This document shows, piece after piece, positions 1 through 64,000 of a stretch of DNA of 64,000 nt. Under the pieces are notes generated by a model. That model searched no databases. It had not been told where the DNA came from and worked only from the letters and a program-made list of their open reading frames with translations. A program made the translations under genes and the position numbers. Position 1 is the first letter of the stretch, and the number at the start of each line of letters is the position of its first letter. The DNA is taken from assembly GCF_008386395.1 (NCBI RefSeq), contig NZ_CP043761.1:4526001-4590000 (forward strand). Reading direction: 5' to 3'. The DNA is from Paenibacillus sp. 37 (GTDB lineage Bacteria > Bacillota > Bacilli > Paenibacillales > Paenibacillaceae).

Positions 1-692
1 ACACGATGCTTGAGTACAGTCACTTCTTTCTCACTAAGCTTGCGCTTGACTGAATCAATAACCGCATCAACGTATAACTTGTCCAGAATACCTTCTTCAA
101 TGTTCTCCCCACTATAGATAGTATCCATCAAAGTCACGGATTGAGTTTGTTGATCATCAGCACCTACAGGCTCATCCAGGTACTTCACACCTTTACCCAC
201 CTGGAGTGCTTTGTTGACCTTATCTTCCTCCTCATCCAGCAGCAACGCGATTTCATGTGCTGGTGGCAGGTAGCCCATATCGTGCTCAAGTCGATTGATT
301 CGGTTGATTAATTCCGTAGCTGTGCGAGTTGGACGAATAATGCTTGCGCTATCTCTTAGAAAACATCGGATCTCTCTGACAATCGCAGTGACAGCAAACG
401 AACTAAATTTCACGCCACGCCCCGTATCAAATGCCCTAATCGCTTTGATGAATCCCAGACGGCCCAGTTGAAGAATATCATCCTTCTCTACACAATGATT
501 CTTAATAATCATTTCGGGCTTTCCAATATACTTATGAACAGAATGCCAAATCAAGTTCTCATTGACCAAAATACAATCCCCGAGGAAATGCTCATCGAGC
601 TTACAACGTTCAATATTTTCTACTTCATCCATTGTGTAGTGCTTCTTATCTACCTGCAAATTCGTACTAATATGTTCTGGAAATTTTCCCAT
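1..692 (-). CDS. RNA polymerase sigma-70 family factor, 3' end outside window
   Basis: Translation from the ATG at 692 stays open to the window edge (230 codons seen). Around residues 65-115 it carries the sigma region 2 signature: DDILQLGRLGFIKAIRAFD, then GRGVKFSSFAVTAIVREI, then RCFLRDS. This matches the core-binding and -10-recognition helices of SigB/SigF/SigG-type factors. A region 3-like stretch follows (PPAHEIALLLDEEEDKVNKA), and the visible end (SEKEVTVLKH) enters region 4. An SD-like GGGAG lies 6 nt before the start. It is one of two sigma factors in the tail element and a candidate reader of the shared late promoters, or an earlier-stage regulator of them. Family assignment is sure; target specificity is inferred. 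Confidence 0.9.
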   Translation of the reverse strand, partial: MGKFPEHISTNLQVDKKHYTMDEVENIERCKLDEHFLGDCILVNENLIWHSVHKYIGKPEMIIKNHCVEKDDILQLGRLGFIKAIRAFDTGRGVKFSSFAVTAIVREIRCFLRDSASIIRPTRTATELINRINRLEHDMGYLPPAHEIALLLDEEEDKVNKALQVGKGVKYLDEPVGADDQQTQSVTLMDTIYSGENIEEGILDKLYVDAVIDSVKRKLSEKEVTVLKHR

Positions 693-722
693 TTGGATCT
701 CCCTATGTAAAATTGATAAACT

Positions 723-751
723 ATACTATAGTATTCAAATTCTATTGTTAA
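723..751 (-). promoter_or_regulatory. weak candidate promoter of the partial sigma gene
   Basis: TTAACA (746-751, minus strand) is followed after 15 nt by TATAGTAT. It resembles the element's late promoter motif in its -35 half only, because the CG of the -10 is missing. It could equally be a host SigA-type promoter. It lies about 30 nt upstream of the start at 692. Confidence 0.3.
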
Positions 752-758
752 CTGATGT

Positions 759-1466
759 TTATTGTCCTTTTTTGATTATTTCAAGCATTTTTTTATGGTG
801 CTCCTTCACTTGATTGTAGTACCAGGAGCGAGCCTTTCCCTTAGCTACGTTTCCTTCTCCCTGATTGTACGCAATGGTTGCCGTACGAAGATTTCCGTCG
901 TACTTATCCATAAGATATTCCAAGTATATAATGCTTGTCCTAATATTCGTTTCAGGCTGATGTAGCTCCTGTTTACTCACTCCAAACGATTTCGCTGTGC
1001 TTGGAAGAATCTGAAGTAAACCAATCGCTCCATGAGATGATACACTTTCCTCTAACATCCGGCTCTCTTGCCACATCATAGCCAGAATCCAGACGGAATC
1101 GATATCCGTATCCTTCGAATATTGAACTACCCACCTCACATACTTCAGCAGCTTTGCCCGGCTCACTGTTTTCTCATGATGGAGTTCTATATACTGCTCA
1201 AGCATATCAGTCATTTGTATTTGCGCAGGAGCAACCGATGCATCTTTAACTTGTTTTCCCTGCTTTTCTTGCTTCTCTTGTTTTTCTTGCTTCATTGGTT
1301 TTACTGGCTTTATCTGCTCTTCTTGTGTTACTTCCTTTAATCTCTTGGAGTCAAGCGCTTCTTCGCCGATCGGTTTGTAATTTCCTAATGCTGATAGACT
1401 CCCGTATTGCGAAGCCAATACCACAACAGCAATAACAATACCTATTACTCTTTCTAAAGTGAGCAA
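759..1466 (-). CDS. membrane-anchored lytic transglycosylase (SLT domain)
   Basis: 235 aa. Residues 5-25 form a hydrophobic N-terminal anchor or signal segment. A low-complexity Lys/Gln/Glu linker (KQEKQEKQEKQ repeats, about residues 59-75) follows. The SLT lysozyme-like domain (about 110-225) shows the catalytic Glu134 in MMWQES, the GAIGLLQILP motif at 146-155 and AYNQGEGN at 199-206. It would cleave peptidoglycan glycan strands between MurNAc and GlcNAc, giving the 1,6-anhydro product. In phage-type loci such enzymes serve lysis or local wall opening. A TATAAT box lies about 25 nt upstream of the SD, so a host SigA promoter is possible. Catalytic class is well supported; the role in particle release is inferred. 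Confidence 0.9.
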   Translation of the reverse strand: MLTLERVIGIVIAVVVLASQYGSLSALGNYKPIGEEALDSKRLKEVTQEEQIKPVKPMKQEKQEKQEKQGKQVKDASVAPAQIQMTDMLEQYIELHHEKTVSRAKLLKYVRWVVQYSKDTDIDSVWILAMMWQESRMLEESVSSHGAIGLLQILPSTAKSFGVSKQELHQPETNIRTSIIYLEYLMDKYDGNLRTATIAYNQGEGNVAKGKARSWYYNQVKEHHKKMLEIIKKGQ

Positions 1467-1528
1467 CAGATTCGCCCACCTCCTTACTGAAAGCCTCTAT
1501 ATTATAGAAGGAATAATCTCATACAACG

Positions 1529-1744
1529 TTAGGATTGGTCTTGTTCACTTGGTTGATATACGATGATTGCCGCAAATTCCAACGTGCTGCTGGATGGTTC
1601 AACGGTGGAGGTAAACTCCAGTCCGGTAACGAACGTGTGTGGCTTGGATAACATCCATGCGTTGATTAATTCTTCCACACCTGCAGCGCTAGCGGACACA
1701 AACGTTTTTACAGCTAAATCCGAGGCGTAGTTTAACACCTTCAT
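1529..1744 (-). CDS. hypothetical protein, 71 aa
   Basis: 71 aa with no recognised family. It is a mixed alpha/beta-looking small protein with no membrane segment or signal peptide. Its ATG at 1744 overlaps the last 4 nt of the upstream 124-aa gene (ATGA junction), which points to translational coupling. Both genes lie behind the shared late-type promoter at 2169-2197. The gene is called because of this coupling and because the frame fills the gap between two genes; function is unknown. Confidence 0.6.
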   Translation of the reverse strand: MKVLNYASDLAVKTFVSASAAGVEELINAWMLSKPHTFVTGLEFTSTVEPSSSTLEFAAIIVYQPSEQDQS

Positions 1745-2115
1745 TGCTCTTCACCAGATGAGTCTTGTTCCTCTTCCTTTTTCTCTTCAATGAGTTGATT
1801 AAACTCCTCTTCGGTCAGTTCATGAATCTCCAATTCATAAGCACTTGTCAGAATGTACCCCATACCATCCGTTAAATGAACGTTATAAAATGTTTGTGGT
1901 TCTTCATGGAAGGTACCCTCTTCGTAGTTGAATCCAATAACGGCTTTTTCGTAACCCGCTACACTGCCAGCAAACCATACGTTGGCCTGGGTTGTTGCGC
2001 CGGTTGGCGTCTGGATTTCATGCATATTGGTCGGCGCGTGGATATACTTTCCAATCATACTGGCTACGATTTCTTCCGTTAATTTATCTTCTTTTGCTTT
2101 GATCACATGTGTCAT
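1741..2115 (-). CDS. hypothetical protein, 124 aa, acidic C-terminus
   Basis: 124 aa with no family recognised. The C-terminal 25 residues are strongly acidic (EEEFNQLIEEKKEEEQDSS). An AATGGAGGAAT SD stands before the ATG at 2115. It is the first gene behind a strong match to the late promoter motif (2169-2197) and is stop-start coupled to the 71-aa gene. The size, acidity and position suggest a small cytosolic accessory or regulatory protein of the tail element rather than a structural one, but nothing in the sequence proves that. Confidence 0.65.
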   Translation of the reverse strand: MTHVIKAKEDKLTEEIVASMIGKYIHAPTNMHEIQTPTGATTQANVWFAGSVAGYEKAVIGFNYEEGTFHEEPQTFYNVHLTDGMGYILTSAYELEIHELTEEEFNQLIEEKKEEEQDSSGEEQ

Positions 2116-2168
2116 TGAATTATTCCTCCATTAATTAAAGTCTCGCGAATATTCTTGCCCTTACATTC

Positions 2169-2197
2169 TCTATACGTGTTATAGGAGCAGCAGTTAA
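2169..2197 (-). promoter_or_regulatory. late promoter site A (TTAACT-N15-CGTATAGA)
   Basis: The minus strand reads TTAACT at 2197-2192, 15 nt, then CGTATAGA at 2176-2169. It lies about 50 nt upstream of the 124-aa gene start. It is a full match to the consensus built from the nine sites in this window. Confidence 0.75.
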
Positions 2198-2580
2198 ATT
2201 GGAGCCGCAGATGAAGTATTGGTTCCGCTGCTTAGGACCATATAGTTCGTCCGCATATGGTGTACAGCCACGTCCAGATCAGCCACTCGTTTGGAGACAA
2301 AGTCTTCAATGACAGGCTCCAATGGCCTGAAACCCACAACCAAGATCGGCTTTTTATGTATATAAGCATGATGCATGATCACAATATCAGTAGAGGTCAA
2401 ATGATCCATATCCAGATTAACCAAGACGGCATCAGCCTGTACCACTACTTTCTCAATGATCAAGGCATACTCCCTGTTGCTTAAATCAGAAGCTGTCGAA
2501 GAATCATGACTTGCCCAAGCGATATCCGAATACCCCTCCAGACGTTCCACAGAAAATCCTAAAACCACCACACTAAGCAT
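2194..2580 (-). CDS. nucleoside 2-deoxyribosyltransferase-like small protein
   Basis: 128 aa. The central segment ADAVLVNLDMDHLTSTDIV followed by MHHAYIHKKPILVVG has the layout of the nucleoside 2-deoxyribosyltransferase / TIR-like Rossmann family: a strand, a variable loop, a D/E position, then 'AY..gKPi'. The catalytic Glu usual in NDT enzymes is not obvious; an Asp sits nearby. An NAD/nucleotide-processing or purely structural role cannot be told apart. It has its own promoter (site B at 2612-2641) and follows the second sigma gene. Fold call is an inference of moderate strength. Confidence 0.5.
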   Translation of the reverse strand: MLSVVVLGFSVERLEGYSDIAWASHDSSTASDLSNREYALIIEKVVVQADAVLVNLDMDHLTSTDIVIMHHAYIHKKPILVVGFRPLEPVIEDFVSKRVADLDVAVHHMRTNYMVLSSGTNTSSAAPI

Positions 2581-2611
2581 CTTGTTCCGCCTTCCTTTCT
2601 GTACTAATCAC

Positions 2612-2641
2612 TCTATACGACATAAAAAAGCACCCAGTTAA
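2612..2641 (-). promoter_or_regulatory. late promoter site B, -35 box in a terminator loop
   Basis: TTAACT (2641-2636), 16 nt, CGTATAGA (2619-2612) on the minus strand. The -35 hexamer overlaps the loop of the terminator hairpin at 2624-2648 and the U-run forms the spacer. It would drive the 128-aa gene starting at 2580. Confidence 0.75.
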
Positions 2642-2648
2642 GGGTGCT
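2624..2648 (-). terminator. intrinsic terminator of the small sigma gene
   Basis: Stem AGCACCC / GGGTGCT with a TTAACT-bearing loop, followed by six U. It ends the sigma transcription unit (stop at 2715) and shares bases with promoter site B. Confidence 0.8.
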
Positions 2649-2714
2649 CTCTCTGTTCTATGTAGGTTACTGATCTATCTTCATCAAACTTAGGCTATTA
2701 ATTGCCACTTATGA

Positions 2715-3281
2715 CTACAATGCTTCGTATTTCTCACGAATCGCTTTCCATAACTGGGATATACGTGCCTTGGATACACCTAGCATTCCTGCAATCTCTA
2801 CAAATTCATACCCCGAAGTCCGAAGCTTAAAGATTTGTTTCTCACGTTCGTTCAGTCTCATATTTTCCATAATATCTGTTACAAACTCAAAATTCTCATA
2901 AGCAAACCCAGCATGACCAAGCGCTAATGCGATATCTGAGCCTTCCGATTCATCGCCACCACCCTGATCCGTGCACATGATCTGTACAGCGTTAACCACA
3001 CTGAGATTTTTCTCAGACATGCACTTGCGGTACATGTCCTTGATTTTATTTTCGATAAGATGATCAACAAACGTCGACATTTTGGCTTTTTCTGCATCAT
3101 ACTTGTCCAGGGATTTAACTAATTTGATCATAATCTCCTGGGTCACATCTTCTTTCTCCATCCCGGCAAACGTTTTACCTCTAAGCTTGTGACGACACTT
3201 CTCCTGAGCTTTATTCAGGAACATGTCTATATCCCCAATCTCAAATAAATCATCAAAACCCATAGCAGTTGTAGCAGGCAT
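2715..3281 (-). CDS. small sigma-70 family factor (ECF-like architecture)
   Basis: 188 aa with only regions 2 and 4, as in ECF-size sigma factors. Region 2 spans about residues 18-93, with EDVTQEIMIKLVKSLDKYD and then MSTFVDHLIENKIKDMYRK. Region 4 covers about 138-186 (LNEREKQIFKLRTSGYEFVE), with the helix-turn-helix GVSKARISQLWKAIREKY. An SD-like GGGGGA stands 8 nt before the ATG. It sits in the tail element behind a relaxed copy of the late promoter motif (3580-3608) and about 300 nt of leader, which would allow autoregulation. It is the leading candidate to recognise TTAACT-N15-CGTATAGA: ECF-type -10 boxes often contain CGT. Sigma identity is strong; target assignment is inferred. Confidence 0.88.
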   Translation of the reverse strand: MPATTAMGFDDLFEIGDIDMFLNKAQEKCRHKLRGKTFAGMEKEDVTQEIMIKLVKSLDKYDAEKAKMSTFVDHLIENKIKDMYRKCMSEKNLSVVNAVQIMCTDQGGGDESEGSDIALALGHAGFAYENFEFVTDIMENMRLNEREKQIFKLRTSGYEFVEIAGMLGVSKARISQLWKAIREKYEAL

Positions 3282-3579
3282 TATACATTTCCCCCATTAA
3301 CTATTTAATTATTAGTAGTTCGTATTCTTTCTTCACAATCTAGTCGCTATCCAGCATGATCTTACTCTATATTCCCGCTATTGCTCCCGAAATCTCATAT
3401 ACCTTATGTAGTCTTATTTACACAGAATTGAAGCTAATAAGCCTAATTACATACAAACGATCAAGAAATCTCCCTTTGATCCGCCTCCCTATTCCCATCC
3501 TATTACATTCAGAATAACAAATACGAACTAATGTTCGCAACATTTATTTATTTCGTTCGCTTATATGTCTTTTACTGAC
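3282..3579 (-). other. long untranslated leader of the small sigma gene
   Basis: About 300 nt between the promoter-like site H and the sigma ATG hold no convincing gene. The stretch is AT-rich with no strong hairpin that I can see by eye. It could contain further promoters or a regulatory leader. Confidence 0.4.
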
Positions 3580-3608
3580 TATATACGAAGTATACGGTGA
3601 AAGGTAAA
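3580..3608 (-). promoter_or_regulatory. late promoter site H (TTTACC-N15-CGTATATA)
   Basis: A weaker match (TTTACC at 3608-3603, CGTATATA at 3587-3580) with exact 15-nt spacing. It sits just downstream of a strong terminator, the same terminator-then-promoter order seen elsewhere in the element. The next gene is the 188-aa sigma factor. Confidence 0.5.
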
Positions 3609-3626
3609 GCAGCATTTTTTACAAAC

Positions 3627-3686
3627 AAAAAGACCAACACAGAGCGCACCACTGGAAAATACCAAAATGGTGGAATGTGTCGGTCT
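3627..3686 (-). terminator. strong intrinsic terminator
   Basis: 11-bp stem AGACCGACACA / TGTGTTGGTCT (one G-U pair) with an inner CCACCA / TGGTG stem, followed by five U. It lies after the 138-aa gene ending at 3881. Confidence 0.8.
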
Positions 3687-3880
3687 TGGTCTGACATCTA
3701 TTTCGTCCCAATTACCGAAGATATGGCCTTCAAGTTCTTTAACAAGGTTATAGGCTTCGTCAAGATTATTAATCTATTCGATCGCCATAAGGGTAGTATA
3801 AGGAAATATGTAGGATATTGTCAACAACAAAAATTAGTTCCTAAGAACCTGTCCAGTATTCAAACGTTAGTTCATAGGTC

Positions 3881-4297
3881 TTAAGGCATCTTAATCTCAT
3901 CATTTTTCAGCAGTACTTCAACATCCTTGTTCATCTTGAAGACTGTAATCTGCTCTGCAAAATCATGGCCAAAAAATGTTGTTTCGATGTCTTCGATCTT
4001 CAGACCCATGTTGATATAGGAGAAAACGGGGTTGAAATCTTCTCTCATCATATGTGCTAGCTTCATCTTGTATTCGGCGAAAATTTGACTTGAGTGTGAT
4101 TGCATATGTTCCAGCATAAACGCTTCAGGCTTGGTGAATTTTGCTGTAAACTTTAAGATGATAAAATGATTCATGATAGAGACTCTGGTATCTACCGGCC
4201 CGCGTTCAGTAAAATCTTTTCTTATTCTGGATGCCAACTTTGCGAGCTCTCTTTCCAAGTCTTTTATCTCAATGTCCCATCCCTCCTTGCCAATCAT
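3881..4297 (-). CDS. DUF2294 / MpsC-like protein
   Basis: 138 aa. The N-terminal half (about residues 8-60) has the layout of DUF2294: an amphipathic helix, then RKDFTERGP (compare the family pattern R..y.GrGP), then a hydrophobic strand pair (MNHFIILKFTAKFTKPE). The C-terminal half has the IEDIETTFFGH..FAEQITVFKM pattern resembling the family's 'd.st...e..vF.L'. DUF2294/MpsC proteins are small cytosolic proteins of poorly known role, linked in some species to cation transport. Why a tail element carries one is unclear. It is flanked by terminators on both sides, so it is a monocistronic unit; its promoter is not obvious. Confidence 0.6.
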   Translation of the reverse strand: MIGKEGWDIEIKDLERELAKLASRIRKDFTERGPVDTRVSIMNHFIILKFTAKFTKPEAFMLEHMQSHSSQIFAEYKMKLAHMMREDFNPVFSYINMGLKIEDIETTFFGHDFAEQITVFKMNKDVEVLLKNDEIKMP

Positions 4298-4412
4298 CCT
4301 GACCCCTTCTACTGCCCCTGAACATATGAATTCAACCTAGTTTAATCAAAACTGCTTGTACAAGACAAGTTTCAATGGATGCATTAAATCAATTCACTAT
4401 CAACTTTTCATG

Positions 4413-4450
4413 AAAAAGGAATAGACCCCAGAACTAGGCTTGGGGTATAT
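4413..4450 (-). terminator. intrinsic terminator
   Basis: Stem ATACCCCA / TGGGGTCTAT around a 10-nt loop, followed by CCTTTTTC. It separates the 65/107-aa pair from the 138-aa gene. Confidence 0.65.
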
Positions 4451-4531
4451 CACTTTATTAACTATATTTTATAATTATTCAAATAAAATAGCAGTTAGTG
4501 CTGAAAAGCTAACATTAGTTAGCTTATACGC

Positions 4532-4729
4532 TTAATTTATCATTTCATTGGTGAGCTCTATTTTGAGCAGGCTAAACGCAACCAGGTTCAAAATGACATT
4601 GGCACCATAGTCTCTTTCGATCAAATCGAACGCTTCTTCCGTTGCTCCAACCAGATCCTCCTTATCGGAGGTCATCTCGGTAGTGACAATTTCCTCATCA
4701 TTCAGTGCAAAGGTCAGCCTGTAAAGCAT
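4532..4729 (-). CDS. hypothetical protein, 65 aa
   Basis: 65 aa, acidic and without a membrane segment; no family recognised. Its ATG at 4729 lies inside the last 32 nt of the 107-aa gene, so the two are likely coupled. It is expressed from promoter site C (5065-5093) and ends before the terminator at 4413-4450. Confidence 0.6.
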   Translation of the reverse strand: MLYRLTFALNDEEIVTTEMTSDKEDLVGATEEAFDLIERDYGANVILNLVAFSLLKIELTNEMIN

Positions 4730-5021
4730 CTGTATTCCCCTCCTTAGAGGTCAATTCAATATTTCGCACATCGGTAAGATCAATGATATGAACCACATCG
4801 TCTGTATCTTCCAACGTGATCGATTTTCCCTCGTTCTTGTGTTTGGTGAATAGTCGGCGATATTCTTGCTTAACCTCATCCGCAGTTAACGGGATTTCGC
4901 GTACGATCTTATCCGAATCTTTCTCTTTCTGTTGTAATCTAGGATTATCTTCTATCCAGTTCACCGTCTTTTTCTTCCCACTTCCCTTGAAATAGAAATG
5001 AGCAGTAAGTTCAATATTCAT
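4698..5021 (-). CDS. hypothetical protein, 107 aa
   Basis: 107 aa, charged and mostly beta-looking at the N-terminus (MNIELTAHFYFKGSGKKKTV). GGGAGGT stands 9 nt before the ATG at 5021. It is the first gene after promoter site C. Small charged proteins at the distal end of tail operons are often regulators or chaperones, but no motif supports a specific call here. Confidence 0.65.
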   Translation of the reverse strand: MNIELTAHFYFKGSGKKKTVNWIEDNPRLQQKEKDSDKIVREIPLTADEVKQEYRRLFTKHKNEGKSITLEDTDDVVHIIDLTDVRNIELTSKEGNTDALQADLCTE

Positions 5022-5064
5022 CGTATACTACCTCCCGGAATAATTACGTTTTCATACTACTTTC

Positions 5065-5093
5065 TCTATACGTCTTATCCAAATAAGTGTTAA
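5065..5093 (-). promoter_or_regulatory. late promoter site C (TTAACA-N15-CGTATAGA)
   Basis: TTAACA at 5093-5088 and CGTATAGA at 5072-5065. It lies just after the terminator at 5147-5172 and about 45 nt before the 107-aa gene. Confidence 0.75.
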
Positions 5094-5146
5094 TGCTAAT
5101 CTTCATATGTAGATGTGGGATACACAAACTATTTCGTTGTTAAAAG

Positions 5147-5172
5147 AAAAAAGGACAGCACATGCTATCCTT
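5147..5172 (-). terminator. intrinsic terminator of the fibre operon
   Basis: Stem AAGGATAGC / GCTGTCCTT (one mismatch) with loop ATGT and a following U4-C-U4 run. It ends the run of genes from 12041 down to 5178. Confidence 0.75.
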
Positions 5173-5177
5173 CCGTA

Positions 5178-6092
5178 TTAGTATTTCTTAACCGCTATAC
5201 GATTGCCGTATGAATCATATATATATTGGAAGTTGGTTTGAACAGGTGTTGTTCCCATCCTGGTGATGGACTTTGCCACCATTCTTCCCTCATCATCATA
5301 CTGATAGATGACATCAACCAAAGTAGGAAGCTGCACGAAGTCCACACCGTCATATCGGTAAATTTCACCAATGGAAGTGACCATGAAAGATTCATCTTGT
5401 GCATAACCTTCTGGAGAAGCTGGCATGATCAGTACAGGTTCTCTGACCAGCTGCTCGGTGTAGTTGTCTGTAACGACTTGTCGAATAACTCTTCCCTGCA
5501 TGTCAAAAGCAAAATATGTAACTACATCCGTATAATCTACCAAATCGCTGATCGATTCCCACGGATCAATGACATTCAGGCGTTTTCGTTCAGCCCAGGT
5601 CATACTCACATGCGTTTCTCCATCGTTGATCATATCGGCACTGTGTGTGTCAGGATGTTTGTAATGATTGGCCTCAAGCTCGATGTTGGACAACTTTTCA
5701 CGTTCGTTCAGAGTCATGATAACGTTATAACTTCCATCTGTTAACATGTCTGCACTGTGTGTATCCGGATGAGTATAGATCACCGTTTTGGAACCATTAA
5801 GATTAATGATTCCATTCTCGGGATGGTTTGAAACTCGATCACCACCCACCTTTACATATTTCCCACCGCTGTATGTATAGGTCGTTGATTCATTTTGATT
5901 GCTTGAGTCTTGGCGTACCAGATACAATCTTCCTGCTTCACCTAAGGTTGGCAGTTCAGTTTTGAGTCTGACCGAGACCACGTTTCCTACTGACACTGCG
6001 TCCAGTCTGCCATCAAGTGAGGCATAAGAATCCCTGGCTTGTTTAACTTCACGTTCTACTTTGGCAGCTTTGCTGAATGAAACAATATCCAT
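5178..6092 (-). CDS. tail fibre / appendage protein with HPDTHSADM repeats
   Basis: 304 aa. N-terminal coiled-coil (about residues 5-32). Two copies of a fibre-type repeat lie around residues 105-180: HPDTHSADM..DG....MT..ER..L..I, a pattern common in Bacillus phage tail fibres. The C-terminus (about 260-304) has YD-type beta repeats (YQYDDEGRMVAKSITRMG, YDSYGNRIAVKKY). It is the last gene of the fibre operon. It probably forms part of the distal appendage that contacts the host envelope. Fibre nature is well supported; the receptor is unknown. Confidence 0.75.
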   Translation of the reverse strand: MDIVSFSKAAKVEREVKQARDSYASLDGRLDAVSVGNVVSVRLKTELPTLGEAGRLYLVRQDSSNQNESTTYTYSGGKYVKVGGDRVSNHPENGIINLNGSKTVIYTHPDTHSADMLTDGSYNVIMTLNEREKLSNIELEANHYKHPDTHSADMINDGETHVSMTWAERKRLNVIDPWESISDLVDYTDVVTYFAFDMQGRVIRQVVTDNYTEQLVREPVLIMPASPEGYAQDESFMVTSIGEIYRYDGVDFVQLPTLVDVIYQYDDEGRMVAKSITRMGTTPVQTNFQYIYDSYGNRIAVKKY

Positions 6093-6110
6093 GTGGTGGT
6101 CCTCCTCCTC

Positions 6111-6506
6111 CTACCTCGTAGTCAATCCAACGACCTCGATATCGAAGTGGGCTACATCTGTACCCAGATTTTTTAACGACAAGTGAAGTGTTGAAGTCCC
6201 ATCTACGTCCTCATATGGCAAATCGATCATATCGTAAATCCCTTCCATAAAATTCCCCGTCGAGTATTGGGCATTGTTGAAATAGAGAACCTCTGGATGT
6301 GGACCCGCACTGTTCAAAACATGAACTTCCATATTCGTCTCTCTGGACGGAATGACCCTAATCGTTTTGATCATGAATCGAGGATGTTCCATGGGAATAT
6401 CAATCATTGCCTTCGCCCCACCGGCAACATACTCTACTCTTTGGGCAAACGATACCGGCAATAGCACTTTTCTCATCTCCTCCATCAGTTTCCATGTCCT
6501 GTTCAA
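6111..6506 (-). CDS. hypothetical tail-tip protein, 131 aa
   Basis: 131 aa; beta-rich. The TTG at 6506 is chosen because AAGGAGG ends 8 nt before it. It overlaps the last 4 nt of the upstream gene. A jelly-roll-like or small beta-sandwich is suggested by alternating hydrophobics (FMIKTIRVIPSRETNMEVHV, DVAHFDIEVVGLTTR), as in accessory adsorption proteins. No family recognised. Confidence 0.65.
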   Translation of the reverse strand: MNRTWKLMEEMRKVLLPVSFAQRVEYVAGGAKAMIDIPMEHPRFMIKTIRVIPSRETNMEVHVLNSAGPHPEVLYFNNAQYSTGNFMEGIYDMIDLPYEDVDGTSTLHLSLKNLGTDVAHFDIEVVGLTTR

Positions 6507-7063
6507 GAGTCTTCCCTCCTTCTAGGAATATGCGTATCCGGATACCGTCGTGGACGAAGATGATTGCCAGATGTGTTACCACTTCCGCTGTAAGACCAAT
6601 CCCCCCACGTTTTCCCCACTAACCCCGCTTGCTGGACAGGAATTTTGACCTTAATGCACCAATCAAGCCCCGCAAAATTTTGTTTTGTTTTTAGGCCTCT
6701 TATGGTGTCTCGAATTAAACCTGCTCCACTGGATTGGGTCAAAAATTGATGCTTCAGTATCATATTTTTTTCATTAGGAATTCCCACTCTGGTTCGTGGC
6801 CCATAAATATACTTATCCGTAACGTATCCAATCAATTGATCATTATGGTTGTCCAGCATCCTCCATGTACCCCAACGGTAGATGTCAATTAATTCAGCCG
6901 TAGTGGATAACGTTCCTAATGAATAGACTATTTCCTTACCTTCAATGGTGACCGGAACAGCATCAAGATCGTATCCAATGCCATGGAGAACTGCCGCCTT
7001 ACTCTGGGTATAGAGAGAACCGCTCTCGGCGGTCCCTACAACTTTCCCTTGATGTATAGCCAT
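6503..7063 (-). CDS. hypothetical tail-tip protein, 186 aa
   Basis: 186 aa. Start ATG 7063 is chosen because AAGGTGGTGAT stands just before it. Composition is Gly/Ser-rich at the C-terminus and ends in a basic tail (RPRRYPDTHIPRRRED). No domain recognised. It lies between two members of the tail-tip gene set and is coupled to the 131-aa gene. It may be a small adsorption protein. Confidence 0.6.
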   Translation of the reverse strand: MAIHQGKVVGTAESGSLYTQSKAAVLHGIGYDLDAVPVTIEGKEIVYSLGTLSTTAELIDIYRWGTWRMLDNHNDQLIGYVTDKYIYGPRTRVGIPNEKNMILKHQFLTQSSGAGLIRDTIRGLKTKQNFAGLDWCIKVKIPVQQAGLVGKTWGDWSYSGSGNTSGNHLRPRRYPDTHIPRRREDS

Positions 7064-7076
7064 GTCCATCACCACC

Positions 7077-7868
7077 TTAATTCATCAGGACAGCAACCGT
7101 AGCGCCTGATAAGAAGCTCTGTCCACCAATCGACAGTGAGTATACCTTAATTGTTTTAGTGCCCACTTTGATCTCATCTCCATGAGAAACTCCAGCAGAA
7201 GGTACCGCATAGATATCAATAAGCTCGCCTCTAGGGCCTTCCACACCATTACACATAATAACCGGAGCAAGATGATAAAGAGACCCCCACCCTGGATTAA
7301 CAGGAAGCATGGCAGAGTAAGCATCATAAATGTTATTCACCATCTGTTTATCTTTATCACGCAACGTCCGGATACCATTATCCCCGTTGTAGCTGAGGCC
7401 AACACTCAAACTCGAGGAATCTGTCTCTGTGGCATATCTGTTCAGAATTCCGAAGTAACCCAGATTGGATATACCGGTGACCGAGTTCACATCCCCCTGC
7501 AAGTAAATAATAATACGGTTTGGTTGAACTGAAACTTGGTAATCGATTAATAGATTCGTATCAACCGCACTCGTATGACATAGAAAGTCCTTTTTCACTT
7601 CGGCTCTGCCCAAAGGAATACTACCATCTGTTGCCATCACATCTTCAGCCACACTCACGGTCAATTTGTTTCCCGTAGTTTCCTTCGTGTTTCCAACCTC
7701 AAGTCTGAAGAACAGTTTATCAGAACCCGTTGTGCCCACCGATTTCAGCACGATCACACTCGCTGTCTCGTAAAAAATGGACCAGGGAGATCCCGCAATC
7801 GTTTTAAAACCTTGAACAATATTCGCGAATAATTCATTCATCTTAACTTTGCCTGTGAAAGTAGCCAT
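7077..7868 (-). CDS. tail-tip paralogue family member, 263 aa
   Basis: 263 aa. The ATG at 7868 is preceded by AGGAGGTG at 10 nt; the longer frame would overlap the upstream gene. It shares with the 317-, 354-, 378- and 639-aa proteins a C-terminal signature, here APVIMCNGVEGPRGELIDIYA. In the relatives this is 'P..V.H..EG.RG...' followed by a 'DE(L)I.D.G' segment. It also has the N-terminal pattern of a helical 'LF..IV..F' start. The group looks like a duplicated tail-tip or adhesin family. Function inferred from position only. Confidence 0.65.
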   Translation of the reverse strand: MATFTGKVKMNELFANIVQGFKTIAGSPWSIFYETASVIVLKSVGTTGSDKLFFRLEVGNTKETTGNKLTVSVAEDVMATDGSIPLGRAEVKKDFLCHTSAVDTNLLIDYQVSVQPNRIIIYLQGDVNSVTGISNLGYFGILNRYATETDSSSLSVGLSYNGDNGIRTLRDKDKQMVNNIYDAYSAMLPVNPGWGSLYHLAPVIMCNGVEGPRGELIDIYAVPSAGVSHGDEIKVGTKTIKVYSLSIGGQSFLSGATVAVLMN

Positions 7869-7884
7869 TCCTCTTAAACACCTC

Positions 7885-8838
7885 CTATATTTGGAAAAGT
7901 AACGCTCTTTGCCCGCCACCAAGCAGTCTGGCACCATGGAAAAACTTCGGCCTTGAATACACAGGAGCTAGGTTCGAATTGTAGTAATAACGTCCATAAT
8001 CTGTATTCGGATAATCCTGGTCTACCACATGAAACACGTAGTACTTGCCATCATTGCCAAGATCCAGAATTGATCCATCGGGGTGCTGGGCACTGTTTTT
8101 AAATACAATGGAACGCATACCCTTGAATTCACCCCTAGCTCCTTCAGATGGATGATAGACCATGAAAGGCGTAACATAGTATCTGGAACCCACACCTGGA
8201 GAAGGAATCGACTCAGTTCCAAAATTGTACAGTGCATACTCCGTTCCATTCCGTGAAGTCATCACAACACCTCTCGGTGTATTATATTGATCTGATGTGT
8301 TGTTATCCGAAGCGGATAAAGGCATATGTGGGAAAACGCCATAAAATTTATCGGCAATCGCCGGGTCTTCTTGCTCTAGTGGCTGGCATTTACCTAGGAA
8401 TATTCTTACGGGATAAGCTCGTTCCGGGTAGTTCAGACTCTCTCCGTGAATAAACAGGATATCCTCATTCGAAATTACTGACCACTTATAGTTCACATTG
8501 TACTGCACGTTATGACACATAAATGGCGTTTCCGTCATGAATTTATCTGTGTCCACTGGTGGATTTACGAATAGATCTGGTGATGCCACATTGCTTCCCA
8601 GGTTCTTCAGCCCCCAACGAATGTTGACTCCTCTTGCATGCGCCCATACACACATGGTAAAACGCATGGATGTATTTTTTTTATTGGTAAGCAGCGCATT
8701 TCCCCAGTTGGCATAGGTTGTTTCGGCAGTATGTACCGTATCCCAGTAAGGATCGAGCGCATCTTTCAATGTGTTAACAAGTGTTGAAGTAAATAAGCTT
8801 AGCGTACTGGTAAACTCGTGTCTGCGAATCATGGTCAT
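7885..8838 (-). CDS. tail-tip paralogue family member, 317 aa
   Basis: 317 aa. GGAGGTG 6 nt before the ATG. It is clearly paralogous to the next gene upstream (354 aa). Shared blocks are YPVRIFLGK..PLEQEDP..A, then TSRNGTEYALYNF, then PFMVYHPSEGARGEFKGMRS, then PDGSILDLG, then a common end LLGGGQRALLFQI. No signal peptide or membrane span. The family appears to be a virion-associated tail-tip protein; the shared end suggests a conserved assembly interface with variable upstream parts. Confidence 0.7.
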   Translation of the reverse strand: MTMIRRHEFTSTLSLFTSTLVNTLKDALDPYWDTVHTAETTYANWGNALLTNKKNTSMRFTMCVWAHARGVNIRWGLKNLGSNVASPDLFVNPPVDTDKFMTETPFMCHNVQYNVNYKWSVISNEDILFIHGESLNYPERAYPVRIFLGKCQPLEQEDPAIADKFYGVFPHMPLSASDNNTSDQYNTPRGVVMTSRNGTEYALYNFGTESIPSPGVGSRYYVTPFMVYHPSEGARGEFKGMRSIVFKNSAQHPDGSILDLGNDGKYYVFHVVDQDYPNTDYGRYYYNSNLAPVYSRPKFFHGARLLGGGQRALLFQI

Positions 8839-8841
8839 GCG

Positions 8842-9906
8842 CTACACCTCCTTCTCAATTTCGAAAAGCAGCACCCGCTGCCCACCACCGAGAAGTAAGG
8901 GGGAATCGAAGAAGTAGGGTTGACCATTGTAGTAAGCTCCATTAGTTGCAAAAAATCCCTGATGAGTTGCCGGATGCTGCTGAACATTCACATGGAATAC
9001 ATAATAGCGCTCATCCCCCAGATCAAGAATTGAACCATCCGGGTACATACTCGAATTTCTTAGTACGGCAGTACGTATACCGAAGAACTCTCCCCTTACT
9101 CCTTCCGTTCCATGCCAGACATAAAAAGGAGAGATAAAGTACCTTCCACCTAAACCCGGAGAAGGAACTTGAGAACTCGTTGAGAAATGATATAACGCAT
9201 TACTTGTACCATTTCTTGATGTCCTCACGTAGCCTCTGCCTGTATTATGCTTCAATTCAACACCAGCAATATTCATCCCAACTGGATAATGACCAAAAAT
9301 CCCCACAAAGTCATTTGCTACAAGTGGATCTTCTTCCTCAAAAGACTTCATTCTGCCAAGATATAATCTAACAGGATAGGCTGCATCGCCAATGTAATTT
9401 TGTGCCTCACCAAATAAATAGATGTAATTAAAATTAGTGAATAGAGTCCACTTCCAGTAAACATTAGGAGCATTAGATAAATTTGAATACGCTTCGTTAA
9501 TGCAAGTATTCAGAGGAATTTCGGTTACAGCACCTACATTGGTATAAAGATCAGGTTTCACAATCGAACCATTATTTCTCAAACCTGTTCTAAGCATATA
9601 ACTCCTAGTGCAATCTCTGCTGTAATTGGGTGTATAAAACCTAGAAACATTCATACTAATTGTGAAGAACATACTTGGATCTTTTATATTTTGAGCCGTA
9701 AGAGTGCCCAGATTTGCATCACTCCTACTAGGATGAGTCCAACTCCTTGGAATTGAATATTCATTAGATGGTTCATAAGTCCAGTTCCAATGTATATCCC
9801 CATACAAATCTTGACTAACTGTTTTGTAAAGCTCAGCAATCAAATTGGAAGAATAAGAATAAAACTCATACCGACGCAGGGCACCTAATAAAATATTTTC
9901 AGCCAA
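8842..9906 (-). CDS. tail-tip paralogue family member, 354 aa
   Basis: 354 aa, starting at TTG 9906 with GGAGGTGAGG ahead of it. It aligns block by block with the 317-aa neighbour: YPVRLYLGRMKSFEEEDPLV, TSRNGTSNALYHF, PFYVWHGTEGVRGEF, PDGSILDLG, LLGGGQRVLLFEI. The middle (about residues 80-150) differs, which would fit diversification of a receptor-facing part. Tandem duplication is the likely origin. Confidence 0.7.
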   Translation of the reverse strand: MAENILLGALRRYEFYSYSSNLIAELYKTVSQDLYGDIHWNWTYEPSNEYSIPRSWTHPSRSDANLGTLTAQNIKDPSMFFTISMNVSRFYTPNYSRDCTRSYMLRTGLRNNGSIVKPDLYTNVGAVTEIPLNTCINEAYSNLSNAPNVYWKWTLFTNFNYIYLFGEAQNYIGDAAYPVRLYLGRMKSFEEEDPLVANDFVGIFGHYPVGMNIAGVELKHNTGRGYVRTSRNGTSNALYHFSTSSQVPSPGLGGRYFISPFYVWHGTEGVRGEFFGIRTAVLRNSSMYPDGSILDLGDERYYVFHVNVQQHPATHQGFFATNGAYYNGQPYFFDSPLLLGGGQRVLLFEIEKEV

Positions 9907-9919
9907 CTACCTCACCTCC

Positions 9920-10273
9920 TTAGGCACCAAATCGGATTTTCATTTCGTGAAAGATGTTCTCTTTAAGTACGGTTAACAGAATTGATTTCACCATGTCGCT
10001 TCTCTCTGTTATGAGATTCTCTTGATAAGACTGCTCTTTATCCTCAGCTCCATCCTCTGATTCCACACCACTACTAGCAGCCTCATAAATTTCAGGTAAC
10101 CCTTTTAGTGAAGGCAGAAACTTATGAGCCACATTATCAAACAGGATATTGCTTTCAAAAGCAAAGATCAGGATTTCAATTTCCTCTGTACTGAATGGCT
10201 CTAAGTGATTGCCCACTAATTTATCCATAATCGTATGTAGTGCAAACTTCACATCCTGCACGGTCCTCGTCAC
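9920..10273 (-). CDS. hypothetical protein, 117 aa
   Basis: 117 aa, helical and acidic. The GTG at 10273 is preceded at 5 nt by AAGGTTGTGAT, close to the SD consensus. The gene begins 2 nt after the stop of the 588-aa fibre gene, so it is co-translated with it. It could be a fibre assembly chaperone, since such small helical proteins often follow fibre genes, but no motif proves this. Confidence 0.55.
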   Translation of the reverse strand: MTRTVQDVKFALHTIMDKLVGNHLEPFSTEEIEILIFAFESNILFDNVAHKFLPSLKGLPEIYEAASSGVESEDGAEDKEQSYQENLITERSDMVKSILLTVLKENIFHEMKIRFGA

Positions 10274-10274
10274 G

Positions 10275-12041
10275 TCAAATCACAACCTTTCTGATTTTTA
10301 CTTGTTTGATGTTACCACTAGCATCGTATTCAAATGCCTTCTGCACTCCCTGGCCGTCATAGATCATGGTCTCAGTCTTAACGGAACCATCGGCATTGTA
10401 GGTAAACGATGTTTTCTTTAATAGCTGCGGAGTCAAGTCCACAGAGAACACTTCTTCTGACTCGATGTCACCATTGGAGAAGTAGTTATACACGACATCG
10501 AGCTCAAGTGTACTTCCTTCAAGAAAGACAAGCCTCCTCCGGATGTCCGTGTCATCGAAGGTAGCACCACCTTGAAGCACATAATACTCTGCACCGTTGT
10601 TGATTTCGCGCAGTACTTTACCCGTAATGTCACGCTGATACTCAATAGACTTGATCTGCCCGTTACTCTCGGTAACTTCCTGTCGTTCTAGATTTCCATC
10701 CGGGCTATAGAAGTGCTCAATGATACGGTTAATTCCTCCATCAATCTTCTCGGTATGTACTTTCCCATCTGGATAGTAGGTATATTCGGTTACCGAAGTG
10801 GTGTTAATAATAGACCCTCGACCAATGACTGTTACTCTGGCTTCCTTAGGCACATCAAAAGTAAACCGTATAAGCGTATCGTTATATTCAATGTAATCGT
10901 CTCCTGCATCCATGCGTATTCCATCCAGAAATACCTCTGCGGAATTCGAACCAATCACATATCTGGGCACTTGAAAATCCCTAGTCGTCGACAACCTGCT
11001 GTTAGGAGCAGAAGTGAAATGAAATACGGATTGATGCTCCATGGTGCCTCGACTCTCAGCGAGTTCAAGACGACTCTGCATGTTGTCGAGTCTGTCCTTG
11101 AGAGCATCATAGACGACTCCGTTTTTATCTTCTCTTGAAACCACAACTTCTTCAGCAGTTGCTTCTAATTGGGCTTCCATCGCTTCGATCGCCGTATGAT
11201 GTGAAGCAATTGTTGCGGTCTGCTCACCAACGGTTTTTTCCAGATCATCTACACGAACTCCCAATACAGACATGTCATTTTCAATAGAACCCTTTGTTAA
11301 GAAATACCTGAAATCCAAAGCCGTAAGTGAAGTTGTTGGAGAAACTCCGACATCGAGTCCACCAATGATCATGGCATCCTTGGGCTCTTTTTGATCTGAA
11401 CTATAAGAGTACTCCCCATTTTCATGAAGGAAAATATAATATGTTGTGTTTGCCACAATGTCCGGGATGCTGAATGTCTGAGTAAACTGATCTACAATAA
11501 TCTTGTTGATACTGGCTCGTCCTGCATTAATCGTAACTTGAACACTGTTATTTGTATCTAGATACGTGGGGTTGGTAACACTGAGATCCTGAATGGGTTG
11601 CTTCGCTACAACTTCAATCGCTTTCTCCAACGTATCAAATCGATGATCTATGGATGCCTCTGCTCCACGTGCTTCTTTTATTTCCGTCTCCGCGAGGCTC
11701 AATCTCTTCTCATGGTCATCCTGACTCTTGGAAAGGGTGTTGACATCTGTTCTTGCTGTCAGAATATCCTGCTGAACATCATCCAGTCGTGAGCTGTTTG
11801 AGATAACCTTAGTCTCGACATCGCCAAGTCTTTGCTCATGATCTTTTACTGCATCTTGGCTATCGCTTGCAGACTCTTCTACGAGTGTGATTCGGTCGCC
11901 TAGATTGGGTTCAGACCCTCTGGCTTCTTCCAACTCTGCAAGATAGGCATCAATCTCATCATGCGTACGGACCCCAATATCACTCAATTCCTTATGACTC
12001 TTGGCGGATGATCGATGAGACTGGTTAATTCTTACTGACAT
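10275..12041 (-). CDS. coiled-coil tail fibre with C-terminal YD-type repeats
   Basis: 588 aa. The ATG at 12041 is used because GGAGGTGG lies just before it; an upstream in-frame ATG at 12059 has no SD. Residues 20-120 and about 240-310 are heptad-rich coiled coils (ERRLS/ETKV type). In between is a beta domain. The C-terminal 180 residues contain YD/RHS-like strands (YTYYPDGKVHTEKIDG, FYSPDGNLERQEV, SFTYNADGSVKTETMIYD, FEYDASGNIKQVKI). The layout is that of a trimeric fibre with a beta-structured tip. Promoter site D lies directly upstream. Confidence 0.75.
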   Translation of the reverse strand: MSVRINQSHRSSAKSHKELSDIGVRTHDEIDAYLAELEEARGSEPNLGDRITLVEESASDSQDAVKDHEQRLGDVETKVISNSSRLDDVQQDILTARTDVNTLSKSQDDHEKRLSLAETEIKEARGAEASIDHRFDTLEKAIEVVAKQPIQDLSVTNPTYLDTNNSVQVTINAGRASINKIIVDQFTQTFSIPDIVANTTYYIFLHENGEYSYSSDQKEPKDAMIIGGLDVGVSPTTSLTALDFRYFLTKGSIENDMSVLGVRVDDLEKTVGEQTATIASHHTAIEAMEAQLEATAEEVVVSREDKNGVVYDALKDRLDNMQSRLELAESRGTMEHQSVFHFTSAPNSRLSTTRDFQVPRYVIGSNSAEVFLDGIRMDAGDDYIEYNDTLIRFTFDVPKEARVTVIGRGSIINTTSVTEYTYYPDGKVHTEKIDGGINRIIEHFYSPDGNLERQEVTESNGQIKSIEYQRDITGKVLREINNGAEYYVLQGGATFDDTDIRRRLVFLEGSTLELDVVYNYFSNGDIESEEVFSVDLTPQLLKKTSFTYNADGSVKTETMIYDGQGVQKAFEYDASGNIKQVKIRKVVI

Positions 12042-12070
12042 TTGACCACCTCCATTCATGCCTTACATGA

Positions 12071-12099
12071 TCTATACGTAATTACTCCAATTCGATTAA
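12071..12099 (-). promoter_or_regulatory. late promoter site D (TTAATC-N15-CGTATAGA)
   Basis: TTAATC at 12099-12094 and CGTATAGA at 12078-12071. The -35 box starts right after the stop codon of the 377-aa gene. It would drive the fibre operon 12041-5178. Confidence 0.75.
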
Positions 12100-12100
12100 G

Positions 12101-13234
12101 TCATATGTATGTCGAATACATCTGTAGCGAAAATTTGACCTGGGAAGCATACCTGTCTTGAGATTCTTCCCTTTCCATTCGGAGCCAGAATGGATAGGAC
12201 GCTCCTGGCAAAATAGTAAACGCGGTGATCGAGTAACTGAAGGACCCAGGAATGCCTTCAACATCAGGCGCAATCTGCACTTTATCCGTCCCGCTTGTGA
12301 GCGCAAAGGTTACATTTTTAAAGTCTCCTGATATCATGGGGTTCTTAGCAAACATTCGAACTTCTTGTGTAGCAGAACCACCTGCGGTTAAATAGCCTAG
12401 AAACCGATCCGTGTTAGGATAAAGAAGCACATCGAAATCTTCTCCTGTTTCAGGATTCGACTCTTTGTAATATAAATCTGGTGTAACCTCAAAATACATT
12501 AAGTCTCCCTTGTATAACTTAATAGAATCCATGGCCTGAAACCGATTTCCATCCGGAAGCCTAATCCCGAAATTGCCCTCAAACGGATATGGATATGGAT
12601 CCATGTTAAAATGTACAACCGTTTCTTCAGATCGGCATACCCTGGACTCAAGCACAACACCCTTCTGATCGATTAGATCAACCACAGTCCCTTTGGTTAG
12701 ATTGTCTACGGCAATAGATGTTCCTTTGTTAATTCGAATATACTGAACATGCATGGGGTGATCTCCTTCACCCTTCAGATAGAGACCAATCTTAGGAGCT
12801 CCCACCAGTTCTACAGAACCAATGATGTTCCAAATCAAGCCATCATCTGACCAATACGCCGTATAATAGTTATAATCTCGAATCAATCGTATCCACGGAT
12901 AAGTCTTCAGCAAAGGCTTTGGCAAGGACATATCCAAAAACTCTTCAATCTCCATGTAATTATGTTCGTCTACAAACACGATAACTCCACCGTAGCATCC
13001 CTCTGTATCGGGATTGTAACTATTCTTCACATCCATGACGAATTGCTTCATATCCGTCAGAGGTTTATAGAACATATACAGTGGATCTTGACCATGTTTG
13101 AGCACCAGGCTGCCACTACCCGCTTCATAGCGAGTAGCATCGTTAGGGAGTACTTCCCATTTGGAATCCAGGTTGGAGCTTAAGAACGCATCCTCATAAA
13201 TCCTGCCTGACTCTTTCAGTCTCGCAACACCCAT
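12101..13234 (-). CDS. DUF1349-like concanavalin-fold protein, 377 aa
   Basis: 377 aa. AAAGGAGG precedes the ATG at 13234. The first 190 residues have a DUF1349/LamG pattern: an N-terminal FLSSNLDSKWEVLPND segment, a Gly/Ser strand pair, GGVIVFVDEHNYMEIEEFLD, YTAYWSDDGLIWNIIGSVEL and IGLYLKG. Such domains bind or sit on carbohydrates. The C-terminal 180 residues are a second, beta-rich region without a named family. The protein is likely a glycan-contacting tail appendage. It is the second gene of the unit driven from promoter site E. Confidence 0.75.
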   Translation of the reverse strand: MGVARLKESGRIYEDAFLSSNLDSKWEVLPNDATRYEAGSGSLVLKHGQDPLYMFYKPLTDMKQFVMDVKNSYNPDTEGCYGGVIVFVDEHNYMEIEEFLDMSLPKPLLKTYPWIRLIRDYNYYTAYWSDDGLIWNIIGSVELVGAPKIGLYLKGEGDHPMHVQYIRINKGTSIAVDNLTKGTVVDLIDQKGVVLESRVCRSEETVVHFNMDPYPYPFEGNFGIRLPDGNRFQAMDSIKLYKGDLMYFEVTPDLYYKESNPETGEDFDVLLYPNTDRFLGYLTAGGSATQEVRMFAKNPMISGDFKNVTFALTSGTDKVQIAPDVEGIPGSFSYSITAFTILPGASYPFWLRMEREESQDRYASQVKFSLQMYSTYI

Positions 13235-13250
13235 ACAGATCCTCCTTTCT

Positions 13251-16200
13251 TTACGTGAATAACCAGATGCGTTTACCGATTACACACATCTTAGGCCTTG
13301 CTTTCCAAACTTCCAGCAAACATTTAATAAGCGCTTCAACACACTTGTCTCCCCCACCACCTTCGCAGTAAGGAATGACATAGACGTCATCACAGATCCA
13401 GTTGGTCAGTTCCATCCAATCTAGATTAGCGTATTCGTAACTACGCGTACCCACTTCCTGAAGCGAGGTGAACACCCATTTGAATTCATGTTTGCCCTTG
13501 GGCACTGGATGTGAAAATGTATAGTATCCACCCTCGTGGGTGGATGTTTTGATCAGCTCATTGTCAATGAAGAAATCCAGCTGACAATCAAACGGTTCAG
13601 GTACCCACACCCATCTTTCGTAGGCTTTGAAGTCATACACCCGGAAGGTGGTCAGATATCGTTTTCCTGTCCAATCGCTAATTTGCCCCTTCTGATCTGT
13701 TGTAATCTCCACCTTATACTTGCTATATGGCTTGGGAGCCAGATCATTCAGTTCGAAGCCACGATACCCATCCCCGTAATACTTTTCATCCCATAACACT
13801 TTTCCGTCCTCACGTGTAATTTTTACGCGCATATTACTGATATCGCAGCCGCCCATCCAGATCGGTTTGTTATTCCAAACTTCAAAGTGAGTCACCTCAG
13901 CCCAGGATGGATCTAATTTGCTAATATCGTCAAGTTGCATCGATCCGCCCCAGATCATCGCTCCATCTCCCGGGCAGCCCTGCTCAAATCGAATGCGGAT
14001 CTCGTAATTTTTCTTCTGATCTGAGGTATTCTCGACTTCAATGGAGATGATCTGATCATCTTCATTTGTGACTGGTCGAGTATCAATTACTTGGCCTTCT
14101 TCAAGAGTTTCAATGACAATTTTAGTTCCCGAACAAGCTCTACTTGTATTTTTATATAAACGAATTACATCGAGCCAGGCATGACTTCCACCATCTGGCG
14201 CAGTCGTAACTGGTCCGGGCGGATTCCATGAGTCTTCACTTGGATGCGGAGACTCTCCTTCTCCATACAGTAATCCCTGAGCGTCTCCGCAGAAAGCATC
14301 CCATGTCTCAATAAAGCTCCCCCCGCTAAGAGTGAACCCACCAGCATCCAATCCAGATGCCGTTGTTTCACCCTTTTTTTTGTGAAGGGTATACTCAATT
14401 CGATAGGTATGACCAGGTGTTAAAGTTTTAAAACTGTCTGTAAATTTTCTAGGCTCTCCATTTAATAAATTATAAGTGGCACTTCCCGCTTTCATATCTA
14501 GTGTTAAATCCCATATTACTGCTTGTACTTTCGTTTCATAATCATAATCGGGATACCCAATCAAACTATTTTTATTCTTACTGTAAGGGTCTTCAGTATG
14601 TATCTGCAAATTACCAATAGTCGCATGATAGCGGACATTTTGCTTGTTTTGATCATCATCTGGATAGATATCCGTGACACCAATACTTACTGTATATCTA
14701 CCTGGTCGGGGTACATTAATTACATCAGATTGATAGGATGCTGCCGATCTTTCCCAAAATTCATTGGTGAAATTGTCATAATCAACAGTGGTACTATTGT
14801 ATCCTCTGTTATTATTCTCTTCATGGATTAGCTTTTTTTGTTTTGACTGACCTTCAGGATAGAAATATACTCTAAGTTTAGCTCTTGGGTTCTTGTCTAC
14901 AAGGTAACTAATAAATTTGTAGTTAAGTCTAAATTTGCCTTCACAATGAAAAGAAATTTCTATTTTTTTCGTGTACTTACTATCAAAATCAGAATCCTTA
15001 TCTCCTGGCTCTGTACCTTTAACGTTTATAGAATAATAAGGTGTTCCTAAAAATTTAGGGGGTCTTACTCCTGAACTTGGAATGATAGTTGGAATAATTT
15101 TTCTTAAACCCTGAACTTTGTTATTTTTCACCGGATAAACGGTAATTTGCTCACTGTATAAGATACTTCCAGTAGGTGGAGCTTTAAAATACCGTGTGAC
15201 TGTTTTACCTTCATCCAGCACTTTAATACCCTGCATACCATTATCACTATAAATTAATCCATCGTTCTTCCATCCCCACTGGCTAGACTGTGCTGAGTTT
15301 CCGTCATATGGGACTTGCCCATATTCAATTTTATGTGTTTTGGTACCTGCTAGAAAACATCTTTGTCCAAAAGGATCTGTGACTTTATCTCCTATTTGAT
15401 CATTTCCTGGCTCATTTTCACTGCTATTTCCAGAATCTCCCGAACTTCCTGAACCTCCGAAACCAGGAGTATACGCCTTCCCATCCTGATATATCCAGCG
15501 AAATATATGATTACCAGCAGGAAGGGGGTACATGCAATCTGTACCTTTATCACCGTTAGATCGACTTCCTGTCCATACGCTGATGCCATCTATCTGTAAT
15601 TCTAACTTCTCCCCTGTATCAAAGTCGCCACCATACTGCCAGCATATATATCCAGAGTTATTCATTGAAGCTGTAAATTCACAAATAAAATTTTGGTTAT
15701 GTCCCTGCGCCCACATTACACCATCTCCAACCGGGATTGGATCAGGGGGATTGTCAGGGTTATATTGCGGAGGTTTGATATCTTTCCATTTCCAATCACC
15801 AATAAATTTCAAAGACGGTTTATAAACATCCTTCTCATTAAATAACTCTCCAAATACTTCTTTATCTCTTGAAGTCCCTTTATCTGGGTCATAATTGGAA
15901 TCCATTGCAGGATAGATTCGCATGTGCTCTTTAATTTTTAATTTGGCACCAGGATTGAGCTCTGCCCTGTATGTAATCGTGTCTCCATTTGTTTGTGTAG
16001 ATGCTCCAGCATCGGTTACATCCCATCCTCGTGTCACATCAACATATGAACCTAGCGGTGACGTTGTACGGTATGTATTACCAGTGTTATTACCATAGGT
16101 AAACAAATGATTCTTCTGATACTTGAATGGCTCCTCTGTCAATCGATCTTGAATATTAAACTCTATGATGTTGTGTCCAGCCTCTAATGGAATACGCACT

Positions 16201-17939
16201 AGTTCCCTAGCACTTTGCATGGAGGTATAGTGTACTAACATTCCGTTAACTTTCACTTCAAAAGCTTCAGTCGGTCTTAGCGAATGCGCGTAACTGAATA
16301 CAAACCACCCCTCATGATCTAATATCACCTCTGTCTGTGCTATCATTTTCCCTTCCGTTGGTTCGTCCAAACGTAAAATATCTTCTTTACGGATCCATCT
16401 CGGATTTCCCGACATTAACCATTGATATTTCCCAATACCTTGTCCAAGATGAGACGGCTCCCAATGATCAATTTCTCGCGGAGGACAAGTTACTTCGAGC
16501 GCACCTCTCAAGTCCACCGTCGTATCCGGCCCTGCAACAATTTCATATTCGATTTTAGCCTGGTTGGTCTCTGTTTCTGAATATTCTCCATTCAGTATCC
16601 ACTCCACACCATGCAAGGATCGAGCATAACTACCATGATCTCCATCTCCGCGTTGACTCCGCTGAACGAATTCATCATCAAAAAACAACTGATAATCATG
16701 ATCGGGATACGGCTCTTCATCCACACCCATTTTGTATGCAAATGAAACCGTACCATCACATTCGTTGTCCAGATCCATCGTCATGGTTTTCTTACGCAAA
16801 TCATCCGTAATGAACTGTCCTTTAAAATGGGCCTGTGCCACACTTTGCGGTGATCTTACAACCCAGTTTCCATACTCATATACGTCCTCACCATCCAGAT
16901 CGTAATCTTTTGGCGCAGGCGGCTTGCGTGTATCCACAATCTCAACAACTTCAACATCCTTGATATAAATACCATTGTTCTGCCATACTTCAGGTCTCAT
17001 TTTACGGATCAGCCAGTCGAACTTGTACATCTGTCCTGGCTGCAACGTAAATGCAGCTTCTTGCCATCCGCTATTCTCGCTCCATTCGCCCCCAACTTGC
17101 TGCCCATTAATATAGAACAGCATGCCATTACCGCGCTTGGCACTAGCCAGGTACTTGAACCTGATCTGTCCATAACGCTTCACACGCCAGTTAAATGTGA
17201 TTTTGGATGAGTTGCCAATCTCCAGAAGCCCTAAATCCAGTTTTAAGATCATCTCTGATCCAGATTGTTCATTCCGGCCTACGGAGTGGACAGCTACCCA
17301 TTCCTGATCTTCCGTTGAAGATACATATCTGAAGAAATCAGGGAATTTATTCGAGAACGGGACGTCCTTTTTCATTGAAAAGAGCGGAATCTCATATACG
17401 GTTGCATCAAAATGATTAAAGTAATTCCCACTAAAATGATGGTAGTAGGGTGCCGGACAAACGGGCAACGATACACCATGATGACTACCGCCAGGCTTCT
17501 GAGCATTTTCAAGAATCTTGTGAATACAATCTTTAATCATCTGCAGTACTCGCTGATATTGTGTTTTATCTGGAGGCTGCTGTTGTTCTACCCACCATTC
17601 AATCCTGCGATACATATTCCACAGTGCTTCACGGCATCGTACACTCGCATACCACGACTTATCTTTCAGATATTGCTCAATGATTTGATCAATACTATTT
17701 TCCAGTGCATCCAATTGAACCGTCTGCCATCGTCCTATCTGACCGTAACCTGGATCACCCAGAATAGGATTATTTTCTTCGCCATGCCGGTCCGTTTCAC
17801 TCCTCGGTGCATTGGGACTCTGCGGTAAATACGCAGGGTTATTGGGGTTGCCGTAACTTTCGTCCGCAATCTTCGCTCTCATATTCGCGAACAATACACC
17901 TTTCTGTGATTTGGAGAACAAACCAAATGTATGACCCAT
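13251..17939 (-). CDS. giant multi-module adhesin-like tail protein, 1562 aa
   Basis: 1562 aa. The ATG at 17939 is chosen over GTG 17948 because GGGAGGTGATT stands 3-4 nt before it. The chain is a row of beta-sandwich modules with a recurring end motif 'aG.H.f.W.y.d': AGHNIIEFNIQD, AGNHIFRWIYQDG, KGKHEFKWVFTSL. Each is preceded by a strand pair like LELQIDGISVWTG or LDFFIDNELIKTS. These resemble carbohydrate-binding or MAM-like jelly rolls. Two long Gly/Asn/Ser/Pro-rich linkers separate modules. The C-terminus is Cys-rich (WICDDV, PYCEGGGGDKC, IKCLL, KMCVIG). No enzyme motif and no signal peptide are seen. It most likely forms a side fibre or tip adhesin. Confidence 0.7.
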   Translation of the reverse strand: MGHTFGLFSKSQKGVLFANMRAKIADESYGNPNNPAYLPQSPNAPRSETDRHGEENNPILGDPGYGQIGRWQTVQLDALENSIDQIIEQYLKDKSWYASVRCREALWNMYRRIEWWVEQQQPPDKTQYQRVLQMIKDCIHKILENAQKPGGSHHGVSLPVCPAPYYHHFSGNYFNHFDATVYEIPLFSMKKDVPFSNKFPDFFRYVSSTEDQEWVAVHSVGRNEQSGSEMILKLDLGLLEIGNSSKITFNWRVKRYGQIRFKYLASAKRGNGMLFYINGQQVGGEWSENSGWQEAAFTLQPGQMYKFDWLIRKMRPEVWQNNGIYIKDVEVVEIVDTRKPPAPKDYDLDGEDVYEYGNWVVRSPQSVAQAHFKGQFITDDLRKKTMTMDLDNECDGTVSFAYKMGVDEEPYPDHDYQLFFDDEFVQRSQRGDGDHGSYARSLHGVEWILNGEYSETETNQAKIEYEIVAGPDTTVDLRGALEVTCPPREIDHWEPSHLGQGIGKYQWLMSGNPRWIRKEDILRLDEPTEGKMIAQTEVILDHEGWFVFSYAHSLRPTEAFEVKVNGMLVHYTSMQSARELVRIPLEAGHNIIEFNIQDRLTEEPFKYQKNHLFTYGNNTGNTYRTTSPLGSYVDVTRGWDVTDAGASTQTNGDTITYRAELNPGAKLKIKEHMRIYPAMDSNYDPDKGTSRDKEVFGELFNEKDVYKPSLKFIGDWKWKDIKPPQYNPDNPPDPIPVGDGVMWAQGHNQNFICEFTASMNNSGYICWQYGGDFDTGEKLELQIDGISVWTGSRSNGDKGTDCMYPLPAGNHIFRWIYQDGKAYTPGFGGSGSSGDSGNSSENEPGNDQIGDKVTDPFGQRCFLAGTKTHKIEYGQVPYDGNSAQSSQWGWKNDGLIYSDNGMQGIKVLDEGKTVTRYFKAPPTGSILYSEQITVYPVKNNKVQGLRKIIPTIIPSSGVRPPKFLGTPYYSINVKGTEPGDKDSDFDSKYTKKIEISFHCEGKFRLNYKFISYLVDKNPRAKLRVYFYPEGQSKQKKLIHEENNNRGYNSTTVDYDNFTNEFWERSAASYQSDVINVPRPGRYTVSIGVTDIYPDDDQNKQNVRYHATIGNLQIHTEDPYSKNKNSLIGYPDYDYETKVQAVIWDLTLDMKAGSATYNLLNGEPRKFTDSFKTLTPGHTYRIEYTLHKKKGETTASGLDAGGFTLSGGSFIETWDAFCGDAQGLLYGEGESPHPSEDSWNPPGPVTTAPDGGSHAWLDVIRLYKNTSRACSGTKIVIETLEEGQVIDTRPVTNEDDQIISIEVENTSDQKKNYEIRIRFEQGCPGDGAMIWGGSMQLDDISKLDPSWAEVTHFEVWNNKPIWMGGCDISNMRVKITREDGKVLWDEKYYGDGYRGFELNDLAPKPYSKYKVEITTDQKGQISDWTGKRYLTTFRVYDFKAYERWVWVPEPFDCQLDFFIDNELIKTSTHEGGYYTFSHPVPKGKHEFKWVFTSLQEVGTRSYEYANLDWMELTNWICDDVYVIPYCEGGGGDKCVEALIKCLLEVWKARPKMCVIGKRIWLFT

Positions 17940-17959
17940 ACCAATCACCTCCCAATCTC

Positions 17960-17988
17960 TCTATACGACAAAAAGAGCACCGAGTTAA
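17960..17988 (-). promoter_or_regulatory. late promoter site E, -35 box in a terminator loop
   Basis: TTAACT (17988-17983), 15 nt, CGTATAGA (17967-17960). The -35 box includes the stop codon of the 1932-aa gene and sits in the terminator loop. The start of the 1562-aa gene lies 21 nt downstream. Confidence 0.8.
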
Positions 17989-17995
17989 TCGGTGC
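17969..17995 (-). terminator. intrinsic terminator fused to promoter site E
   Basis: Perfect 7-bp stem GCACCGA / TCGGTGC with loop TTAAC, followed by TCTTTTT. The stop codon of the giant gene is inside the loop. Confidence 0.8.
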
Positions 17996-20900
17996 CCGTC
18001 AGATCATATTGCAATTTCGAGTCTGTGTAGATTTGGAGTTTGTTTTTCATGACAGACACGGACAATGTATACCATTTATCCTTCTCCCACTTAAAGGGTT
18101 GCATCGGAGAACCCACTGCAGTTGGATTGCCAGCAACGATTTTGTATAGCTGCATCGGCGTTCTCATATCCAGACTGTTATCGCTATCTCCTCCGTGAAC
18201 CATAAACATCCAATAATTATTTTCATCGAAGTATTTGAAAATAATTCCTGCGCCATCCCCATCCGTACTTGTATCTACCTTAAAATCAATGGAGAACTTA
18301 TACGTCTCAGCCAGGAAATTATTTCGGTACCATCCGCTGATGTTCTTCGTATCTTCCTTGGAATAAAACTTTCCAAGCAATTGATCCCGATCCCAATCGC
18401 CTTGACCGAATTTAGTCCAATCGTCTGACTGGGATAATTCCAGCGCATCCATATCCTTGGAATACGGATAGTACACATTAAACGGATCATTCGGATCATA
18501 GTCCTCTGGAACACCCAATCCCCCTTCCCAATCTTCAGGATCCATCCCTCGATCGAGCAGATCTTTCGAGTAATCGAATATGAGACCCTGTGCCATGGTA
18601 TCCATCATTGGAATGTAAGCCTCAGTGGATTCCCGTTCAGCCACCGGGTGATCCGTCAGTGTGAAGCTCTCACGTGGTTCCATCTTGGCTTCGTGATACA
18701 TTTCCATAAGATGAGCTGTTCTCTCGGGAAGGAACGCGTGCAACTGTTCCAGATACTCTGCTCTTTTCTCAGGTCTTTCAGCGAAAATAAAACCTGTGAT
18801 GACTTGAGAACAGCGTTCTTCAAATGAAGCCATGAGAGAATCAGGATCCTCAATTTCAGACAATCTGGCGTTCGCTATACCAGTCGGCAACTCTCTTTCT
18901 ATGCTGGATTCACGTTCCACAGTTTTCCCTTTAATATCATCTTCACTAAGATAACCCGGGTCTATTAATTTACTACCAAAGCTCTCGCCGTCATTAACAA
19001 TGTAACTTGAGTATGAAAGACTATTTCCGTACCTTAACTCGTCTCCTGAGAATGCAAACCTCTGGAGTGAGGTCCCATATATCCCATCAAAATGCTCACC
19101 GGCTCGTCCCCCCCCAACACCACTTTCCATTTCATGTGAATGACCATATCGATCCATTTTCCCCGCTGCGAATTGCTCCCATTCCAGAGTCGTGCTTCTT
19201 AACAAGTTCATTCCAGAATCCAATTGATGGTTATACGCTTCATAAGAACTTCTGGAGCTCATGAACGAGTTATCTTCAATATGAACGTCTCTCGTTTTAA
19301 GGTAAGCATATTCGCTTTGGATCAGGTCTAGCTGTTTATATTGGAAGCCAACCAGTTCCATGTCCAAAATGGATTCATTAAATTCCTTGTTTCCGTCGAA
19401 CATGTCCTGATCCAACGATCCATTTCGCAGTTTCACTACATCATTGATCGTCTCATGGGTATGCGCCCATCTTTCAGCTTTTACCCCCAAAAGGTTGTCA
19501 TGCAGGAATGCTGATCTATCCTCTTTATTTAACTCAAGCGTTTGGGTCACATCAGCTTCTTTACCGTTTTTAAACGCATGAATTTGCACATCAATAGTGG
19601 AATCTTTGGCATTTTTCAGACCATACATGTTCTCTTCCAAATATCCATATTGCGGTTTGTCAGCGAGCAGATTCTCCTCCAAATTGCCGTACTGAGGTTT
19701 ATCCGCTGAGAGCACGATTTCTGTTGTTCCATACTTCAAGTTTGTTCCACCAACAATCTCAACCGGAACATCACCGTATTTCAGATTCGTTCCGCCAACA
19801 ATCTCTACAGGTATATCTCCATAACTGAGCCCCGTCCCACCCACGGATTCCACTGGAACATCTGCATATTTCAGATTTGTACCGCCTAGTGGTAGCGTGA
19901 GGTCCATGTAACCATATTGCGGTTTATCCGCTATAAGTTGTTCTTCAAGATTAGCAATCTTTTCAATAATGCTATCAGTTGTCTCATGAAGGTAAACGTC
20001 ATGAGTATGCTTATAGGCAAGAATCACATCATAATCCAGTGCCGAATCCTTTGTACTCTTTATCGAATCATAGATCAGTTCAACCAAGTTGGTATCTCTG
20101 AACCCTTTACCACCGTACCAACCCTCACCATGCAATTCACTCAAGCGTAACTTGACAACTTCACTCTCAATCTCGTGGACTGATGCCTCTTTCACGATTC
20201 TTGTAAAATGGTTATCTTCAAGCATGAGGGATAATCTGTTCATGTTATCCGAAATGATTTCAACGTTCAATTGTCCTTTGCGCATGATGGAATGAGCCGT
20301 CAGCATATCGTCAAGCTTCGCAGATTTCATTACAGTAGTGGCTAGAGATATCTCATCTTGCACCGATCCATATCGAACTACCCTAATCGCTTCAGGAGCA
20401 TTATTTATCAAAGTGGATTCCCAAGCTTGCCGCATACCTGCATTAAACTCAATGTCCATCGCACTTTCTCTTGCCCACAATGAACCAAGCGTATATCCAA
20501 TTTCAGCTACTCCCTCTCGATATTTTGCGCTGCTTGTGGAATAGTCGTTGCTGAGCAGTGCTGATCTCCATTCCATAGTCGCCAGTGAGTAATCGATATC
20601 AATAGCTGCCTGACGTGGTTCAATCATGCCAATAGAATAGCTCTCATTCAAATACAACTGTCTGATCTTGGCTGTGCCTATGGAGTACTCACCACTGATT
20701 AAACCTTCTCTTATTGGATTAGTACCCATAAGTTGTTGATCATACGAGTATCCCTCACGAGTCTTTGACGTTCCAATAGCATATTCGCTGTTCAAAAGCA
20801 TCTGGCGCAAGTTCGTGCCACCCATGGTGTATTCATCATCAATTATTCCATATCGATACCGGGAAACCCCGCCCATATTAAATTCGGTATGAATCACACT

Positions 20901-23783
20901 CACACGGTTCATGTTGGAACTCACGATATGATGGTCGAGAGCCATTCCGTTCCGTTTGTCTTTCACACCTATCCCGTATTCATCAAAGGCTTGTCCTGTG
21001 CGTTCAACCTGACTTCCTTCATACGCTGGGTCATCAGGGAATAATCCCCCTCCAGGATTCAGATAACCTAATGAATCTTCTAACTCAATAATAGCCGGTC
21101 TTGCATTAAAATCGGCGCCGTAAATGACTTCCGTAATTTCGCCATGCTGATCTTCCTTTACTTTCACTCCCTCGAAAACGTCTGTCTCTAGTGTGGAGTT
21201 ACGTCTGTCGAGTTCGGCCAATCGAGATTCATCTTCAAGTACTGTTATGCTCAAATCTTTGGATGCTTCTGAGAGTCCCGTACCTATATCACCAAGCTGA
21301 GATTCCTTCGCACCTTCGAAATTAAAGGAAATGATGCCTGATCTGCTTCCTTCTTTATCAGCTGTTAAGATCCCACAATCGATTAACGCATCTACCCGCT
21401 CTCTAACCCCAGCCAAAAACGGTTCATCGAAATAAAACGAAGCGTCTGCATTATTCACAGCTTCCATCATCATTTCCAGGATGACTGCCGGACTGTTCTC
21501 CAAGATCTCCCCGACGATAAATTCCTCGTCCAGATATCCAGGGTATGCTTTATTCCCCAACCATCCTCCACCAACCAATTTGTCCAAAAGCTCATCCCGA
21601 ATCATGGTTGGTCGACTACTTTCTCGGATAGATTGCAGGATCGTTTCCAGATGTAACTTTTTACGATCTCTATGTAACACAAGTGGTTTCTCTGTCAGAT
21701 GTACATGCTTCTGTTCGTCGTTCTTTCCATACGAATTTAGCTTTTCGAGCATGGTAGAACGTAATAATTCTTTGTCAGCCAAATGGTCCTCAGACTCAGG
21801 TAACCACAAATCATGAGCCAACGCTCTTTCTGCCGTTGTTGAACCAGCCGTATAACTTTCAAAGAATGCTTTTCTTTCTGCACCTTCTTCGCTGTTCGGG
21901 ATGTACAAATTCTTTTTCTCTGTTTTTGCAGTATGGAAGTTATCCTCAATATAGCTGTCTAATTTGTTTTCCCTTTCACCAAGTGAATGCTTGTTAAGTA
22001 CTTCAAGAGCCTCTACATTCACTCGTTTGCCCAGCCTACTTTCCCTCTCCACATACCCAGGAACCTTACTGATTCTTCTGCTCTCCTGCAAATCTCTGAA
22101 AACAAAGCCGTACTCCGTACTTTCACGATAAGCCTGTTCTGCCTGTCGGTTCACCTCACTATGGACTACATAAATCCGTTGTGCCTTTGGACGCTCATGC
22201 TCAATATACATTTTCTCCAAATAAACTCTTTGCCCCGTAGTCAGATCACCTAAGACGTTCATATCTTTCGTTTGATCCCGAGCTGCCCAAGGAAACTGCC
22301 TTTCCACATCCGTAATAGTCCCTATATCTCTGGATGCCAGAATGATACCGGATGCTGTAGTTGCCGGATGTTTGTCAATCATTCTGTGAGCTTGGAGCGG
22401 ATGCCAAAGGGTATCACTCGGACGAAAGACTAACGCATTTCGATGTTGGTCACGGCTACTTTGACTGAGATCATCATGAAAGTAAAGTTGCTTGTTGACT
22501 TCTCGCGTACTTCTCATTTCGGTATGCAGAACAGTGGGGTACTGACGTTCCTTCAGTTTGGCAAGTACATTCTCATGAGTTGTCATTTCATTCTTAATAA
22601 CCCTCGTAGCCTGATTCAGTTGTGAGCGAAACATATTCTCTTCGATCTCTCTCATTGCTTGAACAATATTGCCTGTAGTCGTTCCACCAAACGTTGTTTC
22701 TCGCATAGCTGTCCCTAGTGTTTGCATGAGTGTCAATTGGGATGTGTTAGAGATTCTTTGGGCTAAAGGCAACGTGCGATCAAGGTGCATATACTTTATT
22801 TCCTGAAAGCGACGTATATATGCAGTAGACATATCAGAGAGAATAGATAATTGCTGATGATCATCTACTCTTTTCCCAATCATGACAGCTTGTTCGGCAA
22901 ATGTTTCTTTATGACCATCACGTAAACCTAGCAGATCCCGATATAGAAATTCCACATCTTGTTTGCTTACCTTCCTGGATTGAAGACTACTCTCCAGTTC
23001 TGTACTTCTGAAGTGGTCCTGAATGGCTTCTAGCAAAAAATCATTTTGTGTCCGGCGTCCGATGATCTTCTCCACTTTCTCGAAAACCTCTGCCACATCC
23101 ATATCCGGTTTGTCGTTTCGAACAGCGTATATCCATTGCTTAATTTCCAGTTCAGAGCTGCTATCTTGCTCCGCACTATCTGCATAATCCGCAATCATCC
23201 CAAATTCACTAACCCTGAAACTGATTTTTCCTGGCTCCAACTTATCCAGATTCTTCACAAAGTTACGAGTTAGACCCAAATTACGGACAATCTTTAACTC
23301 TTTATCGTTATCTACTCGCCAGCCCTCTGACATATTTTCATGAATGAATGAATCCTTTAATCCTCCGGGCCTGTGGCCTTCGTCTTGATGATCCATTTCC
23401 AAAGCTTCAATTAACGCAGATCGCTCCATTTCGAACGAAAATTCCATGACATCGCCTTGCTTGGTAGCTGAGCTCGATCCTTCCATGGAACTGTGCAAAA
23501 GTCCTTCTTTATCCTGTTTAGCATCACTTAGGACAATAAATCGTTCTTCTCCTTCCAGATCCTTGCGAATCGCTTCCACAAGTTGATGATTAAACCCATG
23601 TGAGATCGATCTTGCCATGTAGAAATCAAGCATCAGGACACTTGGATACCGGCTGTAAGGCATATATATAAATCGATAATCCTCAGGCCTGCTTCCTGTA
23701 GTTCCGACTGTAAACAGGTAACCGTACTGAGTTGTCGTGTAATCTATAACGGTGAAATCAAACTTATTGACTACTTGACTCAC
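17985..23783 (-). CDS. giant repetitive tail fibre-like protein, 1932 aa
   Basis: 1932 aa. The GTG at 23783 is preferred: AAGGGGGG lies 7 nt upstream, while the longer frame runs through a terminator. The chain has four visible parts. First, a unique N-terminal part (FTVIDYTTTQYGYLFTVG). Second, about 850 residues of charged, helical sequence. Third, a repeat field at about 944-1134 (units of about 17 residues around Y.IGT.K.R) and another at about 1293-1391 (GGTNLKYGDVPVEIV, four related units, and ADKPQYGYLEEN, four related copies). Fourth, a LamG/DUF1080-like C-terminal domain (about 1785-1932; GIIFKYFDENNYWMFMVHGG). That domain seems to stop early, right after KLQYDLTGTD. There is no signal peptide. 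A long fibre is the likely role. Confidence 0.75.
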   Translation of the reverse strand: MSQVVNKFDFTVIDYTTTQYGYLFTVGTTGSRPEDYRFIYMPYSRYPSVLMLDFYMARSISHGFNHQLVEAIRKDLEGEERFIVLSDAKQDKEGLLHSSMEGSSSATKQGDVMEFSFEMERSALIEALEMDHQDEGHRPGGLKDSFIHENMSEGWRVDNDKELKIVRNLGLTRNFVKNLDKLEPGKISFRVSEFGMIADYADSAEQDSSSELEIKQWIYAVRNDKPDMDVAEVFEKVEKIIGRRTQNDFLLEAIQDHFRSTELESSLQSRKVSKQDVEFLYRDLLGLRDGHKETFAEQAVMIGKRVDDHQQLSILSDMSTAYIRRFQEIKYMHLDRTLPLAQRISNTSQLTLMQTLGTAMRETTFGGTTTGNIVQAMREIEENMFRSQLNQATRVIKNEMTTHENVLAKLKERQYPTVLHTEMRSTREVNKQLYFHDDLSQSSRDQHRNALVFRPSDTLWHPLQAHRMIDKHPATTASGIILASRDIGTITDVERQFPWAARDQTKDMNVLGDLTTGQRVYLEKMYIEHERPKAQRIYVVHSEVNRQAEQAYRESTEYGFVFRDLQESRRISKVPGYVERESRLGKRVNVEALEVLNKHSLGERENKLDSYIEDNFHTAKTEKKNLYIPNSEEGAERKAFFESYTAGSTTAERALAHDLWLPESEDHLADKELLRSTMLEKLNSYGKNDEQKHVHLTEKPLVLHRDRKKLHLETILQSIRESSRPTMIRDELLDKLVGGGWLGNKAYPGYLDEEFIVGEILENSPAVILEMMMEAVNNADASFYFDEPFLAGVRERVDALIDCGILTADKEGSRSGIISFNFEGAKESQLGDIGTGLSEASKDLSITVLEDESRLAELDRRNSTLETDVFEGVKVKEDQHGEITEVIYGADFNARPAIIELEDSLGYLNPGGGLFPDDPAYEGSQVERTGQAFDEYGIGVKDKRNGMALDHHIVSSNMNRVSVIHTEFNMGGVSRYRYGIIDDEYTMGGTNLRQMLLNSEYAIGTSKTREGYSYDQQLMGTNPIREGLISGEYSIGTAKIRQLYLNESYSIGMIEPRQAAIDIDYSLATMEWRSALLSNDYSTSSAKYREGVAEIGYTLGSLWARESAMDIEFNAGMRQAWESTLINNAPEAIRVVRYGSVQDEISLATTVMKSAKLDDMLTAHSIMRKGQLNVEIISDNMNRLSLMLEDNHFTRIVKEASVHEIESEVVKLRLSELHGEGWYGGKGFRDTNLVELIYDSIKSTKDSALDYDVILAYKHTHDVYLHETTDSIIEKIANLEEQLIADKPQYGYMDLTLPLGGTNLKYADVPVESVGGTGLSYGDIPVEIVGGTNLKYGDVPVEIVGGTNLKYGTTEIVLSADKPQYGNLEENLLADKPQYGYLEENMYGLKNAKDSTIDVQIHAFKNGKEADVTQTLELNKEDRSAFLHDNLLGVKAERWAHTHETINDVVKLRNGSLDQDMFDGNKEFNESILDMELVGFQYKQLDLIQSEYAYLKTRDVHIEDNSFMSSRSSYEAYNHQLDSGMNLLRSTTLEWEQFAAGKMDRYGHSHEMESGVGGGRAGEHFDGIYGTSLQRFAFSGDELRYGNSLSYSSYIVNDGESFGSKLIDPGYLSEDDIKGKTVERESSIERELPTGIANARLSEIEDPDSLMASFEERCSQVITGFIFAERPEKRAEYLEQLHAFLPERTAHLMEMYHEAKMEPRESFTLTDHPVAERESTEAYIPMMDTMAQGLIFDYSKDLLDRGMDPEDWEGGLGVPEDYDPNDPFNVYYPYSKDMDALELSQSDDWTKFGQGDWDRDQLLGKFYSKEDTKNISGWYRNNFLAETYKFSIDFKVDTSTDGDGAGIIFKYFDENNYWMFMVHGGDSDNSLDMRTPMQLYKIVAGNPTAVGSPMQPFKWEKDKWYTLSVSVMKNKLQIYTDSKLQYDLTGTD

Positions 23784-23804
23784 GTCACTGCCCCCCTTCC
23801 AACT

Positions 23805-23844
23805 AAAAAAAGGGAACCCTGAGTGGAGTCTCAGAAAGTTCCCT
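23805..23844 (-). terminator. terminator-like hairpin inside the leader of the giant gene
   Basis: Stem AGGGAA / TTCCCT with an inner CTGAG / CTCAG stem, followed by seven U. It lies between promoter site F and the GTG start at 23783. It would end upstream transcription, but it also stands in the way of transcripts from site F. Confidence 0.75.
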
Positions 23845-23853
23845 CTCACTGAA

Positions 23854-23882
23854 TCTATACGACTCAGCTTTGATTCAGTTTA
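23854..23882 (-). promoter_or_regulatory. late promoter site F (TTAAACT, CGTATAGA)
   Basis: TAAACT (23882-23877; TTAAACT if one more base is counted), 15 nt, CGTATAGA (23861-23854). It lies just after the stop of the 378-aa gene and before the hairpin at 23805-23844. Confidence 0.65.
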
Positions 23883-23884
23883 AC

Positions 23885-25021
23885 TTACGCCGTATAACGG
23901 ACTTCCTTCAGAATAGCTACACCCATGCGTTGGTTGGCAGACAGATTCATGAAATTCTGTGCCGTATCGGTATCAAAGTAACGATACACCTCTTGGTCCC
24001 AAGACTTGCCTTCCACATCAATAATTAACTCATCTAGATGAAGGATATTATGCTTCGTAACCGCGATGCAGTTATCGAATTGACCGCGGTAGCCCTCGTA
24101 AGGGTGAACCACGTAGATCGGAGACAAGTGATATTTGGATGTCCATTTGGACGCTTGGAAGCCTTGAGGCTCCAGTTCCAACCCCGTATCCCCCAATTCC
24201 GGATCTTGATAAGCTTTCCCCTTCGGTGGAGCTTGAGTAATAAAGGAAGGATAGTGCTGCTGGAATTCAATACCTGATTTGGTTTTCAACATCTGAAGTG
24301 TGTTGTTACCTGCAGAAGTATATTGACCGTAGTAATACGTTCCTGTTGTTGCAATCTGAGAGATATCTGGTTCTTCGATTACTGCTCCAGCTGTCAGCAT
24401 TACGTTTCCGTCTACGTCATTCAGGTTGTATTTGAACGGTTTCAATGCACCTGCATACAGGAAGGATTTTTTGTAATCAAGGAAGTTTACTGCTGGGTCC
24501 GCAACGAGAACCATCGCCAAACGATTGTTCATGACATTTACATACATGTATACAGGTTTTTCTTTATTCCGATCCGTTGGTGTATAGTTTTCCAGTGCCC
24601 ATTGGTAGAGTACCGGATGTCCTGTTAGCTTGAATGTAGGGCGAGTGGTAACTGGTAGTGTAGTTGGTTCGCTGCCTTCCAATCCTTCAAGCAGCTGAAC
24701 AGTCAACGTACTATGCTCCTCATAGGCGGGAACTGGTGCAACAACGCGTGGTACCAGAGCATGATTAATGAAACTTACATAGAAATGTTTAATAATCGGT
24801 GTTGCTTGTGTTCCAATGGTCATGATCCCGCGAAGAATAAGTTCCTGAATACGGTCACTACTGTCCTTTTCCTCGTAGAATACTTCCCACAGATTTTGTT
24901 CCTGAGACTCGCCTGCAGTGGATTCAAATGGGAAACTCTTAAACCCTGTTACTTCCTCTTTCAGTTTTGTCAACACGTCCTGTGAAGTGGTGATTGTTTC
25001 TACATATTTAAAATTTGCCAT
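23885..25021 (-). CDS. tail-tip paralogue family member, 378 aa
   Basis: 378 aa. The C-terminal 100 residues align with the 639-aa protein directly upstream: GFQASKWTSKYHLSPIYVV, then HPYEGYRGQFDN, DELIIDVEGK, then VYRYFDTDTAQNF and a common end AILKEVR. The N-terminal helix region (LKEEVTGF, WEVFYEEKDSSDRIQEL) is also shared. No catalytic motif. AAGGAGG stands before the ATG. It is co-transcribed with the 639-aa gene (13 nt gap) and may form a tail-tip complex with it. Confidence 0.7.
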   Translation of the reverse strand: MANFKYVETITTSQDVLTKLKEEVTGFKSFPFESTAGESQEQNLWEVFYEEKDSSDRIQELILRGIMTIGTQATPIIKHFYVSFINHALVPRVVAPVPAYEEHSTLTVQLLEGLEGSEPTTLPVTTRPTFKLTGHPVLYQWALENYTPTDRNKEKPVYMYVNVMNNRLAMVLVADPAVNFLDYKKSFLYAGALKPFKYNLNDVDGNVMLTAGAVIEEPDISQIATTGTYYYGQYTSAGNNTLQMLKTKSGIEFQQHYPSFITQAPPKGKAYQDPELGDTGLELEPQGFQASKWTSKYHLSPIYVVHPYEGYRGQFDNCIAVTKHNILHLDELIIDVEGKSWDQEVYRYFDTDTAQNFMNLSANQRMGVAILKEVRYTA

Positions 25022-25034
25022 TATGTAATCCTCC

Positions 25035-26954
25035 TTATTTTATCTCTTTCAAAAATGCAATCGTAATTACATCTGGTGATGGGGAATGTTTGAATAGATT
25101 CAACGGACTCTTGATACTGAAAAACTTGTAAACCTCTGTCCATGTACCCAACGCAGGTTTGGAAGGATCTTTGAGAATTTCTGTATCTACGATTAATTCA
25201 TCGCGATTGACCAAGTTATGGTCGTATATCGCAACTACACCGTCCATATAACCCCGATATCCTTCTGCCTGATGCACGAGGTAGATTGGACTAGCATGAT
25301 ACTTTCCTGTCCAGAGGGATTTCTGGAACCCATCTGCATCTACAATCAATTTCGAAAGACCCGGGGGAAGTTTACCCACAGAAGGATAGTTCGGAAGATG
25401 CGAAATAAATGCCGGGTAATACCGCTGGAACAAGACATTACTGCGTGTCTTCAACATGGACATGGAGTCCATACCATTTGAAGTGTACTCACCGTATTTG
25501 GCATAGATATCCGGATTAAGATCCGTGAGAATATCATTTTTCGTATAACCTGTCATATCTGTTCGCAGATCACCCATGCCAACGGTGACACCAAAGTTTC
25601 CTCCATGGTCGTAATCATTGAACGGAACGATCTTGCCTATGTATCCAAAACTGCGGTAATAGCTATGAATATTCGGTGAAGGATCACCTTCCAGAACAAG
25701 AACTACTCGATCATTGTTTACCGATAAAGTGTAAGCTACCAGGTAATCCGGTCTGCGTTTTTTGTTAGGCAACCATGAGGTTGTAGAATGTCTGCCGTGG
25801 AAAAAGCGAGCTGCCGGACTTACGATCTCTGTCTTGCCATCATAGTCCAACTTCCACTTCGTGGACGGTGGGATGAATGTTTTGACAATCGTATCTGTGT
25901 TCCACATCTCGTAAATGGCTTGTGCCTTGGCTTGATCTATAACTGTAGGCGTTAACCCCGGTTTAACCGTAGCTGGATCACAAGCTCCTCTGTATGTGGT
26001 CGTTGAATCTCCACTTGTGTTTGTACCTTCAAACTCTTCACCATAATAAATATTAATATAGTTCCAATCATTCGTAGGTTGTTCCAACATTACAGAGTAC
26101 TCTCGCACAGGAATACCAGTTGGTACAGTTGGCGTACCTTTAACTACTACTCTAGAAGGCACATCATGAACAGGATCTGCAGTATAATAACGCTCAGTAA
26201 ACGTGTATTTTGATTTACCGGGTTCCACGAGACTGTTCTTTAAAGTTGTCCATGGACTATAATAATCGTAATATCTTACATACTCCCACTGATAAGCCGT
26301 CTTAAGAGCATAGTTCCAGTCATCCGGAAGTTCCGTAACCAGTTCAAATTCATTCCAGTCATCCAAGTAAACTACTTCATCGGTACTAAGAGTTTGTCTC
26401 TGTTTTACGATATACGCAGAAACACCATCAGGTTTAGTAAGATCTGTGACCAAAATAGCAAGTTGATTAGGAACGTCTACAAAAATATTAGCCCCTGTCT
26501 TATCTGTATAAGAAAACTGAACGACCTGAACCTTTCTTCCCGTCTTATAGTTACCATAATCCTTATCTCTTACTTTAGGTAGTTCACTACCCTCTACAAC
26601 TGGATTCCAATAAACTGAACTCACTTCGTAAAGAAAACCATCATTTTCAACAGCAGGTGTTCCATTCTTGAATTTAAGTTTACTGTAGTCAGGAATTTTA
26701 ATCACATCATACAAATTACCATCCGTATGAAGGTACTTCCCTTGGATATTAGGCCGAGTTTTAGGGGTATAGGTTACCCAATAATCTTGCTCTGCCTCGT
26801 ATACCTTCTCCCAGCGATTGGCGTCAATTCCGCCCTCTACTCTGGGAATATCAGCACCTACGATTTCATCGGCCAGCGTGTTGATCAATTTTTGTGCTTC
26901 CGACTCTCCGTCAATATAAGCGGCAAAGTTCGTCTGCGGTTTTTGCAGTGCCAT
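25035..26954 (-). CDS. tail-tip paralogue family member, 639 aa
   Basis: 639 aa. The ATG at 26954 is preferred because AAGGAGGGTG precedes it. It is the longest of five related proteins. The shared C-terminal signature is GFQKSLWTGKYHASPIYLV, then HQAEGYRGYMDG, then DELIVDTE, with the final FLKEIK. It has an added middle part of about 250 residues rich in Tyr/Trp/Asp. An N-terminal segment (SEAQKLINTLADEIV...WEKVYEAEQDYWV) aligns with the 378-aa relative. Likely a virion structural protein; receptor contact is a guess. Confidence 0.7.
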   Translation of the reverse strand: MALQKPQTNFAAYIDGESEAQKLINTLADEIVGADIPRVEGGIDANRWEKVYEAEQDYWVTYTPKTRPNIQGKYLHTDGNLYDVIKIPDYSKLKFKNGTPAVENDGFLYEVSSVYWNPVVEGSELPKVRDKDYGNYKTGRKVQVVQFSYTDKTGANIFVDVPNQLAILVTDLTKPDGVSAYIVKQRQTLSTDEVVYLDDWNEFELVTELPDDWNYALKTAYQWEYVRYYDYYSPWTTLKNSLVEPGKSKYTFTERYYTADPVHDVPSRVVVKGTPTVPTGIPVREYSVMLEQPTNDWNYINIYYGEEFEGTNTSGDSTTTYRGACDPATVKPGLTPTVIDQAKAQAIYEMWNTDTIVKTFIPPSTKWKLDYDGKTEIVSPAARFFHGRHSTTSWLPNKKRRPDYLVAYTLSVNNDRVVLVLEGDPSPNIHSYYRSFGYIGKIVPFNDYDHGGNFGVTVGMGDLRTDMTGYTKNDILTDLNPDIYAKYGEYTSNGMDSMSMLKTRSNVLFQRYYPAFISHLPNYPSVGKLPPGLSKLIVDADGFQKSLWTGKYHASPIYLVHQAEGYRGYMDGVVAIYDHNLVNRDELIVDTEILKDPSKPALGTWTEVYKFFSIKSPLNLFKHSPSPDVITIAFLKEIK

Positions 26955-26965
26955 CGTCACCCTCC

Positions 26966-27376
26966 TTATCTCAAAAATTTGATGTTGTACCAGACCGACT
27001 TGGCTTCAGCCACCGCGTTAAAAAAGTCAAACGTGATGGTCGTTCCCGCCGGAATCGGGTAGACAATTCCGAAACTGTTCCCCATGGAAACCGACTCGGG
27101 AAGTTCCTTCGCATAAATGGTGCGGCAGACCTTTTCAGTCCCGATCGTCAGCTCCCAGTAATCGCCGACACAGTAGTGACTCGCAGCAAACGCAATGCTC
27201 AGAAACTCTGTGTCATACGCCAAGGTGAACGTATCAGACTTGGTGGTCTTCGCCGCCGGAATGTCCAACATCTGTCCCCTAATGAACGGGATCGTCTTTT
27301 TACTGAAGTGTGGGTACGGCAGCTCGCGCACTTTGTCGATGACGCCACCCGCGATGTAAGATACATTAAATGCCAT
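26966..27376 (-). CDS. hypothetical tail protein, 136 aa
   Basis: 136 aa, beta-rich, no family recognised. AGGAGGTGG precedes the ATG at 27376. It is the first gene behind promoter site G and begins a unit of tail-tip genes (136, 639, 378 aa). Size and place fit a small adaptor between the hub and the tail-tip proteins, but this rests on gene order only. Confidence 0.65.
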   Translation of the reverse strand: MAFNVSYIAGGVIDKVRELPYPHFSKKTIPFIRGQMLDIPAAKTTKSDTFTLAYDTEFLSIAFAASHYCVGDYWELTIGTEKVCRTIYAKELPESVSMGNSFGIVYPIPAGTTITFDFFNAVAEAKSVWYNIKFLR

Positions 27377-27394
27377 GGAACCACCTCCTACATG

Positions 27395-27811
27395 TTATAT
27401 ACGACTTACGCTCGTTCCAGTTAAGCGTCCTTCGTCATCATAATTTAGACCAATATTGTAAGTGAACATGGACTCTCCAGATGCATCATATGTACGGGCT
27501 GTCACCTGCGTTAGCCTAAAATACTTGTAATAATCATAATCCGGGTGGGAGTAGCCCACCCCGGAAGGAAAATCTTCCTCATCCTCTGAGCCAAACTTCA
27601 TCCAGATCGATACCTTCCATGCCGATTCATACAAGAGGTCTGCTCCAGTCACCCGGTCCGGGTCCTGCATGTGCTCCCGATATAATGTAACGGAAGGCTC
27701 ACCTTCAAGAGGGGAAACATTCGAATTTGAGATACTGTTATATTTGCGAAGTTCCCGGTGGATGAGATCCAGCACGGGAAATACAATATTTTCATTTACA
27801 ATGCCGGCCAT
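27395..27811 (-). CDS. hypothetical tail protein, 138 aa
   Basis: 138 aa. The ATG at 27811 overlaps the hub gene stop by one base (TAATG), and AAGGGCGTGAT, near the SD consensus, lies 6 nt before it. Conserved-looking features are a helical start (NIVFPVLDLIHRELRKYNS) and a final beta-hairpin, TYNIGLNYDDEGRLTGTSV. The latter resembles the YD-like ends of the 588- and 304-aa fibres. Likely a small baseplate or tip protein. Promoter site G overlaps its 3' end. Confidence 0.65.
   Translation of the reverse strand: MAGIVNENIVFPVLDLIHRELRKYNSISNSNVSPLEGEPSVTLYREHMQDPDRVTGADLLYESAWKVSIWMKFGSEDEEDFPSGVGYSHPDYDYYKYFRLTQVTARTYDASGESMFTYNIGLNYDDEGRLTGTSVSRI
27396..27424 (-). promoter_or_regulatory. 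late promoter site G (TTAACT-N15-CGTATATA)
   Basis: TTAACT at 27424-27419 and CGTATATA at 27403-27396. It overlaps the last codons of the 138-aa gene and lies 20 nt before the 136-aa gene. Confidence 0.7.
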
Positions 27812-30800
27812 TACACCATCACGCCCTTTCTTGCCCACATCATATCAATGACCTGTAACATGCCCCGGTCGACCGAATAACTGGTTTTAATACTTTTAAT
27901 CGTATATACAGCTCGTGTGGTGGTCGTTTTATCCGTCACAATGACGTTGTCGAGCAGATCAAGCGCAGGATTGGCAGGTATGGATACCTGTAGCGTACGA
28001 CACATGCGTTTCATGTCAAAAAAAGCTCGTTCTGCCACCTGTCTTTTGGCTTCAACCGTCTTCGCCCAAGGAACGGCCAGCACCATGGTTCGGATTTCTC
28101 CTTTGAGTTCGAGCAAAATCTCCTTGTCCACGAAACTGCTTTGACTAGCATTCGAGTCGATAACAACGATGTGACTTCTTCCTCTGGAAAAATCCGTGGA
28201 TTTGGTAATGGAGATCAGATTGTCATTCTCGGAAAACTCTGCCACGACCGGTTTGTCATAATTCAGGCGCTCCAGTCGGTATGTACCATAACGGTCACAG
28301 TAGCTTCGATACGGAATCTCCGATATAACCTCCTGAACGGCTTCCGTAACTTTGCCTGACCATTGCTCAAACGTCCTGCCATACTCCTCAATAAATGGAT
28401 TAAGCCATCCGTTCGGTGTCAGCACTGTACTTGCGTCCTTAACTTCAAACTCACCTTCCTGACCCGGTACGGGAACAATGACCCTGCCCGTCTTCTGATT
28501 CACCTCAATCAGATAGGTCTCGTCAATCACGTAGTCAGGATAAGAGCGATCCTCACTGGTTGCCCTCCAACCGACCATACCTGCATGTTTAACGAGATCT
28601 AGTACAACCGTAGATTTGACCCAGGCCGGCTTTTCAAGCTCCACAGGCTGAGCGGGTGTTGGTGTAACTGCCGGAGTGGAGGTTGCTGTAATAGTCCAGC
28701 TTGCCGGGTCTGCGAGCATCTCCTGATAATAGGTCCATACCTTGTCCACCCAATTCTCCCGATCCTGACTCCAGGTCATCGGAGCAATGTCTCCACCATT
28801 ATGGAAATAAAGTACATCCGCCTTGGAACTCACTTTTTTCCCTCTTGAAGCCAGTGCCTTGGACATCCGTTCTGCTCCGCGCTTCATTTGCTCTTGAATA
28901 CCTGCGTATTTCTGAGTACACGGTCCCTCACTAGGACAGCCGTATCCAAGAATAAAGCTGCCGTTCTCATCTTTACCCTTACCTTGTGTTCCGAGAACGG
29001 TCTCATGCCTGCATATCGCAAGCAAAAACTTGTGATCAGGTACACCATACGCCGCAGCTTGGGCCTGTGCAGCTTGAATAATGGTTGATGTCCGGTCCGT
29101 GCCAACTGCTGCAGGCGGCACCGGATCTGGTACATTATCAATCTCATCTACTTCTGGATAGGCTTTTTTCTCGGAAATGACCTTCTCGATAATACGCTTA
29201 TACATATCTCGGGCTGTAATCTCCAGCGTGGAACCCTCGCCATTGATGTCCACCTTGTCAATAAGCCCCGTAAAAACCCGCATCATGTGCTGACCATATC
29301 CCATATATATACGTATCGGTGTATTTTCACTCAGAACCCCGATATGGAATCCGTTCGCGAAATAAGACCATGGAGACGGTACGCCCCCAAGCTCAGGAAA
29401 ATGAGCAGGATTATAATCGGGGGAGAAGAATCCTCTCGGATTGGAGATCGTCAGCCGTGCCTCCCGAGCTTCAGAATCAAACTGATCATCAATTTCGGCA
29501 CTAATGATATTGGGCAGAACCTGCGTGTCCATATAAACAAAAGACCCAACCTGAATAACATCCGTCTCGATCCTTCTATTATTGATAAAATCTGTGTAGC
29601 TGTTCGTTTGATAATATCCTTTAGATGGATCGAGCCCTTCTTCACTCTTTTGATTCTTCAACGGAGCAGGCAACAACTCTTGTATGCGAATATAATCAAT
29701 GGCGAATTTTTTATACTTCTTACTCGAAGCAGGAACAGACCCGGTTGGGACAGTGGAGTTTTGTTTGCCCCCATAGGTCACCTTAATCTTGATACTCTTG
29801 GCTTTTGCAGGGATCACAATATTATTCAATTCCGTCAGTTTGGTCAGATCATATGCCCCGTTAAACTTATTGACATAGGCATACGTTTTACCATCAATCA
29901 CCACCGCGAAAGAATCCCCTTCCACTTCACTGAAATTAGTCCCCATTCCAATACTAAGCAGCCCTTGCGTGGGCATACTCAGTTTTGTCACGTTAATCTC
30001 AAATTCAGCTACGGCGGCTTTGCCTTCAAAGGTGTATAGCAATTTGCCTCCTGAATCAAACATAGTCCAGCCCGATTCAATCTTGGCATAATCCGAAAAT
30101 TTCAATCCGATTGTATAAACGTTTTTCTCATGCCAGTTTCGCTTGTCGAACTTCTCATTCAGTTTGATCTCTCCAGGATATCCCTCGACCTGAACCGGCT
30201 TTACATCAGTAAATGTTGTTTTCGCATTTCCGTGCAATTTGCGCTGTCCCTTGAAATACAATTGAGGATTAACTGCCTTACCACCTTCTCCAGTTCTCGT
30301 TGTTGGATTGACTCCTTCCCAAATTTCAAAATGCAGATGTCGTCCTTTGCCCGCCGCACGTTCAGCCGCGGACACCTTATGACCACCAGTATATACGCCA
30401 CCCGTATTGCCTAGCGTTCCAATGACAGCCCCTTGAGCTACTTCATCATCCACCAAACAGAGAATTTCTTTCAGATGAAAATATTTGGTGATTACACCGT
30501 TTGCATGTCTTATATTTACGGCATTACCAGCACCCTTTGTTTTACTATAGGATATTCGAACAACTTTTCCGGCCCATGCAGCCAAAATAGGCGTTCCAAT
30601 GTCATCATACAAATCAATACCTTTATGAATTCTTGTACCTTTATCACGAGGAGAGCCAAAATTATCTGTAACTGTAATACTATCAATCGTTTTACCTTTA
30701 ACCGGAAAAAAAATCTCCTGAGCATTCGCTTGAGTCGAACCGTTATATGTACCATTACTCGACTCATCCACCCAAACGGATTCTGTACTGATGATGGGTA

Positions 30801-30951
30801 CCTGCTCGGTTACGATATGCCTGAACTCCTCTGTCCGTCCCGGGATAAATGCCAGCCGATCTACTTCGACCCGGATATTGGGAAGCGCTCCTTCCCCCAG
30901 CTTCAGACGCTGGGATAGCACATTCATAACCTCATCCGAAATTGGAATCAT
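27811..30951 (-). CDS. tail hub with M23 peptidase and lysozyme-like domains
   Basis: 1046 aa. An LytM/M23 zinc endopeptidase domain lies at about 80-230 with H109-x-x-x-D113, H159 and the H205-L-H207 pair; it would cut peptide cross-links. A hub-like beta region covers about 460-600 (IISAEIDDQFDSEAREARLT, TPIRIYMGYG, FTGLIDKVDINGEGSTLEI), as in tail-hub and Tal-type proteins. A second lytic domain lies at about 620-750 (FLLAICRHETVLGTQGKG), in glucosaminidase/lysozyme style with a candidate Glu near 650. The C-terminal 250 residues match the second half of a hub (LDLLDNVIVTDKTTTTRAVY). This is the penetration device of the tail. Having two wall hydrolases in one hub is notable. Confidence 0.85.
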   Translation of the reverse strand: MIPISDEVMNVLSQRLKLGEGALPNIRVEVDRLAFIPGRTEEFRHIVTEQVPIISTESVWVDESSNGTYNGSTQANAQEIFFPVKGKTIDSITVTDNFGSPRDKGTRIHKGIDLYDDIGTPILAAWAGKVVRISYSKTKGAGNAVNIRHANGVITKYFHLKEILCLVDDEVAQGAVIGTLGNTGGVYTGGHKVSAAERAAGKGRHLHFEIWEGVNPTTRTGEGGKAVNPQLYFKGQRKLHGNAKTTFTDVKPVQVEGYPGEIKLNEKFDKRNWHEKNVYTIGLKFSDYAKIESGWTMFDSGGKLLYTFEGKAAVAEFEINVTKLSMPTQGLLSIGMGTNFSEVEGDSFAVVIDGKTYAYVNKFNGAYDLTKLTELNNIVIPAKAKSIKIKVTYGGKQNSTVPTGSVPASSKKYKKFAIDYIRIQELLPAPLKNQKSEEGLDPSKGYYQTNSYTDFINNRRIETDVIQVGSFVYMDTQVLPNIISAEIDDQFDSEAREARLTISNPRGFFSPDYNPAHFPELGGVPSPWSYFANGFHIGVLSENTPIRIYMGYGQHMMRVFTGLIDKVDINGEGSTLEITARDMYKRIIEKVISEKKAYPEVDEIDNVPDPVPPAAVGTDRTSTIIQAAQAQAAAYGVPDHKFLLAICRHETVLGTQGKGKDENGSFILGYGCPSEGPCTQKYAGIQEQMKRGAERMSKALASRGKKVSSKADVLYFHNGGDIAPMTWSQDRENWVDKVWTYYQEMLADPASWTITATSTPAVTPTPAQPVELEKPAWVKSTVVLDLVKHAGMVGWRATSEDRSYPDYVIDETYLIEVNQKTGRVIVPVPGQEGEFEVKDASTVLTPNGWLNPFIEEYGRTFEQWSGKVTEAVQEVISEIPYRSYCDRYGTYRLERLNYDKPVVAEFSENDNLISITKSTDFSRGRSHIVVIDSNASQSSFVDKEILLELKGEIRTMVLAVPWAKTVEAKRQVAERAFFDMKRMCRTLQVSIPANPALDLLDNVIVTDKTTTTRAVYTIKSIKTSYSVDRGMLQVIDMMWARKGVMV

Positions 30952-30966
30952 ATTGTAATCTCCCCC

Positions 30967-32373
30967 TTACTTGAATCGCTCGATGGTCCATTTCATGAAT
31001 CGGTCCAGGAATGCTACAGCTTCAGCTCGTGTCATTGCGGAATTTCCAAGGAACCATATCTCTTCCTCGTCCGTACCACCTACAGGTCTGCCCATATCCG
31101 TGACTACCGCTGCACCATCCATCTTTTTCTTGATAGGAATGCCATTAATGAGTGGATCATTGTTCGCAAATGTTTCGTCTTCCATTTCCGAGACGGCTAT
31201 TTTCCAAAAGGCATCCTTGGACTGTTCTACCCGCTCACCTTTGTTTTGATAATAAATGGCCGAATCTTTGCCGACGTCTGCGAACCTCTCGCTCACATCT
31301 TTGAGATAATAGAACGTCACTTCGTCGCCTTCTGAGAAAGGTTGATTAAAAACAACCGTGTGGTTGTCAATTTCCGAATAAGTCGGTGTTTCTTGGACTT
31401 TATCTTTTTTTTCGTCTTTGAATTTCACTGTAATTTTAAGTTTCTTTTTACCGGCCGGATAATTGCCGTTAAGTCTAAAAACCCGTTGTCCCTGAAATGC
31501 CGTAATAGGCTGATTAATCTCCGTCGTTGGTGCTTCCATGTCCGTAAATCTGGCATAGAACACCTTGCGTAACTTATTAATCAGATGAAAGGCTTCTCCC
31601 CGCTGTATAATGGCATTAGGAAAGAAACAATTGTTGTATGCTGGTTTGAGGGTTGTCGCTTTGATATTTTCACTCATGAACTTGTTATTCTTTGTCCAAT
31701 AATTGAACTTGCAGGTGACACCGTTCAGATTAAAAGGAAGAAACACCGAGCCCCCCGGGCTGACACAATATACATCCGTTCGGTAACCAATAGCCTTTGT
31801 TGCAATTTTGGTAACCGCCGCGGCATCCCCCATGGTATCACCCCATACCTCGGAAGGAATACTGAGTCTGCGAAGGGGTTGGCCTGCAGCATACAAATAT
31901 TCCTGATGATTACGACTGAATGGATCGTAGAAATAGGTCGTCGCTGCACTAAGTTGAGCTCTCGGCAGATCTCCAGTCCAGGACACGGGTGGCCTTTTCC
32001 AAGCACTGTCCAGCAACGGTTCTCCATAACTACAGAAGGACACCACCTGTCCTGCTTTCACACCGGTATACAACTCCACATCGGTTAATCCCTTACTATT
32101 GGTTTCAACCGTTTGGTAGATCGTTTGAACCCCATCAATAAACACATACAGTGGATTGTCATCTGTTGGTTTAATCAGCACAGGCAGACTGAATGAGGTT
32201 TGTCCCGCTTGCCCCTTGATTTCTTCATATACAAAAGGTTTGCCTTCCTCAAACTTGTTGTAGTTGATCCCGGCAACAAAGACTTCACCATCATCCAAAA
32301 CCATATTCGTGGCTTCCATAACATCGTTATAGAACCAGTCCCCTTCGTTTACATCAACCCATTTTCGTATGAT
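30967..32373 (-). CDS. baseplate-type protein with SLH segments, about 468 aa
   Basis: About 468 aa. It carries S-layer-homology pieces. One is N-terminal (VDVNEGDWFYNDVMEATN). A second is at about 252-281 (PNAIIQRGEAFHLINKLRKV, then ARFTDM). Others are near 375-430 (RFADVGKDSA, DAFWKIAVSEMED) and at the C-terminus (SAMTRAEAVAFLDRFMKW). SLH domains bind pyruvylated secondary cell wall polymer. The start is odd: AGGAGG lies 5 nt before ATC 32373 and 8 nt before ATA 32370. The GTG at 32379 is inside the SD itself. Non-standard initiation is therefore possible. It lies between two other hub/baseplate genes, so it is part of the tail. Confidence 0.75.
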   Translation of the reverse strand: MIRKWVDVNEGDWFYNDVMEATNMVLDDGEVFVAGINYNKFEEGKPFVYEEIKGQAGQTSFSLPVLIKPTDDNPLYVFIDGVQTIYQTVETNSKGLTDVELYTGVKAGQVVSFCSYGEPLLDSAWKRPPVSWTGDLPRAQLSAATTYFYDPFSRNHQEYLYAAGQPLRRLSIPSEVWGDTMGDAAAVTKIATKAIGYRTDVYCVSPGGSVFLPFNLNGVTCKFNYWTKNNKFMSENIKATTLKPAYNNCFFPNAIIQRGEAFHLINKLRKVFYARFTDMEAPTTEINQPITAFQGQRVFRLNGNYPAGKKKLKITVKFKDEKKDKVQETPTYSEIDNHTVVFNQPFSEGDEVTFYYLKDVSERFADVGKDSAIYYQNKGERVEQSKDAFWKIAVSEMEDETFANNDPLINGIPIKKKMDGAAVVTDMGRPVGGTDEEEIWFLGNSAMTRAEAVAFLDRFMKWTIERFK

Positions 32374-32401
32374 AAACACCTCCTATCTTTAGAATAGACA
32401 G

Positions 32402-32427
32402 AAAAGAGAGTAGGTCACCCTACTCTC
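32402..32427 (-). terminator. intrinsic terminator between the two SLH genes
   Basis: Perfect 9-bp stem GAGAGTAGG / CCTACTCTC followed by TTTTCTG. It overlaps the stop of the 216-aa gene. Confidence 0.7.
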
Positions 32428-33070
32428 GAATTGTTCGTTCCAGCAGACGCTTGGTACGCATCAGAAAAGTAACAAACTCTGCTCTGGTTATGAAGTTTTC
32501 CGGTCTGAAATATAAAATGGGTGTGCCATCCAATTGTGTTACAACCGTCAGTCCCAAATCAGCCAAGCGTTCAATGGAATCTCTTGCCCAGTGGTCCTTG
32601 CCTTCTGTCGTCTGTAAATCCTGAAACTGTATTGCACTCTTACGGTCATAACCATCTTTTTTGATCAGGGTCATGGTCAATTCGACCTTGTACCCCTTCT
32701 GATCTTTATCCATCGTATCCTGATGGTAGAAAATAGGGTCAACTTTGATGGACTCTACTACACCAACATATATATTGCCCTTCTCATCATAAAATTTGTG
32801 TGTCCAGCCTACGTACATGGCGTAGTCGTGATAGGATTGCTTATCTTTAAACAGGATGTTAATGATCGCCTTGTACGAAGACACACCCATCTGATGAAAA
32901 TGTGAGGGAGCATTAATCATTTTAATTTCCCTCACTTGCGGATTGGGCGAAGGTGAAGAGTACGGATCAATAATTCTTCCGTTTACTGGCTCGAACTTCA
33001 TGCCTGTATCTACATACAGCTTTCTTTTATACCGGTCATTAACTAAGCCAAACGGATTTTGCTGAGTCAT
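32420..33070 (-). CDS. baseplate-type protein with C-terminal SLH domain, 216 aa
   Basis: 216 aa. The N-terminal 150 residues look like a phage distal-tail or baseplate protein (INAPSHFHQMGVSSYKAIIN, VGWTHKFYDEKGNIYVGVV, KVELTMTLIKKDG). The last 55 residues are a clear SLH domain: HWARDSIERLADLGLTVV, LYFRPENFITRAEFVTFLMR. The fusion of a tail domain to SLH suggests that the particle binds the same wall polymer as the host's S-layer, or stays attached to it. The gene follows the tape measure, where Dit/LysM-type proteins usually sit. Confidence 0.8.
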   Translation of the reverse strand: MTQQNPFGLVNDRYKRKLYVDTGMKFEPVNGRIIDPYSSPSPNPQVREIKMINAPSHFHQMGVSSYKAIINILFKDKQSYHDYAMYVGWTHKFYDEKGNIYVGVVESIKVDPIFYHQDTMDKDQKGYKVELTMTLIKKDGYDRKSAIQFQDLQTTEGKDHWARDSIERLADLGLTVVTQLDGTPILYFRPENFITRAEFVTFLMRTKRLLERTIRE

Positions 33071-33084
33071 ATCAGAGTTCCTCC

Positions 33085-36000
33085 TTATCTACTATATCTA
33101 GGGATATGATTCGTTCCCATTCCCGCACCAACATTGCCGGACATTCGGTTTGCAATACCAGGACTGTTCTGCCGCAGTGTCTTGTCCAACGTAGATGTCA
33201 GTCTCTCCACATCTTTTGTGTTGCCTGTCATATTGTCGATGTTCACATGAACCGTGACATCCCCCGAACCAACCATCACACTTTTATGTGTATTGTTCGT
33301 GGTCATGTAATCAAAGTAATCCATGACCTTAAGACCTGCTGGAATGTTGAATGAAGATATCGGTTTATCCATTTTTTTGCTAATTTCATACAAATTTTTG
33401 GACTGTTCTACACCCAATGATTGGATTTGTTTAAAAATCTGCATATATTCATCCGAGCCCGGTTTAAACACACCACTATTCAGCAGATTTTTCCAATCTT
33501 GCTTGATCGAACTTATTTGTGAGTTCATTTCTGATGCACGGGATTTGTTCAATGCAATTAATTCTGGTGCATCTTCCTTACCCCCATTAGCCGCCAGGAG
33601 ATCATACATTCGTTTATCATAGTCCAACTGCGTCAACTCAAACTGATCATTCATCTTGCGTCTAAGCTCATCAATTTGGCTGTTTTTGACACCATTCAGT
33701 TCAAGCTCTGATTGTGCCTTCTGCTGTTTCTTCTCATTGATCTCCAGGCCCAGTTCATCTTTCTCCTTACCTTCAGCCATCTTGTCGTACGTCTTCTGTA
33801 AACTTGCAATGGCCTTATCGAAGAACTTGATATTTTCTTGCAAATATTTCTCCATTAGCGCGCGCATCTGACCAGAATCTTCGCGAACACCACTAATCAA
33901 CAGACGGGATCGAGTGACTTGGTAATTGGTTTCGTTATCACTTGTCGATTTATTAAGCTGCCGATTAATCTTGGCAATCATTTCATCAATGCCATTGCTC
34001 TGTGGCTGAGGCGTATAGCCGTTAGCAATGGTACCTATTCCTCCCGCAGCAGGAATATACTGCATTTGAGGTTGAATATATTGTATCTGCGGTTGTTGTT
34101 GTTGTTTGCTGTCCCCAGGCGGCTTTCCAGACTCTTTATCCATTTGAATCTGGGCTTCTTTTTTCTCCTGCTTGTAGTTGTATTCCTTGCCCAGTTTCTT
34201 CTCAACTGCATCTCCGCCGTCTTCGCTCCATACCGCCTTAAATCCCTTCCAGTAATCCCCGAACTTATTATTGGTAGCATTGTTACCAAATAGGCTGCTG
34301 ATTCCTCCCTTAACAACTGCATCCATTCCAAGGTTAAGGCCTTTCCACACTTTACCTACAACTGAAGACTGCTCCATATCTTTAAAATCCTTGGCCAGTT
34401 CCTCTTTATTTGTTGCACGAATACTTTGCTTCTCCGCTTCTGACTTACCCATATTACTCAGCGGATCAACAAGACCGGACACTACATCCACAGCAGTCAT
34501 GGCAGCACCAAGATAAGGAACAGCTTTTAGGGGTTTCAGTATAGACTTACCGAACTTGCCGAGCTTTGCTAATTTCCCTGGAATGTCTCCTTTTTTCTTA
34601 CGCTCGCTTGTAATATCACGTTGGGTAAGGATATCTCCAGGGGTTCCATCAGGTTTATCCGGACCTCTTAGTACATTCCCGTCCTTGTCACGAATAGGTG
34701 CATGACCGTTAAAAAATGCTTTTTTACTGCCGACTTCTTTCATATCTTCGAATCTCTGTTTTATCCCTCGTCGCTTGGGCTTGTCCTTCTTCTTCTTGTC
34801 TGAACCAAAATCCATAACTTCCTCAATCTTTGATTTAGCCATATCCTTAATTACGTCATTGATAAAATCTTGATGTCTCTCTAAAAAAGGTTTATTTGCT
34901 GAATCTTCCTTGTCATCCTTAACAGGGGATCCACCACTTCCTGCACCTGGAACAACTAACAATCCTCCTGGACCACTCATCATACTCGCGAGCTGAACCT
35001 GTTCGAGTTCCTTCAGTTTGGATATGTATGCTGTAGCATCGATCATGCCTTGTCTAAAAGAAGCATTTAACTCATTGACTTCCGTTCTCAATGTGGAGAG
35101 AACATCGTTCAATAGAGTTGACTGTTTACGTAGCTTCTGGATCTCGGATTCGTAGCGCTGAACATCGGTTGAACCGTATGTAAACTCAGCATTAAGGAAA
35201 TACAACTTGTTTCGTAGTTCAACTGCATCCAGGTCCATGTCATCCATCGCCATCATCAAAACTCTAGCTTGGTGTTCAAGTTGCATCATTGCTCTACTCG
35301 TGTCATCCAGTTCTCGGCCTAGTAATTCAAGACTTCGCTTCGTCTTTGCAATCTGAATATCGAGTGAATGCATTTCTTCTCGCAACAAAAGAAGTTCTCG
35401 ACTATACGTTTTGACTCGCTTCTCAGCTTCGTCACGTTCTTCTGCATGAATGGAAGAAGCCGCTGTATCCCCATCTTGTACAGCCTGATTGTACATATTA
35501 TGTTTATGATCTCGGGTTGTCCGAGCCTGAAGTACCTCATCTTGCTTAACTGCGGCCCTACTTTGAATTTCTGTTCTGCGATGTTCCAGAGTCTGCAGAC
35601 GACTCTGCTGTCTGCCCATTTCCTGCGCTACACCAGCACGTTGCACATCCACGACTCGAAGTGGCTCGGGAACATCGCTCCCCGTATTTTCGACTTTCCC
35701 TGGATCCGCATTCGTAGCATTGTATCGCTTCTGATCGCCTTCATTCATCACTTCACCGAACTTATCCCACGCAACCTGAACTCCGACTTCATCCATAATT
35801 CGGTTAAGCAATTCCATATGATCAACAATGCCACCCGTACGATCTCCAATTAACCGCATGACTGCGATAAGATAATCGCCCATCTCGGCAAATTCCTCTT
35901 TCAACCCTTGCATCGCCTCATGTGTTGCAATCTGAAAAGTGATTTCGATCTCTCGTTGTCGGAATTGAAGGTTGTCTCTACTGCCAGTGCGCTGATGGAT

Positions 36001-36942
36001 CGACGCGTCTGCATCCGTAGCCTTCAATTGTTCAGCAAGAAGATCGAATCTAACTCGATTCGATGCAAAGCCCTGCTGAGGATGATCTCCTTTTGACTGA
36101 ACCAACAATCCAGCCTTACTAATCCAGTTGGCTAATGCATCCTCTTGTGCAAACGTTTCATCAGGGTTCCCAACCTTTGGAAGGGTCTGACGCATCATAT
36201 CCATCAAGTCCTGAATGCCAACATCCAACATCGTTGAAGCTCTGATCATCATGTCTGTGACTCGGGACAGATCAAAGCTACTGCTTCCCCATGCCGGAGT
36301 AACAGCTTCCAGACCTATTGCCGTCTGTTCTACATCCATATTGCCCGCTGAATGCAGCTTGGCTACTTCTTCAGCAAACGCGACAGCTTCAGATGAATGA
36401 TCATAATTACGAGAACCAATACGATAGGCAAGACCCACATCTTCCTGATCCATACCATGTTGCAGTGCAATTCTTTGCAGATTTTTGACCGTTCCGGTTT
36501 GTGTGAATTGCCCTCTGTCATGCGTTGTCCCAGACGATCTAAGCTCCAAATTTTGGTCGGCTCGGCTTATCTGTTGATCCATCTGCTGCGACGAGTCAAG
36601 GGATTTCTTAAGTAATGTTGATGAGTACCCCTTGGTTTCACCTGCTGAAATATATTTCATCGTATTCATCACGGAGTCTATCAACCCCTGTGAGCCAGCT
36701 GCAGACACATCCTTCATTTCACTGAACGCTCCACGATAAAAGTGCTCCAAATCGGTCGTCAGTGTTTCAATCATTTGCGACTGCATATCACTTCTGATTG
36801 TCTCCACTCGTCTAATCAGTGTGCTAACCCCTGAAGGGGAACTCTCTTTCAGTACTGCGTTTTGTCCAGTTAATTGATCCTTATCCGTTAATATTTCTTG
36901 TGTTAATGAATGTTTATCTCCTTGTCCTTCTGTTTCAGTCAA
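33085..36942 (-). CDS. tail tape measure protein
   Basis: 1285 aa. The TTG at 36942 is chosen because AGGCGGTGAT stands before it; an ATG at 36984 lacks an SD and lies within a hairpin. Long helical and coiled-coil stretches (about 430-560, 950-1250) flank a hydrophobic membrane-active segment near residue 814 (KAVPYLGAAMTAVDVVSGLV). It follows the chaperone pair, the standard place for this gene. At roughly 0.15 nm per residue the tail would be near 190 nm long, a family rule and not a measurement. Confidence 0.88.
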   Translation of the reverse strand: MTETEGQGDKHSLTQEILTDKDQLTGQNAVLKESSPSGVSTLIRRVETIRSDMQSQMIETLTTDLEHFYRGAFSEMKDVSAAGSQGLIDSVMNTMKYISAGETKGYSSTLLKKSLDSSQQMDQQISRADQNLELRSSGTTHDRGQFTQTGTVKNLQRIALQHGMDQEDVGLAYRIGSRNYDHSSEAVAFAEEVAKLHSAGNMDVEQTAIGLEAVTPAWGSSSFDLSRVTDMMIRASTMLDVGIQDLMDMMRQTLPKVGNPDETFAQEDALANWISKAGLLVQSKGDHPQQGFASNRVRFDLLAEQLKATDADASIHQRTGSRDNLQFRQREIEITFQIATHEAMQGLKEEFAEMGDYLIAVMRLIGDRTGGIVDHMELLNRIMDEVGVQVAWDKFGEVMNEGDQKRYNATNADPGKVENTGSDVPEPLRVVDVQRAGVAQEMGRQQSRLQTLEHRRTEIQSRAAVKQDEVLQARTTRDHKHNMYNQAVQDGDTAASSIHAEERDEAEKRVKTYSRELLLLREEMHSLDIQIAKTKRSLELLGRELDDTSRAMMQLEHQARVLMMAMDDMDLDAVELRNKLYFLNAEFTYGSTDVQRYESEIQKLRKQSTLLNDVLSTLRTEVNELNASFRQGMIDATAYISKLKELEQVQLASMMSGPGGLLVVPGAGSGGSPVKDDKEDSANKPFLERHQDFINDVIKDMAKSKIEEVMDFGSDKKKKDKPKRRGIKQRFEDMKEVGSKKAFFNGHAPIRDKDGNVLRGPDKPDGTPGDILTQRDITSERKKKGDIPGKLAKLGKFGKSILKPLKAVPYLGAAMTAVDVVSGLVDPLSNMGKSEAEKQSIRATNKEELAKDFKDMEQSSVVGKVWKGLNLGMDAVVKGGISSLFGNNATNNKFGDYWKGFKAVWSEDGGDAVEKKLGKEYNYKQEKKEAQIQMDKESGKPPGDSKQQQQPQIQYIQPQMQYIPAAGGIGTIANGYTPQPQSNGIDEMIAKINRQLNKSTSDNETNYQVTRSRLLISGVREDSGQMRALMEKYLQENIKFFDKAIASLQKTYDKMAEGKEKDELGLEINEKKQQKAQSELELNGVKNSQIDELRRKMNDQFELTQLDYDKRMYDLLAANGGKEDAPELIALNKSRASEMNSQISSIKQDWKNLLNSGVFKPGSDEYMQIFKQIQSLGVEQSKNLYEISKKMDKPISSFNIPAGLKVMDYFDYMTTNNTHKSVMVGSGDVTVHVNIDNMTGNTKDVERLTSTLDKTLRQNSPGIANRMSGNVGAGMGTNHIPRYSR

Positions 36943-36965
36943 AAGAATCACCGCCTTTATGCATA

Positions 36966-37000
36966 AATCCCGTTCTACCTTCATTTAGGCAAAACGGGAT
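36966..37000 (-). terminator. hairpin between chaperone and tape measure genes
   Basis: Stem ATCCCGTTTT / GAACGGGAT (one mismatch) with a 15-nt loop, but only UUU after it. It may be a weak terminator, a processing site or an mRNA stabiliser that lowers tape measure expression. Confidence 0.45.
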
Positions 37001-37009
37001 GTCTCTCTC

Positions 37010-37369
37010 TTATCCTCCGAGCGCTTGTGCAAGCATACCGATATCATCTTCAGATATCTCCGTGTAATCCTCGTCATTGAAGGTTCTTTTACGTCTGACG
37101 GTCCCATCTTCTTCAACTTCCTCGCCCCCACCGCCACCGAACATGCGAAGAGGTGCTGTCATAAGTTCAACCTCAAATTGAATATATTTCTCGGCTGACT
37201 TGCACAGCTCCGCAACCTGAGGGAGTGTGTACTCCCAAATCTCCCACTTGTTCAGCCCACAGTGTTTATGGAGGGTGAAGAAGATTTCTCCCCAGTGAAC
37301 GGGTTCCTGTGTTTCCGTATCACGGATTTCGGTTCCCTCCAAAGACTCCCCCTCGGTGCGTTCTACTTT
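37010..37369 (-). CDS. tail assembly chaperone C-terminal part, made by -1 frameshift
   Basis: The frame is open from the slippery site at 37375-37369 and gives 119 residues after the shift (starting KVERTEGESLEGTEIRD). The Gly run GGGGGEEVEEDG sits about two thirds in. It has no own SD at a good distance, and the only internal start candidate is TTG 37342. It corresponds to the 'T' part of lambda-type gpGT, which joins tail tube subunits to the tape measure during assembly. The expected fusion is 158 + 119 = 277 aa. Confidence 0.8.
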   Translation of the reverse strand, partial: KVERTEGESLEGTEIRDTETQEPVHWGEIFFTLHKHCGLNKWEIWEYTLPQVAELCKSAEKYIQFEVELMTAPLRMFGGGGGEEVEEDGTVRRKRTFNDEDYTEISEDDIGMLAQALGG

Positions 37370-37842
37370 TTTAAACCATTGAGTCCAATGAGCATATCAA
37401 TGACTTTACGAGCTGTGTTCAGATCAAGGTACTCATCCAGATACTCTCGATTGATGATATACTCACCATGCTCATCTTTGGTCACGATATGTGGATAGTT
37501 TTTGAATGCCATTGCCAATACATCAAATAGATCCTGCTGCCGCTTTTCGTCCAGTTCGTCATTCTCAGTGGGAATGAAATTAAGAATAATGGCATCAATA
37601 TTCACCGTTTTCAGCAACTTCATCAGACGGCGTGCATCCTTCAGGTTACATGGCGGAATACGATATTTCCGTCGATCCCGCAGCGTAATAATCTCATCAT
37701 CTTCAAAGAATGCACGCTCAGCAGCTTCCACTTCCTCCGGCGTCACTCGTTTGTTCTCCGGATCATCCTTGATTCGTTTCGCTGCTTCCTCATTCAGCTT
37801 TTCGGCCAGTTCACGCTCTGCTTTTTCTTGTTCTGTTTCCAT
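37363..37842 (-). CDS. tail assembly chaperone (gpG-like), 159 aa
   Basis: 159 aa, acidic and helical (EQEKAERELAEKLNEEAAKR; FDVLAMAFKNYPHIV). GGGGAGG lies 11 nt before the ATG at 37842. It stands between tail tube and tape measure genes. Near its stop it carries T-TTA-AAA in the 0 frame (37375-37369), the classical -1 slippery heptamer. Most ribosomes should make the short form, a few the gpGT-like fusion. The role is a scaffold for tail tube polymerisation. Confidence 0.82.
   Translation of the reverse strand: METEQEKAERELAEKLNEEAAKRIKDDPENKRVTPEEVEAAERAFFEDDEIITLRDRRKYRIPPCNLKDARRLMKLLKTVNIDAIILNFIPTENDELDEKRQQDLFDVLAMAFKNYPHIVTKDEHGEYIINREYLDEYLDLNTARKVIDMLIGLNGLKK
37369..37375 (-). other. 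-1 programmed frameshift site T-TTA-AAA
   Basis: The heptamer UUUAAAA lies in the right phase, two codons before the stop at 37363. The -1 frame continues for 119 codons. A GC-rich stretch with GAGGGGGAG follows. This is the X-XXY-YYZ pattern known from tail chaperones of dsDNA phages. Confidence 0.85.
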
Positions 37843-37882
37843 GTATTTAAAGACCTCCCCAGGACATTCTCCCCTATATAAT

Positions 37883-37948
37883 AAAAAACCTGGCAAGGCA
37901 AGGCGCTGTGAAGGGGAGGACACAGATGCCGTTTGATACCTTGCCAGG
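37883..37948 (-). terminator. long hairpin with U-tract after the tail tube gene
   Basis: 10-bp stem CCTGGCAAGG / CCTTGCCAGG with an inner imperfect stem (CATCTGTG / CACAGCGCC), followed by UUUUUU. It probably lowers read-through, so tail tube is made in excess over chaperone and tape measure. Confidence 0.7.
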
Positions 37949-37970
37949 AGCAATCAACCTTATTTAAATA

Positions 37971-38792
37971 TTAGATCTTGCTTGGTGCACTGAAGCGTTT
38001 GATACTGCCAATTTTTCCGTCAGCACGTTCAGGATCAAGAATCTGCAAGGAGATTGCAGATGCAGAAGCGGCAGCACGCTGAGCATTGATGCTGAATGTT
38101 CCTTTTGCACGACACATGTACAACTCGGTTTCAACCCCTGCATACGAACCATCTTTTTGCTGGAACGTACCGTGATGAATAACAGAGATCGGGAATGGGA
38201 CTTCATCAACCAACAGATCAACCATGTCTACAATTTGGTCTCGCTTGTAGTTGAACACAACCTCTTTACCGATATGGGCAGCATTCAGAATAACTACATC
38301 ATTCGCTTCGTCGTAGAAGAACGCATTGGGTTCCACGGCCGTTCCTTTGGAAGTGAGTTGTTTCAGCAACGTGTTGGAATCTTTGAGACGAACCGTAATG
38401 TCACCGTTACTTCCATAGATATCACTCGCATGCTTCGGTTTGGCTTCCGCAAATCCAGAATTGGACACGCCTGCAGCCACTGTAGACTGCTCATTCAGTA
38501 CCCATACATAAGACTTCACTTGCTCTTGTACAGTTGAACCCATCATCAGCTGGATCGCATCCAGATCGAATTTGGCATCTGTTGCCGACACTTCAATCGA
38601 TTTGGACTTCACCAGTACATCAATGGCGAACAGACCGTCACCACCAAAGATGTCCTCAAGCTCCACGTTAAGGTCAATTTTCAGATCTTGCAGGGTACCC
38701 AGGGTAACTACCTCAATTTCGCCCATCGGATCTTTTGGAAGGCGTTTAGCCATGAACGTACCTACACCTTTGATAATCATTTTTTTAGCCAT
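37971..38792 (-). CDS. major tail tube protein
   Basis: 273 aa. AAGGAG is 11 nt before ATG 38792; GTG 38804 would overlap the SD. Tube-type pattern: a short N-terminus, then LGTLQDLKIDLNVELEDIFG, then AIDVLVKSKSIEVSATDAKF and, toward the end, ELYMCRAKGTFSINAQRAAA. These recall the inner-tube beta-barrel proteins of long-tailed phages. No sheath gene lies next to it. It is the first tail structural gene of the operon and is followed by a hairpin terminator, consistent with high copy need. Confidence 0.75.
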   Translation of the reverse strand: MAKKMIIKGVGTFMAKRLPKDPMGEIEVVTLGTLQDLKIDLNVELEDIFGGDGLFAIDVLVKSKSIEVSATDAKFDLDAIQLMMGSTVQEQVKSYVWVLNEQSTVAAGVSNSGFAEAKPKHASDIYGSNGDITVRLKDSNTLLKQLTSKGTAVEPNAFFYDEANDVVILNAAHIGKEVVFNYKRDQIVDMVDLLVDEVPFPISVIHHGTFQQKDGSYAGVETELYMCRAKGTFSINAQRAAASASAISLQILDPERADGKIGSIKRFSAPSKI

Positions 38793-39032
38793 TGAATAGT
38801 CCACTCCTTAGGATAATTATGTAATTTTAGCTACTGAGACTTGCTTAAGCCGGGATCAGGTTAAATGACTTGATGATCGGGAGATCCTTCGTTAACCTGT
38901 CTGGCTATTGGCCGTCTCTGCTTTTTATAGTGTAGAACGCTATCTTCATTCCCTAACGATAATGTAAACGAAATATATTGAAGTACGAATTGCCCTGTCA
39001 TCCTTGCAAAAGGAATAGCCCTATATCTAATC
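38793..39032 (-). other. leader region of the tail tube gene
   Basis: 240 nt without a gene. AGGTTAA and TTAACCT (about 38865-38905) form an inverted repeat around a GATC-rich loop. A TATAAA box lies near 38925-38935, but I see no clean -35 and no full late promoter motif. A promoter for the tail genes is expected here. Confidence 0.4.
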
Positions 39033-39063
39033 AAAGAAACGACCCCTACATCAGAGGGGCCGT
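39033..39063 (-). terminator. intrinsic terminator of the glycosyltransferase operon
   Basis: 9-bp stem ACGGCCCCT / AGGGGTCGT (one G-U pair) followed by TTTCTTTG. It separates the glycosyltransferase genes from the tail tube leader. Confidence 0.7.
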
Positions 39064-39684
39064 TCTGTTTGGCAAAGAATCAATAATTTGCGCTACCTGT
39101 TCTGCACGTTCCTTGATCTCAAATTCATCGGCAGTAACCAGATGAACATGCGAGCAATATTTGCCATGCTCATAGATTCTCTCGGGAGTAATAAAGACAA
39201 CGTCAGCAACAGCTTCCATCTTGTGCTTGTGCTTCTCATATTGATCCGGATCGGTCAACGAATCAAATACGACCAGATCAGGATATGCTGTCTCGACCGA
39301 ACTTGCCAGCCGACTATCGTTCACCCAATAGATTACGCGATCCCCCTGAAACAGCGTACGGACATTCTGGCCCACACGGGCTACGACAAAGTTTGGAAGC
39401 TCCGGATGAGGATACTCCAAGGCATCTACCTGATAGAACTCATCACTGGAGTTGATATATATTACATTGAAGCCTACTTCCGCGAGTGCTTTTAACAGCC
39501 GCTGTGGTCGACGCCCGAATCGTTCACTATGGAAATCGATCGCAGGCAGATATACAATCGTTGTATTCGTGTTTGGGGTGTATGTCGTAACATTGAACTC
39601 CATCGCATCAATCTCTATTTTTGGAAGCTCCATTGGCAGAGTCGTTGATTGACTACCAAACAATCGTTTAAATATCTTTTTCAT
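39046..39684 (-). CDS. N-terminal half of a GT-B glycosyltransferase, 212 aa
   Basis: 212 aa. GGGAGG is 8 nt before the ATG. Its first 190 residues align with the N-terminal domain of the neighbouring 363-aa enzyme. Compare TIVYLPAIDFHSERFGRRPQ with TIVYPPALDW...FQRPQQ, and VIYWVNDSRLA with VLWFSNPGQ. The C-terminal donor-binding domain is missing, so it lacks a nucleotide-sugar site. It could be a non-catalytic partner subunit or a decayed duplicate. It overlaps the 363-aa gene by 17 nt and shares its operon. Confidence 0.65.
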   Translation of the reverse strand: MKKIFKRLFGSQSTTLPMELPKIEIDAMEFNVTTYTPNTNTTIVYLPAIDFHSERFGRRPQRLLKALAEVGFNVIYINSSDEFYQVDALEYPHPELPNFVVARVGQNVRTLFQGDRVIYWVNDSRLASSVETAYPDLVVFDSLTDPDQYEKHKHKMEAVADVVFITPERIYEHGKYCSHVHLVTADEFEIKERAEQVAQIIDSLPNRTAPLM

Positions 39685-40759
39685 GATTTCTGCCTCCCAT
39701 CACCTGATTAATCATCCTCACGGCATCCACTGCCCTGCCATCCCAGCTATTAGACTTAGCCACCCTTACTCGTGCTGCAATTTTGGAAGCACTATTTTCA
39801 CGAATCGCTTTCTCCAACATCACCCCGCAATTATGCTGATCCATAAAGTAAGTTACATCGCTGTACTTATGAACAATCTCCTCCATACGCGTTGTCAACA
39901 CAGGTTTGCCCGCAGACAAATATTCATAATACTTGATCGGATCGCAGCCCCGGATCATCTCTGTCAACTTGAATGGCACGATACAGACATCGAATTGAGC
40001 AATGTAGGCGGGAAGCACTTTATAATCTTTGTGCGGAAGACAAGTCACATTGGGATGCACAATAATTTTTTGATAGAGGGTATTGTTTCCAATCAAAACA
40101 ACACGATATCCCTTATCTGCAATAGCGGTAATCAGCGAATAATCCACCCACGATGCCATTGCACCGTGGAAACCCACAATCTTTTGCCCATCATGAACAT
40201 CGGGGAAGTCGGCCGGTTTGGGCAGAATGACTCGCGCTTTCTCAAAATGTTGGTAATCTGCCCCGTTAGGGCACATAAAGATTGGTTTGCCGTCATGTTT
40301 ATGTGCCTCGTACATCACCTTGGCAGTCGTGGCAATAAGATCTGCACGGTCAAAACATTTCGGGATGTAGGATTTCCATACAGCAAACTCATCAGCGGAA
40401 TTATCAAGGTAATCAAATACGGTAAAATCAAACTTTCGTCCATCCGAATAATTGTACTGACCTGGATTCGAGAACCAGAGTACCTTCTTTCCTTTGACCA
40501 GGTGATCGTAGTTCACACCTTTCTGCACAAGGAACAGATCCTCATTTAACTTTTCAATCGGACGGCTCTGCTTTCTGTACGTTTCTTCATTGATAAAGAT
40601 AGCCCGTATACCTGGAATATTGGAGAAGGCAGTCATCAATTGCTGAGGACGTTGAAACAAGAGGTTCCAGTCAAGTGCGGGCGGGTAGACAATGGTCATT
40701 TCTATACTTTCAAAAACCGGATTTTCTCGTTGTTTTCTACGAAGCAACCAATTGAGCAA
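39668..40759 (-). CDS. GT-B fold glycosyltransferase, 363 aa
   Basis: 363 aa. The start is TTG 40759, with a GGTGGAG SD nearby. An N-terminal acceptor domain (about 20-180) is followed by a GT1/GT4-type donor domain: KIVGFHGAMASWVDYSLIT, VVLIGNN, VTCLPHKDYKVLPAYIAQFD, VCIVPFK and the E-x7-E-like YEYLSAGKPVLTTRMEE. It resembles cytosolic enzymes that move a hexose to a surface glycan or protein. In the tail element it may modify tail proteins or the host wall polymer. It overlaps the upstream gene by 23 nt. Confidence 0.8.
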   Translation of the reverse strand: MLNWLLRRKQRENPVFESIEMTIVYPPALDWNLLFQRPQQLMTAFSNIPGIRAIFINEETYRKQSRPIEKLNEDLFLVQKGVNYDHLVKGKKVLWFSNPGQYNYSDGRKFDFTVFDYLDNSADEFAVWKSYIPKCFDRADLIATTAKVMYEAHKHDGKPIFMCPNGADYQHFEKARVILPKPADFPDVHDGQKIVGFHGAMASWVDYSLITAIADKGYRVVLIGNNTLYQKIIVHPNVTCLPHKDYKVLPAYIAQFDVCIVPFKLTEMIRGCDPIKYYEYLSAGKPVLTTRMEEIVHKYSDVTYFMDQHNCGVMLEKAIRENSASKIAARVRVAKSNSWDGRAVDAVRMINQVMGGRNHEKDI

Positions 40760-41396
40760 TCAACTCCACCCCTTCCGCATAGGCATGAACGGGACGCAAA
40801 CGAGTATCTACAAACAGTTCAAATCCCAATCTTCTAGCTTGCTCACAGAATGGTGCATCTTCACCTGTTGGATGAGAACCATATCGAACCCCTGCTTCGA
40901 TCACTTCACGCTTAATCAAATATACGGCACCTGTCAGTTCTACCGGGAACAAACCCGCTTTGAACTCAGGTATATGTTTTCCGCCGATCATGGCATTATG
41001 AGCCTTTAACTTTGGGTGATTCCGTATAAGCATGGAGCATACATCTTTGTCATTATCCATTAACTGCCCTAGGCTACCCCCGGGAATAATGATATCCGTA
41101 TCAATTGAGAACAGATACTCACAGTCCGATTTCAGAAACTCATCCAGAAGCATATTTCTCAACAACGCCAGATTGTGATAGGAATATTGTCCACGTATAT
41201 GACCATATGTTCTCCCCAGATGATGAGTTAGATAAGGAATCTGATGACAATCAAGGATATGCTCCGTCTGATCTTCACTATCATTCAGGATATACATATA
41301 ATGCTTCTGCACTGCTTGTTGCTCAAGCGATTGCAAGTGTCGTTCCATAATCCAAGCCCGGTTTCGTACAGGACTACCTATAAATACGTTTTTCAC
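40737..41396 (-). CDS. GT-A fold glycosyltransferase, 219 aa
   Basis: 219 aa. The start is GTG 41396, with GAGGGG 7 nt upstream. GT-A features: VFIGSPVRNRAWIMERHLQS at the N-terminus, then the metal-binding DxD-type motif in FSIDTDIIIPGG, then ELTGAVYLIKREVIEAG and an acidic GEDAPFCEQARRLG. The family resembles GT2-like and GT-A enzymes found next to cell surface loci. It is the first gene of the three-gene glycosyltransferase operon and lies divergent from the plus-strand genes. Confidence 0.8.
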   Translation of the reverse strand: MKNVFIGSPVRNRAWIMERHLQSLEQQAVQKHYMYILNDSEDQTEHILDCHQIPYLTHHLGRTYGHIRGQYSYHNLALLRNMLLDEFLKSDCEYLFSIDTDIIIPGGSLGQLMDNDKDVCSMLIRNHPKLKAHNAMIGGKHIPEFKAGLFPVELTGAVYLIKREVIEAGVRYGSHPTGEDAPFCEQARRLGFELFVDTRLRPVHAYAEGVELIAQLVAS

Positions 41397-41415
41397 AGTC
41401 CATCCCCTCTCCCTT

Positions 41416-41445
41416 TTTACATAGTCTAGACTGTTGCTCTATAAC
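41416..41445 (+). promoter_or_regulatory. candidate SigA-type promoter for the plus-strand genes
   Basis: TTTACA, 18 nt, TATAAC on the plus strand, in the divergent region before the GT-D gene. About 120 nt of leader follows. Confidence 0.4.
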
Positions 41446-41586
41446 CTTCGCACATTAAACAAAAAAGGAGTGATTCCTCAAAAGAAGAGAGAGAACGAAG
41501 CATTTTTCCTATTCTAGTACAGAAGGAGTTGATGAATATGTATACCAAACAAACCATTATTCACACATGGAAAGAAGGTGACAGGC

Positions 41587-42327
41587 ATGCTGGGGAGTGT
41601 AGAATTAATCCACAACTGGTTCCAAATGGCCTCTGATGGAGAAGCCCATGCTTCTGTTCGATTTGGGGATGCTTCCAACACCATTCTGGCCCACGATGCC
41701 GTTCTAACTATGGATTTCATTAAGTCTCATTACGGCTGGTTGAACGATCCTACCTATTGCGGGATAACCTTGCCCAACGCGAGTGCGAGAGAAATTATTG
41801 TACACTGCCTGCGAAAAGCGGATTACGTTGGACACCTGATCCAAACAGATCACTGGTATTTCAAGCCATTATTTGATATGTGCCTTGCATATTACAAAGT
41901 TGAACCCAGAGAGACCTTCTATGCTTTTGAGAATAATTACATCGCCCGATTTAAGTTATTCTATGAAACTTTCAAGACCATGACTATTCTGATCTGCGGA
42001 GCCAAGGCCGAGCAATATCGAGAAATTCTGGAGCGGAGATACGGGTGGACAAGCATCGTGGGAACGGTGGACTGCCCCTCGTGGTCTCATGTGAGCACAG
42101 CATCCAAACAAATGGAACATATCTACCAACAGACACCGTGGAAGCTTGCTCTGGTGTGTGCAGGTGCACCCGGTAAGGTACTGGTTATTAAGGCCAAAGA
42201 ACTGCAAACCGTAGGTGTTGACTTTGGTTCCGGAGCAGATGTTGCCATTCAAGCCGACAGCGAAAATCTGAACGCATGGGATTACAACGGATTTCCTGAT
42301 TATTGGGAAGGCAGACCCAAAAAATGA
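41587..42327 (+). CDS. GT-D fold (DUF1792-like) glycosyltransferase
   Basis: 246 aa from ATG 41587, with GAAGGTG 6 nt before it (GTG 41578 is the alternative). The DUF1792/GT-D pattern is visible: SVRFGDASNTILAHD near residue 25 stands for the family's RFGDGE, and ALVCAGAPGKVL..KELQTVGVDFGSGADV stands for its Rossmann end. GT-D enzymes add a hexose to glycoproteins or S-layer-type glycans. A short 34-codon frame (41532-41636) with a better SD overlaps its start. It ends at a clear terminator. With three other glycosyltransferases it forms a glycosylation set inside the tail element. Confidence 0.75.
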   Translation: MLGSVELIHNWFQMASDGEAHASVRFGDASNTILAHDAVLTMDFIKSHYGWLNDPTYCGITLPNASAREIIVHCLRKADYVGHLIQTDHWYFKPLFDMCLAYYKVEPRETFYAFENNYIARFKLFYETFKTMTILICGAKAEQYREILERRYGWTSIVGTVDCPSWSHVSTASKQMEHIYQQTPWKLALVCAGAPGKVLVIKAKELQTVGVDFGSGADVAIQADSENLNAWDYNGFPDYWEGRPKK

Positions 42328-42347
42328 CCCTCTCCGGGTCTTTTTTA
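42326..42347 (+). terminator. intrinsic terminator of the GT-D gene
   Basis: GACCC / GGGTC stem with loop TCTCC and six T. It starts at the stop codon. Confidence 0.8.
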
Positions 42348-42510
42348 TTGGATAAAACGGTGATTCCAATCCGATTTTATTGATTTAGTGGCTGTTGATA
42401 AATTAAACTATCTGCCTTATTATTGTTAAGATAACTCCTAATCTAACCTGGTTTAAACTTGCATGAAGAGGAGCTCTGCTAAGATATTCAAACCGTTGGA
42501 GGGAAATGTA

Positions 42511-42780
42511 ATGGCGTACTCGCAGTCAAAGACCGAAATAGTAGCAACACATTTACGAACAAGATTTATGGAAGGTAACGTGGAGGGACATGAGATCGTT
42601 GTTGCCTTGATCAGTATGGTCAAAGCTGAGAAGATTAATTTAGATGAGGTTGCCCCTATTCTCTCTACAGTCTTTTTCGAACAACCGCAAGGTATTCTGT
42701 TGGCACTCGAAAAAGCTAGCACTCTGATTGATGATGAATTAATTGATTCCATTCTCCACGAAGTAAACGAAAAAGCTTAA
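42511..42780 (+). CDS. hypothetical helical protein, 89 aa
   Basis: 89 aa. The ATG at 42511 has GGAGGG 8 nt before it; the longer frame to 42463 has a poorer SD. It is all-helical and acidic (GHEIVVALISMVKAEKINLD; DDELIDSILHEVNEKA). No membrane segment. No family recognised. It has a similar size and helical build to the next gene but no clear sequence identity. Possibly a regulator of the lysis or tail genes. Confidence 0.6.
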   Translation: MAYSQSKTEIVATHLRTRFMEGNVEGHEIVVALISMVKAEKINLDEVAPILSTVFFEQPQGILLALEKASTLIDDELIDSILHEVNEKA

Positions 42781-42955
42781 TCTTACATACAAAGGGAGAG
42801 CTTATCATCAGATATTAATTTACAACAACCAGTTATTCTCTCCACACTTTTAGATTAAATAGATTCATCACTGAGAAATTGGACCTTCTCGTTATTTTCT
42901 GTCCTCCTCCGCTTATTCTAGTAGTATTACGAAGGAGGGGACACCCATCGAGACA

Positions 42956-43183
42956 GTGAATAAAGCCATTTTATTTTTAGTAGTTATTGAAACCATGCTT
43001 GAAGCGCTCCACCATACAGAAGTAGATCAGACAGAACTAGTGGATTCGCTTGTTATGTTAGGTTTTGATCCCATTGAGATGTTGTACGAGACAAATACCA
43101 TTAGATCTTTCCAAAAGATATGCAGGGCTTTCGCAGAACTCCATCTTACAGATGAGGCCCTGGACACGTTCTCAAAAGAGTAG
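42956..43183 (+). CDS. hypothetical helical protein, 75-78 aa
   Basis: 75 aa from GTG 42956, or 78 aa if translation begins at ATC 42947. GGAGGGG lies 6 nt before that ATC but 15 nt before the GTG. It has a hydrophobic N-terminal helix (AILFLVVIETMLEALHH) and an acidic rest. No family recognised. It ends just before a strong terminator. A small membrane-associated regulator is possible. Confidence 0.6.
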   Translation: MNKAILFLVVIETMLEALHHTEVDQTELVDSLVMLGFDPIEMLYETNTIRSFQKICRAFAELHLTDEALDTFSKE

Positions 43184-43190
43184 TTACATA

Positions 43191-43234
43191 AGCAGAACCC
43201 CACATCACATTCGACGTGGGGTTCTGCTTTTTTT
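43191..43234 (+). terminator. strong intrinsic terminator
   Basis: Perfect 13-bp stem AGCAGAACCCCAC / GTGGGGTTCTGCT with a 12-nt loop and seven T. Confidence 0.9.
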
Positions 43235-43265
43235 GAATTTCGAACCCTTTTTGAACCGGATCAGC

Positions 43266-43294
43266 TTAACCTTCCCCATCCTGCCTCGTATAGG
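43266..43294 (+). promoter_or_regulatory. late promoter site J, plus strand (TTAACC-N15-CGTATAGG)
   Basis: TTAACC at 43266-43271 and CGTATAGG at 43287-43294. It is the only plus-strand copy and lies about 70 nt before a 62-aa plus-strand gene, just after a terminator. Its orientation agrees with that gene, which speaks for a real promoter rather than a strand-biased repeat. Confidence 0.75.
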
Positions 43295-43363
43295 TCATCT
43301 AGGGACCATGGACATCTCAATCGCCCCTGTTGACTCTGACTTAATAAACGAAAGGATGGTTGT

Positions 43364-43552
43364 ATGAGCTCACCCACACCAACACATGTGATGGAGACCA
43401 ATCAACTCGCTGTTATTGGAGTCGTCGATGAATCCTCGATTCAGACCCAATATGAACTTGAGTATCCTGACCATATCGTGATTATACAACATTTTTATTT
43501 TTTGAAAAATCCGGCACACTTTAACTCCTGGTTAACCAGGAGGCATCCTTAG
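43364..43552 (+). CDS. hypothetical protein, 62 aa
   Basis: 62 aa; AAAGGATGG precedes the ATG. No family recognised. A beta-strand-rich centre (QLAVIGVVDESS, DHIVIIQHFYFLK) is followed by a basic end (WLTRRHP). It has its own late-type promoter (site J) and terminator (43554-43595), so it is a small monocistronic unit between the lysis genes and the glycosyltransferases. Its reality rests on these flanking signals. Confidence 0.6.
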   Translation: MSSPTPTHVMETNQLAVIGVVDESSIQTQYELEYPDHIVIIQHFYFLKNPAHFNSWLTRRHP

Positions 43553-43553
43553 C

Positions 43554-43595
43554 TCCTAATCAATATGTACTGCTCTCGCGGTTAGGACTTTTTAC
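43554..43595 (+). terminator. intrinsic terminator of the 62-aa gene
   Basis: TCCTAATC / GGTTAGGA stem (one G-T pair) with a long loop, followed by CTTTTT. It overlaps the 3' end of the amidase gene on the other strand. Confidence 0.55.
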
Positions 43596-44349
43596 GTCTG
43601 CGCTCATCAATTAAAACTTTCAGTAACAACAATTCTCCATAGGTTAACTTCTTCTTGCGTACCTTCTCTACCCATGCCCAATCTTCAATCACCTTGTCGT
43701 TGTAGGCATCTTCAATGAACTGATCAAGTTCATTCCAGGCCCATTGTGCATAATCCAGAACCGTATTCATATCATCATCCTCCGTTACTGATATTTCTTG
43801 TAGTGGGTTTAGTTTTATATGTACTGCTTGCTTAAATCTTTCATATTCACCTGGTTGCTTAATCCATGGCAATGGGCATTCCTTCCATCCAACCACTTCT
43901 TTATGTGTGAAGAAGACGGGTGGAAAGCCTCGTTGCCTGATTAGGTATACCGCGAGGTCTACAACGTTATTGAATGTATCTTCATGGATACTGCCATCCT
44001 TTTCAATGCACATCTCAATGCCCACTGTACTATTGTTCGGATATGTCCCAAGTTTGGCCAGAGCTTCCTTCGTGTATGTTGCACTCCCGCAGTGATAGGC
44101 CAGTTCATCATCCGGGAGACTGTTATATATCGAAGTTCGATCTACCGAGAAATGTGCACTTGCATAACGACCTTTCACTGCTTTATTGGAATCTTGCTGT
44201 GCCAGACTTGCAAAGTATTTGCTAATGTTCTTCGCGGGCGCCCCGGGAGAAGCCGTATAATGCATCACAATCCCACGTTTTGCTTTTAATTTCAGTCCGG
44301 CTCGGCTGTATTTATTCACAGGTATGTAATCCTTAGTGATCTGTATCAT
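43582..44349 (-). CDS. N-acetylmuramoyl-L-alanine amidase (Amidase_2), endolysin
   Basis: 255 aa. An Amidase_2/PGRP domain covers about 20-165, with zinc ligands H30 (RGIVMHYTASPG), H149 (FFTHKEVVGWKECP) and C158. The motif SVDRTSIYNSLPDDELAYH is typical of the family. It cuts the amide bond between MurNAc and L-Ala. The C-terminal 75 residues are helical and may bind the wall. The ATG overlaps the holin stop (ATGA), so holin and endolysin are co-translated, a standard lysis cassette. It lets particles out of the cell. Confidence 0.9.
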   Translation of the reverse strand: MIQITKDYIPVNKYSRAGLKLKAKRGIVMHYTASPGAPAKNISKYFASLAQQDSNKAVKGRYASAHFSVDRTSIYNSLPDDELAYHCGSATYTKEALAKLGTYPNNSTVGIEMCIEKDGSIHEDTFNNVVDLAVYLIRQRGFPPVFFTHKEVVGWKECPLPWIKQPGEYERFKQAVHIKLNPLQEISVTEDDDMNTVLDYAQWAWNELDQFIEDAYNDKVIEDWAWVEKVRKKKLTYGELLLLKVLIDERRRKKS

Positions 44350-44771
44350 GACATCTTCTCCTTATCTTCAACTTGATCTTCATTCCCTCGAAGCTTAAAG
44401 AGTGCTGAAGTGATAAACTTCGGTACAGGCAGGCCCAGTTTTCCCATGTTCTCCAAAATACTGATTCCTTCGGTACCAATGATGAACATTAACATTGCAT
44501 CTCGCATAAAATCATTTGAATTGCCTGCAACCATATCCAGTTGATGTGCAATAATGACAAAAACAAATGTCAATGACTTACGAGCAAGCCCCCACCATCC
44601 AACCCTGCTGGATAACTCCTTCCTATACCATGCAGACAGCACCCCTGTGATGTAATCCAGCCCCACAAAGATGGTCACTGCAATAAACAGGTGATCAATT
44701 CCTCCTACCAAATACACGACTGCCGATAGCAGCCAGCCAAACAAAACCATAAACACGGTATCTCTGTGCAT
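44346..44771 (-). CDS. phage holin (Phage_holin_4 / TIGR01593 type)
   Basis: 141 aa. Membrane segments lie at about 5-25, 28-45 and 65-85. The family pattern LFIAVTIFVGLDYITGVLSA is followed by GLARKSLTFVFVIIAHQLD and GTEGISILENMGKLGLPVP. It forms membrane pores that release the amidase. It is the first gene of the lysis cassette and lies next to the host gene gerW. No late promoter motif is seen in the 160-nt gap upstream, so its control differs or is weaker. Confidence 0.9.
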   Translation of the reverse strand: MHRDTVFMVLFGWLLSAVVYLVGGIDHLFIAVTIFVGLDYITGVLSAWYRKELSSRVGWWGLARKSLTFVFVIIAHQLDMVAGNSNDFMRDAMLMFIIGTEGISILENMGKLGLPVPKFITSALFKLRGNEDQVEDKEKMS

Positions 44772-44887
44772 TAACGTTCCCCCTTCAATAACCTATTTCA
44801 TGTCTAGGTTAGGCGGATCATAGACATAAGTCTCATGAAATACGGAAACCACCGAAAAAACACCTCACCATTCGCTGAACAAACAGC

Positions 44888-44919
44888 AAAAATCCCTCAC
44901 GCTGGGATGCGGGAGGGAT
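44888..44919 (-). terminator. intrinsic terminator of gerW
   Basis: ATCCCTC / GAGGGAT stem followed by TTTTTG on the minus strand. It marks the boundary between host operon and tail element. Confidence 0.75.
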
Positions 44920-44933
44920 CATGACCAACTGAT

Positions 44934-45416
44934 TCAGCTATAGGTTGAAGGATCTGGTGTTACTGGTACATCTGTTGTATTCGTTGGTGTTGTATTACGT
45001 TGGAACATGCCTTGAATTCGATCAAGAACATAAGGCGTAGAGTCAATGAGTTTCTCAAACAGATGTGTGGAGTTATCGAGTGGCACAATGTGTACCCCCT
45101 GTTTACCTACCACCAGGAACGCAATAGGACGTATGGATACACCGCCGCCACTACCGCCACCAAATGGAGAAGCCACTTTTGCTGAACTGGCATGTTCAGC
45201 AGAGGTACCCGTAGCACCACTTTTGCCATTACTTTCTCCATTGACGTGAAAATCACTACCACCGGCAGCAAATCCGAATCCCACCTTACTGATTGGCAGT
45301 ATCACGGTACCATCTGGTGTTTCAACTGCATCGCCAACAATTGTATTGACATCCACCATGGCCTTGATATTTTCCATAGCGGTTTCCATTAAGCCTTGAA
45401 TTGGATGATCTGACAT
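44934..45416 (-). CDS. gerW: sporulation protein GerW (YtfJ)
   Basis: 160 aa. The ATG at 45416 is set by GGAGGG 7 nt before it. Clear YtfJ/GerW features: DHPIQGLMETAMENIKAMVD, then VNTIVGDAVETPDGTVILPI, SKVGFGFAAGGSDF, a Gly-rich loop (FGGGSGGGVSI) and PIAFLVVGKQGVHIVPLD. The family acts in spores and is needed for normal germination in B. subtilis. Here it is the last gene of the scpAB-side host block and forms the right border of the tail element. Confidence 0.92.
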   Translation of the reverse strand: MSDHPIQGLMETAMENIKAMVDVNTIVGDAVETPDGTVILPISKVGFGFAAGGSDFHVNGESNGKSGATGTSAEHASSAKVASPFGGGSGGGVSIRPIAFLVVGKQGVHIVPLDNSTHLFEKLIDSTPYVLDRIQGMFQRNTTPTNTTDVPVTPDPSTYS

Positions 45417-45563
45417 TTTAATTCCCTCCAGTTTCAATGTAAGCTAGGTTTGATCTAACCATATCATCCCCAAACTTGAAGGGACTTATGTAAATAAGCA
45501 TTTTAAGTACACTCACCGAACCCCAACCTCATATTTCCAAAACAGGTCGGCTATAATGGGTTT

Positions 45564-46295
45564 TTACAGAGTTGTCCCACTAAGTTTCTTCTTTTGCTTC
45601 TCCTTATGCCTGCGGCGCTGTTCCTGAAGAAGTTTGAACCACATCCGCCATCCGCCTTCGACTTGAAGCACACGGGTGAGTAGTGTAACTCCAGCGATCA
45701 GAACGGCTGTAATCCGAATTTTCGCTCTGAAATCCAGATCGGTTCTAAATTCCATTTCATCGGACCATACCGGCATAACCTGAAGCACGGGTGTTTCATC
45801 AAAGCGGATCTGATAGGTGAGAAAACCAATAATAATGGATTTGATACTCCACACCCAGCCCGTAAGCACCGCTGTATATGCTGCATCACCAACGCCGATG
45901 TGGGTAGCCCAGGACAGTTGGGTCATATGTACGCGTGTGAGTGTTTGCTTAAGCCACAGCTTGAGCGCGTCTGTTGCCCTAAGCATAATTTTCACATCTT
46001 TAGCCCACTTCTTGACTTTGCGTTTGTTGACCCGCTCACTTCCCTGGGCCTCGCCTCTCGAATGATTCATGGATTTTTCGGTCTTGACCAGAAAACCTTC
46101 CTTCATATTGCGAAAAACAATACTCGGGATCTCATAGTTAATCCGCACAATTCCATAGAGAAGACGAACATTAATATTGGCGTAATCATCACTTTTATGT
46201 TTACTGAATGTAAAATGTACATGAACATTTGAGATGAGGACTGCGGCAATCAGCAATGCGAACAACAAACCGATTCCTCCAAGCCAAATCAACAC
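45564..46295 (-). CDS. DUF2953 membrane protein (YtfI-like)
   Basis: 243 aa. The GTG at 46295 is chosen because GGAGGT lies 7 nt before it; the frame extends upstream without an SD. An N-terminal membrane helix (LIWLGGIGLLFALLIAAVLI) is followed by an outside-facing beta region (VHFTFSKHKSDDYANINVRL) and the DUF2953 core (THIGVGDAAYTAVLTGWVWS, a known family signature). A second helix is near 205-225. In Bacillus it stands next to ytfJ as here. Function unknown. Confidence 0.85.
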   Translation of the reverse strand: MLIWLGGIGLLFALLIAAVLISNVHVHFTFSKHKSDDYANINVRLLYGIVRINYEIPSIVFRNMKEGFLVKTEKSMNHSRGEAQGSERVNKRKVKKWAKDVKIMLRATDALKLWLKQTLTRVHMTQLSWATHIGVGDAAYTAVLTGWVWSIKSIIIGFLTYQIRFDETPVLQVMPVWSDEMEFRTDLDFRAKIRITAVLIAGVTLLTRVLQVEGGWRMWFKLLQEQRRRHKEKQKKKLSGTTL

Positions 46296-46435
46296 AGGCC
46301 TTACCTCCAAGCCCTCAATTCTTTTCTCGTCTAGTATGGCACTCTGAATAGGAAAAAATTCACGTCTCACCTAAAAATCCCATTACATATTTATTTGTAA
46401 CCTGTTCTATTCACCATTTATCTAAAACAATGCAC

Positions 46436-46467
46436 AAAAAAACCGACTCCACTGATGGGTGTCGGTT
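46436..46467 (-). terminator. intrinsic terminator of the scpAB operon
   Basis: AACCGACACC / GGAGTCGGTT stem followed by seven U. Confidence 0.85.
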
Positions 46468-46483
46468 AGTATGAGCTAGCAAA

Positions 46484-47140
46484 TTAGAGTGAAGAATCCG
46501 TATTATCGTCTTCGTTGTCGATATGACTTAGGTCATCCGCCGGATCAACACTTTCCGGTTCCAGTTGTTGCAAATCCAGTTTGTTGAATAACAGTTGTGT
46601 CTCTTCTTCCAGGTTTTCCGAATCTTCGAACAAGCCTGGTTCCGGGAGGTCTTTAATTGAAGCCAGTCCGAAATAATCCAGGAATGATTTGGTCGTTCCA
46701 TACAGAATTGGTCGTCCGATGGCCTCGGCTCGTCCCACTTCAATGATCAGATCCTTATTCACAAGCGTATGGATGGCCCGCTCCGATTTTACACCGCGGA
46801 TTTCCTCAATCTCTACCCGTGTAATCGGCTGACGATACGCCACAATGGCCAGCGTCTCCAGAGCCGCCTGGGATAAGGACGTGCGTGCGGGAGAGTATGC
46901 CAGTTTCTCGAAATATACAGCGTGGTCAGGCAAGGTGCCCAACTGAACTACACCAGCGATCTTGAGAATCTGTACACCTCGTCCCTGCTGTGAAAATTCA
47001 TGAATCATCTCCTCAATCGCGTCCGTTACAAGCTCCACTCGCTGGTCGACGATCTCGGCGATTTGTTTGATACTCAGACCTTCTTCTCCGGACAAAAACA
47101 GCAGGCCTTCAATAATCGATTTCAATTTCGGAAAATCCAT
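46484..47140 (-). CDS. scpB: segregation and condensation protein B
   Basis: 218 aa from ATG 47140 (GAGGGG upstream). The ScpB winged-helix repeats are visible: LKSIIEGLLFLSGEEGLSIK, then LSQAALETLAIVAYRQPITR, then VEIEEIRGVKSERAIHTLVN and GRPILYGTTKSFLDYFGL. It binds ScpA and the Smc ATPase to compact and separate chromosomes. It overlaps the end of scpA by 32 nt, so the pair is coupled. The acidic tail (about 180-218) is common in the family. Confidence 0.95.
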   Translation of the reverse strand: MDFPKLKSIIEGLLFLSGEEGLSIKQIAEIVDQRVELVTDAIEEMIHEFSQQGRGVQILKIAGVVQLGTLPDHAVYFEKLAYSPARTSLSQAALETLAIVAYRQPITRVEIEEIRGVKSERAIHTLVNKDLIIEVGRAEAIGRPILYGTTKSFLDYFGLASIKDLPEPGLFEDSENLEEETQLLFNKLDLQQLEPESVDPADDLSHIDNEDDNTDSSL

Positions 47141-47909
47141 GATTCTTTGTTTCCCCTCTCCACTCCATAACGATATCCTCAAACATCCGTTCCTGATAAC
47201 AGACAATCTGCTTCATCTTCATCAGTTCCAGCACCGCCAGAAAAGTGACAACAATCTCATGGCGATAGATATGCTCATCCATCAATTTGGAGAATAACAG
47301 TCTGCCTCCCGGCCCCATACTTTCCAAAGCGCCGATGACATCCCGTATCCGATCCTTAACCGAAATCTCATCCCGTTTGATTCGGGTTACAGTTGTGCGC
47401 TTCTCAGCCTTGCGTAGCGCCTTCTGAAAGGCTGCAATCAGGTCAGAGGTGTGTAAACCCTCAACCGGGTTCGATTGGGCTTCTACGGGCATATAGGGGC
47501 GCAGATCCTCGGGCTCTTTGGAAAATATAAGGCTGCGTTCCCACTCCCGTTCATGAAGATGACGCGCAATTCCCTTGTACTTGCGATATTCTATCAGACG
47601 TGCAATCAACTCTGCACGTGGATCATAATCTTCTTCTTCCATAAAATCATAATCCTCAAAGTCCTCAATTACCGGTGGTTTGGGCAGTAAAAGTTTGCTC
47701 TTGATCGACAGCAATGTTGCTGCCATAACCAGAAACTCACTCGTAATATCCAGTTCCAGTTCCTGCATCGAATGCAGATACGCCATGTATTGATCGGTAA
47801 TATCGCTGATGGGAATATCCTGGATATGAATTTCAGCCTTATCAATCAGATGAAGCAGCAGATCCAAAGGCCCTTCAAAAGTCTCCAGTTTGTATGTAAC
47901 TACCGTCAC
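47109..47909 (-). CDS. scpA: segregation and condensation protein A
   Basis: 266 aa. The GTG at 47909 is chosen: GGGAGG is 9 nt upstream and the product begins TVVTYKLETFEGPLDLLLHL, the usual ScpA start. Kleisin features: N-terminal Smc-binding helices, then ITSEFLVMAATLLSIKSKLL, and a C-terminal winged helix (VTFLAVLELMKMKQIVCYQ). It bridges the Smc heads. It lies between ribH and scpB, as in Bacillus. Confidence 0.95.
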   Translation of the reverse strand: MTVVTYKLETFEGPLDLLLHLIDKAEIHIQDIPISDITDQYMAYLHSMQELELDITSEFLVMAATLLSIKSKLLLPKPPVIEDFEDYDFMEEEDYDPRAELIARLIEYRKYKGIARHLHEREWERSLIFSKEPEDLRPYMPVEAQSNPVEGLHTSDLIAAFQKALRKAEKRTTVTRIKRDEISVKDRIRDVIGALESMGPGGRLLFSKLMDEHIYRHEIVVTFLAVLELMKMKQIVCYQERMFEDIVMEWRGETKNHGFSEIEIDY

Positions 47910-48013
47910 TAGACGAATCCTCCCGCCAGAAAAATACAAAACCCTGCTAAGCCGTCCGAATCCGGTTTCCCGTGTTCGTCTGCGCAAAGCAGGGCACTAC
48001 TATTAAATAAGCA

Positions 48014-48481
48014 CTATTTTAGCTGTTTCGTCAAGTTTGCCATCTCAATTGCCGCCGTAGCTGCATCCCAACCTTTGTTACCCGCCTTGGTTCCGGCACG
48101 TTCAATCGCTTGTTCAATATTTTCTGTTGTAACCAGTCCAAAGATCGTAGGCACGCCCGTTTTCAGGTTAATTGCCGCTACCCCTTTAGCCATCTCGTTG
48201 CAAACATAATCGTAATGCGTAGTGGATCCACGAATGACAGTTCCCAATGTAATCACCGCATCATACTTGCCACTCTCCGCCATTTTCTGCGCAATCAAAG
48301 GGATTTCGAACGCACCTGGAACCCAGGCTACATCCACTTCATCATCCTGCACGCCGTGACGTTTGAATGCATCGAGAGCTGCGCTAAGCAATTTACTGGT
48401 AATGAATTCGTTGAAACGTCCAACGACAACTCCATATCTGGATCCTTCTGATACTAAATGTCCTTCGAAAAATTGTGGCAT
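48014..48481 (-). CDS. ribH: 6,7-dimethyl-8-ribityllumazine synthase
   Basis: 155 aa. Motifs: [60 protein letters not shown] and [20 protein letters not shown]. It joins 5-amino-6-ribitylamino-uracil and dihydroxybutanone phosphate to lumazine and forms capsid-like 60-mers. It is the last gene of the rib operon and is controlled through the FMN riboswitch upstream of ribD. Confidence 0.97.
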
Positions 48482-48583
48482 TCAAGTCATCTCCCTAACG
48501 GTATAATGTAATGTAAGTAACGGAAATCCCTAAGTAATCTCTTCCATAAATTACATGGTGAACGTTGTTCATCTAAAATATAT

Positions 48584-49816
48584 TTACTGTTCGTTCTGCT
48601 CGATATCATCAAACTTGAGCATATGTCCCAGCTTGGCTTGCTTCGTATGAAGATACACCGTATTGTCCTCGTTCTCTTCCATCTGGATCGCAACACGCTC
48701 TACGACTTCAAGTCCATATCCTTCAAGACCTTTAATTTTACGAGGATTGTTAGTTAGCAATCTGATCTGACGAACCCCAAGGTCTTTCAGTATTTGAGCG
48801 CCAATTCCGTAATCACGCAAGTCAGCAGCAAAACCCAAACTCAGGTTTGCATCAACAGTATCCATACCTTCCTCTTGCAGCTTATAGGCTTTGAGTTTGT
48901 TGATCAGGCCAATACCCCGACCTTCCTGTCTCATATAAAGCAGTACACCATTGCCTTCCTCATGAATCTGTTTGAGTGCCGCATCAAACTGCGGACCACA
49001 GTCACAACGATGCGAATGGAATACATCACCTGTCAAACATTCAGAGTGTACACGTACAAGTACGGGTTTGGAACCATCAATCTCACCTTTAACCAGAGCC
49101 ACATGTTCCTTATTGTCCACAGCGTTTGTATAAGCCACCGCTTGAAACTCACCAAAGTCCGTTGGCATACGCACAGCCACTTCACGTTGAACCAGCTGCT
49201 CTTTTTCGTTACGGTAACGAATCATGTCCTGAATACTGATCAGCTTCAGATCATGTTTGCGGGCAATCTCCTGCAGATCCGGAAGTCTGGCCATTGTGCC
49301 ATCTTCCTTAATTACTTCACAGATAACGCCAGCAGGGTAGGAACCACACATGATAGCGAGATCTACAGCCGCTTCCGTATGTCCAGCACGACGAAGTACA
49401 CCGCCGTCTTTTGCAATGAGCGGGAACATGTGACCAGGCTTACGGAAGTCCCCGGCTTTCGCCTCAGGATCAATCAGACCTTTCACGGTAATAGAGCGTT
49501 CATGTGCCGAGATGCCTGTTGTCGTATCTTTGTGATCCACAGAGACGGTGAAGGCTGTTCCATGGAAATCCGTATTTTGTTGAACCATCGGTTTCAGGTT
49601 AAGTTCGTCCGCACGTTGTTGTGTAATCGGAACACAGACCAGACCTCTACCTTCAGTAATCATGAAATTAATGACTTCAGGTGTCGCCTTTTCAGCCAAA
49701 GCGATAAAATCGCCTTCATTCTCCCGATCTTCATCATCCACAACAATGACGGGTTTGCCACGCATGAGGTCATATATGGCTTCTTCTATTGTGTCCAGAA
49801 TGGATTGTTCTGACAT
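48584..49816 (-). CDS. ribBA: bifunctional DHBP synthase / GTP cyclohydrolase II
   Basis: 410 aa. The N-terminal RibB domain (1-205) has [16 protein letters not shown] and HTEAAVDLA. The C-terminal RibA domain (206-400) has the zinc site [20 protein letters not shown] and [17 protein letters not shown]. It makes dihydroxybutanone phosphate from ribulose 5-phosphate and the pyrimidine precursor from GTP, the two entry points of riboflavin synthesis. Length and domain order are those of Bacillus RibBA. Confidence 0.97.
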
Positions 49817-49848
49817 TGGTCCACCTCCAGTTAATTTCTGTTCTCTAT

Positions 49849-50517
49849 TTATGCAAATCCGTGATTGGCGAGAAAATCTTCACTGATACTGCGCGGCTTG
49901 CCAGTACCCGTCTCCCGATGCCCTCTCCCATACTGGAGCAGATGATCCACATATTTGCCCAAAATATCGCATTCGATATTAATGGTATCCCCTGTCTTTT
50001 TCACATTTAGTACAGTTTCACCAATGGTATGCGGGATAATGGAAACCGTGAATGCGGTATCCGATGTATGGACAACGGTCAAGCTAATGCCATCCAGTGT
50101 AACCGATCCTTTGGGGATCAGATATTTGAACAACTGGTGATCATCCGGCTTGATCTCAAACACAATCGCATTCTGATCACGTGTTATACTGCCAATCACT
50201 CCAGTACCATCGACATGGCCCTGAACGATATGTCCGCCAAAACGACTGCCGGATTGCATGGCCCGCTCCAGATTAACTTTACTGCCAGATTGCAGCTGAC
50301 TGAGATTGGTATGACGATAGGTTTCAGGCATTACATCGGCGGTAAAACCTCCACCTTCGAGTGTTGTCGCAGTTAAGCACACGCCGTTCACTGCTACACT
50401 ATCACCAATCTTCAGATCGTCCATGATGGCGGAAGCTCCGATATTCAGGACCATCGCTTCGCCTTTCCGACCAATACGCCGGATCTGACCGACTTCTTCC
50501 ACCAAACCGGTAAACAT
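49849..50517 (-). CDS. ribE: riboflavin synthase alpha chain
   Basis: 222 aa. Two lumazine-binding barrels: [20 protein letters not shown] starts the first, and [18 protein letters not shown] starts the second. [20 protein letters not shown] and [14 protein letters not shown] are the matching repeat motifs. It dismutates two lumazines to riboflavin. It sits between ribD and ribBA in the standard operon. Confidence 0.96.
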
Positions 50518-50539
50518 GCTGCCGCCTCCCCTGTTTTAT

Positions 50540-51643
50540 TTATTCAGGCCACACCGGAATACCGCCAATGCTGATATTATCTCCAACTTGTTCGATCTCC
50601 AACTGATTCAATTGAATCGCCTGATTCATACGTTCCACACCCTCGAAGCGGAAGCTTCCAGGTGTATCATAACCGCCTACAATCTTCGGTGCGATAAACA
50701 TGAGCAGTCGATCGACCAACCGTGCCTCCAGCATGGCTCCATTCAAGGTGCCTCCACCTTCAAGCAAAATCGAACCAATCTCACGCTCACCCAACTTGCT
50801 AAGTCCGTTTAACAGATCCACACGTGGTCCAGGACCACAGCGTATAATTTCGACGCCGTAGGCTTCCAAACGTTCAGCAGCTTCAGGACTGGCTTCGTCT
50901 GTTGTCAGCACCCATGTTGGAGCAAGACCATCCTTAACCATTTTGGCACCTACGGGAAGACGTAACTTGGAATCCACCACAATGCGCACTGGACTAATGC
51001 CTTCGACTTGCAAACGGGTAGTAAGTTCCGGATTATCGGCAATCACTGTGTCGACGCCAACCATAATTCCCTGGTGACGATGACGAAGGGCATGCACAAT
51101 CTCACGAGCGGGCTCGTTAGAGATCCACTTGCTGTCTCCGCTGCGAGTAGCAATTTTGCCATCCAAAGTAGTAGCCGTCTTCAGTGTCACAAAAGGTAGA
51201 CCTGTTGTAATAAATTTAATGAATTTTTCATTCATGCGTCTTCCACGCTCACGCAGTACGCCAACTTCAACTTCAATGCCTTGTTGACGAAGCATGCTTA
51301 TGCCCCTGCCGGATACTTGCGGATTTGGATCTTCACAACATACCACAACACGTTTCACCTTTTCATGAATCAGGCGTTCACTACAAGGTGGCGTCTTGCC
51401 ATAATGACTACAAGGCTCAAGTGTAACGTATACCGTACTTCCTTCTGCATCACTGCCTGCCATGTTAAGTGCATGCACCTCTGCATGCCCGGTTCCACGT
51501 TTCAGATGGCTCCCCAGGCCTACAATACGACCCTCTTTCACAACTACACATCCAACGACCGGATTGATCCCCGTCTGTCCCTGTGCTCGTTCCGCCATAT
51601 CCAATGCCAGTGCCATATAAAATTCATCATTGATCATTTCCAA
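50540..51643 (-). CDS. ribD: riboflavin-specific deaminase / reductase
   Basis: 367 aa. The N-terminal deaminase domain has the zinc site H53-A-E55 and P77-C78 ... PPC87. The reductase domain begins near 147 (LPFVTLKTATTLDGKIATRS) and ends with LLEGGGTLNGAMLEARLVDR. It deaminates and reduces the pyrimidine made by RibA. First gene of the operon behind the FMN riboswitch. Confidence 0.97.
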   Translation of the reverse strand: MEMINDEFYMALALDMAERAQGQTGINPVVGCVVVKEGRIVGLGSHLKRGTGHAEVHALNMAGSDAEGSTVYVTLEPCSHYGKTPPCSERLIHEKVKRVVVCCEDPNPQVSGRGISMLRQQGIEVEVGVLRERGRRMNEKFIKFITTGLPFVTLKTATTLDGKIATRSGDSKWISNEPAREIVHALRHRHQGIMVGVDTVIADNPELTTRLQVEGISPVRIVVDSKLRLPVGAKMVKDGLAPTWVLTTDEASPEAAERLEAYGVEIIRCGPGPRVDLLNGLSKLGEREIGSILLEGGGTLNGAMLEARLVDRLLMFIAPKIVGGYDTPGSFRFEGVERMNQAIQLNQLEIEQVGDNISIGGIPVWPE

Positions 51644-51678
51644 ATCCGTTCACCCCGCGGTTTAAAGTCTTGTTTATT

Positions 51679-51714
51679 AAAAAATCCCCGTCGAACAATC
51701 AGTTCGATGGGGAT
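51679..51714 (-). terminator. riboswitch expression-platform terminator
   Basis: 13-bp stem ATCCCCATCGAAC / GTTCGACGGGGAT (one mismatch) followed by TTTTTTAAT, between the FMN aptamer and ribD. Folding upon FMN binding would stop transcription. Confidence 0.85.
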
Positions 51715-51967
51715 GATGAGAGACAAATGTCACCAGCAGGAGTGAAATGGATACAGCACGCCAACACTTTGCCCAAAACCTCATTTCGGGCAAGTGAAAA
51801 TAGACACATACCTTAATGAACATCAATTACAGGTAAAGAGCTTTCATAGTGCGGCATATGTATGGAACTGTCCGGCGTAACCGGATCTTCCCTGCACAGT
51901 GCAAGACATTACAAATCGTGACTGTGCAGCAATACTCCTGCTGAATGCAAACCTGTTAGGTCTGCAC

Positions 51968-52126
51968 CTCTCCTTCTCCCATCCAGACTATACTGTCGGT
52001 TCTGGAATTACACCAGATCAGCCATCTGCCAAGGGCAGACAGGTCACGGACTTTGCATGAAGTGCTGGACATGTGTCCTTACACTTCCTGCATCACCGCC
52101 GGTAGGGAATCGCACCCTGCCCTGAA
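51968..52126 (-). promoter_or_regulatory. FMN riboswitch (RFN element)
   Basis: Conserved blocks appear in order on the minus strand: GGCAGGGTGCGATTCCCTAC, CGGCGGT, a variable stem, AGTCCGTGACC, GGCAGATGGCTGATCTGGTG and then TAATTCCAGAACCGACAGT, AGTCTGGATGGGAGAAGGA. It senses FMN and controls the rib operon through the terminator at 51679-51714. About 250 nt lie between aptamer and terminator, which is longer than usual, with additional hairpins in this stretch. Confidence 0.97.
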
Positions 52127-52149
52127 GGATTGCTTTCGTTATTACTTGG

Positions 52150-52178
52150 ATGTTAGCACTTTAATGCCAAAAAATCAA
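52150..52178 (-). promoter_or_regulatory. SigA-type promoter of the rib operon
   Basis: TTGATT (52178-52173), 17 nt, TAACAT (52155-52150), just upstream of the FMN aptamer. Confidence 0.6.
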
Positions 52179-52232
52179 TTGTTTTTTGTTCCTTTTTGTC
52201 ACATACTAACTTTTAATAAGCTAAGAAACAAC

Positions 52233-52266
52233 AAAAAACCGCTTCCTCTCAAGGAGGCACGGTTTT
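52233..52266 (-). terminator. intrinsic terminator of the 441-aa gene
   Basis: AAAACCGTGCCTCC / AGGAAGCGGTTTT imperfect stem followed by TTGTTG. It ends the gene at 52302. Confidence 0.7.
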
Positions 52267-52301
52267 GGCTTGGAGGCCCATTTCATATCAATCGTATCAT
52301 T

Positions 52302-53627
52302 CTACATATCAGGAAAACACCAGCTCGCCATATGCTTTAATTCTTTGGCATTATGAAAGGGAATACGGTCAGGTTCTTGCAGGGGCGAAGTCGGAAGCGG
52401 GAACTCTCTTGCCACCCTTCTGACCCAACTTGTGGAATCGATCGCAATAGCCGAGCATTTCCAGCGTCCATTCGCTCTCGGTCGAAACGTCCCATGCAAA
52501 TCTGCTTTTCCCGGCATCTCTGGAAAGACTCCATCCAAATATTCAACGATGACACGCTTGTCTCTGACTTCATGACAATACACCGTCACCCATACACCTT
52601 CCCGGACCCGAACAGCATACACATCTCCAGACTGTACCTCCCCGGTACCTGCATCAGGAGATGCCTTTGGTACTTTTCCACGAACACTTCTCTTCTTCTC
52701 CAATGCCCCTAAGATCGTGTCCTTTACAGCTGGACTCTCATCAGGCTTATCCGCAAGAGATATATTATTTAGATCAAAATCATGAAATATCTTGTTCAGG
52801 TTGTTCTCATTAATTCCGACAGATGAGTCCCACCATGCCAGAGGGGCCTGAACTTCAACCCGAACATTGGGGCGTGCGTCACGTTGCATGTAAGAGGTGA
52901 ATTCCGTTATCATTCCAGGATGTTCCGGCGTATCCAATATGCCAATCAGAGCTAACGTCTCAAGCAAATCACGGTACGCATATTCCTTCTGTGTAGGCAA
53001 AAGACGTTCCTTCTTGAGGGCTACTGCTGCCTTGCTGTAACGAGTTTTGGGAGGTAATTCGCGCAGCACCGTTAACACCGCACGGAATGTCCAGCGGTCG
53101 TAATCATTGGCTATTGGAAGTTCCTGCGCGGCAGCCAGCTCTCGAAGTGCCAACACATATCCAAAAGGATCACCATCCAATGGGGTTCCATTGGTCATCC
53201 GCCAATACCATTGCAGCGTCGTGTCGGTTGCTTGATCTACACTAAATCCGCAAATCTTGCAAGTGTTCGAAGATGGATATGGCGTATGTTCATGGCTTGG
53301 CATACTGCTCGCAATAAGCTTGCCCGTAAGCAACGAGCGCCAGATCATGGGTGCGGACCACAAAGAGGATACAAAAGCCTGCGCTGCATCATTGATCGTC
53401 CATTGATTTGCAACTTTTTTCAGCTCAGCAATCGTTTCATCATGTTGTGGACGTACAAATCGATTCGGTTCATGCCCGGCTGCCTCAAGCGCTTCTCGAT
53501 CCTTTACGGATAGACTATCCGGAACGACATGCCGCAATGCCTGAAGTTCTTCATCCCACAACGTGCGCTCACTATAAATTTGTTTTAACAAAAATAGCTG
53601 AGTAACCATATCCAAGGTTTTATTCAT
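52302..53627 (-). CDS. conserved-looking hypothetical protein, 441 aa
   Basis: 441 aa; no family recognised. Soluble, with no signal peptide. Two features stand out: a single zinc-knuckle-like CKIC pair near residue 120 (SSNTCKICGFSVD), and a helical region with RELPPKTRYSKAAVALKKER. The C-terminal 140 residues look like a small beta domain (YAVRVREGVWVTVYCHEVRD, VIVEYLDGVFPEMPG). It lies between ppiB and ribD, where Bacillus often has unrelated genes. Monocistronic with its own terminator. Confidence 0.8.
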   Translation of the reverse strand: MNKTLDMVTQLFLLKQIYSERTLWDEELQALRHVVPDSLSVKDREALEAAGHEPNRFVRPQHDETIAELKKVANQWTINDAAQAFVSSLWSAPMIWRSLLTGKLIASSMPSHEHTPYPSSNTCKICGFSVDQATDTTLQWYWRMTNGTPLDGDPFGYVLALRELAAAQELPIANDYDRWTFRAVLTVLRELPPKTRYSKAAVALKKERLLPTQKEYAYRDLLETLALIGILDTPEHPGMITEFTSYMQRDARPNVRVEVQAPLAWWDSSVGINENNLNKIFHDFDLNNISLADKPDESPAVKDTILGALEKKRSVRGKVPKASPDAGTGEVQSGDVYAVRVREGVWVTVYCHEVRDKRVIVEYLDGVFPEMPGKADLHGTFRPRANGRWKCSAIAIDSTSWVRRVAREFPLPTSPLQEPDRIPFHNAKELKHMASWCFPDM

Positions 53628-53661
53628 CCTTTCTAATCAACGATTTCAAATATGTAAAAAA

Positions 53662-53693
53662 ATAAAAAAAGTGCTTCTATAAAAGAAGCACTT
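53662..53693 (-). terminator. intrinsic terminator of ppiB
   Basis: Perfect stem AAGTGCTTCT / AGAAGCACTT with loop TTTAT and a U-rich run. Confidence 0.85.
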
Positions 53694-53722
53694 CATGTTT
53701 GGATCCAGTTAAGGTGAAGGTA

Positions 53723-54154
53723 TTAAGCTTCTACAACTTCAACAGTTTCCATTTTGTCTTTACCTTCTAAAGCGTCCACGAACTCCATACCTTTAGTTAC
53801 TTTACCAAATACAGTATGTTGTCCATCCAAATGTGGTTGCGGTTGGTAGCAAATGTAGAACTGGCTTCCACCTGTGTTACGGCCAGCATGTGCCATAGCC
53901 AGTGTTCCGCGCTCATGTTTGTTCGGGTTAATTTCACAGTTGATTGTGTAACCTGGGCCACCTGCACCGCTACCGTTAGGGCATCCGCCTTGAGCTACAA
54001 AGCCCGGGATCACGCGGTGGAATGTAAGACCATTGTAGAAACCGGAGTTAGCCAGTTTCTCAAAGTTTGCTACTGTGTTTGGAGCTTCTTGATCGAACAG
54101 ATCGATCAGAACTTCTCCGCCGTTTGCCAATTTAATTTTCGCTTGTTTCGCCAT
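53723..54154 (-). CDS. ppiB: peptidyl-prolyl cis-trans isomerase (cyclophilin)
   Basis: 143 aa from ATG 54154 (GAAAGGAG upstream). Cyclophilin motifs: [55 protein letters not shown] and [20 protein letters not shown]. It speeds proline isomerisation in cytosolic protein folding. Length is that of B. subtilis PpiB. It lies next to lysA, as in B. subtilis. Confidence 0.95.
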
Positions 54155-54306
54155 ATGTAAATGACTCCTTTCGTATTGACCATCGTTAATGGTGCCAGAA
54201 CGCATGACCCTGGGTCAAGCATTACAGCACTTTTCTTAGTGTACACCGAAAATGTCTGGATCGCAAAAAAAACGGCAACTTTTTTCATGATTTAGCTCAA
54301 ATACGC

Positions 54307-54346
54307 AAAAAGCAGACGAAAAAGGAAGTTCCCTTTTCATCTGCTT
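54307..54346 (-). terminator. intrinsic terminator of lysA
   Basis: Long stem AAGCAGATGAAAAGGG / CCTTTTTCGTCTGCTT with loop AACTT, followed by TTTGCG. Confidence 0.85.
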
Positions 54347-54400
54347 CAACTTTAAGATTGCTATCTTAAATAATGCAGAATCGCATTATCTTTTGACGAA

Positions 54401-55732
54401 TTAGCGAGTAACTGGCTGTTTTCCAATGCGTGCTGGTACCAGGTCATTCTGGATGATATCCTGATACGTCTCACGGCGTACCACGACATCTCCTTGACCG
54501 TCTTTGACAAATACAACGGCCGGACGACGAAGCCGGTTGTAGTTGCTCGCCATGGAGTAGTTATACGCGCCTGTGCAAGCTACAGCGAGCAGGTCGCCAC
54601 TTTCCACTTTTGGCAGGTCCAGATCCCAGATCAACATATCGCCACTCTCGCAGCATTTACCCGCAACAGATACCGTTTCCTGAGCAGCCTCATTCGCACG
54701 GTTGGCTAACACAGCTTCGTACTTGGACTCATACAAAGCAGGACGCGGGTTATCGGTCATACCACCATCAACGGCAACGTATTTACGCACGCCTGGAATG
54801 TCTTTGCTTGTTCCAACGGTATACAGCGTTGTTCCCGCTTCACCCACTATGCTGCGGCCTGGTTCAACCCAGATCTCAGGTACGGCATAGCCGATTTGAG
54901 CAAAATGATTTTTAACGGCATCTGTAATAGCCTTCACATATTGTGCAACTTCAAGTGGCGTATCTCCATCGATATAACGGATTCCGAATCCACCACCAAG
55001 GTTAACCACTTTGAAAGCAACATTAAGACGCTCATATACACTTGCTGCAAATTCAGCAACACGTTGAACAGCCATCTGGAAGCCTTCAACTTCGAAGATC
55101 TGGGAACCGATGTGGGAATGCACACCGAGCAATACCAGGTTAGACTGCTTGGAAGCCAAATCAATCGCTTCAAATGCTGTACCATTGCCGATATCGAATC
55201 CAAATTTGGAATCCGTTTGACCTGTGGAAATATATTCATGCGTATGGGCCTCAACACCAGGCGTCACACGAAGCAAAATGTTTACTTTACGATTTTTGTC
55301 CGCTGCTACAGCCTGCAACAGATGCAATTCATTGAAGTTATCAACAACAAAGCATCCAATCTCTGCATCAAGAGCCATTTCAATCTCTTCCAGCGTTTTG
55401 TTGTTACCGTGGAAGTGAATGCGCTCAGCCGGGAATCCTGCTTGCAGTGCAGTAAACAGTTCACCATCAGATACAACATCCAGAGAAAGTCCTTCTTCAG
55501 CTGCAAGTGCACACATCGCCATTACACAGAATGCTTTACTTGCGTATGCCACTTGGAAGCCCAATCCGGAAGCACGGAATGCTTCCATGTACTCTCTGCA
55601 ACGCTCGCGAACCAATTGCTCGTCCACAACGTACAGTGGAGTTCCGAATTGTTCTTTCAGATCTGTTGCATCCACTCCGCCAATCTCCAGATGCCCTTGC
55701 GCATTTATTTTACTTGTACCATGTAAATACAT
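54401..55732 (-). CDS. lysA: diaminopimelate decarboxylase
   Basis: 443 aa from ATG 55732 (GAGGA 9 nt upstream). The PLP-binding lysine is near position 66 (QVAYASKAFCVMAM). Other motifs: VHSHIGSQIFEVEGF, LGGGFGIRYIDGDTPLEV, EPGRSIVGEAGTTLYTVG, CCESGDMLIWDLDLP and GAYNYSMASNYN. It makes L-lysine from meso-diaminopimelate in the last step. Position next to ppiB and the spoVA genes is Bacillus-like. Confidence 0.96.
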   Translation of the reverse strand: MYLHGTSKINAQGHLEIGGVDATDLKEQFGTPLYVVDEQLVRERCREYMEAFRASGLGFQVAYASKAFCVMAMCALAAEEGLSLDVVSDGELFTALQAGFPAERIHFHGNNKTLEEIEMALDAEIGCFVVDNFNELHLLQAVAADKNRKVNILLRVTPGVEAHTHEYISTGQTDSKFGFDIGNGTAFEAIDLASKQSNLVLLGVHSHIGSQIFEVEGFQMAVQRVAEFAASVYERLNVAFKVVNLGGGFGIRYIDGDTPLEVAQYVKAITDAVKNHFAQIGYAVPEIWVEPGRSIVGEAGTTLYTVGTSKDIPGVRKYVAVDGGMTDNPRPALYESKYEAVLANRANEAAQETVSVAGKCCESGDMLIWDLDLPKVESGDLLAVACTGAYNYSMASNYNRLRRPAVVFVKDGQGDVVVRRETYQDIIQNDLVPARIGKQPVTR

Positions 55733-55836
55733 AATCTGCATTCCTCACTTTTTTGTATACTGGAACAGTTGCTATTCCAATGATTTTACACCAGTATATC
55801 AAATTAGGCAGCGAGATGAATGGATTTTTCGGAAGA

Positions 55837-57504
55837 TCATTTGTGTTTTTTACTTTTTCGCAGTTCACCGTCCGGATCATCGGACATTTTGGTGTTATCA
55901 CGGGTCTTGTTAAATGATGGACGTTTTTTATTTTCCAGCAGGGGTAGCCGGAATAGAAAGTTGCCCAGGGCCTTTGCATTAAACGGTATAAAAGGCCAGA
56001 GATACGAAGAATTGTACGATCGGTGAACGGTGAGTGCCAATATGAGCAGTGTACTGCCCACGACCAATCCAGGAACCTTGAATATCGCTACTGCAATGAG
56101 CAGAAACAACCTGACCAGCCTATTGGCAAGTCCAAGCTCGTAACTCGGGGTGGCAAACATTCCAATGGCTGCGATCGCCATATAGAGTACAACCTCATTT
56201 ACAAAATATCCTGTTTTCACGGCGATATCCCCGACCAGAATTGCCGCGATCAGGCCCATGGCCGATGCGAGAGGTGTAGGCGTATGAACCGCTGCCATCC
56301 GTAATAAATCGACACCAAGTTCGATTAGGAGGAACTGTAGAATTAGCGGCAGCTTTACATTTTCCTGTGGACCAATAAAGTCGAGTCCCATCGGTTTAAT
56401 CGAAGGTTCAATAACCATGAGAAGCCATAGTGGTAGCAGAAACAGTGAAATAAGAATCCCTGCAAAACGCACCCAACGTAGATACGTTCCCATCAGTGCC
56501 GTCTGTCTGTTCTCCTCCGCATGTTCACACAGGTCGAAGAAGGTCGTAGGCAGAATCATTACACTGGGGGATGTATCTACGAAAATGACGACTCGTCCTT
56601 CCAGCAAATGAGCAGCTGTAACATCGGGTCGTTCCGAATAACGGACGAGTGGGAACGGATTCCAACCTTTGTTGATAATCGCTTCCTCCAGTTGTTTATC
56701 GGCGGCGGGAATACCATCGATATCGACCCGCTGAATTTTCTCACGGACTGAGTCCACCTGCACTTTATCCACAATATCATCAATGTACACCACGCAGACG
56801 TCCGTTTGTGTTCTCCGCCCCACCTGCATAATCTCAAACTTTAGTCCAGGGTCGCGTATTCTGCGACGCACTAATGTTACGTTGGTCAGGAGCGTTTCGG
56901 TAAAGCCGTCTCTGGAACCTCGGACTACCCTCTCCAATGAAGGTTCTTCGGGTGAACGTACCGGGTAACTCCGGGTATCCATAATCAGGACCGAGCGATC
57001 CCCTTCAACGAACAATGCACTCATACCCGTAAGGACCTTGTTGATGACCGCACTCATCTTCTCGACTTTTTCCACCTGTATATGGGGAATGTATGAGTCG
57101 AAATAAGATTTTAGTGCGTGCTCGGATACCTGATCAGGCGTAAGATATGTTAACCTTTTTAATACTTCCAGTAGGATCTCATCTTTGGCGAAACCCGTTA
57201 AAAGAAGCAATCCCACATGTTTGCCACCCAGCACCATCTCTCTCATATCCACGTCAAAGGATTCCCCAAGTCCGAGAACTTGCTTGAGCGTGTTTTTATT
57301 TTCACTCATGCGTGGGGAGATATCATCGTTTTCCTGCCAATATTGTACGGATTCCTCAATGCTGTCGGACATCTCATTTTGTTTTTTCTTATTGTACGCT
57401 TTCTCCTCTTCTTCCTTCTGAATCTCATAAGCAGACTTGTGTAACATCTCTTCCGTTATACCTTCACTATTTTCCTGGCCTGCCTGCTCTGTTCGTTCAT
57501 CCAT
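55837..57504 (-). CDS. spoVAF: stage V sporulation protein AF (GerA-type germinant receptor family)
   Basis: 555 aa from ATG 57504 (AGGAGG 7 nt upstream). The GerA N-terminal cytosolic domain (about 30-330) holds MVLGGKHVGLLLLTGFAKDE and ALFVEGDRSVLIMDTRSYPV. Then follow membrane segments, with the family signature DTSPSVMILPTTFFDLCEHA and RMAAVHTPTPLASAMGLIAA. The tail is basic. SpoVAF takes part in DPA movement and germination with the SpoVA proteins in the inner spore membrane. It directly follows spoVAB here. Confidence 0.92.
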   Translation of the reverse strand: MDERTEQAGQENSEGITEEMLHKSAYEIQKEEEEKAYNKKKQNEMSDSIEESVQYWQENDDISPRMSENKNTLKQVLGLGESFDVDMREMVLGGKHVGLLLLTGFAKDEILLEVLKRLTYLTPDQVSEHALKSYFDSYIPHIQVEKVEKMSAVINKVLTGMSALFVEGDRSVLIMDTRSYPVRSPEEPSLERVVRGSRDGFTETLLTNVTLVRRRIRDPGLKFEIMQVGRRTQTDVCVVYIDDIVDKVQVDSVREKIQRVDIDGIPAADKQLEEAIINKGWNPFPLVRYSERPDVTAAHLLEGRVVIFVDTSPSVMILPTTFFDLCEHAEENRQTALMGTYLRWVRFAGILISLFLLPLWLLMVIEPSIKPMGLDFIGPQENVKLPLILQFLLIELGVDLLRMAAVHTPTPLASAMGLIAAILVGDIAVKTGYFVNEVVLYMAIAAIGMFATPSYELGLANRLVRLFLLIAVAIFKVPGLVVGSTLLILALTVHRSYNSSYLWPFIPFNAKALGNFLFRLPLLENKKRPSFNKTRDNTKMSDDPDGELRKSKKHK

Positions 57505-57528
57505 CTTCCATCCTCCTATGGCCACGAG

Positions 57529-57951
57529 TTACCGCTGATATACAAAAAAATCAAACAGGGAACCTGTCATTTTACCCAAAATCATGGCGAGCAGTAATCC
57601 AAACAAATAAGGTTTCATGCCCAATCGTTTGGCTAGTACGGGCAGTACATTGAGTACCTCAGTGAGGGCCGCAGCCAGCAGACCGATGAACACGCCACAG
57701 AACAAACCAACAATCGGGCTGAGCAGCAGCACCCCATGCATTTTCCAGTGCCAGAAGTCCGCCACCGTCCCGACCAGTGAACCACCTATTAGCGCCCCTT
57801 CGTACCAGTGAGTCTTGTCATACGATTGCGTAAGTTGAGCCAACCTGGGAATCATATCAAGCACCAGAATGAGCGCAATTACGCCGCTTCCTACGGCAAT
57901 TCCCCCTGCAATACCCAATACAATGCTGATTGCTCCATTAAGAACGCTCAT
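57529..57951 (-). CDS. spoVAB: stage V sporulation protein AB
   Basis: 140 aa from ATG 57951 (or 142 aa from 57957). Four to five hydrophobic helices; SpoVAB-type motifs are LGIAGGIAVGSGVIALILVL, EGALIGGSLVGTVADFWHW and GLLLAMILGKMTGSLFDFFV. It overlaps the end of spoVAA by 14 nt. A membrane part of the spoVA DPA-channel operon. Confidence 0.9.
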   Translation of the reverse strand: MSVLNGAISIVLGIAGGIAVGSGVIALILVLDMIPRLAQLTQSYDKTHWYEGALIGGSLVGTVADFWHWKMHGVLLLSPIVGLFCGVFIGLLAAALTEVLNVLPVLAKRLGMKPYLFGLLLAMILGKMTGSLFDFFVYQR

Positions 57952-58594
57952 CCGCATTCATCTCCCTGCGTTCCTGCTCGTGCATCCGTTCGCTTTCTTC
58001 AATCACCACATATTTATCTACATTTTGCTGGTATAGAAACATCTCCACTTCAAGCGGGGTAGGTTCCTCATTCCACTTTTTCTTGAACAAATGATTAAAA
58101 AATACTGCCATTCCGAATCCAATGCCAATGGAATACGCCACTTGAAACAGATAGGGATGTTCGTCCCGATGCCCAGTCAGCATCTCCACAATTCGAATCT
58201 GTACTTCCTGCATGTTCACATCGGCATGAAAATTCATAATGGTTAAGGCTGATCCAAAGAACAGCAGCAGCCAAACCAGAATGAACAGGGACTTGGAAGG
58301 TTGACCATTTCCCGCAATGACTTCAACCAACGTATGACCTGATCCCATCAGTTCCACACTTACCTCCGGCAAGATGTGCCGAATTTGGGGAATAATCTGC
58401 AATATATCAATGAGGATCAGATTGCCATCCTCCGGTCCAGGGCGCAGCAGTTCAAGCTCCAGTAGCCTGCCCTCCTGGTCTTCAGCAGAAGTCAGTACAT
58501 GTGCAATATCTCCAAGCTTGACTGCTCTGCCCCTCTGGATGCGAATACGGCTGCGTAGACGAATATAGACCATTGGAGTGGGTGTCTGGGACAT
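57938..58594 (-). CDS. spoVAA: stage V sporulation protein AA
   Basis: 218 aa from ATG 58594 (GGAGTG 6 nt upstream). The N-terminal part (YIRLRSRIRIQRGRAVKLGD, ...ILQIIPQIRHILPEVSVELM) is the soluble SpoVAA domain. Two membrane helices follow at about 104-120 and 152-168, with SIGIGFGMAVFFNHLFKKKW. Start of the spoVA group, sitting downstream of sigF. A SigG-type promoter is expected but not clear by eye. Confidence 0.9.
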   Translation of the reverse strand: MSQTPTPMVYIRLRSRIRIQRGRAVKLGDIAHVLTSAEDQEGRLLELELLRPGPEDGNLILIDILQIIPQIRHILPEVSVELMGSGHTLVEVIAGNGQPSKSLFILVWLLLFFGSALTIMNFHADVNMQEVQIRIVEMLTGHRDEHPYLFQVAYSIGIGFGMAVFFNHLFKKKWNEEPTPLEVEMFLYQQNVDKYVVIEESERMHEQERREMNADERS

Positions 58595-58787
58595 CCAAAG
58601 CACTCCTTTACTGCGTAATTTAGGTTAGTATTTGAAGAATGTGCAAATTTATTACAAACGGGTTGGAAAAAGATCGGGAGGTGGGTGGTGGCGCTGCGGG
58701 ATGGATCGGTCATTGGTCGCTGTTGCTCGGGGGGGGGGAGGATACACGCAGACACTCCGACGGCAGACCAACCTTCTGATCGCTGTT

Positions 58788-58835
58788 GTCTCCAAATTCT
58801 TTTGATTGATTTCTCAGTGTTAGAAATTTGGAGAC
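58788..58835. repeat. inverted repeat at the edge of direct-repeat copy 1
   Basis: GTCTCCAAATT and its perfect complement AATTTGGAGAC, 26 nt apart. The second arm begins the first direct repeat. Confidence 0.75.
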
Positions 58836-59007
58836 AAAGGCGAACGCTTCGCTTCTTCAGGTTTAATCTGCCGCCTGCGTTGCTTGGCATCCTTAGATGA
58901 GCCCTCACGCTTCGCTCCTTTTGACCGATTCCATCCCTCCGCTGCCCATCGTCCTCCCGTTTCCAAACGTTTGTGATAAATATGCTGGGGAGTGGGCAGG
59001 GAGGGAT
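58821..59007. repeat. 187-nt direct repeat, copy 1
   Basis: Runs from TAGAAATTTGGAGAC to GGGCAGGGAGGGAT. Nearly identical to copy 2, 275 nt away. Confidence 0.9.
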
Positions 59008-59095
59008 TTAAAAGTTAATTTTTTGGGGTCAATTTCCTTAAAACTTCAGGAATCTCCGGATTTATCATCTGGATACGACTTAAACTATTACTATG

Positions 59096-59282
59096 TAGAA
59101 CTTTGGAGACAAAGGCGAACGCTTCGCTTCTTCAGGTCTAATCTGCCGCCTGCGTTGCTTTTGCATCATTAGGCAAGCCCTCACGCTTCGATCCTTTTGA
59201 CCGATTCCATCCCTCCGCTGCCCATCGTCCTCCCGTTTCCAAATGATTGTAATAGATATGCTGGGGAGTGGGCAGGAAGGGA
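59096..59282. repeat. 187-nt direct repeat, copy 2
   Basis: Runs from TAGAACTTTGGAGAC to GGGCAGGAAGGGAT; differs from copy 1 by scattered substitutions and small indels that cancel. Confidence 0.9.
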
Positions 59283-59287
59283 TAAAG

Positions 59288-59342
59288 TTTTTCTAACAAC
59301 AAATAACCTCCCTCGCCATAATGCGCGATAGAAGGTTGTTAG
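59288..59342 (-). terminator. candidate terminator of the spoIIA operon
   Basis: Imperfect hairpin built from AACAACC and GGTTATTTGTTGTT around CGC/GCG, with AGAAAAAC after it rather than a good U-run. Tentative. Confidence 0.4.
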
Positions 59343-59393
59343 TTGTCGTATATTGGTGTATATGCACCAATATTGTTGTTGCAATCCACGAAA

Positions 59394-60149
59394 TCACTGC
59401 GCGATCTGGTCGCGGATGGATTGCAGTATTTTTTTCTCCAGACGTGATACCTGCACCTGAGATATTCCCAGCCTGCTGGCAACCTCGGACTGGGTCTGAT
59501 CCCGGTAATACCGAAGATAAACGATTAACCGCTCCCGCTCACTGAGACCACCGATGGCTTCGTTCAGCGCCAGCTTGTCAAACCAACGTTCCTGAGACTC
59601 GTCGGCAATCTGATCCATTAACGTAATGGGATCACCATCATTCTCAAATACCGTCTCATGGATGGAGGTCGGTGGTTTGTTCGCTTCCTGGGCAAATACC
59701 ACTTCCTCGGGGGTTACCCCCAGCTCTGCGGCAACTTCCTTAATCGTTGGTAAACGATCCAGATGTTTGGACAGTTCGTCCCTTTTTTTGCGGACTTTAT
59801 TCGCCATCTCTTTCAGTGAACGACTGACCTTCAGGGTACCGTCATCCCGCAGAAATCGCTGGATTTCTCCGATGATCATCGGTACCGCGTAGGTTGAGAA
59901 CTTCACGTCATAACTGAGATCAAATTTGTCTACTGACTTGAGCAGACCGATACAACCAATCTGGAACAGATCTTCCGGATCATATCCCCTGTTCATAAAA
60001 CGCTGTACGACGGACCAGACGAGTCTGATGTTGCAGTTCACCAGCGTATCCCGTGAGACATGGTCACCCGACTGACTGAGCGCAATCAGCCGTTTGACCT
60101 CGGCATCGTCCAAATAGGTCTGTGAAGATGGTTTCACTTCAGCATCCAT
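59394..60149 (-). CDS. sigF: sporulation sigma factor SigF
   Basis: 251 aa. Region 2: EDLFQIGCIGLLKSVDKFDL, SYDVKFSTYAVPMIIGEIQR, FLRDDGTLKVSRSLKE. Region 4: LSERERLIVYLRYYRDQTQS, EVASRLGISQVQVSRLEKKI. It drives forespore genes and is held by SpoIIAB until SpoIIAA frees it. Last gene of the spoIIA operon. Confidence 0.97.
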   Translation of the reverse strand: MDAEVKPSSQTYLDDAEVKRLIALSQSGDHVSRDTLVNCNIRLVWSVVQRFMNRGYDPEDLFQIGCIGLLKSVDKFDLSYDVKFSTYAVPMIIGEIQRFLRDDGTLKVSRSLKEMANKVRKKRDELSKHLDRLPTIKEVAAELGVTPEEVVFAQEANKPPTSIHETVFENDGDPITLMDQIADESQERWFDKLALNEAIGGLSERERLIVYLRYYRDQTQSEVASRLGISQVQVSRLEKKILQSIRDQIAQ

Positions 60150-60163
60150 AAGAACACCAACCC

Positions 60164-60619
60164 CTAATTATACAATGCTTTCTTGGATTCAATCCTTTTT
60201 TTCATCTTGATGGAGGTGCCTCTGCCGGGCTCACTGCTGACTTCGAATTCATCCATAAAGTTTTCCATAATGGTGAAGCCCATGCCCGACCGCTCAAGTT
60301 CGGGTTTGGACGTATATAACGGCTGCTTGGCCAGTTCAAGATCTTCAATTCCTTCACCGCGGTCTTCCACAATAATTGTGATCATGTCTTCCCGAATCTC
60401 GGCCTGGATAGATACCACACCCTCGGAGTTGTTGTTGTATCCGTGGATGATGCTATTGGTCACGGCTTCCGAAATGACCGTCTTCAGATCACTGAGCTCG
60501 TCCATCGTTGGATCAAGCTGAGAGATAAACGCAGCAACGGTTACCCGTGCAAACGACTCATTCTCTGACTTGGCCGCGAATTGCAGATTCATGAAATTTG
60601 TCCCTGTTGCTTCATTCAT
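60164..60619 (-). CDS. spoIIAB: anti-sigma F factor, serine kinase
   Basis: 151 aa. GHKL ATPase motifs: N box [15 protein letters not shown]1 box [14 protein letters not shown]2 box [19 protein letters not shown]. It binds SigF and phosphorylates SpoIIAA. Its ATG overlaps the spoIIAA stop (ATGA). Confidence 0.97.
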
Positions 60620-60969
60620 GAGACGACCTCCAGACCTGAGAGAGCAGTTCCCTCATTTTCGTATATCGGCATAATCTTGAACAGACCCGACATTTCCAGC
60701 AAACGGTACACTGGCGAATTGACGTCACAGACCACCATCTTGCCACCTTTATTCTTAATGAGCTTGTATCTTCCCAAAATGACACCCAGACCCGAACTGT
60801 CCATAAATTGCAGATCTTTCAGGCTGAGTACGAGATGCTCGCTTTGTCTCCGCTGGATGGCTTCATCCATCTGCATCCGTACCATGTCAGCTGTATGGTG
60901 ATCCAGCTCCCCGGATAATCGTACAATCAGAATCCCGCGATGGTGTTCCATTTCCACATGCAAGTTCAC
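60616..60969 (-). CDS. spoIIAA: anti-sigma F factor antagonist
   Basis: 117 aa from GTG 60969, the length of B. subtilis SpoIIAA; GGAGGAG lies 11 nt upstream. STAS domain with the phosphorylation site around S58 ([17 protein letters not shown]). It competes with SigF for SpoIIAB when unphosphorylated. Confidence 0.96.
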
Positions 60970-61112
60970 GTTTGCCCACTCTCCTCCCTGTCTTGAACAA
61001 GGATTTCTACGTATCCAAAGGCTTTTCCTGCCCCACGACAAAACTAGAAGAAAACCCCTATTTAACTACAAAATATGTTCGAAGGATGCGAACAACTCGC
61101 GTAATTCGCCTT

Positions 61113-62288
61113 TTAATCAAACAGGGTAGACGTTGTCCGCTTAAACAGCTTCCACCAGTCAGCTTTATTCACGTCCTGTGGAGCCTGAATGTCGAATTCC
61201 TTAATGACGTCATTGCCCTGATACACCACCAGTTTACCTATGCTTTGCCCAGCCTTGATCGGAGCTTTCAATTCTTTGGCAACCAGCAATTCATGCCGGA
61301 TATCATTGGATTTGGCTCCTTTGCGCATCAGCACACTATAATTTTGTGTGGCATTCAGAGGTAACTCGGCAACTTCACCTTTTTCAATTTTCAGACTACC
61401 CAGCAGATCCCCTGCCTTGTAGAGCGCCTTCATCGTATATTGACTAAAGGCATAGTCAAACATCGAAGACACCTCACTGTTCCGTGTTTTGGTATTTGGT
61501 TCACCGAGCACCACGGAAACGACACGCAGTCCGTCCTTGGACGCTGTAGCGGACAGGCAGAACTTCGCTTCAGAAGTGTAACCTGTTTTCAAACCATCTG
61601 CCCCTTGATAAAAGCGAACTAGCTTGTTCGTGTTCACCAGCCAGAATGGCTTTTCCGAATCTTTGCGAAGGTAATCCTGATATGCACCGGTGTACTTCGT
61701 AATTCCGGAATGTTTCAGCAGTTCACGGCTCATGACGGCAATGTCGTGGGCTGACGAATAATGATTATCGACCGGCAGACCGTTACAGTTGGCAAAATGA
61801 GTATCCTTCATGCCAAGCTCCTTCGCACGCTCATTCATCAGCTGTACAAAGGCTTCTTCCGAGCCAGCGATCTTCTCAGCCATAGCTACCGAGGCATCAT
61901 TGCCCGAAGCCATTGCGATCCCTTTTAACATATCGTCGACCGTCATTTCTTCCCCTGGCTCCAGAAAGATCTGCGAACCGCCCATGGAAGCTGCATATTC
62001 GCTCGTTCTTACTTTGTCCGTCAGCTTCAGCTTTCCTGAGTCGATCGCTTCGATTGTAAGCAGCATGGTCATAATTTTTGTAATGCTCGCCGGAGGCAGC
62101 TGATCATGACTGTTTTTCTCATAAATGACGGTCCCCGTATCTGCATCCATTAAGATCGCAGAGCGCGCCGACGGGGCCAGATCAGTTCCTCCTGCTGCCT
62201 TCGGTGTTTCTTCAGCTAATGCCGTTGATGCCAAAAGGGACAGCAGGATACAAAGGGTCATGAACGATGCCATTATTCTTTTCTTCAC
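61113..62288 (-). CDS. dacF: D-alanyl-D-alanine carboxypeptidase DacF
   Basis: 391 aa. Signal peptide (residues 1-25, cut near STALAEE). Peptidase S11 motifs: SxxK at S68-I-T-K71, SGN in IAMASGNDASVAM, KTG in GADGLKTGYTSEAKF. A PBP5-like C-terminal beta domain follows (KGEVAELPLNATQNYSVLM). It trims D-Ala from spore or cell wall pentapeptides. It sits right before spoIIAA, as in Bacillus. Confidence 0.95.
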   Translation of the reverse strand: MKKRIMASFMTLCILLSLLASTALAEETPKAAGGTDLAPSARSAILMDADTGTVIYEKNSHDQLPPASITKIMTMLLTIEAIDSGKLKLTDKVRTSEYAASMGGSQIFLEPGEEMTVDDMLKGIAMASGNDASVAMAEKIAGSEEAFVQLMNERAKELGMKDTHFANCNGLPVDNHYSSAHDIAVMSRELLKHSGITKYTGAYQDYLRKDSEKPFWLVNTNKLVRFYQGADGLKTGYTSEAKFCLSATASKDGLRVVSVVLGEPNTKTRNSEVSSMFDYAFSQYTMKALYKAGDLLGSLKIEKGEVAELPLNATQNYSVLMRKGAKSNDIRHELLVAKELKAPIKAGQSIGKLVVYQGNDVIKEFDIQAPQDVNKADWWKLFKRTTSTLFD

Positions 62289-62472
62289 AAGGTTACCTCC
62301 TCAAATGACTTGCTTACTGCATGTTCCATGCATGTACTGCTAATCATTGTCGGCCCTTTTCCAGTAAATTATTCCATGTAAAGAATGATTTCCCGAACTT
62401 TTATTGAAAATGTGGTCAAAGCAAAAAAACGCACTGCACTTAACGAATGAGTAAGCGTACGTTCATCACAAC

Positions 62473-62518
62473 AAAAAAAGGTTACCCCCGATGATTTCTC
62501 ATCCAAAGAGGTAACCTT
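62473..62518 (-). terminator. intrinsic terminator of punA
   Basis: AAGGTTACC / GGTAACCTT arms (perfect 9 bp) with a 23-nt loop, followed by TTTTTTT. Confidence 0.8.
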
Positions 62519-62535
62519 ATCTACTCAAATCTTGC

Positions 62536-63360
62536 TTACATTTGTGGAATAACCGCCACTACCAGCGCCAGGAACGACTCACGCACACGTTCCGTCGTCT
62601 CCATCACCTCATCATGTGACAGCGGCTGATCCAAAATTCCTGCAGCCATGTTGCTGATACAGGAAATACCCAGTACTTCCAGGCCTGCGTGGCGTGCCAC
62701 GATCACTTCAGATACAGTGGACATGCCCACTGCGTCTGCGCCCAATGTACGCAGCATTCTGATCTCTGCCGGTGTCTCGTAGTTTGGACCAAGCATACCT
62801 GCGTAAACCCCTTCACGTACGTTAAAACCTTGTGACGCGGCCGTATCCTTCGCCAGCGCACGCAAACGGCGGCTATATGCTTCGGACAGATCCGGGAAAC
62901 GCACGCCCAGTGCAGCGTCATTTGGTCCGATCAGTGGATTTTTGCCTGTGAGATTTAAGTGATCAGAGATCAGCATCAAGTCGCCAGCTTCATACGACGT
63001 ATTCACACCGCCTGCAGCATTGGTTACAAGCAGGCTACTTACACCCAATTCTTTCATAACCCGTACCGGGAAAGCTGTCAATTCCGGACCATATCCTTCG
63101 TACATGTGGAAACGGCCTTTCATCATCACGACTGGACGACCTTTAATGGTTCCGACCAATAGTTCACCTTCATGTCCTTCTACTGTGGACACTGGAAAAT
63201 GCGGAATATCCTGATAAGCGATACTTACGCCATCTTCAATCAGTTCTGCCAGTACGCCAAGACCCGAACCCAAAATCAAACCGACTTCCGGCTTAATGGA
63301 GCTTTTGCTTTGAATATAAGATGCTGCTTCCGAAATCATTTGTTGGTTTAATGCTGTCAT
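62536..63360 (-). CDS. punA: purine nucleoside phosphorylase
   Basis: 274 aa. PNP family 2 motifs: VGLILGSGLGVLAELIEDGV, STVEGHEGELLVGTIKGRPV, MKGRFHMYEGYGPELTAFPV, LLVTNAAGGVNTSYEAGDLM and GADAVGMSTVSEVIVARHAG. It splits purine nucleosides with phosphate. Located between xerD and dacF; in Bacillus this is the drm-pupG-dacF neighbourhood. Confidence 0.95.
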   Translation of the reverse strand: MTALNQQMISEAASYIQSKSSIKPEVGLILGSGLGVLAELIEDGVSIAYQDIPHFPVSTVEGHEGELLVGTIKGRPVVMMKGRFHMYEGYGPELTAFPVRVMKELGVSSLLVTNAAGGVNTSYEAGDLMLISDHLNLTGKNPLIGPNDAALGVRFPDLSEAYSRRLRALAKDTAASQGFNVREGVYAGMLGPNYETPAEIRMLRTLGADAVGMSTVSEVIVARHAGLEVLGISCISNMAAGILDQPLSHDEVMETTERVRESFLALVVAVIPQM

Positions 63361-63489
63361 GCGATGTATGTTCCTCCTTGAGTTGAAACGATCCGTCTTA
63401 TGTATAACGGCGTTTGAATGTATTCATTTTATTTTATCCTAAATCGGCCCAATGTTCCGCATTTATTTGTGAATGCCATGCGTCAAAAT

Positions 63490-64000
63490 CTATCTTGCCC
63501 TCGGATGATGGGTTTCATAGATTTCTTTCATGGTTTTGCGACCATGATTGCCATATTGTTGTCCAGGCTGCTCCACGTGACCCAGCATGTCTTGAACCGC
63601 ACGTGTATCCGCCCCATTGGCAATCAGGTGTGCCGCAAAGGAATGACGCAGCGTATGCGGCGTAATTTCTTCCGAGATTCCCGCATCCACCGCCGCTTTT
63701 TTGAGCAGCTTCCAGAAGCCCTGTCGGGTTAAACGTCTGCCAGATACATTCACGAATAGTGCCTGCTCGTCCGAATCGGTTTTGAGCAACTTATTGCGGA
63801 ATTCCTCCACATATACACTTGCCCAATGTGCTGCTGGTGCACCGATGGGAAGGATACGTTCCTTGCCCGCCCCACCGCATCGTATAAAGCGCATGCCAGG
63901 CTGAACATCCCGAATGTCAAGGGCAATCAGTTCCGAGACCCTAATGCCTGTAGCATATAATAGTTCAAGCATGGCTCGATCTCTTACACCCTGCGGTGAA
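63490..64000 (-). CDS. xerD: tyrosine recombinase XerD-like, 5' end outside window
   Basis: 170 codons up to the window edge; the frame runs on past ATG 63972 (upstream residues SPQGVRDRA fit the family). Catalytic Arg in YATGIRVSELIALDIRD, then RHSF in ITPHTLRHSFAAHLIANGAD and the His of MLGH. After that the family's STTQIYTHV is replaced by EQPGQQYGNH, which keeps a Tyr but one residue closer. The end RKTMKEIYETHHPRAR is XerD-like again. It resolves chromosome dimers. The odd segment may be natural or due to compensating indels. Confidence 0.85.
   Translation of the reverse strand, partial: SPQGVRDRAMLELLYATGIRVSELIALDIRDVQPGMRFIRCGGAGKERILPIGAPAAHWASVYVEEFRNKLLKTDSDEQALFVNVSGRRLTRQGFWKLLKKAAVDAGISEEITPHTLRHSFAAHLIANGADTRAVQDMLGHVEQPGQQYGNHGRKTMKEIYETHHPRAR

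What the first reader, a model, noticed from the sequence alone, without database searches (positions are those of the whole stretch)
2169..43294. A private late promoter class for the tail element: TTAACt-N15-CGTATAgA at nine sites
By reading both strands I find CGTATAGA (or CGTATATA/CGTATAGG) preceded by a TTAACT-like box at nine intergenic sites: 2169-2197, 2612-2641, 3580-3608, 5065-5093, 12071-12099, 17960-17988, 23854-23882, 27396-27424 (minus) and 43266-43294 (plus). The spacing is 15 nt in eight and 16 nt in one. Each lies just upstream of a tail-element gene in the right orientation. CGTATA copies that I checked inside genes, such as near 29300 and 17390, lack the TTAACT part. The element encodes two sigma factors. 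A dedicated sigma reading these boxes would let one switch turn on about 25 kb of tail-tip and fibre genes.
Basis: partly seen in the sequence, partly recalled or inferred. Interest (0 to 1): 0.88.

Follow-up and report, generated by a model that had tools for sequence, protein, structure and literature searches.

The report
Phage-tail genes with private sigma switch
A soil bacterium carries the tail part of a large bacterial virus in its chromosome; nine matching, likely start signals stand in front of those genes, and among 75 related genomes such signals cluster only where a small sigma-factor gene sits beside them, so that sigma factor likely switches the genes on.

Summary
The nine sites are real: TTAAC(T)-N15/16-CGTATA. 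A matrix trained only on another species' prophage ranks them 1-8 and 10 in the window. Among 75 genus genomes the strict motif occurs 114 times in the 20 with sigma1 (window 2715-3281), 109 in the element, and 24 times, scattered, in the other 55. Boxes hold across species while spacers drift, and in phages with diverged sigma1 the boxes diverge too. Best explanation: sigma1, a two-domain phage sigma, reads these boxes, including one upstream of its own gene. The choice of sigma1 over sigma2 is supported, not proven. No transcription data. New variant of a known kind (phage sigma-read promoters; compare Xpf/PBSX and the published Jenst motif).

The parts
2169..2197 (-). class-1 promoter-like site TTAACT-N15-CGTATAGA; by gene spacing would lead ORFs 1741-2115, 1529-1744, the SLT gene and sigma2 (operon inferred)
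   Evidence: found in 13 of 13 genomes tabulated (-35 is TTTAC in G029)
2612..2641 (-). class-1 site TTAACT-N16-CGTATAGA before ORF 2194-2580; -35 box is the loop, spacer the T-run, of an upstream terminator-like hairpin
   Evidence: 13 of 13 genomes
3580..3608 (-). class-1 site TTTACC-N15-CGTATATA, 300 nt upstream of sigma1: candidate self-promoter
   Evidence: 11.1 bits, weakest of the nine; TTTAC kept in 13 of 13 genomes
5065..5093 (-). class-1 site TTAACA-N15-CGTATAGA before ORF 4698-5021
   Evidence: 11 of 13 genomes (absent from the shrunken elements of G015 and G058)
12071..12099 (-). class-1 site TTAATC-N15-CGTATAGA before ORF 10275-12059
   Evidence: 10 of 10 full-length elements
17960..17988 (-). 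class-1 site TTAACT-N15-CGTATAGA before ORF 13251-17948; -35 box is the loop of an upstream terminator-like hairpin
   Evidence: 10 of 10 full-length elements
23854..23882 (-). class-1 site TAAACT-N15-CGTATAGA before ORF 17985-23849
   Evidence: 10 of 10 full-length elements
23801..23847 (-). hairpin plus T-run directly downstream of site 23854: possible leader terminator/attenuator
   Evidence: folds at -20.7 to -28.3 kcal/mol in 11 of 11 genomes folded
27396..27424 (-). class-1 site TTAACT-N15-CGTATATA before ORF 26966-27376; overlaps 3' end of ORF 27395-27838
   Evidence: 10 of 10 full-length elements
43266..43294 (+). class-1 site TTAACC-N15-CGTATAGG before a very short ORF and ORF 43364-43552
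   Evidence: 12 of 13 genomes (in G066 a like site lies on another contig)
2715..3281 (-). sigma1: 188-aa sigma factor with regions 2 and 4 only; proposed reader of the class-1 boxes
   Evidence: Pfam Sigma70_r2 1.5e-9, r4 6.6e-7; TIGR02937 above cut-off; in 20 of 75 genus genomes
1..692 (-). sigma2 (267 aa, continues left of the window; L150:13890-14693): SigB/SigF/SigG-like; guessed reader of the second box class
38928..38957 (-). second-class box GTTAG-N16-TCTACACTA before the tail tube operon
   Evidence: 10 of 10 full-length elements
41422..41430 (-). second-class -10-like box TCTAGACTA before the glycosyltransferase operon (no GTTAG)
   Evidence: footprint over 13 genomes
44805..44813 (-). 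second-class -10-like box CCTAACCTA before holin/amidase (no GTTAG)
   Evidence: footprint over 13 genomes
27811..38804 (-). tail core: tube (37971-38804), assembly chaperones (37363-37953, 37010-37342), tape measure (33085-36984), tip proteins incl. a peptidase-like domain (27811-30951); several names from phage gene order
5178..27838 (-). tail-tip and fibre-like genes (roles inferred from place)
   Evidence: orthologues in the G031 prophage at 50-91% identity
39046..41396 (-). glycosyltransferase-like genes of the element
43582..44771 (-). amidase and holin (lysis pair)

Best explanation
The nine sites share one conserved two-box sequence with promoter-like spacing, and they are most likely read by sigma1, the small sigma factor encoded at 2715-3281 inside the same element. 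Shown: the -10 box is fixed and the -35 box nearly so across species while most spacers drift; the sites cluster only in genomes with sigma1; the element is a version, without head, packaging and replication genes, of a Jenst-like prophage that sits at the same chromosomal place in a relative and carries the same boxes. Inferred: sigma1 binds host core RNA polymerase, starts transcription about 6-8 nt after CGTATA, feeds back on its own gene (site 3580), and turns on tail-fibre genes, small accessory genes and the operon that ends in SLT and sigma2. Inferred and weaker: sigma2 then reads a second box class (GTTAG-N16-YCTAnnCTA or its -10 part) leading the tail-tube/tape-measure, glycosyltransferase and lysis operons, so that the element would run as a two-step sigma cascade. 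At two sites the -35 box is the loop of the previous operon's terminator-like hairpin, so one short stretch would end one transcript and start the next.
For: (1) Enrichment with an independently trained matrix. (2) Co-occurrence: strict sites 114 in 20 sigma1+ genomes (each has 3-18; 109 in the element), 24 in 55 sigma1- genomes, scattered, at most 3 per genome (sums made by hand from the table). (3) Conservation over 102 orthologous sites of 13 genomes: CGTATA 102 of 102; the five bases of TTAAC held by 102, 89, 88, 102 and 95 of 102; within site families TTAAC identity 0.84-1.00 against 0.47-0.93 in spacers. (4) Phages with sigma1 at 49%, 46% and 43% identity carry TWAACT-N15-CGTATAGGTTCAGTG, TTAACT-N15-CGTATAAGTACTATG and TTAACT-N15-GGTA; a broad pattern gives 13, 18 and 18 hits against 5, 1 and 0 for its reversal. 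(5) A class-1 site upstream of sigma1 in the window lineage and, with a gene between, in G031 and related phages. (6) G069 keeps sigma2 (82%) without sigma1 and has 0 sites by pattern in 60 kb, but see against. (7) Region 2+4 layout of sigma1.
Against: No transcript, binding or induction data. Sigma2 accompanies sigma1 in 20 of 20 genomes, so co-occurrence alone cannot separate them. G069 has also lost the genes that carry class-1 sites, so its lack of sites discriminates only weakly; by matrix it has 1 hit >=14 bits and none >=16, and one strict hit on another contig. Of the four distant elements, G012 and G061 have a sigma2-like protein (25-27%), G001 and G016 none at 1e-20, and their genes differ; loose matches there are 1, 4, 1 and 0. 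Sigma2-like proteins also differ between phages, so co-divergence does not exclude sigma2. ECF-specific models do not reach their cut-offs for sigma1. Five strict sites in sigma1+ genomes lie outside the element (G002, G028, G040, G050, G052). The second class rests on few independent sites.
Confidence: 0.8

Rival explanations
1. Sigma2, the SigB/F/G-like factor, reads the class-1 boxes, and sigma1 reads the second class or something else.
For: Both sigmas occur in every sigma1+ genome, and sigma2 lies in the gene row led by class-1 site 2169, which would also be a self-loop.
Against: G069 has sigma2 and no class-1 site by pattern, yet keeps two second-class -10-like boxes, seen by eye; weak, since the class-1-led genes are gone there too. 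AAC...CGT boxes fit region-2+4 (ECF) sigmas rather than SigF/G types (recalled). Sigma1, not sigma2, has a class-1 site alone in front of it.
Confidence: 0.12
2. A host ECF sigma factor (SigW-like) reads the boxes, and the phage merely borrows it.
For: Boxes resemble the SigW class (recalled: TGAAAC-N16-CGTA). The host genome has 35 region-2 matches.
Against: 55 relatives without sigma1 show no clusters of strict sites. The boxes differ in phages whose sigma1 differs.
Confidence: 0.04
3. The boxes are a binding site of another phage protein (activator or repressor operator), not promoter elements.
For: No 5'-end data; the published Jenst motif was left open in the same way (PMC4909266, section 20).
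Against: Two boxes at a promoter-like distance, oriented towards genes, with conserved letters at -35, -10 and just downstream.
Confidence: 0.04

Closest known systems
Jenst-like phages (Brevibacillus phages Jenst/SecTim467) and their published promoter-like motif, PMC4909266
   Same: Tail-module relatives. A repeated promoter-like motif (19 copies in Jenst, 20 in SecTim467) in phages with three sigma-like genes (gp74, gp80, gp140); the authors suggested that a phage sigma may be recruited to it. My own reading of Jenst, GCAACT-N16-CGACCATA often followed by AGTG at the same offset, resembles this class.
   Different: Box letters and spacing differ; Jenst has 1 loose match to the window boxes. 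No particular sigma was assigned to the motif there. Their logo is a figure that I could not see; that my Jenst motif is theirs is inferred.
Xpf of the PBSX defective prophage, Bacillus subtilis
   Same: A region-2+4 (group IV) sigma linked to the PBSX prophage (PMC10141391, passages seen).
   Different: No sequence of Xpf, PBSX or its promoters was compared; McDonnell 1994 is not held. No second sigma is known to me there (recalled).
SigW-type ECF promoters of Bacillus
   Same: AAC in -35, CGT(A) in -10, 16 nt between (consensus recalled, not from a call).
F-type (non-contractile) tailocins
   Same: Siphophage-like tail genes with lysis genes and no head or packaging genes, with low dN/dS.
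   Different: No particle or killing shown; the sigma pair and box classes are additional.

Membership tests
ECF (group IV) sigma factors | regions 2 and 4, no region 3 | tested here: met
   Pfam r2 at 38-86 and r4 at 142-180, no region-3 match; AlphaFold model (mean pLDDT 70) with two helical parts and a low-confidence stretch 90-132
ECF (group IV) sigma factors | ECF-specific family models | tested here: inconclusive
   PF08281 r4_2 19.1 bits (cut-off 25.7) and PF07638 16.4 (cut-off 21.1) fall short; TIGR02937, a broad superfamily, passes at 63.8 over 42.9; nearest solved sequence is a sigma-H (1.7e-11), SigW at 0.012; fold hits are sigma factors of several types, TM-score up to 0.38 among the 50 shown
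ECF (group IV) sigma factors | reads AAC-type -35 and CG-type -10 boxes | not testable with these tools
   boxes of that layout co-occur with it; binding not tested
ECF (group IV) sigma factors | controlled by a cognate anti-sigma factor | not tested
   no anti-sigma gene was searched for
F-type tailocin / domesticated phage tail | tail and lysis genes present; head, packaging and replication genes absent | tested here: met
   37 of 126 mechanically called G031 ORFs (>=80 aa) match the element or its edge (one is a host gene); terminase, portal and the ORFs between portal and tube have no match
F-type tailocin / domesticated phage tail | maintained by selection after head loss | tested here: inconclusive
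   dN/dS 0.01-0.20 where dS could be computed, 19 of 20 genes asked, three species pairs; dS is often >1, so values are rough; tape measure split in 3 of 11 genomes with a match
F-type tailocin / domesticated phage tail | forms a particle that kills relatives | not testable with these tools
   needs electron microscopy and spot tests
Jenst-like phages (Jenstvirus relatives) | shared tail-module genes | tested here: met
   best phage records are Jenst, SecTim467 and EZ-2018a, at 31-47% identity
Jenst-like phages (Jenstvirus relatives) | same promoter-like motif letters | tested here: not met
   1 loose window-type match in the whole Jenst record; Jenst has GCAACT-N16-CGACCATA
PBSX/Xpf system | homology of sigma and tail genes to Xpf/PBSX | not tested
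   no Xpf or PBSX sequence was compared

The most novel reading that the evidence does not exclude
A domesticated phage-tail weapon keeps a complete private two-step sigma cascade: two-domain sigma1 with its own promoter class (tail fibres, self, sigma2), then SigB/F/G-like sigma2 with a second class (tube, tape measure, sugar enzymes, lysis), with terminators that carry the next promoter's -35 box in their loop. The sigma and its boxes co-evolve as lock and key across a phage family.
Probability: 0.42. Interest if true: 0.8.

Novelty: new variant of a known kind. Interest (0 to 1): 0.66.

Why it matters
It turns an unassigned kind of promoter-like motif in a phage family into a testable sigma-promoter pair, gives natural variants (boxes and sigma that differ together) for studying how sigma specificity shifts, and suggests how a headless phage tail can keep its own regulator. 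The sigma/box pair could mark such elements in unannotated genomes.

Tried and rejected
Loose pattern scans (three mismatches) do not separate the sites from background and were dropped. My first own-genome pattern had the wrong spacing and was redone. Sigma1 against phage records found nothing at E 1e-5; a 76% relative against plasmids (1e-5) and a 46% relative against phages (1e-3) found nothing either. The promoter/terminator scanner and Rfam were not used. The held part of EZ-2018a has 2 loose matches, neither with TTAAC, and none of the Jenst type. That G015, G058 and G066 (sigma1 without the close tail chaperone) break the rule was rejected: they keep 3, 3 and 4 strict sites and a smaller element. 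Literature: searches listed no paper whose title or shown abstract start describes this sigma/box pair; I read passages of PMC4909266 and its section 20, passages of PMC10141391, and only listings for the rest. So 'not in print' is bounded by these searches of an open-access library.
Full report
1. Observation. All nine sites are present as described. 4 of 9 have the full TTAACT; the -10 is CGTATAGA in 6, CGTATATA in 2 and CGTATAGG in 1. A matrix trained on 19 strict sites of another species' prophage (G031) ranks the nine window sites 1-8 and 10; 8 hits reach 14 bits against a mean of 0.275 in 40 Markov simulations. In the whole 7.62-Mb genome the strict form occurs 5 times, all in the element; looser forms are not better than their controls over the whole genome.

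2. The element. Left neighbour: a D-Ala-D-Ala carboxypeptidase gene; right neighbours: ytfJ (TIGR02874) and scpB/scpA. Other host gene names (spmA, spmB, rib) were recognised by eye from translations; spmA/spmB gave no NCBIfam match at 1e-10. Between them lie tail genes related to Brevibacillus phage Jenst, glycosyltransferase-like genes and an amidase, a holin, an SLT transglycosylase, sigma1 and sigma2. The genus Paenibacillus is inferred from named relatives of sigma1.

3. Origin. In relative G031 the same chromosomal place holds a ~117-kb prophage with terminase, portal, ribonucleotide reductase, helicase and nicotinamide phosphoribosyltransferase. Of 126 mechanically called ORFs of >=80 aa there, 37 match the window element or its edge: tail, fibres, both sigmas, SLT, glycosyltransferases, holin, amidase, small genes and one host gene; the head/packaging and replication genes named above do not. 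The tape measure is 1299 aa here against 3050 in the prophage, which would mean a shorter tail (inference). G015, G058 and G066 hold smaller elements (G066 at a contig end), and G069 keeps sigma2 and one small gene.

4. Co-occurrence. Sigma1 is in 20 of 75 genus genomes, the window's own included. Strict sites: 114 in those 20 (3-18 each), 109 in the element; 24 in the other 55 (0-3 each, scattered) (placing by position next to sigma1; G066's site on contig C17 counted as in-element because it resembles the 43266 orthologues). A close homologue (>=80%) of the tail chaperone is in 17 of 75, and all 17 have sigma1. Paenibacillus sp. D2_2 (74% sigma1) has 15 TTAAC-N16/17-CGTATA sites, 10 of them within 53 kb around sigma1.

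5. Conservation. Over 102 orthologous sites from 13 genomes CGTATA is invariant; the five TTAAC bases are held by 102, 89, 88, 102 and 95. Spacer identity within families is 0.47-0.93; the high values are at sites whose spacer is also hairpin (2612, 17960) or coding (27396). Caveat: rows were picked with a loose motif search, but none of the 10 full-length elements tabulated lacked any of the nine.

6. Which sigma. IMG/VR phages with sigma1 at 49, 46 and 43% identity have their own box variants, and a 34% relative shows a TAAC-N16-ACGCA dyad (4 copies, weak). Jenst gp140 is a 26% relative over 150 residues, and Jenst has GCAACT-N16-CGACCATA. Sigma1 has a class-1 site alone in front of it. G069 (sigma2, no sigma1) has none of the sites in 60 kb by pattern, 1 matrix hit >=14 bits; as it also lost the genes concerned, this is weak. 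Distant elements without sigma1 lack the cluster (0-4 loose matches), but their genes differ. The letters downstream of the -10 (GAGAAAGT in G031) are conserved, and AGTG stands at the same offset in Jenst, so the class extends ~10 nt past the -10 box.

7. A second class. The tube, glycosyltransferase and holin operons have no class-1 site. Footprints show GTTAG.GAAT-N11-GTTCTA.ACTA before the tube gene in the 10 full-length elements (G031 and four distant rows do not align there), GTCTA..CTA before the glycosyltransferase genes in 13 genomes and G[CT]CTA..CTA before holin in 13. GTTAG-N16/17-YCTANHCTA totals 18 hits against 5 reversed controls in 1.49 Mb: one in each of the 10 full-length elements (orthologous), 2 in G031, 3 in G078, 2 in the held part of G079, 1 in G080. 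The -10 half alone is not rare: 6 hits in the element, 33 in G031. Assignment to sigma2 is a guess.

8. Terminator overlap. At 2612 and 17960 the -35 box is the loop of a stable hairpin (z -5.1 and -5.0), kept in the 8 and 7 genomes that I gave to the fold (not all that have the site). At 23854 a hairpin with a T-run follows in 11 of 11, which may attenuate the largest gene.

9. Selection. dN/dS is 0.03-0.06 for both sigmas, 0.05-0.10 for the tube and 0.13-0.20 for genes 13251 and 17985 where computable (three species pairs, dS often saturated).

10. Verdict. A sigma-specific promoter class is very likely, sigma1 is its likely reader, and the whole is a new variant of phage sigma control kept in a headless tail element. 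Nothing here shows transcription, timing or a particle.

Noticed in passing
window 38928-38957, 41422-41430, 44805-44813 (-); G031: Second conserved promoter-like box class before tail-tube, glycosyltransferase and lysis operons, distinct from the reported one.
   Followed up: partly
window 23801-23847 (-): Conserved hairpin plus T-run directly after site 23854, in 11 of 11 genomes folded.
   Followed up: partly
window 33085-36984 (-): Tape-measure protein less than half the length of its prophage counterpart; split into two ORFs in G004, G036 and G054.
   Followed up: partly
window 1-64000: CGTATA occurs 52 times in the window against 18 in shuffles, far more than the nine sites explain.
   Followed up: no
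window 39046-42327: Glycosyltransferase-like genes (incl. a GT-D fold domain) kept inside the tail element.
   Followed up: no
window 3881-4297 (-): MpsC-family (PF10057) protein next to sigma1.
   Followed up: no
L252-L257 (G080 phage): A further repeated GC-rich element (ACCG-N13-CGCTG, 11 counts over both strands) unrelated to the promoter boxes.
   Followed up: no
13 genus genomes incl. G001, G012, G061 (L225-L233): A distant family of tail elements (chaperone 45-50% identical) at other places, some with a sigma2-like gene; 10 of the 13 genomes have no sigma1.
   Followed up: partly
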